DNA from: Alishewanella agri BL06 | GTDB lineage: Bacteria > Pseudomonadota > Gammaproteobacteria > Enterobacterales > Alteromonadaceae | Length of the DNA stretch: 64,000 nt | Assembly: GCF_000272005.1 (NCBI RefSeq) | Contig: NZ_AKKU01000001.1 | Span: forward strand, 372,001 to 436,000 | Direction: 5' to 3' | In this document: positions 1-64,000 of the stretch, in pieces | Numbering within the stretch: the first letter of the stretch is position 1 | Layout: each line of letters begins with the position of its first letter | Notes under the pieces: generated by a model | The model's input: only the letters and a program-made list of their open reading frames with translations | The model's database searches: none | What the model was told of the DNA's origin: nothing | Position numbers and translations under genes: made by a program

Positions 1-525
1 TCAGTGGATGTCATCACCGGTTTAATTAAGGCCAATATTCCGACCCGGATCGCCTTTCAGGTATCGTCGAAAATTGACTCGCGCACTATTCTTGATCAAC
101 AGGGTGCCGAGAGCCTGCTTGGCCAGGGTGATATGTTATATCTGCCGCCGGGCTCCGGTGTGCCGACCCGGGTGCACGGCGCCTTTGTTGATGACCACGA
201 AGTGCATGCGGTGGTTGCCGACTGGAAAAAACGCGGCAAACCGCAGTACTTACCCGAAATCTTAAGTGGCGAAACCACCGAAGAGAACTTATTGCCCGGT
301 GAAGTTATCGTAGGCGAAGAGGGTGAAGCCGATCCGCTGTACGATCAGGCAGTGGCTTTTGTCATTGAATCACGCCGGGCCTCGGTTTCTGGTGTGCAAC
401 GGAAATTCCGGATCGGCTATAATCGCGCTGCCCGTCTGGTCGAGCAGATGGAGCATAGCGGGTTAGTCAGCCCACCGGGCCACAATGGTAACCGCGAAGT
501 TTTGGTTCCTAACAGAGGTAATTAA
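1..525 (+). CDS. ftsK: DNA translocase FtsK, C-terminal part (5' end outside window)
   Basis: The frame is already open at base 1 and runs 174 codons to a TAA at 523-525, so only the C-terminus is present. The first part (around [11 protein letters not shown]) matches the end of the RecA-like motor domain. The last 60 or so residues ([19 protein letters not shown], then [15 protein letters not shown]) are the winged-helix gamma domain, which in FtsK reads KOPS sequences and activates XerD at dif. FtsK pumps chromosome termini through the division septum. The stop codon shares one base with the lolA start, and ftsK-lolA-rarA-serS is a common gammaproteobacterial order. Confidence 0.95.
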
Positions 526-1229
526 TGCGTAAATTGGCAACAGCTCTGGTTTATTCAGCAGTAGTATTAACAGCGGCGTTAAGTGCGCCCCTGACTGCAC
601 AAACTGTGGAAGTGGTACCACGGCCAGATTTTGCGCCTCATATGCAAGCGCTGCGGCAACAACGTCTGAGCGCTGAGGATGCCAGTGCTGAACTGATGCA
701 ACAGCTGGCGCGCATTAGCAGCTATACCGCGAATTATCAGCAGAAAGTTTATGATATTCAGCAGCAAGTGCTGCAGGAAGGTAAAGGGCAGTTGGCCTTA
801 AAACAAGGCGCGCGCTTTCGTTTCGAAAGTACAGAGCCGGAGCCGTCTTTATTAGTCAGTGATGGTAAAACGCTGTGGGTTTACAATGAGCTGCTGGAGC
901 AGGTCAGTATTTACGATGCACAAAGCGAAGTCGGGCAAACCCCTTTTGCTTTGCTGACCTCAACCGATGAAGCGTTATGGCAGCAGTATCAGGTCACTAA
1001 GCAGGAACAGAGCTTTTTTATCCACCCGTTAAACAGCGATAATCCGGTACAACAATTACTGTTAACCTTTAGCCAGGACAAGCTAATTGAAATGCAGGTG
1101 ATTGATATTAACCAGCAACAAAGCGTATTTTTGTTTAGCGATATTAAACTGAATCCGCAGATTGCCGAGCGGCAGTTTAGCTTTAAGGTCACGTCTAACC
1201 TGGACGTCGATGATCAACGGCAGCGTTAA
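525..1229 (+). CDS. lolA: Outer-membrane lipoprotein carrier protein LolA
   Basis: A 234-residue protein with an N-terminal signal peptide (hydrophobic stretch about residues 5-22, ending LSAPLTAQ). The mature part has the LolA pattern: an early [11 protein letters not shown] strand region, [11 protein letters not shown], and a C-terminus ending DVDDQR, typical of the family. LolA takes lipoproteins from the LolCDE complex across the periplasm to LolB. The ATG overlaps the ftsK stop by one base and its own stop overlaps the rarA ATG by one base, so the three genes are probably translationally coupled. Confidence 0.93.
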
Positions 1230-2572
1230 TGGCCAGTTTATCGCTGGATTTTGGTGCCGACTTCCGGCCATTAGCCGCCCGCCTCAGACCGGCGCAACTT
1301 AAAGACTATGTGGGTCAGCAACACCTGCTGGCCGACGGCTCGCCATTGCAGCAGGCGATTTTGGCCGGCCGGGTGCATTCGTTAATCCTGTGGGGACCAC
1401 CGGGTACCGGTAAAACCACATTGGCCGAGCTGATTGCTGGCCATGCCAAAGCCCAAATGCAGCGGTTGTCGGCGGTCACGGCCGGCATTAAAGAAATCCG
1501 TGACAGTATTCAGCAAGCCAAACTGCACCAGCAGCAGTATCAGCAACGCACCTTACTGTTTGTCGATGAAGTGCATCGTTTTAATAAAGCGCAGCAGGAT
1601 GCCTTTTTACCGCATATCGAAGATGGCACCATTATCTTTATTGGCGCCACCACCGAAAACCCGGCTTTTGCCCTTAACAACGCTATTTTATCCCGCGCCC
1701 GGGTCTGTGTGCTGAAGCCACTGACCGAAGCAGACTTACAACAGGTGCTGGCGCGTGCGCTGTCTGACGCTGAACTTGGCTTAGGCGCACAACAATTAAC
1801 GCTAGAGCCGGCAGCTGAGCAGCTATTACTGCGCTTAGCTAATGGCGATGCCCGGCGCTTACTGAATTTACTGGAACAACTGGCAGAGCTCTCACCGGCA
1901 CAGTCTGAACTGACGGTGGCGCAGGTGCAGCAAATTGTGCCGCAGCAACTGCCAGGCTTTGACCGTGATGGCGATCTGTTTTACGACCTGATTTCTGCCT
2001 TACATAAATCGGTACGCGGCTCAGATCCGGATGCCGCCTTGTACTGGTTTGCCCGTATTCTGGCCGGTGGCGGCGATCCGCTTTATGTGGCGCGGCGCTT
2101 ACTGGCGATTGCCAGTGAAGATATTGGCAATGCCGATCCGCGCGCTTTAACGCTGGCACTCAATGCCTGGGATACCTTTAGCCGGGTCGGCCCGGCGGAG
2201 GGGGAGCGCGCTATTGCCCAGGCGCTGGTGTATTTAGCGCTGGCACCAAAAAGTAATGCCGTCTATCTGGCCTTTAACCAGGCGAAAGCGCTGGTCGCAG
2301 AGCGTCCGGATTATCCGGTGCCACTGCATCTGCGCAATGCGCCCACCGCATTGCAGCAACAGCTTGGGCATGGCGCTGGTTATCGCTATGCCCATGATGA
2401 GCCGGGAGCCTATGCCGCCGGTGAGCGCTATTTACCGCCTGAGCTATGGCAACAGCAGCTGTATCAGCCGAGCGAGCGCGGCATGGAAAAGCAATTGGCG
2501 GAAAAGTTGCGTTATCTGCGCCAACTGGATGCACAAAGCCCATTACAGCGCAGTAACGAACCGAAAGCCTGA
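1229..2572 (+). CDS. rarA: Replication-associated recombination AAA+ ATPase RarA (MgsA)
   Basis: A 447-residue AAA+ ATPase related to clamp loaders. Walker A is GPPGTGKT (about residues 56-63), Walker B is [10 protein letters not shown], and the sensor region is [10 protein letters not shown]. The C-terminal half ([21 protein letters not shown], then [10 protein letters not shown]) is the conserved RarA/WRNIP1 tetramerisation region. The family acts at stalled replication forks with SSB and recombination proteins. It starts on the last base of lolA and precedes serS, the same order as in many Enterobacterales. Length is normal for the family. Confidence 0.95.
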
Positions 2573-2751
2573 ACTGGCTTAGCCAGGCTCGGCGAGTCTT
2601 AACCGAGTGAGCCGGGCGCGCTGGCGGCGGTGACTGATAAAAGCCCGCAAGGACACAGAAAATCTGCGTTAGGCATTTCAATTTTAGTGGCAGCTTAGTA
2701 ATATTCAGCCCTGTTATGATCACCCGCCAGCAAGCAGCTGGCCTAATTTAG

Positions 2752-4059
<1,308 letters not shown>

Positions 4060-4069
4060 GCTATATGTC

Positions 4070-4103
4070 TTTGCTCTTTGCGGTTTAGACCGCAAAGAGC
4101 AAA
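4070..4103. terminator. Long hairpin between convergent serS and tusE
   Basis: A perfect inverted repeat with 15-base arms (4070-4084 and 4089-4103) around the loop TTAG, just after the serS stop. It lies between serS (+) and tusE (-), where a bidirectional terminator is expected. No clear T-tract follows on either strand, so the terminator role is an inference from position and stem strength. Confidence 0.55.
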
Positions 4104-4154
4104 CTGCAGTTACATCTTTATTTAAAACACGTTTTACTGCTCAACACTCAACAC

Positions 4155-4496
4155 TCAAAGACACTTCGCCGGTTTTGGTAATCCCGCCAGCCGCGTGGCC
4201 TGTTTTGCCGGGCCTTCCGGAAATAATAAAAACAAATATTTGCTGTTGCCCTTTTCCGGCCCCAGTTTTTCTGCCATCGCTTTAACCAGCAGCCGAATTG
4301 CCGGTGAGGTATTAAACTGCTGATAAAACTCGCGTACAAAATAAATCACTTCCCAGTGCGCGTCGCTCAGTGTTAGCTGCTCTAATTGGGCAAAGGCCTC
4401 CGCCACTGCAGGCGTCCAGTCTGTCAGCTGCTGCAAATAGCCATGTTTATCCAGTGGTAGCGACTTACCGGCTACTTCTAAAAACGCCTGTGTCAT
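4155..4496 (-). CDS. tusE: Sulfurtransferase TusE (DsrC family)
   Basis: A 113-residue DsrC/TusE-family protein. It has the family features GYLQQLTDWTPAVAEAFA, HWEVIYFVREFY and a penultimate cysteine in the C-terminal arm (KPAKCL) that carries the persulfide. In the 2-thiouridine relay TusE takes sulfur from TusBCD and hands it to MnmA for tRNA wobble uridine modification. It is the last gene of the minus-strand cluster tusD-tusC-tusB-tusE, with short gaps. Neighbouring yccA matches the yccA-tusE linkage in E. coli. Confidence 0.9.
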   Translation of the reverse strand: MTQAFLEVAGKSLPLDKHGYLQQLTDWTPAVAEAFAQLEQLTLSDAHWEVIYFVREFYQQFNTSPAIRLLVKAMAEKLGPEKGNSKYLFLLFPEGPAKQATRLAGLPKPAKCL

Positions 4497-4500
4497 CGAG

Positions 4501-4764
4501 TTAATTCCATAATAAATTCTGGTTGGCGCTAGCGCATAATTCTACCCAGCGGGCATCGTCAATCAGCTCAACTTTGGTCTGTGGTACGATATTACGCCAC
4601 TGCACATCAGAGGCCAGCGCCAGCACCGGAACCGGTAGTGTCAAACCGGGTTGTAAACACAGGTACACCGCATCCTGGCGCAGCAGGATAGCGTCACCCG
4701 GTGCGCAGATAGCGCTTAACGCTGTCGTATCCAGCAGGGGCTTGGTTAACGTAATCAGTTTCAT
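4501..4764 (-). CDS. tusB: Sulfur relay protein TusB
   Basis: An 87-residue protein in the position of TusB between tusC and tusE. It has the DsrH/TusB-like pattern CAPGDAILLRQDAVYL near the N-terminus and ends ARWVELCASANQNLLWN. TusB is the small partner in the TusBCD heterohexamer that accepts sulfur from TusA. Family sequence conservation is low, so position in the operon carries much of the weight. Confidence 0.85.
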   Translation of the reverse strand: MKLITLTKPLLDTTALSAICAPGDAILLRQDAVYLCLQPGLTLPVPVLALASDVQWRNIVPQTKVELIDDARWVELCASANQNLLWN

Positions 4765-4790
4765 CGTCGCCTTCCTCGTTGGTTCGCTGA

Positions 4791-5150
4791 CTAACAGCGG
4801 ATCAGCTGATCAGCCTGCTGCATAGCGGCTTGGATCGCGGCACTATCAGCCTGCACAAAACCATCTGGTAACGACAGCTGCGCCAGCCCGCGTGCGGCTA
4901 ACGACTGCTGACAGACCAGGCAGGGGCCAATATCGTATAGCGCAAATAGGCCAAAGCTTTTTTGAAAGGCTTTTAGCGGGGCAGTTGTTTGTTCGAAATC
5001 TGGCGCTAACAGTTGATAAACGGCATCATCCTGAAACAGCATCGATACCTGATGTTCGATCGCAGCCAGTGCCAATGCCAGATCCAGCGCCTCACGCGCT
5101 TTGGCCTGGTTAAAAGGCGAGGCAGTTTGGATTAACAAAATCGCTTGCAT
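4791..5150 (-). CDS. tusC: Sulfur relay protein TusC
   Basis: A 119-residue DsrF/TusC-family protein (QTASPFNQAKAREALDLALA, then FGLFALYDIGPCLVCQQSL). It is part of the TusBCD complex of the tRNA 2-thiouridine pathway. Its start codon overlaps the tusD stop, showing translational coupling. The 26-base gap to tusB contains a plausible ribosome binding site. Confidence 0.88.
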   Translation of the reverse strand: MQAILLIQTASPFNQAKAREALDLALALAAIEHQVSMLFQDDAVYQLLAPDFEQTTAPLKAFQKSFGLFALYDIGPCLVCQQSLAARGLAQLSLPDGFVQADSAAIQAAMQQADQLIRC

Positions 5151-5539
5151 CAGAACTGTACCACCTTAGTGCCGGTTAACCGCATTGCAAACTCTGCCAA
5201 ACCCGCGGCAATAAAAGGGGGGGGAGCGTTGGCACTTTTGTCGGCTTTCGCATCAGCATTTATGTCGGAAAAGACGCCACGCTTCTCGGCTGCGGTCACA
5301 CAATATAATAACGGGATTTGTTGTTGTTGACAGAAGCGGGCTAATTGCGCCGCCAGATCCGGCTCATCGGCCGGTAAATCAATACCCGGCTGCACGGCTA
5401 AAACGGCATCTTCATACAAAAATATTTGTTCCAGCAGATAACCCTTCGCCAGTGCCGCGCGGGCAAACTGCAGCGCACTGGCAAAACTCTGGCCGGCAAA
5501 GGGGCTTTGTTGCAACAACAAGCTAAAGCGGGTGGTCAT
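5150..5539 (-). CDS. tusD: Sulfurtransferase TusD
   Basis: A 129-residue DsrE/TusD protein starting MTTRFSLLLQQSPF. An earlier in-frame start would place the first 19 residues across the terminator hairpin at 5571-5594 and is unlikely. The probable catalytic cysteine lies in LLYCVTAAEKRGV, the site that accepts persulfide from TusA. After it comes a polar Asp/Ala/Lys/Pro-rich insertion (residues about 92-107) before IAAGLAEFA. First gene of tusDCBE. Confidence 0.9.
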   Translation of the reverse strand: MTTRFSLLLQQSPFAGQSFASALQFARAALAKGYLLEQIFLYEDAVLAVQPGIDLPADEPDLAAQLARFCQQQQIPLLYCVTAAEKRGVFSDINADAKADKSANAPPPFIAAGLAEFAMRLTGTKVVQF

Positions 5540-5570
5540 CTTAGATTCCCTGCAGTTGGAAAGGGCCAAT

Positions 5571-5594
5571 AAAAAAGCCCCGCACAGGCGGGGC
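5571..5594 (-). terminator. Rho-independent terminator downstream of yccA
   Basis: Read on the minus strand: stem GCCCCGC / GCGGGGC with a 4-base loop, then TTTTTT. It lies 45 bases past the yccA stop and only 32 bases before the tusD start, so tusDCBE either reads through it or has a promoter squeezed after it. Confidence 0.85.
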
Positions 5595-5638
5595 ATTTTA
5601 GCGAACTCAACCGTTGCCGGCTAGTTTAGGTTGCGATC

Positions 5639-6307
5639 TTAGTCATCGCCACCAAAAATGCCTAACAGCTGCAGCAGGTGTACGAACAGGTTAAAGATGT
5701 TCAGATACAGGGCAACAGTGGCACGGATATAGTTTGTTTCACCGCCGTGTACAATACGGCTGGTGTCAAACAGAATTAAACCAGACATCACCAGCACGGC
5801 TACTGCGCTGATAGTCAGGCTTAACGCTGGAATCGACAGAAAGATATTGGCAATAGCCGCCACCACGATAACCAGCAAACCAATCATCAGGAAGCCACCC
5901 ATAAAGGAGAAATCTTTACGGCTGGTCAGGGCATAGGCTGATAAGCCAAAGAAAATCAGCGCGGTACCGGCCAGAGCTTGCATGATTAATGACGGACCAT
6001 TCGGTAAACCGGCATAGGCCAGCAGCATTGGGCCTAAAGAGGCACCCATTAAACCGGCAAAACCAAATACCCAGAAAATACCGCTGGCGCTGTCAGCTTT
6101 CTTGTGAACCACAAATAGCATAACAATACCGGCGATCATGCAGACGATGGCGCCGATCGCTGGCATACCCATTGCCATTGAAATGCCGGCTGCCACAGCG
6201 CTGAACGCCAGGGTTAAACCAAGCAGAAAGTAAGTATTGCGCAGGACCTTGTTGATTTCGACGCCCTGACTGAGGGTGCCGATATTACTGGTTTCTCTGT
6301 ATGACAT
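5639..6307 (-). CDS. yccA: Bax-inhibitor-1 family inner membrane protein (YccA-like)
   Basis: A 222-residue protein with about seven hydrophobic segments, typical of the UPF0005/BI-1 family. It shows the family feature FDTSRIVHGGETNYIRATVALYL-N near the C-terminus (split here for length) and ends in two acidic residues. In E. coli YccA is a substrate and modulator of the FtsH protease; that role is inferred here. A strong terminator follows, and the gene sits beside the tus cluster as in E. coli. Confidence 0.88.
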   Translation of the reverse strand: MSYRETSNIGTLSQGVEINKVLRNTYFLLGLTLAFSAVAAGISMAMGMPAIGAIVCMIAGIVMLFVVHKKADSASGIFWVFGFAGLMGASLGPMLLAYAGLPNGPSLIMQALAGTALIFFGLSAYALTSRKDFSFMGGFLMIGLLVIVVAAIANIFLSIPALSLTISAVAVLVMSGLILFDTSRIVHGGETNYIRATVALYLNIFNLFVHLLQLLGIFGGDD

Positions 6308-6466
6308 AGTGCTGTCTCCTCTGGACCAAGTTTGATTTGTATGACCGCATCATACTGTTAAAGTTCCACTATCTCCAGTCTTAGCCGCTTGAAAATACAG
6401 CAACTAAAAAATTTTTCATGGTTTTACTTTCTTTTCCGTAACGATCTGATTAATATACGCAGCGCT

Positions 6467-6557
6467 GGAGGGATGGCAGAGCGGTTTAATGCACCGGTCT
6501 TGAAAACCGGCGTAGGTTAGTAGCCTACCGAGAGTTCGAATCTCTCTCCCTCCGCCA
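6467..6557 (+). tRNA. tRNA-Ser(UGA), copy 1
   Basis: 91 bases including an encoded CCA. The acceptor stem GGAGGGA pairs with TCCCTCC, the anticodon loop shows TGA (CTTGAAA), a long variable arm (GTAGGTTAGTAGCCTAC) is typical of tRNA-Ser, and the T loop is GTTCGAATC. Confidence 0.97.
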
Positions 6558-6736
6558 CTTATTTTGAAAAACCACCTTAACCGGTGGTTTTTTGTTTTTA
6601 GCGCTACGCTAACAGGGCGTAGCAGAAAAACAGCAGAAAATAGCAGCTTGTTGCTGAAAATCTCAGCAAACAGATAAAACTGCGAAACTTTGCACTTTAC
6701 AAAAACCGGCGGCCTTTTTAATATGCCGGCCAGCGC

Positions 6737-6827
6737 GGAGGGATGGCAGAGCGGTTTAATGCACCGGTCTTGAAAACCGGCGTAGGTTAGTAGCCTACCG
6801 AGAGTTCGAATCTCTCTCCCTCCGCCA
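6737..6827 (+). tRNA. tRNA-Ser(UGA), copy 2
   Basis: Identical to the tRNA-Ser at 6467-6557 over its 91 bases, with anticodon TGA and encoded CCA. The two copies are about 180 bases apart with unrelated sequence between them, indicating tandem duplication of the tRNA only. Confidence 0.97.
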
Positions 6828-7101
6828 CTTCTAAGCACAGTCAGCCATCCTGATTCCTACACTTTACCACTCAAAATGATTTTTAACTTAACGTTAAAAT
6901 TAGCATTTAATTTCATTAATTTAAATTATAACTTTATTGTTTTTCAGCAAAATCGGTGCCGGGCGCCATCCTATGTTTATTACGAATAAGTATTAGGAAA
7001 AAACGGTGCGCTGGGCTATGCTAGACAGCAGAATAATTCTATACCTGAATCGCTTGTATTTAGGGTGAGCAACAGGTAAGCCAGTATAACGGAGAGCCAA
7101 G

Positions 7102-7752
7102 TTGATTAACGTGCTGTTAGTTGATGATCACGAGCTGGTAAGAACTGGGATCAGTCGCATACTAATGGATGAGCGCGGTATCAAGGTGATAGGCGAGGCC
7201 AGTACCGGCGAAGAAGCCCTGCAATTTTGCCGGCAATATGAACCTGATGTGGTATTGATGGACATGAATATGCCGGGTATGGGCGGGATGACCGCCACCA
7301 AGCGTATTTTGCATTACTGCCCGGAAATTAAAATTATCGGTTTGTCGATCTCCTGTGAAGAGCCCGTGCCCACTAAAGTGATGCAACTTGGTGCCGCAGG
7401 TTTTATTTCGAAAAACACCCCGCCGAAAGAAATGATTATGGCCATTAAAAAGGTCTACTCCGGCGCGCGGCATATTTCCGACGAAGTGGCACAAAAAATG
7501 GCACTGGCCAAGGTGAATAACCAGCAGGCTAACCCCTTTGAAGGCTTATCCGATCGTGAACTGCAAATTATGCTGATGATTACCCAAGGCCAGAAAGTCA
7601 CAGACATTGCCGAGCAACTTAACGTTAGCGCTAAGACGGTGAATTCTTATCGTTACCGGATGTTTGAAAAACTGGCGATCAGTGGCGATGTTGAATTAAC
7701 TCACCTGGCACTGCGCCATGGCATGATTGATATCGCGAAAATTGCGCACTAA
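7102..7752 (+). CDS. uvrY: Response regulator UvrY/GacA
   Basis: A 216-residue two-domain response regulator. The N-terminal receiver has the acidic pair (LVDDHE), the phospho-acceptor Asp in [13 protein letters not shown] and a conserved Lys in FISKNTPP. The C-terminal LuxR-type helix-turn-helix contains [17 protein letters not shown] and [17 protein letters not shown]. It starts with TTG after GGAGAG at 7091. UvrY/GacA answers the BarA/GacS kinase and drives small RNAs that titrate CsrA. It is followed 14 bases later by uvrC, the classical uvrY-uvrC pairing. Confidence 0.95.
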
Positions 7753-7766
7753 TACCCGAAATATCC

Positions 7767-9584
7767 ATGTTTGACGCCAAAGCCTTTCTGGCGACCGTAC
7801 CACAGCAGCCCGGTGTTTATCGGATGATAAACGCCGCCGGCACAGTGATCTATGTTGGTAAAGCCAAAGATCTGAAAAAACGCCTCAGCAGCTATTTTCG
7901 TAAAGAAGTCGACAGCATTAAAACCCGGGCGCTGGTAAGTCAGATCCAGCAGGTTGAATTTACGCTGACCCACAGCGAAACCGAAGCGCTGATCCTGGAA
8001 AATAACCTGATTAAAGAATACCTGCCAAAGTACAACGTATTGCTGCGGGACGATAAATCTTACCCTTATATTCTGTTATCCGCGCATAAACATCCGCGGA
8101 TCAGCTCACACCGCGGCCCGCGCAAGGTGCCGGGGCAGTATTTTGGCCCTTACCCTAATGCCGGTGCGGTGTGGCATAGCCTCAAAACTCTGCAGAAGAT
8201 TTTCCCGATCCGCCAGTGTGAAGATGGTTTTTACCGCGCCCGTACCCGGCCGTGTTTGCAGTATCAGTTAAAGCTGTGTAGCGCGCCCTGTGTCGGTAAA
8301 ATTTCCGACCAGGATTACAGCGAGCAAGTACGCTTAGCCACCTTATTCTTAAGCGGTAAAAACCAGCAGGTAATTGATGATCTGGTGCAAAAGATGAACA
8401 GCGCTAGCGAACAATTACAATTTGAAGCGGCGGCTGCGTATCGCGATCAGATCAGTGCACTGCGCCGGGTGCAGGAGCAGCAGCATGTCAGCGGCGAGCA
8501 TGAAGAGCTGGATGCGATTGGCTTTAGCCTGCAAGGGCAAACGGCAGTAGTACATGTACTCTTTATCCGCGATCGGAAAATTCTGGGCAGTAAATCCTAT
8601 TATCCGAAAGTGCCGGCCGATACCGAAGCCGCCGAAGTGCTGTCGGCCTTTTTGCTGCAGTTTTATTTAAGTGGCCACAGCGAACAGCAAATTCCAAAAG
8701 AAATTGTGCTGCCGCTGGAAATACCCGATACCGAAGCCTTGGCTGACGCCATCAGCAAGCTGGCCGAGCATAAGGTGCGCTTAACCTATGCCAAGCGTGG
8801 CGAGAAAGCGCAGTATCTGGCGTTGGCACAAAAGAACGCAGCGATAGCGCTGGATAGCCGGCAATCGTTAACACAAAAGATGCGCGCCCGTTATCTGGCA
8901 CTGCAGCAACAGCTGGCACTGGATACCCCTATTGGCCGCATGGAGTGTTTTGATATCAGCCATACCATGGGGCAGGCAACCATTGCCTCCTGTGTAGTAT
9001 TTGATGGTGAAGGCCCATATAAGCAGGAATACCGTCGTTATAACGTCACCGGGGTAACGGCGGGCGATGATTATGGTGCTATGCGCTTTGCGCTGGACAA
9101 ACGTTACGGCAAGCTAAGCGATGAAAGCAAAATTCCGGATATTGTGTTTATCGACGGCGGCCAGGGCCAGCTTAATATCGCTTTAGAACAATTTGCCAAC
9201 TGGCCCTTTGCCAAAAAGCCGCTGTTAATAGGTGTGGCAAAAGGTGTTAGCCGTAAAGCCGGCCTGGAAACGCTGATTTTATGGGATAGCGGCCGTAGCA
9301 TTCATTTACCCGAGGATTCACTGGCACTACATTTAATTCAGCAGATCCGCGATGAAGCGCACCGTTTTGCGATAACCGGACATCGTAATAAACGCGGTAA
9401 AGCACTGCTGAAAAGTCCACTGGAAAATATTGCCGGTATCGGCGAAAAACGCCGCCAGGCTTTGTTGCAATATTTAGGTGGTTTGCAAGGCGTATTAAAC
9501 GCCAGTGTTGCCGAACTGTGCAAAGTGCCGGGGATTTCTAAGCAACAGGCTGAAAAGATTTACCAGGCCTGCCAGAACAAGTAG
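7767..9584 (+). CDS. uvrC: UvrABC system protein C
   Basis: A 605-residue excinuclease subunit. The N-terminal GIY-YIG domain is visible as [19 protein letters not shown], followed by a UVR domain (about residues 205-235), the RNase H-like endonuclease core ([21 protein letters not shown]) and C-terminal helix-hairpin-helix repeats ([31 protein letters not shown]). UvrC makes both incisions in nucleotide excision repair. It is co-transcribed with uvrY upstream and pgsA downstream. Confidence 0.97.
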
Positions 9585-9615
9585 CATGACAATCAGGACT
9601 GATGTGAGAACTAAA

Positions 9616-10173
9616 ATGTGGAATATTCCTAACCTGTTAACCCTTTTTCGCTTGCTGCTGATCCCGGTATTTATTTTCTGCTTCTATTCTGGCTTAGAGC
9701 ACGCCCGCTTCTGGTCGGCGTTGGTGTTCTGTTTAGCTGCGGTAACCGATGCGCTGGATGGCTATCTGGCCCGCCGTTTACAGCAGTCCACACCCTTTGG
9801 TGCCTTTCTTGACCCGGTAGCCGATAAGGTGATGGTTGCCACGGCGCTGGTGCTGATTGCTGCCGATATTCATAACCTCTGGGCGGTCGTGCCGGCGATT
9901 ATTATTATCAGCCGCGAAATCTTTATTTCAGCCCTGCGCGAATGGATGGCCGGCCTTGGCAAACGTGCCAATGTAGCGGTCTCTAATCTGGGCAAATACA
10001 AAACCATCGCTCAGATGCTGGCGTTAATTGGCCTGATCTGGCAACCCCAGCTGCCCTTATTTGCCTGGTTTACTCCGGCTGGCTGGATTTTGCTGTATAT
10101 CGCCACCATTTTAACCGTGTGGTCGATGTACGAATATCTGCGCGCGGCCTGGGCCGATTTAGCCGCAAACTAG
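9616..10173 (+). CDS. pgsA: CDP-diacylglycerol-glycerol-3-phosphate 3-phosphatidyltransferase
   Basis: A 185-residue membrane protein of the CDP-alcohol phosphotransferase family. The catalytic motif DG-x2-AR-x8-G-x3-D-x3-D is intact (DALDGYLARRL, then FGAFLDPVADKV), and there are four to five hydrophobic segments. It makes phosphatidylglycerol phosphate. The start MWNIPNLLTLFR matches the family; the frame is open further upstream into uvrC, but those residues do not look like PgsA. An ATG at 9586 is a less likely alternative. Confidence 0.93.
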   Translation: MWNIPNLLTLFRLLLIPVFIFCFYSGLEHARFWSALVFCLAAVTDALDGYLARRLQQSTPFGAFLDPVADKVMVATALVLIAADIHNLWAVVPAIIIISREIFISALREWMAGLGKRANVAVSNLGKYKTIAQMLALIGLIWQPQLPLFAWFTPAGWILLYIATILTVWSMYEYLRAAWADLAAN

Positions 10174-10334
10174 TGCTACTGAAACCGGGCCTGGACAGCG
10201 CGTGTTTCGACTGTCGCAGCGGCCGGTTTTGAAACAGGATGCCGCCGCAGGGGGCCAGAACAAAGCAAGTTGCTGTTTTTACCGCCGATGCTGCTACTTT
10301 TTAAGCAAACGGTCATAAAACTAAAAATTTGTTA

Positions 10335-10362
10335 TTGACGACTCAGTATAAAACAGTAGAAT
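10335..10362 (+). promoter_or_regulatory. Sigma-70 promoter of the tRNA cluster
   Basis: TTGACG (10335-10340), a 16-base spacer and TAGAAT (10357-10362), followed by a GC-rich stretch before the first tRNA at 10396. A GC-rich discriminator is usual at stringently controlled stable-RNA promoters. It is the best -35/-10 pair in the pgsA-tRNA gap. Confidence 0.7.
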
Positions 10363-10395
10363 GCGTCTCGTGTTAAGGCAGATGGCCATAGCAAC

Positions 10396-10471
10396 GCGAG
10401 TTTAGCTCAGCTGGTAGAGCGCGACCTTGCCAAGGTCGAGGTCACGAGTTCGAACCTCGTAACTCGCTCCA
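10396..10471 (+). tRNA. tRNA-Gly(GCC), copy 1
   Basis: 76 bases with encoded CCA. The acceptor GCGAGTT pairs with AACTCGC, the anticodon loop TTGCCAA gives GCC, and the T loop is GTTCGAACC. First gene of a four-tRNA cluster. Confidence 0.97.
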
Positions 10472-10495
10472 ACTCTCAGAGTCGGAAAGCTTAGT

Positions 10496-10569
10496 GGCGG
10501 GTTGGCAGAGTGGCCATGCAGCGGATTGCAAATCCGTCCACCTCGGTTCGACTCCGGGACCCGCCTCCA
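10496..10569 (+). tRNA. tRNA-Cys(GCA)
   Basis: 74 bases with encoded CCA. The acceptor GGCGGGT pairs with ACCCGCC, and the anticodon loop TTGCAAA gives GCA. The Gly-Cys-Leu order after pgsA is common in gammaproteobacteria. Confidence 0.97.
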
Positions 10570-10603
10570 TTAACACCCTGACTGACAGGTTAAACAGGTG
10601 TCT

Positions 10604-10690
10604 GCCCGGGTGGTGAAATCGGTAGACACAAGGGATTTAAAATCCCTCGGGGGAAACCCCGTGCCGGTTCAAGTCCGGCCCCGGGCACCA
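10604..10690 (+). tRNA. tRNA-Leu(UAA)
   Basis: 87 bases with encoded CCA. The acceptor GCCCGGG pairs with CCCGGGC, the anticodon loop TTTAAAA gives TAA, and there is a class II long variable arm (CTCGGGGGAAACCCCG). Confidence 0.97.
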
Positions 10691-10725
10691 TTTTATACTG
10701 ACCAGCAGTATAAAAGCTTCAAAAT

Positions 10726-10801
10726 GCGAGTTTAGCTCAGCTGGTAGAGCGCGACCTTGCCAAGGTCGAGGTCACGAGTTCGAACCTCGTAACTCGCTCC
10801 A
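10726..10801 (+). tRNA. tRNA-Gly(GCC), copy 2
   Basis: Identical to the tRNA-Gly at 10396-10471. It is the last stable RNA before the terminator at 10812 and the integron region. Confidence 0.97.
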
Positions 10802-10811
10802 AATTCCAAAA

Positions 10812-10835
10812 AAGCCGCTGCCAAAGCGGCTTTTT
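10812..10835 (+). terminator. Rho-independent terminator of the tRNA cluster
   Basis: Stem AAGCCGCT / AGCGGCTT with a 5-base loop and a T run, starting 10 bases after the last tRNA. Confidence 0.9.
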
Positions 10836-10876
10836 GCATTTTAGGCTCAATCCCAACACTACACCGTTCTGCTCCC

Positions 10877-11000
10877 CGTCTCCGGTACGCATGCGTACCG
10901 GAGACGCCACCTGCGATACCAAAAAGAACACCTAAACCCAACGCTAAACCGGCCTACGTCTCCGGTATGCTTGCCGTACCGGAGACGCCACCTGCGATAT
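10877..11000. repeat. Pair of palindromic intergenic elements
   Basis: A perfect 30-base palindrome at 10877-10906 (arms CGTCTCCGGTACGCA and its complement) is followed by CCACCTGCGATAC. A near copy at 10957-10987, with one extra base at the centre, is followed by CCACCTGCGATAT. Each unit is about 44 bases and both have the same orientation. They resemble REP-like or small non-autonomous palindromic elements. They lie in a stretch of about 370 bases (10802-11170) that has no gene. Confidence 0.75.
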
Positions 11001-11059
11001 CAAAGTGCACAACTATCTCAACCAAGCCATATTTCTAGATCAGCACAAAGCTGCACAAA

Positions 11060-11075
11060 CTGTTCAAAAAAACAG
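11060..11075. promoter_or_regulatory. LexA-box-like sequence ahead of the cassette array
   Basis: CTGTTCAAAAAAACAG fits the gammaproteobacterial LexA consensus CTGT-N8-ACAG exactly. In Vibrio-type integrons the intI promoter carries a LexA box between intI and attI. Here the site is about 95 bases before the array leader, but no intI is present, so it may be what remains of an integrase promoter. A chance match is possible. Confidence 0.45.
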
Positions 11076-11170
11076 TAGCTGTAAGCACACTGTAAATTTG
11101 TGAATCGCAAGGTTTTAACCCGCTTTCCACAGGCTAAAAAAATACCTAGGATCAAAACGATTGATTAAAT

Positions 11171-11265
11171 GCAAGTTATTCGTTAGCGTAGTGTCATAAT
11201 TGAAAATAGAAGGGCGCTTACACTGCGTGAAAGCAGGTGCGTTCCAAACTATAAAGATGTTATGC
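11171..11265 (+). other. Array leader 1 with attI-like core site
   Basis: Bases 11171-11263 match 32499-32591 with three differences, although what follows each copy is unrelated. The shared part stops in GTTAT, the insertion core, just where the first cassette begins (GTTATGC 11259-11265). The sequence before the core (CCAAACTATAAAGAT) is simple and has no attC-like inverted repeat, as expected for attI rather than attC. The attI identity is an inference; no integrase is adjacent. Confidence 0.6.
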
Positions 11266-11276
11266 AGGGGTAAGAA

Positions 11277-11795
11277 ATGAAGCATCGAGATATTCAACCT
11301 GCACATGAAATTGCTGTTCTGGAAAGTTTTAAAATCTTTCTATCAAAGGAAGGCTGCGATCTTAAAGTTTTGAGTAGACCAGATCCTCCAGATGCAATCG
11401 TTGATATTGATGGAAATACAACTTGGATCGAAATTTCTGACGCCTTTCAAAACAGCGAATGGGCAAGAAGTATTACTACTTATGCCGCTGACGATAAAGT
11501 ACATATTCCTGGTGGGAATGGATTAACTTTAAACCCTGATGAGGCTTCAATAAACATTGTCACTAAAGTCATACTCAACAAATATGACAAAAAAACCATG
11601 AATAGCATTATGGCTCAACATGGCCCTGGTATTTTGTTGGTTGGCATGTATACGCCGATGACTTTCCCTGAAGATGTAATTGAGCAAGCCGGTCATGAGA
11701 TACTTGAAGTAATATCATCAAGAAAACAGATTTTCGGTGCTATTTATTTATATAGGAATTCGTTTGGTAGCCACTTGTTTTATAAGCTTTTATAG
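11277..11795 (+). CDS. Cassette 1: possible PD-(D/E)XK-like nuclease fold protein
   Basis: A 172-residue protein with a good Shine-Dalgarno (GGGGTAAG) and ATG start right after the leader, so it is the first cassette. Residues about 35-57 read PDPPDAIVDIDGNTTWIEIS, which resembles the PD...(D/E)xK core of small restriction-like nucleases, but the final basic residue is not evident (IEISD). The rest is unrecognised. First position usually means best expression in an integron. It could be a nuclease, an inactive relative or an unrelated protein. Confidence 0.6.
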   Translation: MKHRDIQPAHEIAVLESFKIFLSKEGCDLKVLSRPDPPDAIVDIDGNTTWIEISDAFQNSEWARSITTYAADDKVHIPGGNGLTLNPDEASINIVTKVILNKYDKKTMNSIMAQHGPGILLVGMYTPMTFPEDVIEQAGHEILEVISSRKQIFGAIYLYRNSFGSHLFYKLL

Positions 11796-11812
11796 TTCTA
11801 GCTTGGTGCAAA

Positions 11813-11894
11813 TGCATAACAAGCGCCAGCACAAACGCGCCCGTTGGGCGCTCGACTCGCAACAAGTTGCTCGCGTGTGTGGCGAGCGTTAGCA
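11813..11894 (+). repeat. attC site A1
   Basis: R'' ATAACAA near 11816, R' GTTAGCA at 11888-11894, inner arms pairing CTCGACTCGCAACAAG with TTGCTCGCG. Same sequence family as A3, A15, A16 and A21. Confidence 0.88.
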
Positions 11895-12226
11895 GGTTTT
11901 CGGGTTTTAACGGTTTTAGTCATTAGTTTTGTACCGGCATTGCTCGCGTTTGGTTTTCTTAGCGGCAGTGCCAAAAGGTTAAGCTCGCCAGTTTGCGGGT
12001 TTTGCTGCAAACGGTGATGGCGGTAGCGTTGTTCTTTTTGGCTTCGCTCAATAGTTTTTTAGGTTCCGGTTGGCTCGCCGTATCGCAGCTGGCCGGTGTA
12101 GTTTTTAATAAAAGCAGCCGTGCCGTTGTTCGGGTTTGCCAGGGCGGCAAGCCGCGCAAGTTCGGTGTGGGCTGCTAACAAGCAAAGCCAGCCGACGCTT
12201 ACCGCGCAGCTGCTTTGAGCGTTAGC
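11889..12226 (+). other. Cassette 2: cassette without a convincing gene
   Basis: The stretch between attC A1 and A2 has no convincing reading frame. A 61-codon forward frame (11993-12178) runs into the next attC and is not preserved in the related cassette at 13113-13451. A frame shared with that cassette begins with a GTG inside the preceding attC (FRVLTVLV, then LSGSAKRLSSPVC) but is broken by a base insertion here. The cassette may carry a promoter, an RNA or a decayed gene. Confidence 0.6.
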
Positions 12227-12227
12227 T
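12174..12227 (+). repeat. attC site A2 (short type)
   Basis: R'' GCTAACAAGC, arms AAGCCAGC / GCAGCTGCTT, R' GTTAGCT at 12221-12227. Very short attC; same family as A4 and A12. Confidence 0.85.
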
Positions 12228-12251
12228 GGTGACTTAGAAAATGGACTTAGT

Positions 12252-13046
12252 ATGAAATTCTGGTGGTTATTGTTTGCGGTGAGTCTGATATTGCCGAATT
12301 ACTGCAATGCAGTTGTAAAGCGACACGATATTCCGCCAAAAAAATATTTGGTCGATAATGCACCAGCGTTTCTGATTGATATGCCTCACGAGGGGCATGG
12401 TGTGCTGATTGCACCTCAATGGATTATTACAGTAGCACATGTCATTTTTTATGATTACAAAGGTAAAAGCATAAAAATTGGTGGTGAAAGCTACAAAATT
12501 GAATCAGTAACAAAACATCCCGATTATATTGAGCCTGATGAATCTTTGTTTAAGGGAGATGCAACACGATTAATGGCGTTCTTTGCTTCAAGGAGTGATA
12601 TCGCGTTAATCAAACTGTCATCACCTGTCAGTGGCATCGCTCCGGTGAAAATTTATCAGGAAGATAATGAAGTGGGTCAAATTGTCACTGTGTTCGGTCG
12701 GGGAGCTACAGGGAACGGCTTAATTGGTGAGGATTTGAGCACTAAACCTCTACGTAAAATGCATTCCTTTAATAACAAAATTGATGGTGCAAAGGGTAGT
12801 TGGCTGACTTATAAGTTTGATTCGCCGCCTAATTCATTGCCGCTTGAAGGCATTCACGGATCTGGTGATAGCGGAGGCCCATCCGTTATTTTCCTTGAGG
12901 GTGAACCTTATCTTGCTGGGTTATCAAGTTGGCAGTATTGGCAAGGTGATCTTTCTACATTCAAAGGTGGTCTGTATGGTGCTACTGCATACCAAGTACG
13001 GCTATCAGTCTACAAAGATTGGATTTTAAGTGTGTTGGCTAGCTAA
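12252..13046 (+). CDS. Cassette 3: secreted trypsin-like serine protease
   Basis: A 264-residue S1-family protease. A signal peptide (residues 1-20, ending PNYCNA) is followed by the catalytic His in WIITVAHV, Asp in SDIALIKL and Ser in GDSGGPSV, so the triad is complete. The usual AHC cysteine is Val here, so the typical disulfide is missing. It would act in the periplasm or outside the cell, on unknown substrates. It is an unusually large and clearly enzymatic cassette product. The ribosome site is weak. Confidence 0.88.
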   Translation: MKFWWLLFAVSLILPNYCNAVVKRHDIPPKKYLVDNAPAFLIDMPHEGHGVLIAPQWIITVAHVIFYDYKGKSIKIGGESYKIESVTKHPDYIEPDESLFKGDATRLMAFFASRSDIALIKLSSPVSGIAPVKIYQEDNEVGQIVTVFGRGATGNGLIGEDLSTKPLRKMHSFNNKIDGAKGSWLTYKFDSPPNSLPLEGIHGSGDSGGPSVIFLEGEPYLAGLSSWQYWQGDLSTFKGGLYGATAYQVRLSVYKDWILSVLAS

Positions 13047-13118
13047 CAAGCGCCAGCACAACGCGCCTATGGCGCTCGACTCGCAACAAGTTGCTCGCGT
13101 GTGTGGCGGGCGTTAGCA
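13041..13118 (+). repeat. attC site A3
   Basis: R'' GCTAACAAGCG overlapping the protease stop, R' GTTAGCA at 13112-13118. Nearly the same as A1, so cassette 4 follows the same attC type as its relative cassette 2. Confidence 0.88.
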
Positions 13119-13451
13119 GGTTTTCGGGTTTTAACGGTTTTAGTCAGTAGTTTTATTTCGGCCTGGCTCGCGTTTAGTTTTCTTAGCGGCAGCGCCAAAA
13201 GGTTAAGTTCGCCAGTTTGTAGGTTTGCTGCAAACGGTTGTAGCGGTAGCGTTGTTCTTCCTGGCTTCGCTAAAACAGGTTTACAGGTTCCGGTTGGCTC
13301 GCTGTGTCGCAGTTAACGGGTTTAGTTTTTAATTAAAAGCAGCCGTGCCGTTGTTCGGGTTTGCCAGTGCGGCAAGCCGCGCAAGTCCGGTGTGGGCTGC
13401 TAACAAGCAAAGCCAGCCGACGCGTACCGCGCAGCTGCTTTAAGCGTTATG
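13113..13451 (+). other. Cassette 4: gene-less cassette related to cassette 2
   Basis: Aligns with 11889-12226 over its full length with many substitutions and a few short insertions or deletions. The 71-codon frame starting with GTG 13101 inside attC A3 is not kept intact in cassette 2. Substitutions are spread without a clear codon pattern. Best described as a diverged duplicate of unknown function. Confidence 0.6.
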
Positions 13452-13452
13452 T
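13398..13452 (+). repeat. attC site A4 (short type)
   Basis: R'' GCTAACAAGC, R' GTTATGT at 13446-13452; differs from A2 by only a few bases. Confidence 0.85.
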
Positions 13453-13470
13453 GCTCGCAAGGAACCAAGT

Positions 13471-13878
13471 ATGGCTTTAAATTTGAAAGAGGTTGATGGC
13501 GTTCCAATCCAAGCTAAACACAAAGCTACCTGCCATTGTGGTTCTGTTGAGTTTGAGCTTGATTTGCCGGATGGTTTGGTTGAATTACGTCGCTGTGATT
13601 GTTCGCTTTGCCGGCGGCGTGGAGCAATAGCGGCTTCAATTCCTCTGTCGGGTATAAAAATTATAAAAGGTGAGAGCTTTTTAAAGCTTTATCAGTTTAA
13701 TACAAAGACAGCCAAGCATTATTTTTGCAGTAACTGCGGTATTTATACCCACCATCAACGCAGGTCAAATCCAACGCAGTACGGTTTTAATGTTGCTTGC
13801 CTTGAGGGAATTAACCCATTGAAAATACCAAATGTACCAACCAACGATGGTGTAAACCACCCGGCCGATCGCAAATAA
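13471..13878 (+). CDS. Cassette 5: GFA/CENP-V-family zinc protein
   Basis: A 135-residue protein of the glutathione-dependent formaldehyde-activating enzyme (GFA) family. The zinc-binding cysteines are visible as CHCGSVEFEL, RRCDCSLCRRRG and YFCSNCGIYTHHQ, the family's usual spacing. Members bind two zincs; few have a proven substrate, so formaldehyde or glutathione chemistry is only a family-level guess. A good ribosome site (AAGGAAC) precedes the ATG. Confidence 0.9.
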   Translation: MALNLKEVDGVPIQAKHKATCHCGSVEFELDLPDGLVELRRCDCSLCRRRGAIAASIPLSGIKIIKGESFLKLYQFNTKTAKHYFCSNCGIYTHHQRRSNPTQYGFNVACLEGINPLKIPNVPTNDGVNHPADRK

Positions 13879-13882
13879 TGGC

Positions 13883-13973
13883 ACATAACAAGCAAATTTT
13901 ATCGCCAGCAAAAAGCGCTGGCTGCGACGTCAACCCGCTGCGCGGCTTTCCGCGCTAAATTTGGGCGTTATGT
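13883..13973 (+). repeat. attC site A5
   Basis: R'' CATAACAAGC, arms ATTTTATCGCCAGC and CGCGCTAAATTTGGGC flanking a GCGCTGGCTGCGACGTC centre, R' GTTATGT at 13967-13973. Same family as A17, A18, A20, B1 and B4. Confidence 0.9.
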
Positions 13974-13976
13974 GGC

Positions 13977-14285
13977 ATGGAGCATGTAGTGGGATTAGTT
14001 GAAGTCGAAATTTTAGGGGTTGAGAGCGAGGACTTCCCCATCTGGATTGAGTGCAGACTAACAGAGTTTGATGGAAGTGAACACCGAATTATCGAGAAGT
14101 TACCAGTTCTCACTGAGCAAGAATTGAACACTGATAAGCTTCCTACGACATTACAAATTGAGTGCACTGTTCTAAGTATTGAGCAGGAGAAAGTATTAAT
14201 CGATCTATCTATGCCTCATGGTATTCAATCCACCGAAGGAGTTCAAAAATTTGTCGTGCACAGCAGTCTCTATCATGCCACATAA
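13977..14285 (+). CDS. Cassette 6: hypothetical protein
   Basis: A 102-residue acidic protein, not recognised, with no signal or membrane segment. Its ATG lies 3 bases after the R' core, so there is no room for a ribosome site made of cassette sequence; translation would be near-leaderless or use the upstream attC. A GTG at 13989 is an alternative. The stop codon lies inside the R'' box of the next attC. The predicted strands (GLVEVEILGVESEDFPIWIE) suggest a small beta-rich fold. Confidence 0.6.
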   Translation: MEHVVGLVEVEILGVESEDFPIWIECRLTEFDGSEHRIIEKLPVLTEQELNTDKLPTTLQIECTVLSIEQEKVLIDLSMPHGIQSTEGVQKFVVHSSLYHAT

Positions 14286-14366
14286 CAAGGCGCATCACTC
14301 GCAGCCTGCGGCTGCTGGGACACCAACCCGCTGCGCGGCTCGTCGCCCGTGTGCTTTGCGTTATGA
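14278..14366 (+). repeat. attC site A6
   Basis: R'' ACATAACAAGGCGC, centre CGCAGCCTGCGGCTGCTGGG, R' GTTATGA at 14360-14366. Family of A7 and A9. Confidence 0.88.
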
Positions 14367-14377
14367 GGTGAAGGCCA

Positions 14378-14641
14378 TTGCGTAAACACAACCTCCTGTT
14401 GTTAATAGCAGGATTAGCCATTCCCGTTTTGTTGCTTTTACTTAAAGTTGATATGTCTTCGTACACATTGTTTTTATGGCCTACTTGGATTTTTTTGCTG
14501 GTTCTAGGAGGGCAGTTTAATGGTGTTGGAGACTATGTTTTTGTTGGAGTAAGCATTTTGCTAAATGGTGGTGTTTATCTTGTTTTCGGTAATATGTTGA
14601 GGTTGCTGTATGTCAGGCTTTTTAAAACAAAATCAGTGTAA
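14378..14641 (+). CDS. Cassette 7: small membrane protein
   Basis: An 87-residue protein starting with TTG after GAGGTGAAGG. Two to three hydrophobic segments (LLLLIAGLAIPVLLLLL, FLWPTWIFLLVLGG, VFVGVSILLNGGVYLVFG) predict an inner-membrane protein. No family recognised. One of a set of very small membrane-protein cassettes in this array. Confidence 0.65.
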   Translation: MRKHNLLLLIAGLAIPVLLLLLKVDMSSYTLFLWPTWIFLLVLGGQFNGVGDYVFVGVSILLNGGVYLVFGNMLRLLYVRLFKTKSV

Positions 14642-14647
14642 TGTGGC

Positions 14648-14740
14648 ACCTCATAACAATGCGCATCACTCGCTCCCGTTGGTCGCTGGGACGCCAAACC
14701 CGCTATCGCGTTTTTGTCGCCCGTGTGCTTTGCGTTAAAT
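14648..14740 (+). repeat. attC site A7
   Basis: R'' TCATAACAATGCGC, R' GTTAAAT at 14734-14740. Same family as A6 and A9, with CTCCCGTTGGTCGC at the centre. Confidence 0.85.
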
Positions 14741-14755
14741 TTCACGGAGGTACAG

Positions 14756-15100
14756 GTGCATCTTCAAAGGACTGTTGGAATACTGCTAGCTAGTTATTCT
14801 CTTTACCTTGCCATCCGCTTAATTACGCAGATTGATATGCTGTGGGTGACGACTGAGGACTTCGCCTATCCAAGTGACCCTTTTTGGTATTTCTTAGGGT
14901 TGTTAAGTTTTAATGTGGTAACCATAGCGGCAGTTTTGTCTTTAGGCATTTATCTCGTTCGAAGCTCGGATTTGGCGTTAAAAATTCTGGTGCCTTTATC
15001 AGTTTTGTCAGTGTTGTCAGGCGGCATTGTTGGCTTGCTGTTAGTTGTGTCAGTTTTTGTAGTCATTTACTACCAGCGTTGTAAAGTCAGTGAAATTTAA
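14756..15100 (+). CDS. Cassette 8: small membrane protein
   Basis: A 114-residue protein if started at GTG 14756, which follows a clear ACGGAGG at 14744. The frame is open upstream but that part is attC sequence. Three to four hydrophobic segments (VGILLASYSLYLAIRLI, WYFLGLLSFNVVTIAAVLSL, ILVPLSVLSVLSGGIVGLLL). Function unknown. Confidence 0.65.
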   Translation: MHLQRTVGILLASYSLYLAIRLITQIDMLWVTTEDFAYPSDPFWYFLGLLSFNVVTIAAVLSLGIYLVRSSDLALKILVPLSVLSVLSGGIVGLLLVVSVFVVIYYQRCKVSEI

Positions 15101-15184
15101 CAAGGCCAGTCAGCAACGGCCACTGCGTGGCCTGGACCTCAAACCCGCTGCGCGGCTTTTCGGCCGCTGCTGGCTGCGTTAGGC
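15095..15184 (+). repeat. attC site A8
   Basis: R'' TTTAACAAGGCCAG overlapping the cassette 8 stop, R' GTTAGGC at 15178-15184. Same family as B2 in the second array. Confidence 0.87.
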
Positions 15185-15199
15185 ATTCAAGGAGGAAAG

Positions 15200-15646
15200 A
15201 TGCACACTTCAAGTAACAAGTATCTTCTGGCTGCGGCAATATGTTGTTTTGCTGCCGCACTTGCTCATCTGGGCTGTATTGTATTCGGGGGCGATTGGTA
15301 TCGTTTCTTCGGTGCAGGTGAACAGATGGCCCTGATGGCAGAGCAAGGGCTGTGGTATCCAACAGTTGTAACCTCTGTCATTGTTATAGTGCTTTTGGTT
15401 TGGGCGCTTTATGGCCTGTCGGGCGCGGGCGCAATTAAACGTTTACCTCTGACAAAACTAGCGCTAATCCTCATTACTGGTATATTTTTACTTCGGGGCG
15501 TTTCCTTCGTCGGGTTAATGCCAATGTTCCCAGAAAACAGTCTGACGTTTTGGTTAATTAGTTCTGGTATCTGTTTGTTTATTGGCGGCTTGTTTGCTTT
15601 AGGTTCTTGGCAGCAGTGGTCATTTTTAGGTGCAAAAAATGCCTAA
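15200..15646 (+). CDS. Cassette 9: four-helix membrane protein
   Basis: A 148-residue protein with a strong ribosome site (AAGGAGGAAAG). It has four hydrophobic segments: about residues 8-28, 53-72, 85-103 and 115-135. A conserved loop FFGAGEQMALMAEQGLWYP follows the first. A broken relative of its middle part lies at 35734-35841 in array 2, showing this family circulates as a cassette. No function recognised. Confidence 0.7.
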   Translation: MHTSSNKYLLAAAICCFAAALAHLGCIVFGGDWYRFFGAGEQMALMAEQGLWYPTVVTSVIVIVLLVWALYGLSGAGAIKRLPLTKLALILITGIFLLRGVSFVGLMPMFPENSLTFWLISSGICLFIGGLFALGSWQQWSFLGAKNA

Positions 15647-15727
15647 CAAAACGCAGCACTCGCTCCCGTTGGTCGCTGGGACGCCAACCCGCTGCGCGGC
15701 TCGTCGCCAGTGTGCTATGCGTTAGGC
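15640..15727 (+). repeat. attC site A9
   Basis: R'' GCCTAACAAAACGC, R' GTTAGGC at 15721-15727. Family of A6 and A7. Confidence 0.88.
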
Positions 15728-15751
15728 AAAGCAGGAGTAAGTCTTAATCTC

Positions 15752-16858
15752 GTGACCAAGAAGCGATCCCCACGGAAGAAAAAAGCTTTGCCTCCGGTAT
15801 CCTTGGGAGGGGTCTGCGTTGAAGAAGGCTTACCTTACCCTATTGTTCATTACCCGAACCACTATGGCGCTTTTTTTGCGTTTTCAGAATCAGAGGAAGC
15901 TGAAGCATGCCTTTGTGACTGTAGCCGTTCGGCATTCGAGAACCTTATAGAGCTCAACAAGAATTTTCGTTCTCAACGTAATTCAAACCCTCTCCGTGAA
16001 ACTGTAGTTGATAGCTTTAATGCCCCAGATGTGTTGGCAAAAATCAGTTTAGAAGTTGGCGGGGATATCAGCTGCCAAAACTTTCGCTTCAAGCCAAAGC
16101 TATGCCACAGATGCAACTTAACACCGCCCACGCAGAGGTTCTGTCATGAGATGTACGGCGGGCAGTTTAAACAAAGCTTTGGGTGGTACATTCAACAAAC
16201 CTATTTACGCCTCGGTATCAGCACGACCAGCCTGGAGTATTTGGAAGATATATGTCCACCGGAATACAAAGAGCTCATTCACGAAATTGAGCAAGCGCAG
16301 ATAAAGTACCAGGTGGAGCATTCTCGAATAAATGAGATTGTATACGGCCCTGACCGCGAAGACATTGCTAGCGATGAAGTAACATATTGGCATAATGTCA
16401 GAAAAGAAGAAGCTGAGCCGCTATTGAAACTGAGAAGAGAGCATCAGAGACTTAGAACAAAGCTGAAGAACAATGTTGAAAATATTGTTCGCCAAGAGTT
16501 TGGCTTTAAAAAAATCGGCGAAGGCTGGGTGAGTGAAACTCTACTGTATCAAATCATTGCACGCATTTTTCCTGATCTCGAAATTAGTAGGCACCACAGG
16601 CCAGACTGGCTTGAAGGGCTAGAACTTGATATCTACATCCCAAGTCTAAAATTAGGTATCGAATATCAGGGCCAGCAACATTACCAGCCCATATCAATTT
16701 GGGGCGGAAAAGGCGCTTTAATCGCATTGCAAGAGCGCGATGAAAGGAAAAGAAAACTATGCAAGGCGCTAGAAATTTCCCTGATGGAGGTGGACTTTAC
16801 CGAGCCACTCACTAACGAACACATAAGAAATCGCCTCAATGAGCTTAAAATTTTGTAG
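15752..16858 (+). CDS. Cassette 10: Cys-rich protein with Vsr/restriction-like nuclease C-terminus
   Basis: 368 residues from GTG 15752; the frame is open upstream through attC A9, and CAGGAG at about 15732 is the nearest ribosome-site-like sequence. The N-terminal half has cysteine clusters (CLCDCSRSAFENL, then KPKLCHRCNLTPPTQRFC) that could bind zinc. The C-terminal part (LELDIYIPSLKLGIEYQGQQ, followed by H-Y, then IALQERDERKRKLCKA and LMEVDF) has the order D...E-x-Q...K expected of a Vsr-type PD-(D/E)XK nuclease. It may be a defence endonuclease; the role is inferred. Confidence 0.7.
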   Translation: MTKKRSPRKKKALPPVSLGGVCVEEGLPYPIVHYPNHYGAFFAFSESEEAEACLCDCSRSAFENLIELNKNFRSQRNSNPLRETVVDSFNAPDVLAKISLEVGGDISCQNFRFKPKLCHRCNLTPPTQRFCHEMYGGQFKQSFGWYIQQTYLRLGISTTSLEYLEDICPPEYKELIHEIEQAQIKYQVEHSRINEIVYGPDREDIASDEVTYWHNVRKEEAEPLLKLRREHQRLRTKLKNNVENIVRQEFGFKKIGEGWVSETLLYQIIARIFPDLEISRHHRPDWLEGLELDIYIPSLKLGIEYQGQQHYQPISIWGGKGALIALQERDERKRKLCKALEISLMEVDFTEPLTNEHIRNRLNELKIL

Positions 16859-16872
16859 CATAACCAAGAAAT

Positions 16873-16957
16873 TGCCTAACAAACACAGGCACGGCGACGG
16901 TTACTGCATTGCGGCTTCGCCTCCATTCTGTAACCGCGCGTGCTGTTGGCGTTATGT
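16873..16957 (+). repeat. attC site A10
   Basis: R'' GCCTAACAAACACAGGCACG, arms GACGGTTAC / GTAACCGCGCGTGC, R' GTTATGT at 16951-16957. Not closely like the other families in the window. Confidence 0.85.
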
Positions 16958-16979
16958 TTTTTAGTAATGAGCGATATTA

Positions 16980-17555
16980 ATGTTGAAAAAAGACATTCTT
17001 CTAAATGGAGTTGTGGTGGGTTCTTATGAAGCAACCGGCAATACCTTAGAGGATCTGAAAGCTGCTGAAAAAATACTTAAAGATAAAGGTCTTCATGCAG
17101 AGGCTACGGTTAATGACGCGATTTATTACCAAGCTAATTCATTCGCGATAATTGCTAAAGAAATTTACGAAAAGGATCTAAGAAAATCACCTTTCAAAGG
17201 AAGTAGTGTTTCTCCATTTGTCGTAAATGCAACATTTAGCATCGAACTTTATTTAAAAGCCATACATGATGCCTATGGTAAGATTAGAGGGCATAATTTG
17301 TTGGCCCTTTACAAAGGGATGCCAAAAAAAGGAAAAGACTTCTTTTTGACTTCAGCGTCTGTTGTTCGCGGTTTTTACAATTTGCATGAAGGTGAAGATA
17401 TTCTTACTTGCTTAGACTCACTAAGTCAGGCGTTCGAGAAGTGGCGTTATGTTTGGGAAAATAATGGAATTGGTACGGAAATTCAGTCAATTCGATACAC
17501 AATGCATGTTGCTCATGAAGCATGTTGTAGAGTAAGAGATAGTATAAAAACATAA
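16980..17555 (+). CDS. Cassette 11: HEPN-like protein of unknown function
   Basis: A 191-residue mostly helical protein. The segment VNATFSIELYLKAIHDAYGK, then RGHNLLALYKGM, is the pattern often seen in HEPN/AbiV-type helical bundles. A late RYTMHVAHE could supply an R-x4-6-H-like RNase motif (R to the second H), but the spacing is borderline. HEPN proteins are common toxins and abortive-infection RNases. It has no partner gene in its cassette. An ordinary helical protein cannot be excluded. Confidence 0.55.
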   Translation: MLKKDILLNGVVVGSYEATGNTLEDLKAAEKILKDKGLHAEATVNDAIYYQANSFAIIAKEIYEKDLRKSPFKGSSVSPFVVNATFSIELYLKAIHDAYGKIRGHNLLALYKGMPKKGKDFFLTSASVVRGFYNLHEGEDILTCLDSLSQAFEKWRYVWENNGIGTEIQSIRYTMHVAHEACCRVRDSIKT

Positions 17556-17627
17556 CAAACCGCGTCATTCAGGGCCTTCGGCCCTTGCGACGCTCACAAG
17601 TTCGCGCGCATGCGCGGGGCGTTAGAT
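17550..17627 (+). repeat. attC site A11
   Basis: R'' CATAACAAACCGCG, centre hairpin AGGGCCTTCGGCCCT, R' GTTAGAT at 17621-17627. Nearly the same as A22. Confidence 0.88.
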
Positions 17628-17648
17628 TTTTAGGAGAATCGTGGATTC

Positions 17649-18671
17649 ATGGAAAAAAAGTATCAAGTGTTCGTCAGCTCCACTTACATTGATCTTTTGG
17701 ATGAACGTAAAGAGGTTACTCAAGCTCTATTAGAACTTGACTGCATACCTATTGGAATGGAGCTTTTTCCAGCATCCGATGAAGATCAATGGAGTTTCAT
17801 CAAGTCTGTCATAGATGACTGTGACTACTATTTACTAATTTTAGCTGGGCGCTATGGTTCCTGCTCTGAAAGTGGATTGAGTTACACTGAAATGGAATAC
17901 CGCTACGCAATAGACACTGGGAAGCCGGTAATTGCTTTCTTGCATCAAGAGCCAGAATTAATTCCTGCAAAGTTTTCTGAATCAGATAAGGAAATGCAAG
18001 AAAAGCTTGCAAGCTTCAGATCTCTTGCTCAAAAGAAATTATGTAAGTTTTGGAAAACGCCCACTGAGTTATCAGCTGTAGTAGGAAGAAGTATTGTTCA
18101 GCTTAAAAAAAGATCTCCTGCTATTGGCTGGGTAAAAGCGGATCTTGTCCCAGACGAAGGAGCATCGCAGGAGATATTGAAGTTAAAAAACGAAATCGAA
18201 AAACTTAAGGCCGAACTTTCTAAGCAATCAAATACTGGAGTTGACCCAAGCGACTTAGCTCAGGGAGAGGAAATATTTTCATTTCCATATACCGCAAAAG
18301 CGAAACATGGTTGGAATGATTATGTTGAAGTGCAGCTAAGAACTGAAATATCTTGGAACTCTTTATTTGCTTCATTAGCGCCTTCGATGGCGAATGAGTC
18401 AGATGAACGTAATCTGCAAAGTAAACTTAACCAAACCATATCAAAATTAGAAGAAAAAGTTATCAGCAAACAAAAAAATTTCTCTGGTTATGAATCGTAC
18501 GCGGTAGTAGAGAGCGATATTTTAGAAACGATAATTGTGCAATTTCGAGCTTTAGGATTAATACAAAAAAGCACAAAAAATAGAAGTGTCAAAGATAAAC
18601 ATACATACTGGAGTCTAACCGAGAAGGGGGATTCACTTTTAGTTGGCCTCCGAGCAATAAAAAAAATCTAA
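17649..18671 (+). CDS. Cassette 12: DUF4062 protein with C-terminal helical/winged region
   Basis: A 340-residue protein. Residues 1-100 are a clear DUF4062 domain (YQVFVSSTYIDLLDERKEV, then FIKSVIDDCDYYLLILAGRY, then GLSYTEMEYRYA), a Rossmann/TIR-like fold found as an N-terminal module of NLR-like and other antiviral proteins. A short coiled coil (about 176-195) leads to a C-terminal region with a winged-helix look (VQFRALGLIQKS, then HTYWSLTEKGDSLLVGL). No ATPase or nuclease module is present, so it would be a minimal stand-alone member. Preceded by AGGAG. Confidence 0.75.
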   Translation: MEKKYQVFVSSTYIDLLDERKEVTQALLELDCIPIGMELFPASDEDQWSFIKSVIDDCDYYLLILAGRYGSCSESGLSYTEMEYRYAIDTGKPVIAFLHQEPELIPAKFSESDKEMQEKLASFRSLAQKKLCKFWKTPTELSAVVGRSIVQLKKRSPAIGWVKADLVPDEGASQEILKLKNEIEKLKAELSKQSNTGVDPSDLAQGEEIFSFPYTAKAKHGWNDYVEVQLRTEISWNSLFASLAPSMANESDERNLQSKLNQTISKLEEKVISKQKNFSGYESYAVVESDILETIIVQFRALGLIQKSTKNRSVKDKHTYWSLTEKGDSLLVGLRAIKKI

Positions 18672-18720
18672 CAAGCAAAGGCAGCCGACGCGTACCGCGC
18701 AGCTGCTTTGGGCGTTATGT
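18667..18720 (+). repeat. attC site A12 (short type)
   Basis: R'' TCTAACAAGC, arms AAAGGCAGCCGACGCG / CGCAGCTGCTTTG, R' GTTATGT at 18714-18720. Family of A2 and A4. Confidence 0.86.
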
Positions 18721-18761
18721 GACTCTCAGCATCAAGCTGATCTTTAAAAAAGGGTATCTAA

Positions 18762-19025
18762 ATGGATTTATATTTTAATAGTTTGAACTCAGGCCAAGTA
18801 ATGGCGTTTGGCTTTATGTGGAATATATTGCCAATTATAGGTGCCATCTTAGTTCATCTTGCTTTCAGTGCTGCAGTATTTAACGACGCCAACAAATTAC
18901 AAAGAGAGCATGGATCTCTAGCATTTGTAAATTCTTGGTTGTGGTCTTTGGCTGTTTTAGTTGGTGGTGTATTTGTTGCTTTAGCTTATTGGGTTATGCA
19001 CCATTCAACAATTGCTAAACATTAA
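18762..19025 (+). CDS. Cassette 13: small membrane protein
   Basis: An 87-residue protein with two predicted membrane helices (MWNILPIIGAILVHLAFSAA and WLWSLAVLVGGVFVALAYWV) joined by a polar loop NDANKLQREHGS. The loop between two helices recalls two-helix PLDc_N-like or small transporter-like proteins, but no family is certain. Confidence 0.65.
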   Translation: MDLYFNSLNSGQVMAFGFMWNILPIIGAILVHLAFSAAVFNDANKLQREHGSLAFVNSWLWSLAVLVGGVFVALAYWVMHHSTIAKH

Positions 19026-19028
19026 ATG

Positions 19029-19129
19029 TCACATAACAAATTACTAAATTGCGTTCCGGCCACAAAAAGCATGGCCTCCACGGGACTGCCTACGCTGCGC
19101 TACGGCAGCCCATTAGTAACGCGTTATGC
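19029..19129 (+). repeat. attC site A13
   Basis: R'' ACATAACAAATTACTAAATT, arms GTTCCGGCC and CTACGGCAGCCCATTAGTAA, R' GTTATGC at 19123-19129. Family of A19. Confidence 0.85.
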
Positions 19130-19147
19130 AACTTTACGGTAAAAAGC

Positions 19148-19468
19148 GTGAACAAGATCAAAGAGCAGCTGTTGGCAACGGATCTGGCTGATTGGCGGAA
19201 GAAGGGCATATTTACAGTTGTTATTTTATTAAGTGTTTTTCCCTTCTTTATTACGTACAAGACATCTCTGCCAGACTTAGAGGATAATTTGTGGCAGTTG
19301 CGTCACTTCGTGGGTATCGCAGCTATACAGGCTGTAGCTCAAATTTCGCTTGCATGGTATATCCTGAAAAACAAGGTGCCCAATTACGTAATAGGTAGTT
19401 TCATCATTATCGCAATGTTTTTTCAGGTCACATATGGGATATCGGTCATTTTTGTGTCCAATGCATAA
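19148..19468 (+). CDS. Cassette 14: small membrane protein
   Basis: A 106-residue protein from GTG 19148; the frame extends upstream only through attC sequence. Three hydrophobic segments (GIFTVVILLSVFPFFITY, FVGIAAIQAVAQISLAWYI, YVIGSFIIIAMFFQVTYGIS). The ribosome site is poor (ACGGTAAAAA). Function unknown. Confidence 0.6.
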   Translation: MNKIKEQLLATDLADWRKKGIFTVVILLSVFPFFITYKTSLPDLEDNLWQLRHFVGIAAIQAVAQISLAWYILKNKVPNYVIGSFIIIAMFFQVTYGISVIFVSNA

Positions 19469-19567
19469 CAAACGGCTGCACCGGACAAATTTCCGCTGTC
19501 ATCTTTTGTGCAAAGGGCCGCACAAAAGCCGCCATCAAAAATTTGCTCGGTGAGCCGGGCGTTATAC
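19461..19567 (+). repeat. attC site A14
   Basis: R'' GCATAACAAACGGCT, arms CACCGGACAAATTT / AAATTTGCTCGGTG with inner CTTTTGTGC / GCACAAAAG, R' GTTATAC at 19561-19567. A long site with no close relative here. Confidence 0.86.
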
Positions 19568-19584
19568 ATTTCACAGAGGCTCAT

Positions 19585-19848
19585 ATGAACATTCAATTTA
19601 AGTGGTCAAATGCAAACTACCTTGAGGCGGGTAAACAAGCTGAGTTTGAAGAAGCAGTTAGAGACGATATAAATTTGGAATCTGATGATAGAGCAAAGCC
19701 ATGTCATGCAGGAGACTTGCTTGTTGAGCTTGGTGTTGCAGGTCCATTGTTGAATAAAGTGGTTGGTAACGTTAAATGTAGTTGTGGAACCAGCTATTTA
19801 ATTATTGACGGTACAGTAAACCAAAATATTAGTTATAGCAGAGTTTGA
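19585..19848 (+). CDS. Cassette 15: hypothetical protein
   Basis: An 87-residue acidic soluble protein from ATG 19585, preceded by CAGAGG. Two cysteines in VKCSCGTSY near the C-terminus could bind metal with a third Cys at PCHAGD. No family recognised. The frame is open upstream, but that part is attC A14. Confidence 0.6.
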   Translation: MNIQFKWSNANYLEAGKQAEFEEAVRDDINLESDDRAKPCHAGDLLVELGVAGPLLNKVVGNVKCSCGTSYLIIDGTVNQNISYSRV

Positions 19849-19853
19849 CACCG

Positions 19854-19937
19854 CATGTATAACAAGCGCCATCAAAAACGCGCCCGTTGGTCGCTCGACT
19901 CGCAACAAGTTGCTCGCGTTTGTGGCGGGCGTTATGC
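19854..19937 (+). repeat. attC site A15
   Basis: R'' TGTATAACAAGCGCC, R' GTTATGC at 19931-19937. Family of A1, A3, A16 and A21. Confidence 0.87.
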
Positions 19938-19956
19938 ATTTTGAGGTAATCACATA

Positions 19957-20328
19957 GTGATTCGGGCAATTAAAAGTCAGTTAAACTTAAAACCTCATTT
20001 CTACGCTGAATCAGCGAGAGTCGGCGGTTTCGGTTGCATACTGGGTGGAGTATTAGCGTTTTACCTTTTCCAATATATTTCATCGTTCTTTGGTATAGCC
20101 ACTGATATTCCTATCCGGCAGTATGATCAAACGATAGTTATGTTTATGTTCGCAAGCTGCCTTTTAACGCTTATTTTCTGTTTGTACATATTTTGTGTTT
20201 TATCAGCTTTTATTTACTACGGAATTAAGTGCCAAAAAGGACTCATTAGTAAAGACGAATTTATAAATATCGCTTTTAAAGGTATTTACCCAAAGCGCTG
20301 GCAGAAAGGCTACCGAGAAAATGCATAA
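19957..20328 (+). CDS. Cassette 16: small membrane protein
   Basis: A 123-residue protein from GTG 19957, after TTGAGGTAAT. Two strong membrane helices (GGFGCILGGVLAFYLFQYIS and MFMFASCLLTLIFCLYIFCV) with a basic cytoplasmic tail (FKGIYPKRWQKGYREN). Function unknown. Confidence 0.65.
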   Translation: MIRAIKSQLNLKPHFYAESARVGGFGCILGGVLAFYLFQYISSFFGIATDIPIRQYDQTIVMFMFASCLLTLIFCLYIFCVLSAFIYYGIKCQKGLISKDEFINIAFKGIYPKRWQKGYRENA

Positions 20329-20400
20329 CAAACGCCATCAAAACGCCGCTTTGCGGCTCGACTCGCAACAAGTTGCTCGCGTTTGTGGCGGGCGTTAGCA
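20321..20400 (+). repeat. attC site A16
   Basis: R'' GCATAACAAACGCC, R' GTTAGCA at 20394-20400. Family of A1, A3, A15 and A21. Confidence 0.88.
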
Positions 20401-20418
20401 CTAATACAGGGAGTTAAG

Positions 20419-20838
20419 ATGACTACCAAGAAAATGGTTGATTATGCAGCACTTTTACATTTCATATTTTATGGTGTTGTGTTTATTGTCGAGTTACTGA
20501 GCAAAAGTACTATACCAGCCAACTATATTCAGTTTGTTATTGTTGCTCTGGGGTTAGGTTTTGTTGCACTAACTAAAGACAGAAGCCATCTCGTTAATTG
20601 TTTAGCCTTTTCAGCCATAGTAAGCAGCTTTCTTTTGTATATGGCATCCCTTTTAGGCGCGGTAATAACTGATGACATCTTTATGGTATTTACTGGCTAT
20701 TTCGTCATTTGTTGGTGCGTTGCGCTAGTTAATGCCATTCGGGTGAAGGTGTTTAATTCCCGTGCTAACAATCAAATATTATCGCCAGCAAAAAGCGCTG
20801 GCTGCGACGTCAACCCGCTGCGCGGCTTTCCGAGCTAA
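20419..20838 (+). CDS. Cassette 17: membrane protein whose tail is encoded by attC
   Basis: A 139-residue protein from ATG 20419, preceded by AGGGAG. Four hydrophobic segments. The last 23 codons or so (NNQILSPAKSAGCDVNPLRG onward) are translated from attC A17 itself, because no stop precedes the R'' box; the stop is a TAA-less TAG/TGA-free run ending at 20838 inside the site. The tail is therefore a by-product of cassette joining or an acquired extension. Confidence 0.6.
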   Translation: MTTKKMVDYAALLHFIFYGVVFIVELLSKSTIPANYIQFVIVALGLGFVALTKDRSHLVNCLAFSAIVSSFLLYMASLLGAVITDDIFMVFTGYFVICWCVALVNAIRVKVFNSRANNQILSPAKSAGCDVNPLRGFPS

Positions 20839-20853
20839 ATTTGGGCGTTAGGC
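20762..20853 (+). repeat. attC site A17
   Basis: R'' TGCTAACAATC, R' GTTAGGC at 20847-20853. Family of A5, A18 and A20, and overlapped by the end of the cassette 17 gene. Confidence 0.88.
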
Positions 20854-20866
20854 TTTGGAGAAGACA

Positions 20867-21418
20867 TTGAGATCGTACTCAAAAACAGTCGTCATCGTAA
20901 TTTGGATTATTGCAACACTACAGTTTGCATATGCTAAAGATAAGGAATATAAAGCTTTATCGGATTTTAGGGTTGCAGTTGGAGAGATCTTTCCATTAAA
21001 CAGCCTTGAGGATCCAAACAGCAAAGCACTTCTTGCAGATAGAATTCTCGGCAAGGCCGTTCTTATCAATTTCTACACGCAGTATTGCCCTCCATGTATC
21101 AGAGAGGTTCCGAAGCTAAACCAAGTAATGGAGAATCGTAATGACATTAACGTGCTAGCGATTACACCTGATAACCATGATGAGGCTGCGAGGTATGTGA
21201 AACGTTACGGTCTTAAATGGCCTGTCGCATCTAATGCAAATGAGCTTTTGTCCGAGCAGTTAAACGTTGATGCGTATCCGGCGTTTGCGCTTCTAGATTC
21301 AAAAGGTCGGCTGTTGGCGACTGTGTATGCTAACCAACTCGGCGGCGAAGACGGGCATGCTACGGTAGAAGGTATCGAAGCTTGGCTCAACTTTCACGTC
21401 GGTACGGCTTCTGAGTGA
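20867..21418 (+). CDS. Cassette 18: TlpA/ResA-like periplasmic thioredoxin
   Basis: A 183-residue protein from TTG 20867, 6 bases after GGAGAAG; an in-frame TTG at 20855 is less well placed. A signal peptide or anchor (VVIVIWIIATLQFAYA) is followed by a thioredoxin fold with active site CPPC in LINFYTQYCPPCIREVPKLN and the cis-proline region VDAYPAFALLDSKG. It is a periplasmic thiol-disulfide reductase of the TlpA/ResA type; the partner is unknown. Redox cassettes of this kind are uncommon enough to note. Confidence 0.85.
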   Translation: MRSYSKTVVIVIWIIATLQFAYAKDKEYKALSDFRVAVGEIFPLNSLEDPNSKALLADRILGKAVLINFYTQYCPPCIREVPKLNQVMENRNDINVLAITPDNHDEAARYVKRYGLKWPVASNANELLSEQLNVDAYPAFALLDSKGRLLATVYANQLGGEDGHATVEGIEAWLNFHVGTASE

Positions 21419-21427
21419 GCGCAGACA

Positions 21428-21519
21428 TGCCTAACAAACAAATTTTATCGCCAGCAAAAAGCGCTGGCTGCGACGTCAACCCGCTGCGCGGCTTTCCGCG
21501 CTAAATTTGGGCGTTATAT
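21428..21519 (+). repeat. attC site A18
   Basis: R'' GCCTAACAAAC, R' GTTATAT at 21513-21519. Almost the same as A5 and A20. Confidence 0.9.
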
Positions 21520-21533
21520 AGCCTAAGAAACTT

Positions 21534-21938
21534 ATGAGAAATCTACTAATTGGGTTAACAACTGTCCTTGCCTGGGTGCCATCAACTTTGCTGGTTGTAC
21601 TCGCATGCTTCGCTTTAATTGGCGCGGTAGGTAGCATTTTTGATTTACCTATTACATTTAGCCTTAAATGGATTTTGACTTCACTATTTGGGATTGCTGG
21701 CTATATTGCTTTAACTTCGGTAAGTTGGGGTTTAAAGCTTAATCATAAGACACGGTTGGTATTTCTTATTTTAGGCTTCTTGGCTCTGGGATTTACCTAT
21801 TGGTCAGGTGTTAAATTCGACGGTGAAATGTTTAAACTTGGTAGTGGCTGGTTTGAGGTTTATTTGTTTTTATGCCCAGCTTTATTTTTACTAATTCATA
21901 TAGTTTTGCACCTGCTTTGGTTACGCAAGGCTATATAA
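21534..21938 (+). CDS. Cassette 19: four-helix membrane protein
   Basis: A 134-residue protein with four predicted membrane helices (about residues 8-35, 44-64, 74-92 and 107-129). No family recognised. Its stop codon forms part of the altered R'' box of the following attC. Confidence 0.65.
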   Translation: MRNLLIGLTTVLAWVPSTLLVVLACFALIGAVGSIFDLPITFSLKWILTSLFGIAGYIALTSVSWGLKLNHKTRLVFLILGFLALGFTYWSGVKFDGEMFKLGSGWFEVYLFLCPALFLLIHIVLHLLWLRKAI

Positions 21939-22032
21939 AAAATTGCTTAATTTCGTTCCGGCCTCAAAAAAACGTGGCCTCCACTGGACTGCCTACGCTG
22001 CGCTGCGGCAGCCAATTAGCAAAGCGTTAGGA
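21929..22032 (+). repeat. attC site A19 with altered R'' box
   Basis: Matches A13 across its arms (TTCGTTCCGGCC, GCGGCAGCCAATTAGCAAAG) and keeps R' GTTAGGA at 22026-22032. The R'' box reads CTATATAAAAAATTGC where an AACAA core is expected. The conserved AAC is AAA, which may impair recombination. Confidence 0.75.
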
Positions 22033-22042
22033 GACTAGAGCG

Positions 22043-22465
22043 GTGGTTACATTTGAACCGGCTAAGGATTTAGCAAAAGTAGCACATTTTACTCTGTCGA
22101 ATATGCGAACATACTATGAACAATATTCTGTAGATTGGGATGAAGAACAGATTGAGAAAATGACGCAAGAGCTTGTGAATTATGACATTTTGGTTCAGGG
22201 AATACTTGTTGGTGTCATGAGGTTGTCTTTCGATACAGAAGAATGCTGGTTACGTGATTTGCAAGTTGATCAGAGTTATCAGAATCAAGGTATTGGCTCA
22301 ATCGCTCTTGCAGAGGCGGAGCGACTCGCGAGAGAGCACTGTGCTGGAACTTTAAAGCTTAGAGTGTTTAAAAACAGCCCTGCTGTTCATTTGTATAAGC
22401 GGCAAGGGTTCGGTTTAACGAGTGAAGACGAGCGGTTTTACTACATGAGCCGTACCGTCTCCTAA
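22043..22465 (+). CDS. Cassette 20: GNAT acetyltransferase
   Basis: A 140-residue Gcn5-related N-acetyltransferase from GTG 22043. The acetyl-CoA-binding motif A is visible as LQVDQSYQNQGIGSIALAEA, with the closing KNSPAVHLYKRQGFGL motif. The start follows a weak AGGAGAC. The substrate is unknown; GNATs are among the commonest enzymes in cassette arrays, including some that modify antibiotics. Confidence 0.87.
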   Translation: MVTFEPAKDLAKVAHFTLSNMRTYYEQYSVDWDEEQIEKMTQELVNYDILVQGILVGVMRLSFDTEECWLRDLQVDQSYQNQGIGSIALAEAERLAREHCAGTLKLRVFKNSPAVHLYKRQGFGLTSEDERFYYMSRTVS

Positions 22466-22550
22466 CAAGCAAATTTTATCGCCAGCAAAAAGCGCTGGCT
22501 GCGACGTCAACCCGCTGCGCGGCTTTCCGCGCTAAATTTGGGCGTTAGGC
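22459..22550 (+). repeat. attC site A20
   Basis: R'' TCCTAACAAGC, R' GTTAGGC at 22544-22550. Family of A5, A17 and A18. Confidence 0.9.
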
Positions 22551-22567
22551 ATTAGGAGTATAAATTC

Positions 22568-22795
22568 ATGACTCTGTATTTAAGTATTGCGGCAATTATA
22601 TTTGCATTTGTGTCGGCGGTATTTTGGTTTTTATCTTCGAGGGTTAATTTCCGTTTTGGTTTTGATATGGATAAAGAGTTAAGCAATGCCATGAAAAGGG
22701 CATCTAAGCTTAATGCATGGGCTGCTGTATTTACGGCGCTGGCAGTCATAAGCCAAGCTCTTTCTATGATTATAGATATTTGCAATAAAATGTGA
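22568..22795 (+). CDS. Cassette 21: small two-helix membrane protein
   Basis: A 75-residue protein with ATTAGGAG upstream. Two hydrophobic segments (LSIAAIIFAFVSAVFWFLSS and AWAAVFTALAVISQALSMII) joined by a polar stretch. Function unknown. Confidence 0.65.
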   Translation: MTLYLSIAAIIFAFVSAVFWFLSSRVNFRFGFDMDKELSNAMKRASKLNAWAAVFTALAVISQALSMIIDICNKM

Positions 22796-22803
22796 TTGCA
22801 CCA

Positions 22804-22887
22804 AATGCCTAACAATCGCCATCAAAAACGCGCCCGTTGGGCGCTCGACTCGCAACACGTTGCTCGCGTTTGTGGCGGGCGTTATAT
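22804..22887 (+). repeat. attC site A21
   Basis: R'' GCCTAACAATCGCC, R' GTTATAT at 22881-22887. Family of A1, A3, A15 and A16. Confidence 0.88.
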
Positions 22888-22904
22888 TTTTTAAGGATAG
22901 TTAA

Positions 22905-23468
22905 GTGGTAAAGGTCGCCATTATTTTTCACTCGGCATCAGGTACAACAAAAAAACTTGCTGAAGCAGTAGCTTCGGGCATTCGTTCTGTCTCTGAGGTT
23001 GATGTTGTTTTTGCTGAAATTGTGGGTACGGATATTGTTGATGGACGTTTTAAAAACTTAGCCCTGATAGAGCAACTTAACAATGTCGATGCAATGGTTT
23101 TCGGTTCACCTACATTTATGGGTTGTGTATCGGCACAATTCAAAGCTTTTGCTGATGCAACGGGTGATCTTTGGGCTGAGAAAGCTTGGTCTAATAAAAT
23201 TGCTAGTGGTTTTACCATTGGCTCAAATCTGAATGGTGATCAGTTAAACACCATTCAATACATGCAAATTTTCGCAAACCAACATGGCATGTTATGGGCA
23301 AGTTTAGATATACCAGGTAATTGTGATGCGGAAGGGCGTAACAGGCTTGGCGCTCAATCTGGCTTAATTGCACACTCCGCAGATGGCGAACTAAATACAA
23401 TCGATGTAGTAACAGCAAAGTATCTAGGGCAGCGTGTTGCTAACGTAGCCAAGAGATTTGCAGCATAA
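22905..23468 (+). CDS. Cassette 22: flavodoxin-like / WrbA-type oxidoreductase
   Basis: A 187-residue protein from GTG 22905, after AAGGA. The FMN-phosphate loop is HSASGTTKKLAEAVASG and the second flavin loop is FGSPTFMGCVSAQFKAFADA, as in WrbA/NADPH:quinone oxidoreductase-type flavodoxins. It probably reduces quinones or other small electrophiles. The whole fold appears to be present. Confidence 0.88.
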   Translation: MVKVAIIFHSASGTTKKLAEAVASGIRSVSEVDVVFAEIVGTDIVDGRFKNLALIEQLNNVDAMVFGSPTFMGCVSAQFKAFADATGDLWAEKAWSNKIASGFTIGSNLNGDQLNTIQYMQIFANQHGMLWASLDIPGNCDAEGRNRLGAQSGLIAHSADGELNTIDVVTAKYLGQRVANVAKRFAA

Positions 23469-23470
23469 AA

Positions 23471-23549
23471 AATATAACAATCCGCGTCATTCAGGGCCTT
23501 CGGCCCTTGCGACGCTCACAAGTTCGCGCGCATGCGCGGGGCGTTATAT
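23471..23549 (+). repeat. attC site A22
   Basis: R'' ATATAACAATCCGCG, centre AGGGCCTTCGGCCCT, R' GTTATAT at 23543-23549. Nearly the same as A11. Confidence 0.88.
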
Positions 23550-23568
23550 GCCTAAAGGAAAACGTAGC

Positions 23569-23928
23569 GTGAAGAATATCGCTTTAATAATATCAATACT
23601 TGCGGCTGCAAGCTGCGCCTCAAATTCAGTATCGCGCAAACCCGGTGATGCCCTATTAATTGGGGAAAATAGTTCAACCTTGAAAGTCATGATTCGAACC
23701 ATTGATGATGGAGAGATATTGTGGGTTGGGAATTACACTCTAGGTACAAGGGCTGTCGTTGCTCCCGGCGAGCACAAAGTTAACGTCATGTGCGAATTTA
23801 AATTTTCTTGGGGTATCAAAATGGTTCCAGGAAACATTCAGATTAATGCGCAATCGAGCACTGATTATAAAATTACAGGTCGCTTATCAAGTGATGAAAA
23901 GTCCTGCAACCTATCAGCGAGCATATAA
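23569..23928 (+). CDS. Cassette 23: small lipoprotein
   Basis: A 119-residue protein from GTG 23569, 9 bases after AAAGGA; ATG 23548 is an alternative that overlaps the attC core. The signal peptide has a lipobox-like end (ILAAASC), so Cys about 16 would be lipidated. The mature part is predicted beta-rich (TLKVMIRTIDDGEILWVGNY, then VAPGEHKVNVMCEF), resembling small PEGA-like or carboxypeptidase-regulatory-like domains. Role unknown. Confidence 0.7.
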   Translation: MKNIALIISILAAASCASNSVSRKPGDALLIGENSSTLKVMIRTIDDGEILWVGNYTLGTRAVVAPGEHKVNVMCEFKFSWGIKMVPGNIQINAQSSTDYKITGRLSSDEKSCNLSASI

Positions 23929-24036
23929 CAAATCGGTCAGCCGGACCCAAAACCGCGCGTGCTATGGCGCATGCGCTCCGCGCATTTTATGCGCCCTATC
24001 GCCCGCGGCTTTGGCCCGGCTACCTCAGCGTTAGCT
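23919..24036 (+). repeat. attC site A23
   Basis: R'' GCATATAACAAATC, arms GTCAGCCGG / CCCGGCTACC with inner TGGCGCATGCGC / GCGCATTTTATGCGCC, R' GTTAGCT at 24030-24036. The longest site in the array (about 118 bases). Confidence 0.83.
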
Positions 24037-24053
24037 TTCGCCGGAGTCCAAAC

Positions 24054-24464
24054 ATGGTTTCCAAAGAAGAAATTACAGAGTTCTTAAAAACGGAGTTTCC
24101 TCAAACAAAGTGTACGGTCGAGGAGATCGGTTCGCGTGGCGCTACGGTTAGGCATCGTATCGGTTTTGAAGAACTCCGTCCTGGCGGTACGGTCTCCGGT
24201 CCCGTATTGATGGCAGTTGCCGATGTGGCACTCTACGTAGCTATCCTGGGTGAAATAGGTTTGGTGCCGCTTGCGGTAACGACCAGTCTCAACATTAATT
24301 TCCTGCGTAAGCCGTCTTCCGATCGGGATATTATCGGGCGTTGCTCATTATTAAAGATAGGAAAGAGCCTTGTGGTCGGAGAGGTATTTTTATATTCGGA
24401 AGGTCTTGCTGAACCGGTGGCGCACGTTGTTGCTACTTATTCGGTACCGGTATCAAAAAGCTAA
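24054..24464 (+). CDS. Cassette 24: PaaI-like hotdog thioesterase
   Basis: A 136-residue protein from ATG 24054, with CCGGAG upstream. The hotdog pattern is clear: FEELRPGGTVSGPVLMAVAD, then ALYVAILGEIG and LNINFLRKPSSDRDIIGRC. The PaaI/YdiI family hydrolyses acyl-CoA thioesters; the substrate is not predictable. The catalytic acid could be the Asp in MAVADVAL. Base composition is slightly higher in G+C than in neighbouring cassettes. Confidence 0.87.
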   Translation: MVSKEEITEFLKTEFPQTKCTVEEIGSRGATVRHRIGFEELRPGGTVSGPVLMAVADVALYVAILGEIGLVPLAVTTSLNINFLRKPSSDRDIIGRCSLLKIGKSLVVGEVFLYSEGLAEPVAHVVATYSVPVSKS

Positions 24465-24532
24465 CAAGTAAAGGCAGCGGAAAACCAAAAGCTCCGCTAC
24501 ACTTTTGTTTTCCGCTGCTTTAAGCGTTATGT
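24460..24532 (+). repeat. attC site A24
   Basis: R'' AGCTAACAAGTAAAGGCAGC, arms GGAAAACCAAAAG / CTTTTGTTTTCC, R' GTTATGT at 24526-24532. Confidence 0.87.
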
Positions 24533-24594
24533 GCCTTGATGGAGCCAATCGATAGATGTATCGTAATACCAAATCGCTATCGTTGGGTGTCGCT

Positions 24595-24801
24595 ATGACT
24601 GCAGTAACAGTTTCTCCGAAATATCAGATTGTAATTCCTAAAGAAATTCGAGAATCCATGGGGATAGTGCCTGGGCAAAAAGTTCAGATCATGTCCTATC
24701 AAGGTAGAATAGAGGTAATCCCTCTGAAACCGATGAAAGAAATGAAAGGCTTTCTTAAGGGCATAGATACCACTGTTGTCAGGGAAGAAGACCGGATATG
24801 A
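24595..24801 (+). CDS. vapB: Cassette 25: AbrB-type antitoxin VapB
   Basis: A 68-residue SpoVT/AbrB-family protein (VTVSPKYQIVIPKEIRESMG) from ATG 24595; an ATG at 24556 would add 13 residues. The swapped-hairpin DNA-binding domain occupies the N-terminal 45 residues and the tail would bind the toxin. It overlaps the toxin gene by four bases (ATGA), the usual toxin-antitoxin arrangement. It probably autoregulates the pair. Confidence 0.87.
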   Translation: MTAVTVSPKYQIVIPKEIRESMGIVPGQKVQIMSYQGRIEVIPLKPMKEMKGFLKGIDTTVVREEDRI

Positions 24802-25178
24802 ATGTCGTCGACTCGTCAGCGTGGTTGTCATACTTCGCTGGTGACGCTAATGCAGCCGTTTTTTCCAAGCCAATCGAACAATTGTCTGAATTGCTGATAC
24901 CAAGTATCACGATCACAGAAGTCTTCAAGAATGTGCTGCGCCAACGTGGTGAAGAAGCTGCTCTGATTGTCACAGCTCATATGAAACAAGGCAAGGTCAT
25001 CCCTCTGGATTCAGAGCTTGCAATGGATGCTGCCAAATTTGGGCTGATTCATAAACTACCTCTAGCTGATAGCATCATCTTTGCCACAGCTTAAAAGTAC
25101 ACCGCTGTTCTCTGGACTCAGGATAATGATTTCGATGGATTAGAGAATGTCAGATATATTTCAAAGAAAAGCACATAA
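24798..25178 (+). pseudogene. vapC: PIN-domain toxin VapC interrupted by an in-frame stop
   Basis: The frame starts MNVVDSSAWLSYFAGD, a PIN domain with the first catalytic Asp, and continues through LADSIIFATA to a TAA at 25092-25094 (98 residues). The same frame then goes on without a shift as KYTAVLWTQDNDFDGLENVR to a second stop at 25176-25178. This restores the expected C-terminal strand and the fourth acidic site (WTQDNDF) of a full-length 126-residue VapC. A single substitution in a codon such as CAA would explain it. The truncated toxin is probably inactive, though not proven. Confidence 0.85.
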
Positions 25179-25215
25179 TAATCTCATGCAGTTCGCGCCT
25201 TCGGCTGCCGGCCTG
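25170..25215 (+). repeat. Degenerate terminal attC remnant A25
   Basis: GCACATAATAATC sits at the end of the vapC frame where an R'' box (CATAACAA) is expected, with AAC changed to AAT. The following CGCGCCTTCGGCTGCCGGCC has hairpin potential, but no R' GCGTTA is found before the thiamine riboswitch. It marks the end of array 1. Confidence 0.45.
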
Positions 25216-25280
25216 GCGCAAGTCGGGCTTTTCTTTTCGGTAAATTTATGGTTAAGTAAAAAGGCAAGACCAAGATACAA

Positions 25281-25379
25281 ACTTGTCGGAGTGCATTAGG
25301 GCGATATTGCCCTGAAGCTGAGACCGCATTGCGGGATCCGTTGAACCTGATCAGGCTAATACCTGCGAAGGGAACAAGT
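25281..25379 (+). promoter_or_regulatory. TPP riboswitch (THI element) of the thi operon
   Basis: P1 stem ACTTGT (25281-25286) pairs with ACAAGT (25374-25379). The conserved pyrimidine-sensing GCTGAGA (about 25317) and the pyrophosphate-side GAACCTGATCAGGCTAATACC (in two parts, from about 25342) with GCGAAGGGAA are all present. A small hairpin at 25466-25483, followed by TTGATTTT, could be part of the expression platform. The element lies about 180 bases before thiC and 100 bases after the end of array 1. Confidence 0.93.
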
Positions 25380-25544
25380 AGTGATTATGTACCAGCTGAC
25401 CAGCTACGAATACCGAGGCTTACAAATCTCTATTCTGAGTTGTGTTATCTGATAAGTAAGGCAAGAGCTGCTGAATAGCAGTTTGATTTTGCTGTTGCTG
25501 ACATTTAATCCTATCCAACACTCCTGACAAGCATTTTCCCTTAA

Positions 25545-29083
<3,539 letters not shown>

Positions 29084-29091
<8 letters not shown>

Positions 29092-29839
29092 ACTAACGCC
29101 AGCCCAGCAGTTGCGCTATAGCGCCCAACTGCTGCTGCCTGAAATGGATGAGAGCCAGCAATTGCGATTGTTGCATAGCAAGGTGTTGATTATTGGTTTA
29201 GGCGGTTTAGGCTGCGTGGTCGCGTCCTATTTAGCCGGAGCTGGCGTGGGGCATTTACTGCTGGCCGATGATGATCGCGTTAGCTTAAGCAATTTACCCC
29301 GGCAATTACTCTATAGCAGTGCCGAGGTTGGCCAGTTAAAGGTCGATGCGGCCAAAGCGCGGTTACAGGCGCAAAACCCGGAGCTGGTCATTACACCTCT
29401 GGCAGCGCGTTTAACCTTGCCTGATCTGCTGGTGCTGTTACCTGGGGTTAATCTGGTGCTGGATTCTACTGATAACGCCAGCAGTCGCTTAGCGATTAAT
29501 CAGGCCTGTTATTTACGGCAGGTACCGCTGATTAGCGGCGCGGCCAGTGGCTGGCAAGGGCAGCTATTAGCGCTTAAGCCTTGGCTGGGGCAGGGCTGCT
29601 ATCAGTGCTTATACCCCGATTGGCAGGATAGCCCCAGCTGTTTACAAAGCGGCATCTTGGGGCCATTAGTTGGCATGGTGGCCTGCCAGCAAGCGCTACT
29701 GGCGCTTAAACACCTCTTGCAAATAGGCGATGTGTCCTTTGGCCGCTTGCACTGTTTTGATGGTCTGCACGGCCAGAGTAGTCAGTTAAAGCTGCAACAG
29801 GATCCGGCATGTCCGATCTGTGCTGCCAGCGACAGCTAA
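29084..29839 (+). CDS. thiF: ThiS adenylyltransferase ThiF
   Basis: A 251-residue E1-like enzyme that adenylates the ThiS C-terminus. It shows the nucleotide loop [20 protein letters not shown], the Arg in SNLPRQLLY, the [16 protein letters not shown] block and two zinc CxxC pairs (CYQC and CPIC). Starts 8 bases before the thiDE stop. The order thiF-thiS-thiG-thiH supports the assignment over the homologous MoeB. Confidence 0.92.
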
Positions 29840-29877
29840 CCTTTTTCGCCCTAATTCGATTAAAGAGAGCAAACACG

Positions 29878-30078
29878 ATGCTGATTTATTTTAATCAACA
29901 ACCTATTGCATTAACGCAACCTTGCACGGTGGCAGAGTTTTTGGCCGGTCAACAACAACTACGCCCCGGTATCGCGCTTGCCATTAACCAGCAAGTGATC
30001 CCGCGTAGTTGCTGGGATACTCAGCCGCTGAGCGATGGCGATACGATTATGCTGTTTACTGCCATAGCTGGAGGGTAA
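29878..30078 (+). CDS. thiS: Sulfur carrier protein ThiS
   Basis: A 66-residue beta-grasp protein from ATG 29878 after AAAGAGAG. It ends in the di-glycine tail (FTAIAGG) that is adenylated by ThiF and converted to the thiocarboxylate used by ThiG. The stop is 2 bases before the thiG ATG. Confidence 0.92.
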
Positions 30079-30080
30079 AT

Positions 30081-30851
30081 ATGGCCTATCAAATAGCAGG
30101 ACACACTTTTCAATCACGTTTACTAACCGGCACCGGTAAATTTCAAAGTGCTGGTTTAATGCAGCAAAGTTTAGCAGCCAGTGGCACCGAGCTGGTCACC
30201 ATGGCGCTTAGGCGGGTCGATTTGATGACACGTCAGGATGAAATTTTACCGGTGCTTAGCGCACTGGGCGTTAAGCTACTGCCAAATACCTCTGGTGCTC
30301 GCACCGCCGAAGAAGCAGTGTTTGTGGCTGAGCTGGCGCGTGAAGCACTGCAAACGCACTGGCTAAAATTAGAAATTCACCCTGATCCGCGCTATTTATT
30401 GCCCGATCCCATTGAAACGCTTAAAGCCGCTGAATTGTTGGTGGCCAAAGGCTTTGTGGTGTTGCCGTATTGCGGCGCCGATCCGGTGCTGTGTAAACGT
30501 TTAGAAGAAGTCGGCTGCGCAGCGGTGATGCCGCTGGGCGCGCCCATTGGCTCGAATCAGGGCCTGCAAACCCGCGATTTTTTACGCATTATTGTGGAGC
30601 AAAGCCGGGTGCCGGTGATAGTTGATGCTGGTATTGGTGCGCCAAGTCATGCCAGCGAGGCGCTGGAGTTAGGCGCTACTGCGGTATTAGTTAATACCGC
30701 CATTGCCAGTGCCGCTGATCCTATTGCGATGGCGCAAGCCTTTAAACTGGCGTGCCAGGCCGGGGAGTTAGCCCAGCAAGCTGGTTTAGCTGCCCGTCAG
30801 CAGCATGCAGTGGCCAGCAGCCCGTTAACGGCTTTTTTGGAGAGCCTATGA
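30081..30851 (+). CDS. thiG: Thiazole synthase ThiG
   Basis: A 256-residue TIM-barrel enzyme. Family blocks include [12 protein letters not shown] at the N-terminus, the imine-forming Lys in [29 protein letters not shown] and [14 protein letters not shown], then [13 protein letters not shown]. It joins DXP, ThiS-thiocarboxylate and dehydroglycine (from ThiH) into the thiazole. ATG 30081 has GGAGGG upstream. Confidence 0.96.
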
Positions 30852-32053
30852 TAAGCAATGCCTTAGCCAGTGGGCGCATGGCGAATGATGCGCAAGCGCT
30901 GCAGCTTGAGCCCAGCGGTTTTAGTTTGCTGCTGGCCAGGCAAGATAGCCAGCAGTGGCAGCAAAAAATTATGCAGGCCGATACGGCTGCGGTGCAGCGC
31001 GCTTTAGCAAAAAAGCGCCGTGATCTGGATGATTTCGCAGCGTTAATTTCACCGGCGGCCGCGCCTTTTTTAGCGCAAATGGCCAGCCAGGCGCAGCTGC
31101 TTACCCGCCAGCGTTTTGGCCATGCGCTGCAGTTTTATATTCCGCTGTATTTATCCAACTTATGCGCGAATGATTGCAGTTATTGCGGTTTCTCGATGAG
31201 CAATGCGCTAAAAAGGCGCACCCTGACGCTGGCTGAGGTCGAGCAAGAATGTCAGGCCATAAAAGCACAAGGCTTTGCAACGGTATTACTGGTCGCCGGC
31301 GAGCATGAAAAAAAAGTCGGGCTCTCGTATTTTAAGCAGGTGCTGCCGGTGGTAAAGCGCTACTTTAGCTATGTACTGCTAGAGGTGCAGCCGCTGGCCA
31401 GCCGTGATTATGCTGAGCTTAGGCAGTATGGGCTCGATGGTGTTTTGGTGTATCAGGAAACCTATGATCGCCACGGCTATGCTAAACACCATCTTAAAGG
31501 GAAAAAAATGGATTTTGACTGGCGCCTTGCAACACCAGAGCGACTGGGGCAGGCCGGGGTAGATAAAATAGGCCTTGGCGCTTTGCTGGGGTTAGGCGAT
31601 TGGCGGCTAGACTCGTTATATCTGGCCTTGCACCTGCGTTACTTGCAGCAACATTATTGGCGCAGCCGCTACAGTATGTCGTTTCCACGACTGCGACCCT
31701 GCGCGGGTGGCTTGGCCGATCAGGTGCTACAGCAACATCAATCCGATACCCTGATCAGCGATAAACAATTGGTACAACTGATCTGCGCCTGGCGCTTATT
31801 TGATCCTGAGCTGGAGCTCAGTTTATCCACCCGGGAATCGGCGCATTTTCGCGATCATGTGGTGCCGCTGGCTATCACCAGTATCAGTGCCGGCTCCCGC
31901 ACTTCCCCGGGCGCTTATGCCGATGCAACCGCCAGTCTGGAGCAATTTAGCACCGATGATCAGCGTAGTGCCCAGCAAGTTGCGGCCAGCATGGCAAGCC
32001 GAGGCCTGCAGCCGGTCTGGAAAGATTGGGAAACCGGACTCTGTCGCAGTTGA
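30848..32053 (+). CDS. thiH: 2-iminoacetate synthase ThiH
   Basis: A 401-residue radical-SAM tyrosine lyase. The cluster motif C-x3-C-x2-C is seen in [14 protein letters not shown], followed by the SAM-contact [10 protein letters not shown] and the C-terminal [14 protein letters not shown]. It cleaves tyrosine to dehydroglycine for ThiG. The ATG overlaps the thiG stop (ATGA). Last gene of the thiamine operon. The end [12 protein letters not shown] is typical. Confidence 0.95.
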
Positions 32054-32056
32054 TGA

Positions 32057-32283
32057 GCCTTAGACAGCAGCCAGGCGAGCCTGTTGGGTAAGCTGCACCC
32101 GCGCTTGCCAGGCCGGAGCGGCCTGTTGCCATTCTTGCTCGTAGGTGAGTTTTTGCGCATGGCCATTTAAGGTTAAGCGGGCTTCCGTATTCTGATCACC
32201 GGCACTTGCCTGATGATACAGTGTGATGCTGAAACGGTTATCGTGCTCCAGATTGCGGGCATGTTGGGCAATATCGGAGCAAG
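32057..32283 (-). pseudogene. 3' remnant of a PPOX/HugZ-like gene
   Basis: On the minus strand a frame without its 5' end reads SDIAQHARNLEHDNRFSITL, continuing to QLTQQARLAAV and a stop at 32057-32059. This matches the N-terminal third of pyridoxamine-5'-phosphate-oxidase-like / HugZ heme-utilisation proteins (S-D-L-A-x-H-x-R-N pattern), then diverges into a short tail. No start codon context remains upstream. It seems cut near 32283 by the sequence that leads to array 2. Family call is from a short motif only. Confidence 0.4.
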
Positions 32284-32498
32284 AGCAGTAACCGCGTCTA
32301 ACAAGACAGAAAATCTGGCTTTATGCATGGTTTTTGGGGGTGACAAATCGGAGGAAATCAGCGAGCATGGTTTTAACATTTATGGTGAGCATCCGCGATG
32401 TGGGATTGTTGGCGAATGATCAGATCGGGAACCGCCATGAATGTTCCCTAATCGCCTAGATTTTTATTCTAACTACAAAATTTCTGGGGATACCTCAG

Positions 32499-32593
32499 GC
32501 AAGTTATTCGTTAGCGTAGTGTCATAATTGAAAATAGAAGGGCGCTTACACTGCGCGAAAGCAGGTGCGTTCCAAACTACAAAGCTGTTATAA
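32499..32593 (+). other. Array leader 2 with attI-like core site
   Basis: Matches array leader 1 over 93 bases with three differences and ends in the core GTTATAA (32587-32593), directly followed by the first cassette of array 2. Preceding sequence differs entirely from that before leader 1; there is no LexA-like box here. Confidence 0.6.
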
Positions 32594-32610
32594 ATTTACA
32601 AGGAACAGTT

Positions 32611-32997
32611 ATGAAACGTATAGCCATTTCAGTCTTGATCACATTAATATCAGGATGCTCCTCGTACCACAATATAAATAAAGATGGTAGTAATTCACTA
32701 GGAGGAGGTTTCTCCGATAAGGAAATCCATGAAGGGCTTTATTATATTGTTTCAAAGACAAACTTCGCCCCGTGGTCTAATCATTCGGCAGCGTACAAAA
32801 CATTTAATCGTAGAGCTGCTGAGTTATGCAATTCCAAAGCTTATAAAGCTATTGAAATCAGCGAAAGTGAATATGAACATATCCAAACAGCTGGTGCTGC
32901 CAAGTATATTATTTCTCAAGTTACAGGCTATATAATTTGTAAACCTGAAGTACTTTCGGAAGCGGAAGCATTGATTTACATTCAAGAAAATTTATAA
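32611..32997 (+). CDS. Cassette B1: small lipoprotein
   Basis: A 128-residue protein with a lipobox signal (MKRIAISVLITLISGCSS), so Cys16 is probably lipidated. The mature part has three further cysteines and a YYIVSKTNFAPW motif; it resembles small secreted proteins described only as hypothetical. A good ribosome site (AAGGAAC) precedes it. First cassette of array 2. Confidence 0.7.
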   Translation: MKRIAISVLITLISGCSSYHNINKDGSNSLGGGFSDKEIHEGLYYIVSKTNFAPWSNHSAAYKTFNRRAAELCNSKAYKAIEISESEYEHIQTAGAAKYIISQVTGYIICKPEVLSEAEALIYIQENL

Positions 32998-33082
32998 AAA
33001 ACAAATTTTATCGCCAGCAAAAAGCGCTGGCTGCGACGTCAACCCGCTGCGCGGCTTTCCGCGCTAAATTTGGGCGTTAATT
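32991..33082 (+). repeat. attC site B1 with altered R'' box
   Basis: Body matches A5/A18 almost base for base (ATTTTATCGCCAGC onward), R' GTTAATT at 33076-33082. The expected CTAACAAAC is TATAAAAAAC here, so the R'' AAC core is lost, the same change as in A19. Confidence 0.8.
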
Positions 33083-33134
33083 GAAAGTAGTCTTGTAACA
33101 GTTTTAATTGTCAAAATAATTTAGGATTAAATTT

Positions 33135-33326
33135 ATGATGGGTGGAATAAGTATTTGGCATTTATTAGTCTTAATGGTATTGCCATTGATACATGTAATG
33201 CTCTCGAGCCGTTCACACGGTGGTGCAAAATTTGGTTGGTCTTTAGCTGTTGTATTTTTTCCGTTGCTTGGATACATCATTTACTTGATAGTGACTCAGC
33301 CTGCAAAGACGGTACAACAGAGCTAA
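33135..33326 (+). CDS. Cassette B2: small PLDc_N-like membrane protein
   Basis: A 63-residue protein with two membrane helices (ISIWHLLVLMVLPLIHVML and FGWSLAVVFFPLLGYIIYLI). The second helix with its FFPLLGYIIYLI pattern resembles the PLDc_N two-helix domain. Function unknown. A TTTAGGATTAA ribosome site precedes it. Confidence 0.65.
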   Translation: MMGGISIWHLLVLMVLPLIHVMLSSRSHGGAKFGWSLAVVFFPLLGYIIYLIVTQPAKTVQQS

Positions 33327-33328
33327 TG

Positions 33329-33420
33329 GAATTTAACAAGTCCAGTCAGCAACGCTCCCGTTGGTCGCTGGATCTCAAATCCGGCGAGCGGCTTTTCGGC
33401 CCCCGCTGGCGGCGTTAGTG
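33329..33420 (+). repeat. attC site B2
   Basis: R'' TTTAACAAGTCCAG, R' GTTAGTG at 33414-33420. Same family as A8. Confidence 0.86.
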
Positions 33421-33435
33421 TTTTAAGGAGATTTT

Positions 33436-34242
33436 TTGAAATTCATTTTGTTATCGATCTTTGTGTTGTCCTTTTCTGTGGTCGCAGAACCGAAGTTTTC
33501 AAAGGTTGGGGACTTTAAGCTGGAATATGAAATCGCTGGCAGTGGTGAGTATACAGTCCTGTTGGAAGGTGGTGCTGGTGCTGGTTTATCTGACTGGGAT
33601 CCTGTCTTCTATAAAATTGCTGAAAAAGCGACAGTTATTCGCTACTCAAGGGTAGGCAATGGCAATTCAACTAAAATAAAGCGTCATTTTACTTCTGACG
33701 AGTATGCTCATTATGCCAGCAACCTTTTACTAAATTTAGGGATTACGCAGCCTGTCATTTTAATTGCTCATTCTTATGGCGGTAATGTAGCTCGGGATTT
33801 TGCAGTGGCTTACCCTGCTCAAATACAGGCACTACTGATGCTTGACCCGTCTTCAGAGCATGATGTGGATATTATGCGGGCTATTAATTTAGAGCAGGCT
33901 AACAAAGAAATTGCGGCGGTAAAGCTTGCCGATATGGAAAATGGTATGTCAAACAACTACTTGGATTTTTGGAGTAAGAGACCTTTACCGAACTACCCAC
34001 AGATCAAAGACATGCCAGTTACTGTTATTGCCTCGATCCAAAAAAATCCCAATCCTCCGCACTTGCTTGCCAGCGATCAAGGTGTACTCAAGTGGGGTGA
34101 GACATGGAAACAATGGGCTGAAGCTTTTCCACAAGGGCGGGCAGTGTTAACAGAGATGAGTGGTCATTTTGTGCAGTTTGACGAGCCTGAATTAGTAATT
34201 AGTGAACTTACCCTAATTATTGAGCGGCTTATAAAACACTAA
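33436..34242 (+). CDS. Cassette B3: secreted alpha/beta hydrolase
   Basis: A 268-residue protein from TTG 33436, after AAGGAGA. A signal peptide (residues 1-17, ending SVVA) precedes an alpha/beta-hydrolase fold with oxyanion region LEGGAGAGLSDWDP, nucleophile elbow AHSYGG and catalytic His in MSGHFVQFDEPE; the acid is probably in LDPSSEHDVD or later. Likely a periplasmic esterase or lactonase-like enzyme; the substrate is unknown. Confidence 0.85.
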   Translation: MKFILLSIFVLSFSVVAEPKFSKVGDFKLEYEIAGSGEYTVLLEGGAGAGLSDWDPVFYKIAEKATVIRYSRVGNGNSTKIKRHFTSDEYAHYASNLLLNLGITQPVILIAHSYGGNVARDFAVAYPAQIQALLMLDPSSEHDVDIMRAINLEQANKEIAAVKLADMENGMSNNYLDFWSKRPLPNYPQIKDMPVTVIASIQKNPNPPHLLASDQGVLKWGETWKQWAEAFPQGRAVLTEMSGHFVQFDEPELVISELTLIIERLIKH

Positions 34243-34320
34243 CAAGGCGCTAGTGTCGCCACTAACGCGGTTGGGACGGCTTACGCTGCGCTGCAGCCGC
34301 CCCAAAACTTTGCATTATTA
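34237..34320 (+). repeat. attC site B3 with altered R' box
   Basis: R'' CACTAACAAGGCGC overlaps the hydrolase stop. The arms end TTTGCATTATTAAG where GCGTTA is expected, so the conserved G-TT core is ATT. The insertion point may be inactive. Confidence 0.65.
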
Positions 34321-34335
34321 AGAGGGAACTAATCA

Positions 34336-34659
34336 ATGAGAAATATTCTAATTTTGAACATACTGGTATTTTCTTTACTGTCTTTTTCAGAATTTAGTTA
34401 TGCAAGTGATGAAAATATTCTTTATAACAAGCATCAAAGTTTTACCGCTGTTATTGAGAATGTAATTGATGTCACTGATAACGGTTTCAGAAGTGTAAAT
34501 TACATACTGACATGGAATGACAATAAAATTATCGTTCCAAAAAATAACTTGCCAGTACAAAAGAAAAAAGGTGAGACGCTCAAATTTCTAGTGATGTGGC
34601 ATGAGCTTAAAACAGATGATGGTTCAGTTAAAAATCTTTCTTTTCAAGCTCTTGAGTGA
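34336..34659 (+). CDS. Cassette B4: small secreted protein
   Basis: A 107-residue protein with a signal peptide (hydrophobic residues 4-20, ending SYAS). The mature domain is predicted beta-rich (SFTAVIENVIDVTDNGFRSV, then LKFLVMWHELKTDDG). No family recognised. GAGGGAAC precedes the ATG. Confidence 0.65.
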   Translation: MRNILILNILVFSLLSFSEFSYASDENILYNKHQSFTAVIENVIDVTDNGFRSVNYILTWNDNKIIVPKNNLPVQKKKGETLKFLVMWHELKTDDGSVKNLSFQALE

Positions 34660-34662
34660 ATC

Positions 34663-34754
34663 ATGCATAACAGCAAAATATTGTCGCCAGCAAAAGCGCT
34701 GGCTGCGACGTCAACCCGCTGCGCGGCTTTCCGTGCTGAATTTGGGTGTTAGAC
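34663..34754 (+). repeat. attC site B4
   Basis: R'' GCATAACAGC, body of the A5 family, R' GTTAGAC at 34748-34754 (GGTGTTAG instead of GGCGTTAG). Confidence 0.82.
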
Positions 34755-34800
34755 ACTGACCGGAAGCACCGCGGCATAATTAGACCATAAGGGGAGTAAG

Positions 34801-35226
34801 ATGAAACATTTTATAAAAATAGCTCTGTTGCCAATAAGTCTGATTGGTAGTTGTTTTTCATATGCCAATCAAATCTCTGTTGATTTTTTGATAAATGAGC
34901 TAAAGATTGCTCATTCTGAATATCTAAATGGATCAATTGATAGCGGTCTTTATGCGCTTGAATCCTTAGCCAGATTACTTGAGTCAGATAAGTCGGCTAC
35001 ATTAATGGCAGAAACTGGGCCAAACAACCTGGCATTTACCTATATAAGAATAGGTGTATTACATGAGAGAGCAGGGAATAAGCGGGACGCTGATACTTAT
35101 TTCAATAAGGCTTTGAGTTTATATCAAGGCGAAAGAACTGACATAACCCAATTAAAAGAAGCGGTTGTAAAGTTGGATCTCGTGCCGTTATCACTATCGG
35201 GTTCGCCCCTTGGACAAGGCAGCTAA
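34801..35226 (+). CDS. Cassette B5: secreted TPR-like protein
   Basis: A 141-residue protein with a signal peptide (MKHFIKIALLPISLIGSCFS). The mature part is helical with a TPR-like repeat (LAFTYIRIGVLHERAGNKRD, then ADTYFNKALSLYQ). It is probably periplasmic and binds a partner protein, though none is identified. GGGGAGTAAG precedes the ATG. Confidence 0.7.
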   Translation: MKHFIKIALLPISLIGSCFSYANQISVDFLINELKIAHSEYLNGSIDSGLYALESLARLLESDKSATLMAETGPNNLAFTYIRIGVLHERAGNKRDADTYFNKALSLYQGERTDITQLKEAVVKLDLVPLSLSGSPLGQGS

Positions 35227-35275
35227 CAAGTTACTCCACGCCAGTGGACCTCCCCCAATAAAGTAGACGCCTAAC
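35221..35275 (+). repeat. Truncated attC site B5
   Basis: An R'' box (GCTAACAAG) at the end of the B5 gene and a few following bases, but no R' GCGTTA before the next gene. The following CTCCCCCAATAAAGTAGACG looks unlike any attC and may be the edge of another element. Confidence 0.4.
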
Positions 35276-35309
35276 ATAAGGTAAGGTAGGCAAAACAAGG
35301 AGTAAGTGG

Positions 35310-35723
35310 ATGGATCAAATAGCAAATCGAATAATCGCCGTCATTTTAGGTGTTGCACTAGCTTATGCATCAATCGCAATTATTGGCATTGGTGCTGCAG
35401 TAGCGATACCCGCTAACCTGCTAAAGTCTGTAGCTCAAGTATCAGGCTTACTTGCATTCACGCTGGTCGACTTATTCACTATCGCAGTGCCGCTGGCGGC
35501 GGCATTTTTAGTGGTAGCTTTCGCCTGTAAGTTGGTAATCAGAAAGCCAGATTTTACGTTTTACGCATTGTTGCTCGCGCCTTTAGTACTGTTGCAGCTG
35601 TATTTCGTTGTGCAATCACAACCTCAAACGCTCAATAGCTTAATTACAACGCTGTCGCGATATCTATTGTTGGCGGTGTGCTTTTATTTCTTAGTTCGCA
35701 GCACTAAGCAGGCAAATACCTAA
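35310..35723 (+). CDS. Cassette B6: four-helix membrane protein
   Basis: A 137-residue protein with four predicted membrane helices (about residues 6-28, 44-72, 80-100 and 108-128). AAGGAGTAAG precedes the ATG. Function unknown. A truncated attC follows its stop. Confidence 0.65.
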   Translation: MDQIANRIIAVILGVALAYASIAIIGIGAAVAIPANLLKSVAQVSGLLAFTLVDLFTIAVPLAAAFLVVAFACKLVIRKPDFTFYALLLAPLVLLQLYFVVQSQPQTLNSLITTLSRYLLLAVCFYFLVRSTKQANT

Positions 35724-35733
35724 CAAGGCTGGT
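35718..35733 (+). repeat. Truncated attC site B6
   Basis: Only the R'' box and spacer (CCTAACAAGGCTGG) remain before the sequence jumps into a broken gene fragment. Marks the right end of array 2. Confidence 0.45.
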
Positions 35734-35841
35734 GAGCAAATGGCCAGCATGGCAGAGCAAGGGCTTTGGTATCCGACAATTTTTACCTCAGTTATCGTGC
35801 TGGTACTGTTGGTGTGGGCGCTTTATGGCCTGTCGTGGTAG
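35734..35841 (+). pseudogene. Fragment of a cassette-9-like membrane protein gene
   Basis: Thirty-five codons read EQMASMAEQGLWYPT, then VIVLVLLVWALYGLS and a stop, matching residues about 41-75 of the cassette 9 protein (15200-15646). Both the start and the C-terminal half are missing. The fragment follows directly on a truncated attC, so a deletion joined the two. Confidence 0.85.
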
Positions 35842-35881
35842 CCAGCTGGCCGTAGATCATACACCACAAGGACAAACAATT

Positions 35882-37012
35882 TTGCAACCAACAAGAACCA
35901 AGCCAAAACTCCGCTCTATTATCGCCGGCGCACTTACGCTAGTTGCCACCTTAGCGGTATCCGCCAGCGAACCGCTGCCGCCGTGGCAGCAAAAACTTGA
36001 ACAATCGGCGTTTTCCGGCACCGTATTAATTGCTAAATCCGATACCCTAATCTTTCAGCAAAGCTTTGGCCTGGCCGACCGGGAAAAGCAGCGCGCCTTT
36101 GATAATACTACGGTATTTGATATCGGCTCACTCACCAAGCAATTTACCGCGACAGCAGTCATGCAGCTGGTAGAGCAGGGCAAGTTATCACTTACGGCAA
36201 CTATCGATAACTACCTGGCGGATGTTCCTGCCGACAAACAACAGATCACCATCCATCATTTGTTAAGTAACTCGTCAGGCTTGCCGACTAACCCGCCCAG
36301 CATCAGTTTTTACGACGTTATCGATAGCGAGAGTTACACGCGGCAGGTACTGCAGCTGCCATTAGTTGCCGCCCCTGGCGAGCGCTATCACTATTCGAAC
36401 CTGGGTTATTACTTGCTGGCGCAGCTAATTGAAATGGCATCAGGCCAGAATTGGGAAGCCTATATTCAACAGCACATCCTGTTACCGGCGGGTTTAACAG
36501 CAACCGGCTATCGCCTGGCGGATATACCGCAACACAGGTTGGCGATAAATTACGGTGCTGATCCCAACTGGTTACAACGGGCGTTTGGGTTACAAGCCAA
36601 GAGCCGCAGTGTGGGTGACTCGTTGCAGCATCTGCGCCAACAACCCGGCAAACGCTGGTTCGAAGGTAGCGGTGGTTTTGTCTCGACCGCGCAAGATATG
36701 CAGCGCTGGTATCAGATAATACAGACGGGCCAGATTTTAACCGCCGCCTCCTGGCAGCTGATGTTTACACCGCATATTGCCGAGAATACTGAAAAAGGTT
36801 CCTACTATGGCTATGGTTGGGCTATCGACAAGCAGCATGGCTTTAATAGGATTAATCACACCGGCTCAAACGGTTACTCCTATGCAACCTTCGATTACTA
36901 CCCCGATGTTGGCTTATTTATTTTTACCGCATCGAATGATATCGACAATTATCCCTATCCGCTGCTAACGGAAATTAAGCAGTCGGTGTTAGAAGTAATA
37001 ACTTCAGGATAG
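35882..37012 (+). CDS. Class C beta-lactamase-family serine hydrolase
   Basis: A 376-residue protein from TTG 35882, after AAGGACAAAC; the frame is open upstream, but that part overlaps the cassette fragment in a different frame. A signal peptide (about residues 11-28, ending VSASE) is followed by the SxxK motif SLTK (FDIGSLTKQFTATAVMQLVE), YSN (YHYSNLGYYLLAQ) and HTG in place of KTG (NHTGSNGYSYA). It is probably an esterase or D-amino-peptidase-like enzyme; antibiotic hydrolysis is not implied. Confidence 0.88.
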   Translation: MQPTRTKPKLRSIIAGALTLVATLAVSASEPLPPWQQKLEQSAFSGTVLIAKSDTLIFQQSFGLADREKQRAFDNTTVFDIGSLTKQFTATAVMQLVEQGKLSLTATIDNYLADVPADKQQITIHHLLSNSSGLPTNPPSISFYDVIDSESYTRQVLQLPLVAAPGERYHYSNLGYYLLAQLIEMASGQNWEAYIQQHILLPAGLTATGYRLADIPQHRLAINYGADPNWLQRAFGLQAKSRSVGDSLQHLRQQPGKRWFEGSGGFVSTAQDMQRWYQIIQTGQILTAASWQLMFTPHIAENTEKGSYYGYGWAIDKQHGFNRINHTGSNGYSYATFDYYPDVGLFIFTASNDIDNYPYPLLTEIKQSVLEVITSG

Positions 37013-37016
37013 GCCA

Positions 37017-37490
37017 GTGCAATTAACAGATTTTACTGAAGTTGATTACCCAACCCTGATTAATTGGATCCGCTCAGAGGAGCTCAATTATCTCTGGGGC
37101 GGACCGCTTTATCGTTATCCGATAACTTGTCAGCAGATCGCTCAGCACTGCGGCAAGGATGGGATTTACCCTTATCTGTTAACGATAAAAGGTGAGGCTG
37201 CGGGTTATGCAGAGCTTTGTCGGGAAAGTGAAAGCCAATACCGGGTTTGCCGGGTCTTTATTGCTGATCGCTATAAGGGCAGGGGCTATGCTAAACAGAT
37301 GCTACAGTTGTTAGTTGAACTTGCGAAAGACAAATTTGACGCTCAAACATTAACCCTGGCCGTGTTTGAACATAATGTTGTTGCGCTGAATTTATACCGC
37401 GCCTTGGGATTTCAAAGTATGGCGGAAGAGCGATGTCGTTTACCCAATAACGAAGTCTGGCCATTGCTGAGAATGGAGAAACGGCTATAA
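37017..37490 (+). CDS. GNAT acetyltransferase
   Basis: A 157-residue protein from GTG 37017 after AGGATAGG, 4 bases beyond the hydrolase stop. Motif A is VCRVFIADRYKGRGYAKQML and the C-terminal NVVALNLYRALGFQSM is the usual GNAT closing block. The N-terminal NWIRSEELNYLWGG is found in uncharacterised acetyltransferases. Substrate unknown. Confidence 0.85.
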   Translation: MQLTDFTEVDYPTLINWIRSEELNYLWGGPLYRYPITCQQIAQHCGKDGIYPYLLTIKGEAAGYAELCRESESQYRVCRVFIADRYKGRGYAKQMLQLLVELAKDKFDAQTLTLAVFEHNVVALNLYRALGFQSMAEERCRLPNNEVWPLLRMEKRL

Positions 37491-37506
37491 CAAAGGTCAA
37501 ACGATA

Positions 37507-37923
37507 ATGTCTCCAAACGCCGACCAGCAACATATCGTCATCTTCGATGGCGTTTGCTATCTCTGCCAGGGCGCGGTGCGGTTTATTATTAAACGCGATC
37601 CACTGGCGCGCTTTGTTTTCGCGCCGCTGCAAAGTGAGCTGGCACAGCAGCTATTGGCCGAATTTCCAGAGCTTAGCGCAGACACCGACTCCGTGCTACT
37701 GATTAAACAGCAGCGCTGTTACCTTTATTCTGATGCTGCGCTGGAGATTGCGTGCGATCTTAGCGGCTTCTGGCCTTATTGCAGGGTATTACGCTGGATA
37801 CCCCGCGCCTGGCGTGATGCAGCATATAAATGGCTGGCGCGCCATCGCTACCGGCTCTTTGGTAGAAGTGAAGTCTGTATGTTGCCAAGTGCGGAATTAA
37901 AATCTCGCTTTATTGGACTATAA
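37507..37923 (+). CDS. DCC-family thiol-disulfide oxidoreductase-like protein (DUF393)
   Basis: A 138-residue protein with the family's N-terminal DG-x-C-x2-C motif (FDGVCYLCQGAVRFI) and the block FVFAPLQSELAQQLL, ending RYRLFGRSEVCMLPS. The DUF393 family is related to thioredoxin-like proteins; its function is not settled. It sits in a run of small genes after the acetyltransferase. Confidence 0.9.
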   Translation: MSPNADQQHIVIFDGVCYLCQGAVRFIIKRDPLARFVFAPLQSELAQQLLAEFPELSADTDSVLLIKQQRCYLYSDAALEIACDLSGFWPYCRVLRWIPRAWRDAAYKWLARHRYRLFGRSEVCMLPSAELKSRFIGL

Positions 37924-38004
37924 GCGGCGGTTCAGGTTGAATAATTTATTATCAACGTTGAAGATAAAAGCGGGTTAGTCAGGTATCAACCATCAGGGAC
38001 GACA

Positions 38005-38427
38005 ATGCTAAAGCTTATCAAGTGGATGCTATTTATTCTGTTTATCACTATTGGCTTGCCCATACTGTTTTTTGTGTTGCTGTTTTACCTGGCTGCCGGC
38101 GGCCTTTGTGATAATGAGATCTATGCTGAACTATCTTCACCCGATAATCGCTATAAAGCGGTGATTTTTCAGCGTGATTGCGGTGCCACCAGCGATTTTA
38201 GTACCCAAATTTCCATTCTGCCCGCCGCTAACACCCTGGCGAACGAGTCCGGTAATATTTTTGTGCTGAAAGGCCATCCGCAAAGCCATGCCCCTGCGAT
38301 AAGCTGGCTGTCTAACACCGAACTCTTAATTAACACTCCACTGGATGGTTCAGAAATTAAAGCTGAGTCGCGTTTTGACAGTACCGAGAATATTCGCATT
38401 CGCTATGCTGAAATGGCTACTGATTAG
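38005..38427 (+). CDS. Membrane-anchored hypothetical protein
   Basis: A 140-residue protein with one strong N-terminal membrane helix (residues about 8-32) and a soluble domain containing CDNEIYAELSSPDNRYKAVI and FQRDCGATSDFSTQISIL, a recurring pattern in uncharacterised proteobacterial proteins. The two cysteines could pair outside the inner membrane. Function unknown. Confidence 0.75.
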   Translation: MLKLIKWMLFILFITIGLPILFFVLLFYLAAGGLCDNEIYAELSSPDNRYKAVIFQRDCGATSDFSTQISILPAANTLANESGNIFVLKGHPQSHAPAISWLSNTELLINTPLDGSEIKAESRFDSTENIRIRYAEMATD

Positions 38428-38447
38428 AACTTGTCAGGTAAGAGCAA

Positions 38448-38780
38448 ATGTATAGATCCAGATTAGTGTGCGGAAATGTGCTATTCCTGGCCGGGGCTAT
38501 CCCGGCAATATGGATGTTAAGCCAGCTGGCACCTGATGAGGCAGCCGCTCAGGCCGCGGTAGTGGGCCTGTTTATTTTCGGCATACTGACACCGCTGATG
38601 GCGGTTGGTGCGTTGTTTTCAGTATCGGCGGTGTTACAGCTAAATCATGTCGCCAAAATCAGAGCCGCCAGCTTAAATACGCTGTTTGGTGGCGTTTTAC
38701 TGGCCTTTGGCTGGCTTATTTTTGGCGCTACTGTTACGTTAATCGGCGTTGTAATCTATACCGTGCTCATCGGTATGTAG
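38448..38780 (+). CDS. Small membrane protein
   Basis: A 110-residue protein with three predicted membrane helices (VLFLAGAIPAIWMLSQL, AVVGLFIFGILTPLMAVGAL, LLAFGWLIFGATVTLIGVVI). It follows the previous gene by 20 bases. No family recognised. Confidence 0.7.
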   Translation: MYRSRLVCGNVLFLAGAIPAIWMLSQLAPDEAAAQAAVVGLFIFGILTPLMAVGALFSVSAVLQLNHVAKIRAASLNTLFGGVLLAFGWLIFGATVTLIGVVIYTVLIGM

Positions 38781-38833
38781 ATAATCAGGGCGTTATGCGC
38801 CGTTAAGTTTTCTGCCGGCATTAAAGGAGCAGT

Positions 38834-39172
38834 ATGAAAACCATTAGTTTTGATGACTTTTTGCAGGTAGAGCTACGGGTTGGCCGCATTATCAGTGCCA
38901 AGGTTTTTGCACAGGCACGTAAGCCGGCTTATATTCTGGAAGTCGATTTTGGTGAGGCGATTGGGGTGCGTAAGTCGAGTGCGCAAATTACCGCACTGTA
39001 TCAACCGGACGAGCTTGTCGGCCGGCTGGTCGTGGCGGTAATCAATTTTCCTGCCAAGCAAATTGGCCCGCTGATGTCAGAGTGTCTGGTAACCGGTTTT
39101 CATAACGCGGCCGGTGAGGTCGCGCTTTGTGTGCCGGATCAGGCGGTGCCGCTGGGAACCCGTTTACTCTGA
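38834..39172 (+). CDS. csaA: CsaA-like tRNA-binding domain protein
   Basis: A 112-residue single-domain protein of the EMAP/tRNA-binding OB-fold family (FLQVELRVGRIISAKVF, then VDFGEAIGVRKSSAQITALY and VVAVINFPAKQIGPLMSECL). CsaA/YgjH proteins bind tRNA or act as a chaperone in Bacillus; the role here is inferred. A good AAAGGAG precedes the ATG. Confidence 0.92.
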   Translation: MKTISFDDFLQVELRVGRIISAKVFAQARKPAYILEVDFGEAIGVRKSSAQITALYQPDELVGRLVVAVINFPAKQIGPLMSECLVTGFHNAAGEVALCVPDQAVPLGTRLL

Positions 39173-39189
39173 TGTGTGCTCAGTATCCG

Positions 39190-40302
39190 TTATAACTGCT
39201 GCAGATAGCGTTGTAACGGCTGTAAATCCAACCACAGTTCCTCGCTTTGCGGCGAGACCTTACCGCTTTGCAGCACCGCATAATCCAGTTTGCCTAAGGT
39301 GGCTAAGTCACGAAACCCCGGGTTGTGGTGGCCCTCAGGTACAAATTCCAGAATCCTTGTACCCGGCGCACACCAGAGCAAATTCGTCAGGGCTGCGCCA
39401 TGTGGCGCAATCACGACGGCCGCCTGACTGAACAGTTGCTGCTGTTCGATGACGGACAGCGTCGAGCAGCTGATAATCTCGAACTGATGCTGCTGTAACA
39501 GGGCGATAATCTGTGCTTCGTTCTGCAATTTGCGCTTGTTGGCATCGAGCCTGGCAATATATAGCCGGCGCTGTGCGGTTTTTGCCGGTTGAAAGTCGCT
39601 AAGCTCACGTAAGGCCCGGTTTAGCCACACTGGCGTACGATAACTGCCTTTGGCACGCAGGGGCAGCACCAGTTCAGCACACTGTAAATGCGAGCTCTGC
39701 GATAACGGCACCACCTTAGTTAGCGCGATACCACAGCGCTGCAAGATGTCTTGCTGCCAGCGACAGCCGCTATAGGGCAACAAAAACTGGCTGACTTGCG
39801 TTAAATCCAGCCCGGCCTGGCGGGCAAACCAGAGATCGGCCATCACGTCGGCCCAGAAATGGTAGTAATTATTACAATCGTCGTAATAGGCGCCCAGCAG
39901 CAGGGTTTTACCGGCCAGATAGTGCGCTTTTACTGCAACGCCGCGCATTCTGCCGCGTAGTAATTTCGTCCAAAAACCTTTGCGCCGGCCATGTGGCAAG
40001 GTTAAACCAAAGCGCGACAGGGCATAGATCTGGCGGGCATGCGGATCGGCGCTGGCAAAGTGCTCACCGCGCGGTTTAATGCTAACAATATGGGCACCGC
40101 GTGCCTGTAACAAGCCTGCGGCGGTGGGGACTTCGGGTCTGTCCCATTGCAGCTGTCGGTGATCTAAGGTCGGAGTATCCAGAATGCGATCGACGGTAGC
40201 GGCCAGCTGTGGCTGCGGAATCCAGCTTAAACTTACCAGGTTAATGCGCTGAGATCGGCGCTGTTGCCGGCGGCATAATGTATTCAGAATGGTTAATAAC
40301 AA
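39190..40302 (-). CDS. Glycosyltransferase family 61 (DUF563) protein
   Basis: A 370-residue protein with the DUF563/GT61 blocks GAYYDDCNNYYHFWADVMADL, cut here as GAYYDDCNNYYHF, then RRLYIARLDANKRKLQNE and VIAPHGAALTNLLWCAPGTR. The family transfers xylose or related sugars in plants and is uncharacterised in most bacteria; a surface polysaccharide role is plausible. Stands alone, convergent with the csaA-like gene. Confidence 0.85.
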   Translation of the reverse strand: MLLTILNTLCRRQQRRSQRINLVSLSWIPQPQLAATVDRILDTPTLDHRQLQWDRPEVPTAAGLLQARGAHIVSIKPRGEHFASADPHARQIYALSRFGLTLPHGRRKGFWTKLLRGRMRGVAVKAHYLAGKTLLLGAYYDDCNNYYHFWADVMADLWFARQAGLDLTQVSQFLLPYSGCRWQQDILQRCGIALTKVVPLSQSSHLQCAELVLPLRAKGSYRTPVWLNRALRELSDFQPAKTAQRRLYIARLDANKRKLQNEAQIIALLQQHQFEIISCSTLSVIEQQQLFSQAAVVIAPHGAALTNLLWCAPGTRILEFVPEGHHNPGFRDLATLGKLDYAVLQSGKVSPQSEELWLDLQPLQRYLQQL

Positions 40303-40425
40303 CTCCTGGCTCCTTGCCTGAATAGAGAAAAGTTTGTGTTATTTGAACTGCAAAATACGAAATGAGAAAAGCTAACTGCAGTCGCCGGCCATTATTAGCC
40401 GGCGAAACTGAATTGTCGCTGAAGC

Positions 40426-42369
40426 TTAAAGATCTGCGCTGGCAGCGGGCAGTTTTAAATTGATGGTTTGGCTATCCGGATTAATCTCACTGATTTGCAC
40501 CTGCAGCTGCTGTCCCAGTTCCAGCATGATGTTGTCCCCCTGATAGCAGCGGCCCTCTTCCCAGTTAGTGCTGAGGCTGTCTGCCGGTACACCCAGCTCG
40601 CTCAAGGCTAAAAAGCCCTGGGCACCATTCTCGAGTAACCGCAGCCGAACACCGGTACGGTTAATATCCTGCACTTCACCGGTAAAGCATTGGCCGTCGG
40701 CTTGGGCAGTACTGAGGAACTGACAATACAGCCAATCGGCAATATCCCGCTCAGCACGGCGTTGAATTTTGCGCTGTTCAGCCAGCCGTTTTGCCAGCTC
40801 CGCAGCAGGGGGCTCTGTCGCGGTCTGTAATAAGGTAGCTTTAATCAGGCGCTGGTTAACCAAATCACTGTATTTACGGATTGGCGAGGTCCAGGTTGCG
40901 TAATATTCTGCGCCTAAACCAAAATGCGCAGCTGGGGTGGTGCTCACCGTGGCGTAAGCCTGGAAGCGGCGGATCCGCGTATCCAGATAAGCGGATGGCA
41001 GCTGATCCAGCCAGCGCCGTAACTGACAAAAGCCGCTTAATTCGGTGAGGGCGTCACCCAGTACCGGTGCGTCAAATTTGCTGAGTAGTTCATTAAGTGG
41101 GTTTAGCTTGCTGCTGTCAAAACCGCTGTGGGTATTAAACAGGCCAAAGCCCGGTTGTGATGCTAAATAGCGACCTGCGCTCTGATTGGCGGCGATCATC
41201 GCTTCTTCGACCATCAGATTCGCAATACGGCGCTGCTCGGCATGAATAGCGACAACCTGATGTCCGGCGTTGAGGTCAAAGCGGTAATCCGGTTTATCCG
41301 GAAACACAATGGCATGGGTTTTACGCCATTGCTGGCGGGCTTTTGCCAGCGCGCTAAGCTGCTGCAGCTGTTCGGCCATTAGCGAACTTTCAGGCTGCCA
41401 GCTGCCCGAGCCTTCCAGATAATCAGAGACTTGCGTGTAATCAAAGCGGGCCTGTGAGCAGATGGTGGCCAGCTCAAAGCGGAAGTCGGGTTCGATAGTG
41501 CCATCCTGCTGGATGTTTAGCGTTAACACCAGCGCCGGTCGCGGTTGGTTCGGGTGTAACGAACACAGCTCGTCGGCGAGTTGCCGCGGCAGCATCGGAA
41601 TATTGCGACCAGGCAGGTAAGTGGTAAACAGCCGCTCTGCGGCGATCTGATCCAAAGCAGAACCTGCCGGAATATAGGCATCCGGATCGGCCACAGCGAC
41701 CTTTAATTGCCAGCCTGTTGTGGTTTGCGTAATCGCAATCGCATCATCCATATCCTGGGTGCTGCTGCTGTCGATGGTGAAAAACGGCACAGCGGTCAGA
41801 TCACTGCGTGGGGTAGTGGCTTGCTGTTCGCTGAATTCGGACAAGGGCGCCGCTGTCGGCAGGTTATGGCGCGCTAATACGACTAGCCAGGGCGCTTCTG
41901 GATCCGTAGCTTTGGCAATCACTGCCGTCACTTCAACCAGAAATTGTTCATCTTTTAACGCGTGCTGTACCAGCGTTGCCTGCACCCAGTCGCCGTCAGC
42001 CAGTGCTTTGTCATCAATACCATTAACGGCTTTGGCTTTTAAGCCATCTTTAAACAACGGTAAGTCGGGAACGATTTGCAAACGGTTTTTAAAACGCTTA
42101 ACCCGGCCGACGAAGTTTTGTAAACCGGCTTCCAGCAAGGTTTCCGGTTCGGCCTGGGTTTTGGCATCAACCTCGCGGATCACGGCACTGATGCGGTCAC
42201 CGTTTAATAGTTTTTTCATCAAGGGCGGGCTGATAAAATGGCTTTCTTTATCACTAACCTCTAAAAAGCCGAAGTTTTTAGTGGTGGCACGGACCACGCC
42301 TTCTTTTACCGGCAGCGATTCACGGAGCTGTTGCTTCAGCTGCGCCAGTAAAGGATTGTCTTGTAACAT
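40426..42369 (-). CDS. rnb: Exoribonuclease II
   Basis: A 647-residue RNase II. N-terminal cold-shock domains (VRATTKNFGFLEVSDKESHF) precede the RNB catalytic block with its metal-binding aspartates (FFTIDSSSTQDMDDAIAIT), YATWTSPIRKYSDLVNQRLI and a C-terminal S1 domain (CFTGEVQDINRTGVRLRLLE). It degrades RNA 3'-5'. Length matches RNase II rather than the longer RNase R. Confidence 0.95.
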   Translation of the reverse strand: MLQDNPLLAQLKQQLRESLPVKEGVVRATTKNFGFLEVSDKESHFISPPLMKKLLNGDRISAVIREVDAKTQAEPETLLEAGLQNFVGRVKRFKNRLQIVPDLPLFKDGLKAKAVNGIDDKALADGDWVQATLVQHALKDEQFLVEVTAVIAKATDPEAPWLVVLARHNLPTAAPLSEFSEQQATTPRSDLTAVPFFTIDSSSTQDMDDAIAITQTTTGWQLKVAVADPDAYIPAGSALDQIAAERLFTTYLPGRNIPMLPRQLADELCSLHPNQPRPALVLTLNIQQDGTIEPDFRFELATICSQARFDYTQVSDYLEGSGSWQPESSLMAEQLQQLSALAKARQQWRKTHAIVFPDKPDYRFDLNAGHQVVAIHAEQRRIANLMVEEAMIAANQSAGRYLASQPGFGLFNTHSGFDSSKLNPLNELLSKFDAPVLGDALTELSGFCQLRRWLDQLPSAYLDTRIRRFQAYATVSTTPAAHFGLGAEYYATWTSPIRKYSDLVNQRLIKATLLQTATEPPAAELAKRLAEQRKIQRRAERDIADWLYCQFLSTAQADGQCFTGEVQDINRTGVRLRLLENGAQGFLALSELGVPADSLSTNWEEGRCYQGDNIMLELGQQLQVQISEINPDSQTINLKLPAASADL

Positions 42370-42420
42370 AAGGGTTCTCGTTATCGAGCCGCCGCCACTG
42401 CAGTGGCGGCTGACGCTGCG

Positions 42421-43857
42421 TTAGGAAAAAATAACCGGTACCAACCACAAACAGGCTGCGGTGATACAGATAATCGATAAAATATTTAAAGCAAATCCGG
42501 CTTTCACCATGTCAGCAATTTTCAGCTGACCCGAGGCAAAGACGATAGCATTAGGCGGCGTAGCAACTGGCATCATAAAGGCGCAACTGGCGGCAATCGC
42601 CGCCGGGATCACCAGCATGGTCACCGGCATACCCATCGAAACTGCCACCGGGCCCAGTAAAGGTAAAAAGGCGGCAGCGGTGGCGGTGTTACTGGTCACT
42701 TCGGTCAGGAAAATAATCAGCGTGGTGACCAACAGGATCAGTGTTAGCATATCCAGGGTGCCAAGCTGACTGACTTGTAGCGCGATAAAATCCGCCAGAC
42801 CGGATTTTTGAATTTGACTGGCCAGAGTTAATCCACCCCCGAACAACAGCAAAATACCCCATGGCAGCTTTTGGCAATCCTCCCACACCAGCACGCGCTG
42901 GCCGCTTTTCAGGCTGACCGGCAAGATAAACAGCAGCAGTGCCACGCACACTGCAGTCACAGTGTCGTTCATCGGGATACCGGTAAATTCGGTGATTTTT
43001 TTCGCCAAGGTCCAGCAGAACGCTGCGGCTAAAAAGACCATTAGTACCAGTTTTTCGGCATTTTGCATTGGCCCAAGCTCCGCCAGTTTCTGGCGGTAGA
43101 TTTGCCGGCTGTCGGCCTGCACTGCGCCATCGAGCTTAAACTGAAACCGGGTTAACCACAGCCAGGTTAACACCAACAATACGCTGGCCAGTGGCACCCC
43201 TAATAGCATCCAGTCGGCAAAACTCAGTGTGATGTTATGCACATTTTGCAGGTAGCCCGCAAGCAAGGCGTTTGGCGGTGTCCCAATCAGGGTGGCGATA
43301 CCACCAATACTGGCAGCATAGGCAATCGCCAGTAGTACTGCCTTAGCAAAGCTGTCTTGTTGCTGGCCGCCCTGGCTTTGCATCGCAATTACCGATAAAC
43401 CAATAGGCAGCATCATGACGGCGGTGGCGGTATTCGACATCCACATCGACAAAAAGGCGGTAACCAACATCATGCCGGCAATTTGCTGGCTGGGTTTACT
43501 GCCAACCAGCAGCATGGTCAGTAAGGCAATTCGTTTGTGCAGGTTCCAGCGCTCCATCGCAATCGACAGCACAAAGCCGCCAAAAAACAGAAAAATCAGC
43601 GGATCGGCATAAGGCGCGGCAACTGCGGCAATGCTGTCGAGTTTTAGCAGCGGCAACACGGCTAATGGGATTAATGCGGTGGCAGGAATGGGCACCGCTT
43701 CGCTAATCCACCAGGTCGCCATCCATAAGGTCAGGCCACACATTATCCAGGCATGACGACTAAGCTCAGCGTCGAAGGGTTCGGTAAACAGGGTTAATAA
43801 GAATAGCGCCGGGCCTAACAGCAAAGGCAAAGTGGTTTTCAGGTTGGCCAATGACAT
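42421..43857 (-). CDS. DASS-family (SLC13) sodium/dicarboxylate symporter
   Basis: A 478-residue transporter with about 12 membrane segments. Both family SNT motifs are present: MSNTATAVMMLPIGLSV and TSNTATAAAFLPLLGPV, which bind sodium and the carboxylate. It probably imports succinate or related C4 acids with sodium. It is transcribed between rluF and rnb on the minus strand; a functional link to these is not evident. Confidence 0.92.
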   Translation of the reverse strand: MSLANLKTTLPLLLGPALFLLTLFTEPFDAELSRHAWIMCGLTLWMATWWISEAVPIPATALIPLAVLPLLKLDSIAAVAAPYADPLIFLFFGGFVLSIAMERWNLHKRIALLTMLLVGSKPSQQIAGMMLVTAFLSMWMSNTATAVMMLPIGLSVIAMQSQGGQQQDSFAKAVLLAIAYAASIGGIATLIGTPPNALLAGYLQNVHNITLSFADWMLLGVPLASVLLVLTWLWLTRFQFKLDGAVQADSRQIYRQKLAELGPMQNAEKLVLMVFLAAAFCWTLAKKITEFTGIPMNDTVTAVCVALLLFILPVSLKSGQRVLVWEDCQKLPWGILLLFGGGLTLASQIQKSGLADFIALQVSQLGTLDMLTLILLVTTLIIFLTEVTSNTATAAAFLPLLGPVAVSMGMPVTMLVIPAAIAASCAFMMPVATPPNAIVFASGQLKIADMVKAGFALNILSIICITAACLWLVPVIFS

Positions 43858-43868
43858 GGATAGCTCCG

Positions 43869-44636
43869 TTATTCTTCGTGATCTTGGTTTAGCGCATTAT
43901 TGGTAACAGCATGGGCAACAGTGCTGGAATGTTGCACCAGTTGTTCCAGTTCGGCCACTTCATAGGCATCTAACAGTCGCCACTGGCCGACTTTTAATTC
44001 TGCCAGGCGCACATGCATAATGCGGGTGCGTTTTAATTTCACCACCTCATAGCCTAAAAACTCGGCCATGCGGCGGATCTGCCGGTTCAGACCTTGGGTC
44101 AGGATAATATTAAAGGTATTGCGCGAGACTTGCCGTACTTTACAGGGTAGGGTCACCGTATCCAGAATAGGCACGCCCTGGCTCATGCGCTTGATAAAGT
44201 GCTCGGTTATGGGTTTATTCACCGTGACCACATATTCTTTTTCATGGGCATTACCGGCCCGCAGCACTTTATTAACGATATCCCCGTCGTTGGTCAGAAA
44301 GATCAGGCCTTCGGAGGGCTTATCCAGCCGGCCGATTGGAAAGATCCGCTCCGGGTATTTCAGAGCATCAATAATATTGCCGGCGACCTTACGTTCAGTA
44401 GTACAGGTAATGCCAACAGGCTTATGGTAAGCGATATATACCCGTTTGGGCTTATTTTTTAGCGGCTTGCCATCTACCAGCACCGTATCGCCGGCGCCAA
44501 CTTTTAGCCCCATTTCGGCACTTTGGCCATTTACCGTCACCTTGCCGGCGGCGATGAGCGAATCGGCCTCACGGCGGGAACAATAACCGGTATCGCTGAT
44601 AAATTTATTTAAACGCACGAGATGGGTTTCGGACAT
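43869..44636 (-). CDS. rluF: 23S rRNA pseudouridine(2604) synthase RluF
   Basis: A 255-residue protein with an N-terminal S4 domain (VRLNKFISDTGYCSRREADS) and an RsuA/RluB/E/F catalytic domain, with the active Asp in IGRLDKPSEGLIFLTNDG. The block QGLNRQIRRMAEFLGYEVVK and the KLKRTRIMHV end fit RluF best. RluF modifies U2604 of 23S rRNA and tRNA-Tyr U35. It ends 11 bases before the transporter gene. Confidence 0.88.
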   Translation of the reverse strand: MSETHLVRLNKFISDTGYCSRREADSLIAAGKVTVNGQSAEMGLKVGAGDTVLVDGKPLKNKPKRVYIAYHKPVGITCTTERKVAGNIIDALKYPERIFPIGRLDKPSEGLIFLTNDGDIVNKVLRAGNAHEKEYVVTVNKPITEHFIKRMSQGVPILDTVTLPCKVRQVSRNTFNIILTQGLNRQIRRMAEFLGYEVVKLKRTRIMHVRLAELKVGQWRLLDAYEVAELEQLVQHSSTVAHAVTNNALNQDHEE

Positions 44637-44786
44637 GGTGTTAACGGCAGGCTCACTGACAGCTGAAAACGTCTAGTGTAAGGGGCCTGTCCGGGCAGAG
44701 CAAGGTTTTGCCGGTAAAAGCAGATTATCGCTTGGGTTCTGCCCTGGCTTGCGGTTAAAATACCGGCAACGAACAGGGATCTGCCA

Positions 44787-45752
44787 ATGACGATACCAAT
44801 AAATAAGGCATTACCATCAGCCAGCCGGCTGGTGCTGGGTTGTATGGGGCTGGGCGGGGGCTGGAATAATACGCCGCTAAACCGTCAGGATGAACAACAG
44901 GCTTTTGCACTCATTGACAGCGCACTGGAAGCCGGTATTACGGTATTTGACCATGCCGACATCTATACCTTTGGTAAAGCCGAAACCGTGTTTGGCCGCT
45001 ACCTTAACGCTTTTCCGCAGCGACGTGAACAGCTGCTGCTGCAATCAAAGTGCGGAATCAAGCTGGCAACTGAGCAGCAGCCAGGCTATTACGATTTAAG
45101 CCAGGCGGCGATTTTAACTGCCGTAGATGGCATTCTCAGCCGCTTACAAACTGACTATCTTGATATATTGTTACTGCATCGGCCCGATCCTCTGTTAGAG
45201 CCAGCCGAAATTGCTGCCGCCTTCACGCAACTGCTGCAACAGGGCAAGGTTCGCCACTTTGGCGTCTCTAATATGGCCTGGCCGCAACTGCAATTGCTCC
45301 AGCGTTACCTGCCGGTACCGTTGCGGGTTAATCAACTGGAAATGAGCCTGCAGCGGCATCACTTTATCGAAGAAACCTTACTCACCGGCATGGCCGAGGG
45401 TGCCAGCCGGCATTTTGGCTATGGTACCGTGGAATATTGTCAGCAGCAGGATATACAAATCCAGAGCTGGGGCAGTCTGGCGCAAGGGCGCTATAGCCAG
45501 GCGCAGCCAGATGAATCTGCTGTTGAGCAACAAACCCGCCTGCTGGTGAACCGTTTGGCTGCTGAATATCAGGTGGCACCTGAAGCCATAGTGCTGGCCT
45601 GGTTGCTGCGCCATCCGGCGCAGATCCAGCCGGTAATAGGCACCAGCAGAGTTGAGCGCCTGCAAGCCGCAGTGCAGGCTCAGCATATCAGCCTAAGTCG
45701 TCAGCACTGGTATCAGCTGTATATTGCTGCCCGTGGTGCCGCTTTACCTTGA
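44787..45752 (+). CDS. Aldo/keto reductase (YdhF-like)
   Basis: A 321-residue TIM-barrel oxidoreductase. Catalytic residues are visible: Asp/Tyr in FDHADIYTFGKAE, Lys in LLQSKCGIKL and His in ILLLHRPDPLLEP; the NADPH end is IQPVIGTSRVERLQAA. YdhF-type reductases act on carbonyl compounds of uncertain identity. Divergent from rluF. Confidence 0.92.
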   Translation: MTIPINKALPSASRLVLGCMGLGGGWNNTPLNRQDEQQAFALIDSALEAGITVFDHADIYTFGKAETVFGRYLNAFPQRREQLLLQSKCGIKLATEQQPGYYDLSQAAILTAVDGILSRLQTDYLDILLLHRPDPLLEPAEIAAAFTQLLQQGKVRHFGVSNMAWPQLQLLQRYLPVPLRVNQLEMSLQRHHFIEETLLTGMAEGASRHFGYGTVEYCQQQDIQIQSWGSLAQGRYSQAQPDESAVEQQTRLLVNRLAAEYQVAPEAIVLAWLLRHPAQIQPVIGTSRVERLQAAVQAQHISLSRQHWYQLYIAARGAALP

Positions 45753-45762
45753 GTCTGTTGCC

Positions 45763-48700
45763 ATGCTGAACCGCTTCGCCAACCCAATCTTGTTTTTGCT
45801 GATGCTGTTAGCCTGTACTGCGGTCCCGGCGGCTGACAGGGTTTTTGCGCAATTACATCAACGGGTATGGAATACTGAGCATGGTTTGCCGCAAACCTCA
45901 GTGGTGGATATTACGCAGGATCCGGCCGGCTATATCTGGGTAGCGACTGAAGGTGGCCTGGCGCGCTATGATGGTAACCAATTTCAGGTATTCAATGCCC
46001 AGAATACCGAGTTACTCCGCAACCCCTTGTTGCGGTCGTTACATACTACTGCGGCAGGTGAATTACTGATTGGCAGCTCCGATAAACTGATCCGCTATCA
46101 GCAGCAAGAGTTTCAGGAGCTGACGCTTGACGGGCGCAGCGTTGGCAGTGTGGAGGCAATGGCTGAAAACAGCCAGGGGCAGGTGTTTATTGCCGCTGAG
46201 CAGCTGCTGGTATGGCAACAGGGGCAGCTCAGTGTACTGCCGGTACCGGGCCGGCCGGTAAGCAGTTTACTGGCGGAGGGTGATCGCTTATGGCTCGGCG
46301 GCCCAGGTTATCTGGCACTGTGGCAAAATGGCGAATATCAGTTAGTCGCTGACATGCCACAAGCAGGCTGGCTGATTACCGAGATGGTGAGCACGGCCTC
46401 TGGGTTACTGCTCGCCACCCCGCAAGGGCTATGGCAATATCAGCACGGGCAGTTAAGTCCGGCGCAGCAGCAGATCGCAGATGAGGTGTTGTTGTTGTTC
46501 CAACAGCAGGACAACTTATGGGTTGCTACCTATCAGGAATTACGGCAGTACCGGGGACAACAACTGCTGTCGGTGACCGATTTACGGCAACACAGTAAGC
46601 TTGGCTGGTTGGTGTCGGCGTTTGAAAGCCGTGAGGGTTTTCTGTGGTTTGGCAGCAAAACCCATGGCTTGCTGCGTTTTCGCGCTGATGCGACGACCAA
46701 TTATGGCGTAGCATCAGATTTGCCTGATCCCTATGTCTGGGCGCTGCAAGAGGCCGGCAATGAGCTGTTGGTCGGCTACAATGGCGGTCTGGCGGCATTT
46801 GACGGCGAGCGCTTTACCAGCAAAGTGGCGCCGGCGTTACTGTCACATCATGTGGTGTATTCGTTATTTCGTGAGGCGGACGGCACCATTTGGGCCGGAA
46901 CCCGGCGTGGTTTAAATAAAATCAGTGCTGATTATCAGCAGGTGCAGCGCTTTAGCGCACTTGACCATATTCAGATTAACGGTATTGCGCAGCGGCGCGA
47001 TGGTAGTATCTGGGTGGCAACCTTTGACGGTTTATACCGGATCTTACCGCACAGTGATCAGCCTGAGTTGATGACGCCTTCCCTTGGCTTACCGGCAAAT
47101 CGCTTTCGGATCATTTTAACCGATAGTCAGGATCGCTTATGGCTGGGGACGCCCAACGGTGCCTATGTCTGGGATGGTTTACAGCTGAAAAAAATAAGCG
47201 ATCCCCGGCTTGATGGTGTTTACGTGACCTTTATTACCGAGTTAGCGGATGGCCGGATCTTGCTTGGCACCCTGCAACATGGTTTTGCTTTTGAAGATGG
47301 TCAGGGGGGCTGGCAGCACATTACGCCGGAGCAGGGGTTGCCGTCAAATGATGTCATTTATCTGGCCGAAACCGACCGCGGCCTGATTATCGCCAACTTT
47401 AATGGCGTATACCGGCTCAGCTCAGCGGTGCTGACTGGGGGAGAGCTGCAAGCACGGATCATTATCGATGATATCGGTCCTGAGGCCGGCGTTGATGGCT
47501 TGCGCTGCTGTAATGGTGCCGGCAATAGTAAAGGGGCATTGTGGCAGGGTAAGGTGTATTTACCCAGTTTAAACGGTCTGGTCAGTGTAGATCTGGCTGG
47601 CCTGTCAGATCAGGTGCCGGTACCCCAGGTGTTGTTGGAGGAGATTAAGGTCGGGCAGACCTCCTGGCCACTGGCGCAGCCGCTCGTCATCGATCAGCAG
47701 AGCCGGGATCTGGTATTCAGTTTTACGGCACCGGCCTACTACCGGCCCAGGACCTTATTATTCCGCTACCGCCTTAATGGCTATGATCAGCAGTGGACGA
47801 CGGTCAATGACCGGCGCCAGGCGTTTTATACCAATTTACCGGCCGGTGAGTTTAGCTTTGAAGTGCAAGCCCGTTATCAGGGCGAAGGCGAGTGGAGTGC
47901 GATTGTCAGTCAGCCGTTACAGATTAAAGCGCGCTGGTATGAACAATATTGGTTTTACGTGTTGCTGGTGTTATTGGCGCTACTGGTGATCTATGGTAGC
48001 TATCGCTTGCGCCTGCAGCGGCTGGCCCGCTTGCAGCAGCAACTGGAGCGCATGGTCACAGAGCGGACGCAAGAATTAAATCAGGCCAACCAGCAATTGG
48101 CGCAGCTGAACCAGCGCTTACAGTTGTTAAGTGTAACGGATGCCTTAACAGGGTTACATAACCGGCATTATTTACAACAGGTGTTGGATGCGATTCTGGC
48201 ACGGGCGCGACGGCAGCAGCGGCCGTTACTCTGTTTATTATTGGATTTGGATAATTTTAAACAGGTCAATGATTTATTGGGCCATCAGGCAGGTGATGCA
48301 GTTTTACAGCAACTTGCGGCCTTGTTAAAACGCTTACTGCGGCAATCTGATCATCTGATCCGTTGGGGCGGTGAAGAGTTTTTAATTATCCAGGAGCAGC
48401 AGGATGAGCCACTGGCATTTCTTGGTCGCTTAATGCAAGCCATCGCAGAGGAACCCTGGACAGTGAAAGGAGAATTACCTTTTTCGATCAGTTGTTCGGT
48501 TGGCGTAGTGCAGTATCCGCTGCCGGATAACAGCAGTTGGACCTGGACTCAGGCACTGGCATTGGCAGACAAAGCTTTATATCAGGTAAAGACCCATGGC
48601 AAGGCCGGCTGGTTGATGTTAACGCCGGTCGCCAAAGCCACCGCAGCGCAAAGTTGGTTACAGCAAGATGTGTTACAACTGTTGCAAAGTGGCGGTTTTA

Positions 48701-48765
48701 GTTATGTTGGCAGCAGTCTGGTGAGTCAGCAGTTGCAGCAGGAGCTGGCAAGCGCAGGGCAATAA
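45763..48765 (+). CDS. Beta-propeller sensor diguanylate cyclase
   Basis: A 1000-residue protein from ATG 45763; a TTG at 45724 would overlap the reductase gene. A signal peptide (ending TAVPAA) leads to two-component-regulator-propeller repeats (IWVATEGGLARYDG, LWFGSKTHGLLRF, IWAGTRRGLNK), a Y_Y_Y domain, one membrane helix (about residues 725-745), a coiled coil and a GGDEF domain with active GGEEF (LIRWGGEEFLI). An RQSD five residues before it is the inhibitory I-site. It makes c-di-GMP in response to a periplasmic signal, possibly a glycan. Confidence 0.93.
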   Translation: MLNRFANPILFLLMLLACTAVPAADRVFAQLHQRVWNTEHGLPQTSVVDITQDPAGYIWVATEGGLARYDGNQFQVFNAQNTELLRNPLLRSLHTTAAGELLIGSSDKLIRYQQQEFQELTLDGRSVGSVEAMAENSQGQVFIAAEQLLVWQQGQLSVLPVPGRPVSSLLAEGDRLWLGGPGYLALWQNGEYQLVADMPQAGWLITEMVSTASGLLLATPQGLWQYQHGQLSPAQQQIADEVLLLFQQQDNLWVATYQELRQYRGQQLLSVTDLRQHSKLGWLVSAFESREGFLWFGSKTHGLLRFRADATTNYGVASDLPDPYVWALQEAGNELLVGYNGGLAAFDGERFTSKVAPALLSHHVVYSLFREADGTIWAGTRRGLNKISADYQQVQRFSALDHIQINGIAQRRDGSIWVATFDGLYRILPHSDQPELMTPSLGLPANRFRIILTDSQDRLWLGTPNGAYVWDGLQLKKISDPRLDGVYVTFITELADGRILLGTLQHGFAFEDGQGGWQHITPEQGLPSNDVIYLAETDRGLIIANFNGVYRLSSAVLTGGELQARIIIDDIGPEAGVDGLRCCNGAGNSKGALWQGKVYLPSLNGLVSVDLAGLSDQVPVPQVLLEEIKVGQTSWPLAQPLVIDQQSRDLVFSFTAPAYYRPRTLLFRYRLNGYDQQWTTVNDRRQAFYTNLPAGEFSFEVQARYQGEGEWSAIVSQPLQIKARWYEQYWFYVLLVLLALLVIYGSYRLRLQRLARLQQQLERMVTERTQELNQANQQLAQLNQRLQLLSVTDALTGLHNRHYLQQVLDAILARARRQQRPLLCLLLDLDNFKQVNDLLGHQAGDAVLQQLAALLKRLLRQSDHLIRWGGEEFLIIQEQQDEPLAFLGRLMQAIAEEPWTVKGELPFSISCSVGVVQYPLPDNSSWTWTQALALADKALYQVKTHGKAGWLMLTPVAKATAAQSWLQQDVLQLLQSGGFSYVGSSLVSQQLQQELASAGQ

Positions 48766-48787
48766 TGCTCTGGCTTGCCGCTACAGG

Positions 48788-50419
48788 TTACATATTCGGA
48801 TAGTTCGGGCCACCACCACCCTCTGGTGTCACCCAGGTGATGTTCTGGCTCGGATCTTTAATATCACAGGTTTTACAGTGAATGCAGTTTTGCGCATTGA
48901 TCTGCAGTCGCGGCCCTTTATCCTGCTCTTCGACTATCTCATAAACGCCAGCCGGGCAGTAGCGCTGCGCCGGCTCAGCATACTTAGCCAGGTTCACCTG
49001 GATCGGAATGCTGGCATCTTTCAGTTTCAGATGGCAGGGTTGTTCTTCTTCATGGTTGGTATTCGACAGGTAAACCGAGCTTAAGCGATCAAAGCTGATT
49101 TGATTATCCGGCTTCGGATAAACGATAGGGCGGCAACTGGCAGCCGGTTTGAGCTGGGCGTAATCGTGCTGTTCGTCTTTTAACGTCAGCGGTAAGCGAC
49201 CACCAAACCAGTTTTGATCCAAAGTATTAAAGGCGCCGCCCCAGAAGGTACCGAATTTATGGATCGCCGGGCCGAAATTACGGGAGCGATAAAGCTCATC
49301 GTACAACCAGCTGCTTGTAAAGGCACTGGCAAAGCCGGTCAGATCCTGACCACCGGTATCGCCACTTAATAAGGCCTGGGCTACCACTTCGGCCGCCAGC
49401 ATGCCGGATTTCATCGCGGTATGATTGCCTTTAATCTTGGCAAAGTTCAGGGTGCCGGCATCACAGCCAATTAATAATCCGCCATTAAAACTCATTTTCG
49501 GCAGGCTGTTCAGGCCACCTTTGGCAATAGCGCGGGCACCATAGGACACGCGCTTACCGCCTTTTAAATATTGTTTTAGTGTCGGATGCTGCTTATAGCG
49601 CTGAAACTCTTCAAAGGGGTTCAGGTAAGGGTTGCTGTAGTTCAGGTCAATAATTAAACCGACCACGACCTGCTGACCTTCAGCATGATACAGATAGCCA
49701 CCGCCGCTGGCGTCATCTAAAGGCCAACCGGCAGAGTGCACCACCAAACCGGCGTGATGCTGTTCGGCCGGCACATCCCAGATTTCTTTAAAGCCAATTG
49801 CATAATGCTGTGGCGACTTGCCGTCATCCAGCGCAAAGTGTTTAATCAGTTGTTTGCCCAAATGACCGCGGCAGCCTTCGGCAAACAGGGTGTATTTGGC
49901 CAGTAATGCCATGCCGGGGGTATAGCTGTCTTTGGGTTGGCCTTCGCGATCCAGGCCCATATCACCAATCAGAATACCTTTAACCGTGTTATCTTCCAGT
50001 ACCAGCTCACTGGCGGCAAAGCCCGGGAAAATCTCTACACCAAGCGCTTCGGCTTGCTCCGCCAGCCAGCGGCACAGGTTAGCGGCTGAGATAATATAGT
50101 TACCGCTGTTATGCATAGTCTTAGGTACGGCAAAGCCCGGTAGCTTGCGCGCATTCTGCTCATCACTAAACAAATAGATATCATCATGGGTGACCGGGGT
50201 ATTTAGCGGTGCGCCGCGCTCGGCCCAATCCGGCAACAGTTCGTTCAGCGCGCGGGGTTCAAAGACGGCACCGGATAAAATATGGGCGCCGACTTCAGAG
50301 CCTTTTTCTACCACACAAACACTGATTTCCTGGCCTGCGCTTTCGGCCTGTTGCTTTAAACGAATAGCAGCCGACAGACCCGCCGGGCCTGCGCCAACGA
50401 TGACCACATCGTATTCCAT
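48788..50419 (-). CDS. Electron transfer flavoprotein-ubiquinone oxidoreductase
   Basis: A 543-residue membrane-associated flavoprotein from ATG 50419, after AGAGAAG. It has the FAD loop VVIVGAGPAGLSAAIRL, the GAHILSGAVFEPRALNEL block and the C-terminal 4Fe-4S ligands (CPAGVYEI, then NCIHCKTCDIKDPSQNI). It passes electrons from ETF to ubiquinone during acyl-CoA and branched-chain oxidation. Divergent from etfBA, which encode its electron donor. Confidence 0.95.
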   Translation of the reverse strand: MEYDVVIVGAGPAGLSAAIRLKQQAESAGQEISVCVVEKGSEVGAHILSGAVFEPRALNELLPDWAERGAPLNTPVTHDDIYLFSDEQNARKLPGFAVPKTMHNSGNYIISAANLCRWLAEQAEALGVEIFPGFAASELVLEDNTVKGILIGDMGLDREGQPKDSYTPGMALLAKYTLFAEGCRGHLGKQLIKHFALDDGKSPQHYAIGFKEIWDVPAEQHHAGLVVHSAGWPLDDASGGGYLYHAEGQQVVVGLIIDLNYSNPYLNPFEEFQRYKQHPTLKQYLKGGKRVSYGARAIAKGGLNSLPKMSFNGGLLIGCDAGTLNFAKIKGNHTAMKSGMLAAEVVAQALLSGDTGGQDLTGFASAFTSSWLYDELYRSRNFGPAIHKFGTFWGGAFNTLDQNWFGGRLPLTLKDEQHDYAQLKPAASCRPIVYPKPDNQISFDRLSSVYLSNTNHEEEQPCHLKLKDASIPIQVNLAKYAEPAQRYCPAGVYEIVEEQDKGPRLQINAQNCIHCKTCDIKDPSQNITWVTPEGGGGPNYPNM

Positions 50420-50582
50420 TGCTTCTCTTTCCACCGGGTTACCTCTCTTGCGTTGGCAGGTTGGGCTGTGTTTATTGTAGAGTATGCCTGAGCTTAGCCA
50501 CAGCCGCCTGTTTTGTGGATGCTATTGTTTACAGATTTTTTTATAAACATGGGAATTTATTGAGGATAGCAGGATATTGCAG

Positions 50583-50600
50583 GTTGACGTTAACGTCAAC
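50583..50600. promoter_or_regulatory. 18-base palindromic operator between ETF-QO and etfB
   Basis: GTTGACGTTAACGTCAAC is a perfect palindrome in the divergent promoter region. MerR-family LiuR regulators of branched-chain and fatty acid catabolism in gammaproteobacteria use palindromes with a central ACGT-type arm of this length, and ETF genes are reported members of such regulons. The assignment to LiuR is an inference. Confidence 0.5.
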
Positions 50601-50692
50601 AGGAAGTAGATTGTCGGCCATGCTCAAATTTAGTAGTTTACCTGCACGTAAAGCAGCCCGGGCAAGGGTTGTCGCATTCAGATGAGGCCATT

Positions 50693-51442
50693 ATGAAGAT
50701 ACTAGTTCCGGTAAAACGGGTTATCGATTACAACGTTAAGGTTCGGGTTAAACCGGATAACAGTGGTGTGGATCTGGCGAACGTGAAGATGGCGTTAAAC
50801 CCATTCTGCGAAATTGCGGTGGAAGAAGCCGTGCGGTTAAAAGAAGCCGGTGTTGCCACTGAGGTCGTGGTGGTCACTATCGGGAATAAAGCCGCACAAG
50901 AACAGCTGCGTACCGCGCTGGCGCTGGGTGCCGATCGTGCGCTGCAGCTGGAGACTGAACTGAACCTGGATTCACTGCAAGTGGCCAAGTTACTGGCCAA
51001 GGTGGTCGCAGAAGAGCAGCCACAGCTGGTGATTATGGGTAAGCAAGCGATTGACTCGGATAATAACCAAACGGCACAGATGTTGGCGGCTTTAACTGGT
51101 ATGGGGCAGGGTACGTTCGCGTCGAAAGTGGTAGTAGCAGACGGTAAGGTACAGGTGACCCGTGAAATTGACGGTGGTCTGCAAACGGTTGCCTTGACAT
51201 TGCCGGCCGTAGTATCGACTGATCTGCGTTTAAATGAGCCGCGCTATGCCTCGTTACCGAATATTATGAAAGCGAAGAAAAAGCCGCTGGATGTCAAAGC
51301 TGCCGATAGCCTGGGCGTGGCACTGGAAAGTAAGGTCAATACGCTGAAAGTGACGACACCACCAAGCCGTCAGGCCGGAGTGAAGGTAGAAAGCGTCGCC
51401 GAATTGGTAGCCAAGTTAAAAGATGAAGCAAAGGTGATCTGA
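50693..51442 (+). CDS. etfB: Electron transfer flavoprotein beta subunit
   Basis: A 249-residue protein from ATG 50693. It shows the EtfB signature ([35 protein letters not shown]) and the AMP-side block [17 protein letters not shown]. It pairs with EtfA to carry electrons from acyl-CoA dehydrogenases to the ubiquinone oxidoreductase encoded divergently. The stop overlaps the etfA start by one base. Confidence 0.96.
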
Positions 51443-52368
51443 TGAGCATTCTGGTAATAGCTGAACATAACAATAGTGCGCTGAAGGCGGATACCTTTAA
51501 AACCGTACAGGCTGCCAGTCAGCTTGGTGGTGAAATCCATGTGCTGGTTGCTGGTCAGGCGTGTCAGGCTGCGGCAGCTGAAGCCGCAAGCATTGCCGGT
51601 GTCAGCAAGGTATTGCTGGCCGATGCCGCGCCTTATGCGCATCAACTGGCAGAAAACGTTGCTGCTTTAGTGGCAGAGTTAGGTGCCGTTTATAGTCATA
51701 TTCTGGCTGCCGCCACCACCGGTGGTAAGAATATGTTGCCACGGGTGGCAGCACTGTTAGATGTGGCGCAAATTTCTGACATTATCGCCATTGAAAGTGC
51801 TGATACCTTTGTGCGGCCAATCTATGCCGGTAATGCGATTGCTACGGTGCAGTCGGCTGATGCCATTAAAGTATTAACAGTTCGTAGTGCGGCCTTTGCT
51901 GCGGCTGCTACCGGCAATAACGCGCCTATTGAAGCCGTTTCTGTGGTTAAAGATTTAGGCGTATCCAGCTTTGTTGCCGAAGAGCTGACCAAATCAGAGC
52001 GGCCGGAGCTGACGGCCGCCCGGGTGATTATCTCCGGTGGTCGGGGCATGCAAAATGGCGAAAACTTTGCGCTGTTAAATGGGATTGCCGATAAGCTGAA
52101 CGCGGCCATTGGTGCCTCGCGCGCTGCGGTCGATGCCGGCTTTGTGCCAAACGATATGCAAGTCGGTCAGACCGGTAAAATTGTGGCGCCTGATCTGTAC
52201 ATTGCCGTCGGTATTTCTGGCGCTATCCAGCATCTGGCTGGGATGAAAGACTCAAAAGTGATCGTCGCTATCAACAAAGATCCGGAAGCACCGATTTTCC
52301 AGGTTGCCGATTATGGTCTGGTCGGCGATCTCTTTACGGTATTACCGGAGTTAGAAGCTGCGCTCTGA
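51442..52368 (+). CDS. etfA: Electron transfer flavoprotein alpha subunit
   Basis: A 308-residue protein with the FAD-binding signature near the C-terminus ([20 protein letters not shown], then [20 protein letters not shown]). The N-terminal domain starts [14 protein letters not shown]. Terminator follows at 52395. Confidence 0.96.
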
Positions 52369-52394
52369 GCCGGTAAAACCTGATGCCCAACTAA

Positions 52395-52419
52395 GCCAGC
52401 CTCGTCGCTGGCTTTTTTT
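52395..52419 (+). terminator. Rho-independent terminator of etfBA
   Basis: Stem GCCAGC / GCTGGC, loop CTCGTC, then seven T, 27 bases past the etfA stop. Confidence 0.92.
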
Positions 52420-52463
52420 ATGCCACAATTTTACTATAACCCCATACTTCAGGGAGAAACCTT

Positions 52464-52958
52464 ATGCCACCTGTGATCCGCCATGCCGAGCCAGCCGATT
52501 TAGCCGCTGTCAAGGCCATCTATGACCAACCCAGCGTCTATGCTAATACGTTGCAGCTGCCGTTTCAGCCGCAAGCTAAGTGGCAGAGTCTGTTTGAGCC
52601 GCAGCCGGGTTTTTATAATCTGGTGGCTGAGCTCGAAGGCCAGGTGGTGGGGCAACTCGGGTTACAGGTGATGCAAAATCCGCGGCGACGGCATGTGGCG
52701 GAGATTGGCATGGGCGTAGCTGAGCCATTTCAGGGGCAGGGTATTGGTTCGGCCTTGTTACGTGCCGCGCTGGATTTAGCCGATAACTGGTTGGCCCTGC
52801 GCCGGGTGGAGCTGCTGGTCTACAGCAGTAACGAGTCGGCTATTGCACTGTATGAACGTTTTGGCTTTGAAGTTGAAGCCGAACTGGCCGATTATGCCTA
52901 TCAATACGGCAACTATATCAGTGCGCTGGTGATGTCGCGGCTACGAAATACGGCTTAA
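52464..52958 (+). CDS. GNAT acetyltransferase, AaaT/YhhY-like
   Basis: A 164-residue protein. The N-terminus IRHAEPADLAAVKAIYDQPS followed by VYANTLQLPF resembles E. coli YhhY (AaaT), which acetylates some amino acids. Motif A is IGMGVAEPFQGQGIGSALL and the closing block SNESAIALYERFGFEVEAEL. CAGGGAGAAA precedes the ATG. Confidence 0.85.
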   Translation: MPPVIRHAEPADLAAVKAIYDQPSVYANTLQLPFQPQAKWQSLFEPQPGFYNLVAELEGQVVGQLGLQVMQNPRRRHVAEIGMGVAEPFQGQGIGSALLRAALDLADNWLALRRVELLVYSSNESAIALYERFGFEVEAELADYAYQYGNYISALVMSRLRNTA

Positions 52959-52965
52959 GGGCAAT

Positions 52966-52993
52966 AAAAAAACCGCCGGTGGGCGGTTTTTTT
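52966..52993. terminator. Bidirectional terminator between acetyltransferase and fur
   Basis: Stem AACCGCC / GGCGGTT with a 4-base loop, A run before and T run after, so it works on both strands between the convergent genes. Confidence 0.9.
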
Positions 52994-53008
52994 ATTCAGA
53001 GCCAGTAG

Positions 53009-53449
53009 TTAGTTCTGCTCGCTGTTTTTCTTACACTGCACAGTGTCTTCACATTCACCGTACATATACAAACTGTGGTGTGTCAGTTTAATACCATGCT
53101 GTTTAGCAATTGCCAGTTGGCGCTGCTCGATGGTGTCGTCTTCAAACTCGACCACCTTGCCGCATTTTAAGCAAACTAAGTGGTCGTGGTGGTTAGCTCC
53201 GGTTAGCTCGAACACTGACTTACCGCCTTCAAAGTGGTGGCGGGTTAAAATGCCAGCATCATCAAACTGGTTTAGTACCCGGTATACGGTCGCCAGGCCG
53301 ATATCCTCACCGATGTCCAGTAATAGCTTATATACATCTTCGGCACTGATATGCTGGTTTTTCGGATCCTGCAGGATCTCCAGAATTTTCACCCGTGGCA
53401 GGGTCACTTTCAGGCCAGCTTTACGTAACTCGGTATTATGATCGTTCAT
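53009..53449 (-). CDS. fur: Ferric uptake regulator Fur
   Basis: A 146-residue Fur protein. The N-terminal winged helix (LPRVKILEILQDP; IGLATVYRVLNQFDDAGI) precedes the metal-binding part with HHDHLVCLKCGKVVEF and a late Cys pair region (YGECEDTVQCKK). It represses iron uptake when bound to Fe(II). In this neighbourhood fldA is a usual partner, as in E. coli. Confidence 0.95.
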   Translation of the reverse strand: MNDHNTELRKAGLKVTLPRVKILEILQDPKNQHISAEDVYKLLLDIGEDIGLATVYRVLNQFDDAGILTRHHFEGGKSVFELTGANHHDHLVCLKCGKVVEFEDDTIEQRQLAIAKQHGIKLTHHSLYMYGECEDTVQCKKNSEQN

Positions 53450-53603
53450 AGCAACTCTTATCTAAACGTGAACTTACAGGGATTATAAAGAGATTAGTTT
53501 TATATTCAATGGCTTTATCCCTTTTCAATATTTTACGCCCTAACTTGCTGAATTTTGAAAGCAAGGTAGAATACAGGCAACAGGTCATACCAGAGAGTGA
53601 GTT

Positions 53604-54092
53604 ATGCGTTGGGCATTTAAACCGGGCGTGATGCGCCATTTACTGAATTTTTGGCCACCGTTTTTTTTCAGCGGCATAAAAGTGGCGGCGCTGAGTGATG
53701 ATTACCGTTACTGCCGGGTCGAGCTGAAATCACGGCCCTGGACCCGCAATATTAATAGTAGCCAGTTTGGTGGTTCGATGTTTGCAATGACCGATCCGAT
53801 ATACCCGCTGCTGCTGATGGGCGCTTTAGGTAAAGAGTATCTGGTATGGGACAAACAAGCCGATATCAACTATATCAAACCGGGTTATAGCCGTTTAACC
53901 GCCGAGTTCTGGCTGTCGGATGAGATGGTGGAGCAGGTTAAACGTGAGACCGACGGCGGCGAGAAGTTTTTTCCGCAGTTTTTGGTACATATCAAAGATG
54001 CGAATAATCAGGTGATATGTGAAGTCAATCGTACTGTCTATGTCCGGAAAAAGCCCAAGTACCGGGCAACTGAGTCAGTAACTAAGGCATAA
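53604..54092 (+). CDS. DUF4442 hotdog-fold protein (putative thioesterase)
   Basis: A 162-residue protein with the DUF4442 pattern: MRHLLNFWPPFFFSGIKVAA, then VELKSRPWTRNINSSQFGGS, then MFAMTDPIYPLLLM. The fold is that of hotdog acyl thioesterases; substrate unknown. It lies between fur and fldA, divergent from fur, with a strong terminator after it. Confidence 0.87.
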   Translation: MRWAFKPGVMRHLLNFWPPFFFSGIKVAALSDDYRYCRVELKSRPWTRNINSSQFGGSMFAMTDPIYPLLLMGALGKEYLVWDKQADINYIKPGYSRLTAEFWLSDEMVEQVKRETDGGEKFFPQFLVHIKDANNQVICEVNRTVYVRKKPKYRATESVTKA

Positions 54093-54116
54093 AAAAAGCC
54101 GGCGAACCGGCTTTTT
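54091..54116. terminator. Bidirectional terminator between the DUF4442 gene and fldA
   Basis: Stem AGCCGG / CCGGCT with loop CGAA, A run before and T run after. Confidence 0.9.
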
Positions 54117-54145
54117 CTGCTGTGAGCGGCTGCTACAAAGGTAGC

Positions 54146-54676
54146 TTACAGCTTGGCAAATTCCGCCAGGCTCATTTCATCATAAATTTGTTTGCACCAT
54201 TGCTTAACCCGTTGCTCGGTTAGCTCTGGCTGACGATCTTCATCAATACCCAGGCCAACAAAGTGGTTGTCATCGACCAGCGCTTTGGAAGCGACAAAGT
54301 TATAACCGGCAGTTGGCCAATGGCCGACAATAATGGCACCTTTCGGCTCGATAATATCACGCAGCGTGCCCATTGCATCCAGGAAATACTCAGCGTAATC
54401 TTCCTGATCGCCGCAGCCAAAAATCGCGACCAGCTTGTTATTAAAGTCGATATTTTCCAATTCTGGGAAGAAATCATCCCAGTCGCATTGGGCTTCACCG
54501 TAGTACCAGGTTGGGATCCCGAGCAGCAGTAGATCGAAGCTTGCAATATCTTCTTTGCTGCTTTTCGCGATATCACGAATATCGATTAAGTTTTTACCCA
54601 GTTCTTTCTGGATCATCTTGGCGATATGTTCGGTGTTACCGGTATCGCTACCAAAAAAAATACCCACTGTTGCCAT
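54146..54676 (-). CDS. fldA: Flavodoxin FldA
   Basis: A 176-residue long-chain flavodoxin. The FMN phosphate loop GSDTGNTEHIAKMI, the Trp loop GIPTWYYGEAQCDWDDFF and the Tyr loop GCGDQEDYAEYF are all present. It donates electrons to ribonucleotide reductase activation, radical-SAM enzymes such as ThiC/ThiH and others. Fourteen bases after ybfE on the minus strand. Confidence 0.96.
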   Translation of the reverse strand: MATVGIFFGSDTGNTEHIAKMIQKELGKNLIDIRDIAKSSKEDIASFDLLLLGIPTWYYGEAQCDWDDFFPELENIDFNNKLVAIFGCGDQEDYAEYFLDAMGTLRDIIEPKGAIIVGHWPTAGYNFVASKALVDDNHFVGLGIDEDRQPELTEQRVKQWCKQIYDEMSLAEFAKL

Positions 54677-54689
54677 AGTTAACGCCTTC

Positions 54690-54962
54690 TTACCTGGCCA
54701 AAGCCTGTTCTAACAGATGTTCAATAAAATTACTGCGTGTCATCTTGGCCAAAGCCGCTGCCTGATCGAGTTTGTCACACAGCTGCTCTGACACCTTGCA
54801 TTCGATACGCTTTAACCCCTTTACGCGATCGCGCTTGATTTGGTTGCGCTTGTTCAGTTTTAACTGTTCTTCCCGCGGCAGGGGGTTAGTTTTGGGTCTG
54901 CCGGGGCGCTTGTCCAGCGCAAATAAATCAATGGTGGTGCGATCGGTGGCTATTTTCGCCAT
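54690..54962 (-). CDS. ybfE: YbfE-like LexA-regulated-family protein
   Basis: A 90-residue basic protein from ATG 54962 (MAKIATDRTTIDLFALDKRP). The C-terminal half resembles a ribbon-helix-helix (IECKVSEQLCDKLDQAAALA, then MTRSNFIEHLLEQAL). E. coli ybfE next to fldA is LexA-controlled; no clear LexA box is visible upstream here. The frame is open further upstream but overlaps the next gene. Confidence 0.85.
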   Translation of the reverse strand: MAKIATDRTTIDLFALDKRPGRPKTNPLPREEQLKLNKRNQIKRDRVKGLKRIECKVSEQLCDKLDQAAALAKMTRSNFIEHLLEQALAR

Positions 54963-54973
54963 GACGTCGCCTC

Positions 54974-55171
54974 TTATTCGAAAAAATACTGCAATACACT
55001 TTTCACGATAAAGACCAGCGGTGATAAAAACAGCACCAGCCAGACAAAAAATTGCCCGATTTTCGGAGCCTGACTTTTCTTCAGTACATCGCGAATCGCC
55101 AGTACGATAAAAATGTATAACACACCCAGGCCAAGCCACAGGCCAATGCTTTCAAACTGCTCTACACTCAT
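54974..55171 (-). CDS. DUF2788 small membrane protein
   Basis: A 65-residue protein from ATG 55171 (MSVEQFESIGLWLGLGVLYI). Two membrane helices and a basic loop (RDVLKKSQAPKIGQ) fit the DUF2788 family. It lies between ybfE and ybfF, a known position in Alteromonadales and Vibrionales. Function unknown. Confidence 0.82.
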   Translation of the reverse strand: MSVEQFESIGLWLGLGVLYIFIVLAIRDVLKKSQAPKIGQFFVWLVLFLSPLVFIVKSVLQYFFE

Positions 55172-55234
55172 TTGCAATGGTCGTCCCGAAAAAAGTGCGC
55201 GCACTATAGCACAACTGGCGCAGTTTTTTCTGCG

Positions 55235-55996
55235 CTAGCTCAATAAAAAATCGCGTACAATTTTATTAAACGCCGCCGGTTTCTCAGCATGCAGCCAATG
55301 GCCGGTGCCTTCGATCACTTTGGCTTGCGCCGCCGGAAAATGTGCCAGAATAGTCGGTCTGTGCTCAGCTAGGATGTAATCTGAGTTGCCGCCTTTGATA
55401 AAGAGTGTCGGACCATCAAATACTCCCTCGGCAACCGGAGCACCAATAAGCGCCTGATAATGCGTACTTAAGGCATCCAGATTAAAACGCCAGCGAAAGC
55501 CGGTCTCGGTTTTATCCAGACTTTTTAGTAAAAACTGTCGCACGCCGGCTTCCTTTATAAAGGCCGCCAGCAGTTGATCGGCTTCGGCCCGGCTGCTTAG
55601 GGTAGTTAAATCAAGGCTATTCAGACCGGCAAAGATACTGTTATGTCGGGGTGGATAACCGACCGGGGCGATATCGGCCAGGATCAGGCGCTGTGGTTTA
55701 ATCGTGTTTTGCAGCGCATATTGCATGGCAATTTTTCCGCCCATGGAATGACCAAGCAGTGCAAAGGGTTTAAGTGCCAGACTGTCCAGTGTTTCTGCCA
55801 GATCCGCGGCCAGTAACGGGTAACTCATGTCGCTACTCTGTGGCGAGCGGCCATGGTTACGCACATCGATATTCAGTACCTGAAATTCATCCTGTAAGGC
55901 GCGGGCGATCACGCCCAGATTTTCAAAACTGCCGAACAGGCCGTGGATCAGCACCACCAGCGGACCCTGACCGTTAAGTTGATAATTCAGTATCAT
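55235..55996 (-). CDS. ybfF: Alpha/beta hydrolase YbfF
   Basis: A 253-residue esterase with nucleophile elbow LLGHSMGGKIAMQYAL, oxyanion region VVLIHGLFGSFENLG and catalytic His in GTGHWLHAEKPAAFN. YbfF in E. coli is an acyl-CoA esterase. Position fldA-ybfE-ybfF-seqA matches the E. coli order. seqA is divergent. Confidence 0.92.
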   Translation of the reverse strand: MILNYQLNGQGPLVVLIHGLFGSFENLGVIARALQDEFQVLNIDVRNHGRSPQSSDMSYPLLAADLAETLDSLALKPFALLGHSMGGKIAMQYALQNTIKPQRLILADIAPVGYPPRHNSIFAGLNSLDLTTLSSRAEADQLLAAFIKEAGVRQFLLKSLDKTETGFRWRFNLDALSTHYQALIGAPVAEGVFDGPTLFIKGGNSDYILAEHRPTILAHFPAAQAKVIEGTGHWLHAEKPAAFNKIVRDFLLS

Positions 55997-56137
55997 AACC
56001 GCTACTCTTTTGCTTTACGGAGTCATAGCAGGCTATTTTAGCAAAACATCAGCCCAGCGTCAGGCACCGGCGGAAACTCGCATCTTTTGCTGCTTTGGGT
56101 ATATAATCAGGCCAATTTGAGGTAACGGATTAACACT

Positions 56138-56683
56138 ATGAAAACCATTGAAATTGACGACGATCTTTATCAGTTTATCGCCGGCCAGACCCAGCGTATT
56201 GGCGAAAGTGCCTCAGATATTCTGCGTCGTTTAGTACCCGGTGCCCCTGTCAAAGCTGCTATAGCGGCACCTGCTGCTCCGGTAGCTGCAGTAAGCACTG
56301 CGCCTGTCGCAGCCGCGGTGGTCGAACCGGCTGGCAAAACTAAAGCCGGTAATATTTTTGATCTGGTAACACCACAGGATTTACAAACCGAACAGAATAT
56401 CGTTGGCCGCTTTTTATATCTGCTCTCGGTTTTGGCACGGGTACACAAAAAAGATTTTGCCAGGGTGCTGGAGATTAAAGGCCGCAACCGGCTGTATTTT
56501 GGCACTTCGGCCGAGGCGTTAAACGAAGCGGGCAGCAGCACTAACCCGAAGCAAATTCCTAATACCAACTTCTGGGTGATCACTAATTCCAATACCACCC
56601 GGAAAAAAATGATGTTAACTGAAACTGCCATCAAACTTGGCTATAGTGCTGAAGATGCTGAGCGTATCCGCGACTTACTCTGA
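56138..56683 (+). CDS. seqA: Negative regulator of replication initiation SeqA
   Basis: A 181-residue protein. N-terminal oligomerisation domain (KTIEIDDDLYQFIAGQT, then SASDILRRLV), an Ala/Pro/Val-rich linker (about residues 42-70) and a C-terminal GATC-binding domain (FARVLEIKGRNRLYFGTSAE, then IPNTNFWVITNSNTTRKKMM). It sequesters hemimethylated origins, so the host has Dam methylation. Followed by pgm as in E. coli. Confidence 0.96.
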   Translation: MKTIEIDDDLYQFIAGQTQRIGESASDILRRLVPGAPVKAAIAAPAAPVAAVSTAPVAAAVVEPAGKTKAGNIFDLVTPQDLQTEQNIVGRFLYLLSVLARVHKKDFARVLEIKGRNRLYFGTSAEALNEAGSSTNPKQIPNTNFWVITNSNTTRKKMMLTETAIKLGYSAEDAERIRDLL

Positions 56684-56714
56684 TTAACTGAATTACGCAA
56701 AAAAGGAAGTGCCC

Positions 56715-58364
56715 ATGTCATTACATCCGCTGGCAGGTCAGCCGGTTCCAAATGAACTTATTCCGAATATCTGCCGGTTGATGACGGCTTACTATGTACT
56801 GGAGCCCGATGTGCATCAACATCCGGAGCATAAAGTCAGTTTTGGTACCTCCGGCCATCGCGGCAGCGCCTTGCAGCACACCTTTAATGAGCCACACGTA
56901 CTGGCTGTTTGTCAGGCAATTGCCGAGTATCGGAAAAAACAGGGCATTACCGGGCCATTATTTTTGGGTAAAGATACCCATGCTTTGTCAGAAGCGGCCT
57001 TTGCCAGCGCACTGGAAGTGCTGATTGCCAATAAAATTCAGGTCTGCATCCAGAAAGACTTAGGCTATACCCCGACACCCGTCATTTCCCACGCTATTCT
57101 GACCCACAACGACGGTGAAAGCAGCCAACTGGCCGACGGTATCGTGATTACGCCTTCGCATAATCCACCGGAAGACGGCGGCATTAAATACAACCCGCCG
57201 CACGGTGGTCCGGCGGATACTGATGTTACCGATTGGATTGAAAAGCGCGCCAACGAGCTGTTAGCTAAAGATCTGGAAGGCGTACGGATGATGCCTTATG
57301 CACTGGCGATTCAGTCCGGCTATTGTCAGCACATTGATTATATTCAGCACTATGTTGATGACTTAGAAAACGTGATTGATATGGCGGCCATTGCTAAAGC
57401 CGGCATCCGTATTGCCGTCGATCCGATGGGCGGTTCGGGTATTGCGTACTGGCCGCGCATCGCTGAGCGCTATGGCCTGAATATCACCGTGGTCAATGAC
57501 AAGGTGGATCCGTCTTTTAGTTTTATGTCGCTGGATAAAGACGGCAAAATCCGCATGGATTGCTCGTCAGCGCATGCGATGGCCGGTTTAATTCAACTGA
57601 AAGATCAATTTGATATTGCCATTGGCAATGATCCGGATTTTGACCGCCATGGCATAGTGACCCGTAGTGGCGGTCTGATGAACCCGAATCATTATCTGGC
57701 CGTTGCGATTAACTATCTGCTGGCCAACCGGCCACAATGGGGCGCTGAGCTGGCTATTGGTAAAACCCTGGTGTCCAGTGCGCTGATTGATCGCGTCGTC
57801 GCGGCGCAGGGCCGGGTACTGAGCGAAGTACCGGTCGGCTTTAAGTGGTTCGTCGATGGTTTACATAAAGGCGAGATCGCCTTTGGTGGCGAAGAGAGTG
57901 CCGGCGCCAGCTTCCTGCGCCATAACGGTACTGTCTGGTCGACTGATAAAGATGGCTTTATTCTGGGCTTACTGGCTGCCGAAATGCTGGCAAAAACCGG
58001 TGTCGACCCTTATCTGCAGTATCAGGCGTTAACGCGTAAGTTGGGTTCACCGCTGTATCGGCGCCTGGATGCACCGGCATCTGCGGCACAGAAAGCGGCG
58101 CTGAAAAATCTGGATGTCAGCAGTGTTAAGGCCACCAGCTTAGCCGGCGATCCCATCACGGCGGTACTGACCAAGGCGCCCGGTAATAATGCCGGCATCG
58201 GCGGTGTTAAGGTTGTTACCAAAAACGGCTGGTTTGCTGCCCGTCCTTCTGGCACAGAAAATGCCTATAAAATCTATCTGGAGAGCTTTGTCGATCAGGC
58301 ACATCTGGAACAGTTAGAGCAGGATGCCAAGGCCTTTGTCGCCGCGGCTTTTGCCAATAGCTGA
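56715..58364 (+). CDS. pgm: Phosphoglucomutase (alpha-D-glucose specific)
   Basis: A 549-residue enzyme from ATG 56715, after AAAAGGAAG. The phosphoserine loop is [15 protein letters not shown], the metal loop DPDFDRHG, the sugar loop GGEESAGAS and the phosphate loop [12 protein letters not shown]. It converts glucose-1-P and glucose-6-P. It directly precedes glgP, so the two probably act together in glycogen use. Confidence 0.96.
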
Positions 58365-58570
58365 GGCTAAAACATCTGTATTCGCAAGGGGTTAGCTACG
58401 GCTGGCCCCTTAATCGTCTGCAGTAGCCTGATGTTTAATTATGTAATTAACTTACGAAATGGCGGGTAGTCTTTGCCAAAAGTGCGATTTTGCGGTATTG
58501 TTTTTGTAATTTTTCTACAATTATAACTGTGTAACATCGCTGTCTGTGCGGAACACATTTGGGACTGGCA

Positions 58571-61054
58571 ATGAAAAAGACCTCTACAGCTAAGGCAGCG
58601 AACGCTGCCAACACTGCCACTGAGCAGCTTAAAGAAAGTATTATCAAACACTTACACTCCACGCTTGGCACTGACGTTAATAAAGCCAGCCATCAGGCCT
58701 GGTGGCGCGCTACCTGCGCCGCGGTAAACGAGCAGGTTTTCGATGGTCTGCGCAATACCCAACGCACTCATTATGAGCAAGATACCCGGGCGCTGCACTA
58801 TTTTAGCCTCGAGTACCTGATGGGCCGGATGTTCAGCAATAACCTGCATAACCTCGGTATTTATCAGAATGCCAAACAGGCACTGGCTGAGCTGGGGCTG
58901 GATATTGCCGATCTGGAGCAGCAGGAAGAGGATATGGCGCTGGGTAACGGCGGCCTGGGTCGTCTGGCAGCCTGCTTTATCGAATCACTGGCTACCTTAA
59001 ATTACCCGGCCGTGGGTTATGGCATTCACTATGAAAACGGTCTGTTCCAGCAGAGCTTCCAGGATGGCCGGCAGATTGAGCGTCCGGATAGCTGGCGTGA
59101 ATACGGTAACCCGTGGGAAATTTGCCGCCCGGAATCGGTGCAGGAAATTGCCGTGTATGGGTATGTCGAAACCGTATTTGACTTACAGGGCCAGATGAAA
59201 AAAGTCTGGCACCCGGGCCGGATCATCAAGGGGGTGCCGTGGGATATTCCTATCGTCGGCTATGATGGCAGTGCGGTAAACGTATTGCGCTTGTGGGAAA
59301 GCCGCGCCTCTGATTTCTTTAACTGGGACGTGTTTAACTCCGGCGGTTATATTGATGCGGCGCGGGAAAACGTGGAAGCGGAAAACATCTCTAAGGTACT
59401 GTACCCGAACGATGAGACCGATGCCGGTAAAGAGCTGCGTCTTATTCAGCAGTATTTCTTCTGCTCCTGCTCGTTAAAAGACATTATCCGCCGCTATAAG
59501 CGTCGCCATGGCGATGACTGGAGCCACTTTGGCAAGCAGGTGGTCATTCAATTAAACGATACCCACCCGGCGGTAGCTATTCCGGAGCTGATGCGGATTC
59601 TGGTTGACCGTGCTGAAATGGCCTGGGATGACGCCTGGGCGATTTGTCAGCAGGTATTTGCCTACACTAACCATACCTTATTGCCGGAAGCACTGGAAAA
59701 ATGGCCACTGCGCTTATTTGAAAAAGTGCTGCCGCGGCATATCGAAATTATTTACGAAATTAACCGCCGCTTCCTGCTTGAGCAGGTGGAAATGCGCTGG
59801 CCGGGTGACGATGCGAAGAAGCGCAAGCTGTCGATTATCGAAGAAGGCCATGAGCAGATGGTGCGGATGGGGCATTTGTCGGTGGTGGGCTCCTTTAAGG
59901 TGAACGGGGTGGCAGAAATTCACTCCAAGCTGGTGAAATCCGATCTGTTCCCGGAAATGGTGGCACTGTGGCCGGATAAATTTACTAACGTTACTAACGG
60001 CGTAACACCGCGGCGCTGGTTAAAAGCCTGTAACCCAAGGCTGGCTACCTTGCTGGATGCCAAGGTGGGTGACGATTGGCCAACCGATCTGAAAAAGCTG
60101 CATAAGCTGGCTGACTTTGCTAAAGATCCGGCATTGCAGGATAACTTTATGGCGATTAAGCAGCAGAACAAAGCCGATCTGGCGCGGGAAATTAAAAAGC
60201 TGACCCGGATTGAAGTGGATCCGGCGGCGCTGTTTGATGTGCAGATCAAACGCCTGCATGAATACAAACGGCAGCACCTGAACCTACTGCATATCCTGGC
60301 GTTGTACCGGCGTATTCTGCAAAATCCGGATTACGATATGGTGCCACGGGTGTTCCTGTTTGGTGCTAAGGCGGCACCGGGCTATAAGCTGGCAAAAGAG
60401 ATTATCTATGCGATTAACAAGGTCGCCGATAAGATCAACCACGATAAACGGGTGAAAAACCGCATTAAAGTGGTGTTTATGCCAAACTACCGGGTGAGCT
60501 TAGCTGAGAAGATGATCCCGGCCGCGGATGTCTCGGAGCAGATCTCCACCGCCGGTAAAGAGGCCTCAGGTACCGGTAATATGAAGCTGGCGTTAAACGG
60601 TGCTATTACTGTCGGTACCCTGGATGGCGCCAATATTGAAATCGCTGAAGAAGTTGGTGCCGATAGTATCGCTATCTTCGGTTTAACCGTTGATGAAGTA
60701 AAAGCCTTATATGAGAGCGGCTATAACAGTTACGATTATTATCATAATAACCCGGAGCTGAAAGCTATTCTGGACTGGCTGGAAACCGATTACTTTACGC
60801 CGGGTAAACCGGGTGAGTTAGCGGCGATTAAACGCAGCTTACTGCAAGGCGGTGACCCTTATCTGGTGCTGGCCGACTTTGAATCCTACCTGGCGGCGCA
60901 GCAAAAGGTGGATACCTGGTATCGCGATAAAGCGCTGTGGGCAGAAAAAGCCATTCTGAATACCGCTTCGGTTGGTAAATTTACCTCAGATCGCTCGATT
61001 GAAGATTATGTAGAGCGGGTATGGCAATTAAAGCCGTGCCAAATCAAAAAGTAA
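58571..61054 (+). CDS. glgP: Glycogen/maltodextrin phosphorylase
   Basis: An 827-residue GT35 phosphorylase from ATG 58571. The pyridoxal phosphate Lys lies in [19 protein letters not shown], and other blocks are [19 protein letters not shown] and [12 protein letters not shown]. It releases glucose-1-P from alpha-glucans, which pgm then converts. No glgA or glgC is in the window. Terminator follows at 61107. Confidence 0.95.
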
Positions 61055-61106
61055 ACTCCGCATGACCCACCAGGGCGCATCCAGTGCGCTCTTGAGCAGA
61101 GTAACC

Positions 61107-61134
61107 AAGGCAGCGCGATAAGCTGCCTTTTTTT
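61107..61134 (+). terminator. Rho-independent terminator of glgP
   Basis: Stem AAGGCAGC / GCTGCCTT with a 7-base loop and a run of seven T, 52 bases after the stop. Confidence 0.9.
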
Positions 61135-61188
61135 ATCGCTGGGGTTGCGATATGCTGCTTACACGGTTATTTGGCGGATCAGCTTAGA

Positions 61189-62052
61189 ATGCGGTGTGTC
61201 TTAATCAGTATACTGCTGTTGTTATTAAGCTCAGGATCGAGCGGTGCGATGCCGGGCCGGATCCAATGGGCGATCAATGATGCGCCGCCTTTTCACATCC
61301 TCAGCGGCCCTTATCAGAATAAAGGCATTTGTGATGCGCTAATCAGTGCGGTGCATAGAGCTTTACCCGAGGTTGCTTCGTCAGTGTGGGTTATGCCGCA
61401 GCCGCGGATTTCACAGGCACTGACTGATCAAACCGATCTGTGTTTTCCATGTATGATTTATCGCGGCAGTCATAACGAGCGGGCCTATTTCAGCCAACCC
61501 ACCCATATCTATGAGCCATATCAGATAATGAGTCGGTTGCCGCTGGCTGCGGAGATCGCCAGCCGCTATGGCAGCCCGGTGGCGTTTGAATTATTGTTAT
61601 CGGCAACGCAGTACCGTTTGGGTTATCCGGCAGGTCGGCGTTATGCCGAGTTACAACCCTTGCTGGACAAGTATCCGCCGTTTTTAGCGAGGCCTGGCGT
61701 TGGTGGCGCGGTAACTATTTTACAAATGATTCAGGCAGAGCGTCTGGATTACACCATCGATTATCCTATTGTTGCCAACTATTTTAATCGCACCGGTCAG
61801 GGGAATATCAGTAGCTTGCCGATCAGGGAGCAACAACAAGACCACATTCCGGGCGCGATCGGTTGTGCCCGCAGTGATTGGGGGCGGCAAGTTGTTAATT
61901 TAATTAATAGTGTGATGCCTCAGGTGCGCCAGGATCCGGTGTTTCTGGAGGTATTAAACTTATGGTCTGGTGCTGACGGTGAGTCATATCAACGTTTTAA
62001 TCAACAACATTTAGCCCGCCCGGAATACCAGCAAGCGACAACACCGGAATAA
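61189..62052 (+). CDS. Periplasmic solute-binding-like protein
   Basis: A 287-residue protein from ATG 61189 with a signal peptide (LISILLLLLSSGSSGAMPG). The mature part begins IQWAINDAPPFHILSGPYQN, KGICDALISAV, the pattern of the family-3-like binding proteins annotated as TIGR02285-type. It would bind a small ligand, but no transporter genes are near. The weak start context is a caution. Confidence 0.75.
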   Translation: MRCVLISILLLLLSSGSSGAMPGRIQWAINDAPPFHILSGPYQNKGICDALISAVHRALPEVASSVWVMPQPRISQALTDQTDLCFPCMIYRGSHNERAYFSQPTHIYEPYQIMSRLPLAAEIASRYGSPVAFELLLSATQYRLGYPAGRRYAELQPLLDKYPPFLARPGVGGAVTILQMIQAERLDYTIDYPIVANYFNRTGQGNISSLPIREQQQDHIPGAIGCARSDWGRQVVNLINSVMPQVRQDPVFLEVLNLWSGADGESYQRFNQQHLARPEYQQATTPE

Positions 62053-62138
62053 ATGGCTGGCTCCGGGCAACTTGGCCTACGCGGCATTACAAGGTAACAT
62101 CTGCTGCTCTTTGCGTTAAATCAGTAACAGGAAGTAAC

Positions 62139-63176
62139 ATGCCGGCACAACAACTTAAACAAAATGGTGATTTTTTAGCGCTTACTTTGGCTAACCCCGA
62201 TGGTTTATCGCCGGCGCACTTTAGCCTCGACAATGGCACTCAGGTAGAAATCTGGGATACCGGCGTTATTTACTTTGAACCTGCCCGGAGTGGACAGCTG
62301 GATATCGTACTTAGTTGCGGCGTGCATGGTAATGAAACGGCACCGATTGAAATCTGCGCCGCACTGGTGCGGGATCTGTTGCTTGGTAAGCTACAGCTGA
62401 GCGAGCGATTACTGGTATTATTTGGTAATCCGGCGGCGATTAATAACGGCACGCGGGAGATTGAAGAGAACTTAAACCGCTTGTTCTCCGGCCATCATAG
62501 CAAGGGCGCAGGCCTGATTAATGCCGAGCGGCGTCGGGCGCAGGCATTAGAAAATTATGTCAGCCGCTTTTATCAGCACGGCGGTGAGGGCCGCGAGCGC
62601 GCGCTCTATGATCTACATACCGCTATTCGCGGCTCGCGCTTTGAAAAATTTGCTGTCTGTCCATTCCTGCACGGTAAACCCTGGAAAAAAGCCCAGTTTC
62701 AGTTACTGGCGGCCTGTGAAGTCACTACGGTATTGCTGATGCAAACCCCGGCCAGTACCTTTAGTTATTATGCCTCTAATAGCCATGGTGCCGATGCCTT
62801 TACCGTTGAGCTGGGTAAGGTGCGTCCCTTTGGTGAAAACGATATGCGGCGCTTTGCCAAAGCCGAGCAGACGTTACGGGCGCTGGTTAGCGGGGCCTTG
62901 CCGCCGTTTAGCGAGTTCAGGCAAGCCGACTTTCAGCTGTACGAGGTGTATCGCAGTATTAATAAGCAAACCCAGGATTTCAAACTGCATTTTGCCGATG
63001 ATGTGGAAAACTTTACCAGTTATCCGCTGGGATCCTTGCTGGCAACGGATGGCGATTTGGAATACCGGGTCGAACGTGAAGGTGAGGCCATTATCTTCCC
63101 CAATGCCAAGGTGGCGATCGGGCAACGGGCGATGCTGATGGTGGTACCCAAAGATGTCAGCGGCCAGCTGATTTAG
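62139..63176 (+). CDS. astE: Succinylglutamate desuccinylase AstE
   Basis: A 345-residue zinc hydrolase. Metal-binding residues are in SCGVHGNETAPIE and DLHTAIRGSRFEKFAV, with NLNRLFSGHHSKG and the C-terminal GEAIIFPNAKVAIGQRAML. It performs the last step of the AST arginine-degradation pathway, giving glutamate and succinate. The rest of the ast operon is not in the window. AGGAAGTAAC precedes the ATG. Confidence 0.93.
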   Translation: MPAQQLKQNGDFLALTLANPDGLSPAHFSLDNGTQVEIWDTGVIYFEPARSGQLDIVLSCGVHGNETAPIEICAALVRDLLLGKLQLSERLLVLFGNPAAINNGTREIEENLNRLFSGHHSKGAGLINAERRRAQALENYVSRFYQHGGEGRERALYDLHTAIRGSRFEKFAVCPFLHGKPWKKAQFQLLAACEVTTVLLMQTPASTFSYYASNSHGADAFTVELGKVRPFGENDMRRFAKAEQTLRALVSGALPPFSEFRQADFQLYEVYRSINKQTQDFKLHFADDVENFTSYPLGSLLATDGDLEYRVEREGEAIIFPNAKVAIGQRAMLMVVPKDVSGQLI

Positions 63177-63204
63177 TGGCGAAAAGCAGACACTGAGTAA
63201 ATAT

Positions 63205-63238
63205 AACCTGACAGCTTGGTCGCTGCTCAGGTTTTTTT
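63205..63238 (+). terminator. Rho-independent terminator of astE
   Basis: Stem AACCTGACAGC / GCTGCTCAGGTT (one bulged base), loop TTGGTC, then seven T. Confidence 0.85.
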
Positions 63239-63263
63239 ATGCCCGCCGGCGGTTGCAATGCAG

Positions 63264-63279
63264 TTTACGTAAAGGTAAA
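63264..63279. promoter_or_regulatory. Possible operator ahead of the branched-chain dehydrogenase
   Basis: TTTACGTAAAGGTAAA is an imperfect 16-base palindrome with a T-T-x-ACGT arm like the one at 50583 in the etf region. It lies about 110 bases before the E1 alpha gene, whose products fall in the same branched-chain acid catabolism regulons as etf in related bacteria. Low certainty. Confidence 0.35.
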
Positions 63280-63386
63280 GTTCGGCGCAAAAATTTAAGT
63301 TAAAACCGGAATGTCTGCGGGGTGATACCTGCGCCACGACGTGTCGGACGCGACTATAATCTATAAAAACAACCAAGAGACTCCTT

Positions 63387-64000
63387 ATGACTAATCCAAA
63401 TAACGCCACCATTACCACGGTGCACCGCGCGGAGTTCACTGCCAGTGATGCGTTAAAAATACCTACCTTAAGGATCCTGCAAGACGATGGCAGTCTGTAT
63501 GACGGGGCAACAGCGCCAGAGTTAGATAAAGACACCGCATTAAAGATGTACGACACCATGGTGTTTATCCGGGTGTTGGATGAGCGGATGCTGGCCGCAC
63601 AGCGCCAGGGCCGGATCAGCTTCTATATGCAGTGTTTAGGGGAAGAAGCGACCACGGTCGGCAGTGCTGCCGCACTGAGCGATCAGGATATGATTATGGC
63701 GCAATACCGGGAGCAGGGCGCCTTGCGCTATCGCGGTTTTACGCTGGAACAATTTATGAACCAATTGTTCTCGAATGAGAAAGATCTGGGTAAAGGCCGG
63801 CAAATGCCGGTGCACTATGGCTCAAACGCCATTAACTATATGACCATTTCGTCGCCACTGGGCACGCAAATTCCGCAGGCCTCGGGTTATGCCTATGCCC
63901 AGAAGCTGCGCGGCCTGGATGCGCTGACGCTGTGCTACTTCGGTGAAGGCGCCGCCTCTGAGGGCGACTTCCATGCCGGTTTAAATATGGCCGCGGTGCA
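63387..64000 (+). CDS. bkdA1: 2-oxoisovalerate dehydrogenase E1 alpha (3' end outside window)
   Basis: The first 204 codons of a dehydrogenase E1 alpha subunit from ATG 63387. The core begins MVFIRVLDERMLAAQRQGRI, SFYMQCLGEEATTVGSAAAL, MAQYREQGALRYRGF, and the thiamine-diphosphate motif is CYFGEGAASEGDFHAGLNM. The wording GRQMPVHYGSNAINYMTISS fits branched-chain rather than pyruvate enzymes. It would oxidise the 2-oxoacids of Val, Leu and Ile, feeding electrons to the ETF system found earlier. Runs off the window. Confidence 0.9.
   Translation, partial: MTNPNNATITTVHRAEFTASDALKIPTLRILQDDGSLYDGATAPELDKDTALKMYDTMVFIRVLDERMLAAQRQGRISFYMQCLGEEATTVGSAAALSDQDMIMAQYREQGALRYRGFTLEQFMNQLFSNEKDLGKGRQMPVHYGSNAINYMTISSPLGTQIPQASGYAYAQKLRGLDALTLCYFGEGAASEGDFHAGLNMAAV

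Follow-up and report, generated by a model that had tools for sequence, protein, structure and literature searches.

How two nearly identical sequences came to stand at the heads of two separate gene-cassette arrays, neither with an integrase gene (intI) beside it, and whether arrays of this kind still receive cassettes, are the questions raised by the window, the 64,000-nucleotide stretch of the Alishewanella agri BL06 genome analysed here. The reading we favour, with a probability of about 70%, is that both leaders are orphan attI sites, copy 1 left behind by loss of intI and copy 2 its duplicate, which would still be loaded in trans as parts of a distributed integron.

Copy 1 and copy 2 (Table 1) are identical at 90 of 93 bases, as originally predicted, the mismatches falling at leader positions 58, 82 and 87. 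Chance is ruled out as the source of this match because searching the whole genome with the leader yields copy 1 and copy 2 alone (E = 8.7e-43 and 7.1e-39). With only two close copies in the genome, the leader is no common dispersed repeat there. On the right-hand side of both copies the likeness ends within GTTAT, where the first cassette had been said to start, and the sequence continues as GCAGGGG in copy 1 and AAATTTAC in copy 2. The GTT core expected of attI is thus present, as GTTAT, at both first-cassette junctions. The leaders had also been described as lacking attC structure. Folded against shuffled sequences they give z-scores of 0.28 and 0.21, neither better than the shuffles, so neither holds an attC-like stem-loop, but the same folding of four attC bottom strands, done as a yardstick, gives two that stand out (z of −2.26 and −2.80) and two that do not (−0.90 and −0.96).

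Table 1. Features of the window around the two leaders, with the evidence or remark for each.
Feature	Position	Strand	Basis or remark
tRNA Gly-Cys-Leu-Gly cluster after uvrC and pgsA; old chromosomal flank	10396..10801	+	synteny in congeners
Tandem repeats of the CGTCTCCGGTACG kind; same kind past the intI 3' end at G000:C12	10848..11022	.	repeat search
Relic of intI promoter zone, intI absent	11059..11170	+	match to profile of intI-linked sites
attI copy 1	11171..11263	+	crossover in final GTTAT
Cassette array 1, about 22 attC	11264..24529	+	repeats, motif scan
Array-1 cassette matching a cassette of the intI-linked C12 array, 414/419 bases	18714..19127	+	sequence comparison
TPP riboswitch	25277..25390	+	
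Thiamine genes: thiC, ThiD/ThiE fusion, thiF family, thiG, radical SAM with BATS domain	25563..32053	+	
Gene fragment, pyridoxamine 5'-phosphate oxidase type; whole in G003 (L084:2574-3305)	32134..32279	-	
Remnant of dispersed insertion sequence, DDE transposase; its end is the left edge of copy 2	32280..32498	.	
attI copy 2	32499..32591	+	without the TTGATT element found left of copy 1
Cassette array 2, three attC	32592..34751	+	repeats, motif scan

The arrays lie behind both leaders in one orientation with the thiamine genes between them, in the layout first proposed; the radical SAM protein of these genes is ThiH by position. Sites of attC were located with a simple pattern and an L-box check, which also matches inside some reading frames, giving 22 matches in array 1, 7 in array 2 and 8 loose ones elsewhere in the window. 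Two matches in array 1 and four in array 2 fall within open reading frames and were discarded by eye; two further array-1 sites, recognised as repeat copies, were added. With about 22 and three attC by motif, at least two in each, and no intI nearby, both arrays are CALINs, that is, clusters of attC sites lacking an integron integrase, for which the available part of PMC8618304 gives intI loss and rearrangement among the proposed origins. Ten array-1 proteins searched against defence families yielded one weak methyltransferase match.

The resemblance of the leaders to attI proves to be homology, extending over about 100 bases and more. In congeners, homologues of the leader adjoin intI divergently and lie between it and the first cassette, as attI does, and within the genome itself a 78% relative adjoins the sole full intI (G000:C12), on another contig and with its own array. 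Compared with this complete sedentary chromosomal integron, the window copies have a homologous attI, the same attC families and the same array orientation to attI, and differ in having no intI in cis. The window's stretch of contig C1 contains no integrase-family match, nor do the 3 kb upstream of either copy, so that neither copy forms a complete integron with intI beside attI. Judged by homology, both leaders are attI sites without adjoining intI. The genome search for intI also bears out the 'one distant integrase' of the original prediction, to the extent that one full integrase of matching lineage exists elsewhere in the genome.

The left edges of the two copies differ in kind. Copy 1 continues leftward into the promoter-zone relic, and a profile of intI-linked sites matches the 204 bases ending at its crossover. 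Its intI-less pgsA–tRNA junction recurs in the related genomes G003 and G016, with differing first cassettes. Since the junction is shared, intI loss predates the split of the three genomes; comparison of their loci shows copy 1 to be what is left, at the attI end, of an integron whose intI had gone before divergence from these sisters. At the pgsA locus the attI core is shifted in G016 and damaged in G010, which suggests decay of attI there.

Copy 2, by contrast, is cut at 32498, at the end of an insertion sequence that occurs elsewhere with the same end, and not at a recombination core. This edge is directly visible, and the route by which the near-duplicate attI reached the thi region was probably an insertion-sequence-linked rearrangement, in which the copy-1 attI would have been duplicated and placed by the thi genes. 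The 93-base match has GTTAT at both ends, as a small mobile attI cassette moved by integrase from copy 1 to copy 2 would, but with such a left edge at copy 2, and with homology continuing leftward in copy 1 and its relatives, we reject that origin as scarcely credible. Another route considered is that the attI region was duplicated in tandem and then lost parts by deletion; attC families are common to arrays 1 and 2, but the repeat search found no whole cassette common to both. Array 2 and its attI were also considered as part of a diverged block at about 40.4–48.7 kb, and this was rejected: the leaders are 97% identical, the block 71–74% identical to G003 and G016 where alignable. Very improbable too is an error of draft assembly among attC repeats and insertion sequences at copy 2 or its surroundings; the assembly has 30 contigs and both repeat kinds lie at the junctions, but the two copies sit within one 458,790-base contig and differ at three positions, and orphan attI sites are present also in G020 and G025, each of which is a single contig. 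Of the split or duplicated integron originally proposed, there remain an inherited loss of intI at copy 1 and, at copy 2, a near-duplicate whose left edge derives from an insertion sequence and not visibly from integrase.

Duplicated attI sites without intI had been thought unexpected, a view that the genus does not support, orphan attI being common in it. Defined by the lack of a TIGR02249 match at E 1e-25 on the expected side, within 600 bases for type A and 700 bases for type B, orphans make up 31 of 50 strong type-A attI matches and 67 of 82 type-B matches; L145, with a 47-codon intI stub, and G016:C10, at a contig end, are excluded from these counts, and one of the 14 type-B sites counted as intI-linked adjoins a fragment only (G008:C17). 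A tblastn search of up to 3 kb upstream of all 31 type-A orphans did not find intI. Its first bases are kept as DNA at four of them (L154, L157, L161 and L165), and at L165 intI fragments lie about 4 kb away. Among the 40 type-B orphans fetched of the 67 (minus-strand contig ends are unchecked for the other 27), one has an intI fragment upstream (L220). Motifs of attC fall downstream rather than upstream of the orphans, 34 versus 1 for the 31 of type A and 36 versus 3 for the 40 sampled of type B; by motif, attC is absent from the scanned windows at 14 and 18 of these sites, respectively. On this profile and motif evidence, attI sites without adjoining intI are common across the genus, fall into at least two types and head cassette arrays.

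Evidence that such sites may have continued to change comes from orthologous orphan loci. Some locus clusters had merged unrelated loci; ten groups comprising 44 genome pairs were kept, three of them including members whose flank is alignable only piecewise, and five further tested pairs are uncounted. None of the 44 pairs is similar over the first 300 bases past the crossover, and by hand tally a homologous stretch of at least 240 bases stops within 2 bases of the crossover in 29 of them. In three of four comparisons the last 46 attI bases are better preserved than the promoter relic next to them (one-sided p of 0.022, 0.007 and 0.005; 0.22 in the fourth). Array 1 also shares a cassette, with exact cassette limits, with the intI-linked C12 array (Table 1), a match that could instead reflect two separate arrivals from outside. 

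The principal rival to continued loading holds that the arrays were frozen by intI loss, their differences predating the losses or stemming from homologous swaps of whole arrays, with no action of integrase. Damaged attI cores at some sites fit such dead relics, as does the imported block noted above, which indicates uptake of foreign DNA by the locus. A further point in their favour, and one that would tell against service in trans, is that only 11 of the 31 type-A orphans, by hand count, occur in genomes that also carry a full intI with a type-A attI beside it, leaving 20 that do not; a type-A attI match lies beside 13 of 35 full intI, the rest being typed only in part. G003, which shares the copy-1 locus, has a lineage-B gene as its sole full intI, and G016 has a class-1-like full intI and lineage-A genes that are broken; intI is represented only by fragments in G008 and has no match at E 1e-25 in G014. 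We nevertheless regard frozen arrays as unlikely, because intI-less junctions are shared with differing first cassettes in all ten groups, the attI core is conserved beyond its flank, and the cassette common to array 1 and the intI-linked array has exact limits.

Capture of cassettes in trans at the orphan docks is most likely, given these comparisons. After intI loss the docks would most likely have kept capturing and exchanging cassettes, an integrase from another locus, here IntI at G000:C12, acting in trans, so that one recombinase would serve several docks. Two docks served by a distant integrase, as the original prediction suggested, thus gain indirect support, from the differing first cassettes at shared intI-less loci and the cassette shared with the intI-linked array. 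Whether Alishewanella and Rheinheimera as a whole possess one or a few intI and several type-matched attI docks, each heading an array of its own, passed on without intI and reloaded in trans, is in our judgement evenly balanced.

In the available text of PMC12444791, mobilisation of CALINs in trans is stated as possible. The window arrays resemble CALINs in consisting of attC cassettes without adjoining intI, and differ in being headed by a recognisable attI, at loci shared between species with differing first cassettes. The attG sites of Loot et al. 2024, as cited in the portion of PMC12901181 drawn on here, are genomic cassette insertion sites divergent from classical att; the leaders would share with them cassettes placed away from intI and an integrase in trans, but are clearly homologous to attI and so lack the divergence of attG as described there. 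Delta-attI gene cassettes of mobile integrons (same portion of PMC12901181) likewise have attI away from its usual place, carried within cassettes, whereas here it heads the array. We recognised no report of attI-headed CALINs in the literature searched, with subscription papers and preprints mostly outside its scope.

The large survey in PMC9024848 lists, in the part available, 2961 CALINs, 2760 complete integrons and 356 In0. Integrase-less clusters being about as numerous there as complete integrons, it matters whether they are relics or active, and a genus with attI docks at shared loci and species-differing first cassettes makes this directly testable. IntegronFinder 2.0, by the same part of that source, detects attI of class 1 only, and our results suggest that surveys ignoring attI miss part of the system. 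If the system is distributed, the majority of arrays headed by attI in this genus would be functioning satellites whose integrase is encoded far away, rather than dead relics.

At many of the 40 type-B loci, the left ends of the profile matches cluster at profile positions 202–220, as though orphan type-B attI sites were precise mobile modules. This candidate was rejected, decayed intI-promoter-like sequence being seen by eye beyond the left ends at several loci; because it continues past the cluster, we take positions 202–220 as a conservation boundary.

At the head of each of the two cassette arrays of the window is a leader ending at its right in GTTAT, beyond which the cassettes are unrelated to each other; between the arrays lie thi genes and a TPP riboswitch. 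Realignment gave 90 of 93 identical positions and folding revealed no attC-like structure in either copy, both in agreement with the original prediction, and a genome-wide DNA search with the leader returned these two places only. Across 60 genomes, that of the window (own) included, matches were found in 16, all of one genus, and a sequence pattern search also matched four Alkalimonas stretches. Several matches lie divergent and directly upstream of integron integrase genes, which identifies both leaders as attI and substantiates the resemblance claimed for them. The intI start is 127-128 bases from the attI-model start in five intI-linked loci. A full-genome check for intI found one full gene, on contig C12; it has a separate array and a separate attI, the latter 78% identical to the leader across 60 bases.

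Coordinates of features (window positions unless a contig or fetched locus is named)
Feature	Position	Remarks
Copy 1 of leader	11171-11263	heads array 1
Copy 2 of leader	32499-32591	heads array 2
Cassette array 1	3' of copy 1	~22 attC, single orientation
Cassette array 2	3' of copy 2	three attC, orientation as in array 1
ORF-poor pair in array 1	11838-12224 and 13062-13449	~81-95% alike piece by piece; relatives at 84-91% in G013:C22 array
Tandem repeats	10848-11022	CGTCTCCGGTACG kind
Tandem repeats	G000:C12, ~92141-92366	CGTCTCCGGTACG kind
Tandem repeats	L085:17562-17851	CGTCTCCGGTACG kind
Full intI of own genome	G000:C12:91084-92028	321 codons
Diverged block	40461-48639 (~40.4-48.7 kb)	71-74% to G003 and G016 where alignable
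Adjoining stretch	48.8-60 kb	94-96% to G003 and G016
Symporter gene	42.4 kb	

In the 22 loci compared, attI type tracks integrase lineage, lineage A integrases (80-100% to own IntI) pairing with leader-type attI (type A) and lineage B integrases (65-71%) with another type (type B). Two integrases, L030 (G016:C45) and L144 (G025), are 45% identical to own IntI and have a third attI type; we take them for class 1 and attI1. The congeners compared appear to include Alishewanella aestuarii B11 (G003), A. jeotgali KCTC 22429 (G016), A. tabrizica (G010), A. longhuensis (G023), Rheinheimera hassiensis (G013) and R. pacifica strains (G008, G014).

Left of copy 1, homology with intI-linked sites reaches nearly as far as the intI start (~110 bases), and farther left are tandem repeats like those past the other end of the C12 intI; together these mark copy 1 as the attI end of an integron whose intI was lost. 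The same arrangement, with an identical junction, lies behind matching tRNA genes in G003 and G016. At the pgsA-tRNA locus of G010 the attI core is damaged, and G023 has an orphan attI (one without adjoining intI) behind a similar flank. First cassettes at this locus are unlike among genomes, and that of G016 is joined at a different GTT, inside attI. The symporter gene directly follows the tRNA genes in G004, G005, G008, G011 and G020 and lies ~1.8 kb past them in G007, so the window stretch between is inserted relative to these congeners. Tandem repeats of the CGTCTCCGGTACG kind adjoin integron ends (Table).

Forming the left edge of copy 2 is the terminus of a dispersed DDE-transposase insertion sequence, presumably of the IS4/IS10 kind, just the last 219 bases of which are left, abutting a fragment of a gene intact in G003. 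A TTGATT element, which may be part of the cassette promoter, is present left of copy 1 and most relatives and absent here. The two copies share 97% identity, against 85-89% for either with the two G003 sites, which points to a recent duplication within the own lineage. The diverged block further right was probably imported from a more distant congener and is a sign of repeated rearrangement at the locus.

Orphan attI, which as a pair 21 kb apart was originally thought unexpected, proved to be common in the genus. A sequence-only type-A model built from 22 sites gave 63 matches in 29 of 31 genomes at E 0.001 or better. Among the 50 of at least 40 bits, a full intI adjoins 12, a broken one 5 and a 47-codon stub 1; another sits at a contig end, and 31, spread over 21 genomes, are orphans (no TIGR02249 match at E 1e-25 within 600 bases; 700 for type B); of the 13 weaker matches, 1 is beside a full intI and 12 are without intI. 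DNA of the first intI bases is retained at 4 of the 31 orphans. The type-B pattern, with at most two mismatches, matched 82 times in 30 of the 31 genomes, and its reverse 0 times in the same set; 14 of the matches adjoin intI (one a fragment only), another sits at a contig edge, and the orphans number 67, from 29 genomes. Contig breaks cannot account for all orphans, since type-B orphans are likewise present in G020 and G025, each assembled as a single contig. Motifs of attC lie mainly downstream, both around the 31 type-A orphans (34 versus 1 upstream; 17 versus 1 loci) and around the 40 type-B orphans fetched (36 versus 3; 22 versus 3 loci), so the majority head arrays; the motif scan found none at the remainder.

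Ten groups of orthologous orphan loci, giving 44 genome pairs, were compared and tallied by hand. Similarity was undetectable in the first 300 bases past the crossover in all 44 pairs, and in 29 of them homology over 240 bases or more breaks off within 2 bases of the crossover. In the cleanest groups ~1500 bases of flank align unbroken up to the attI end, where likeness drops to nil; these are own G000:C20 with G003:C37 (flank 96% over 1482 bases), G013 with G008 and G014, and G001 with G004, G009 and G026. Because the intI-less junction is common to the genomes in these groups, the simplest reading of the alignments is that intI was lost once at each shared locus and that cassettes were later captured at the orphan attI by an integrase encoded elsewhere. 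Array transfer between strains by homologous recombination could mimic this pattern. The distant integrase originally suggested accords with the differing first cassettes at shared intI-less junctions, but a full intI with a type-A attI occurs in the same genome for only 11 of the 31 type-A orphans; given this low co-occurrence, that integrase may have disappeared in the meantime, may belong to a different lineage, or may not have acted at the orphan attI at all.

One array-1 cassette is identical at 414 of 419 bases to a cassette of the intI-linked C12 array, the likeness starting and stopping at the cassette limits; two separate captures from outside could also have produced it. Where orphan loci are shared, conservation was higher in the final 46 attI bases than in the adjoining promoter relic (one-sided p) for own-G003 (41/46 versus 74/101, p 0.022), G014-G013 (44/46 versus 93/117, p 0.007) and G014-G008 (43/46 versus 87/116, p 0.005), with no significant difference for G013-G008 (45/46 versus 109/117, p 0.22). 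G016 comparisons (core 29/52 and 25/52) were excluded because its cassette joins within attI.

CALINs are a known kind, described in one paper as mobilisable in trans (PMC12444791), and the origins proposed in another include intI loss and rearrangement (PMC8618304). For a genus with CALINs largely headed by recognisable attI, where first cassettes change without an adjoining intI, no report was found among open papers.

Five type-A matches, four of them orphan, occur in G022 (L147, L200, L157-L167), which has no full intI, only a broken integrase. Left of the type-B crossover (L186-L225), ~165 bases remain recognisable without intI and contain a palindrome of the form ACGGGTTAACCCGT; this conserved region is perhaps a regulator site or part of a promoter. 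Weak model matches at L177, L178, L180, L182 and L184 show another attI-like sequence, with TTCYAATAATATTGTTA at its end; attC motifs come after it in L177, L178, L180 and L184, and it may be a third kind of attI within the genus.
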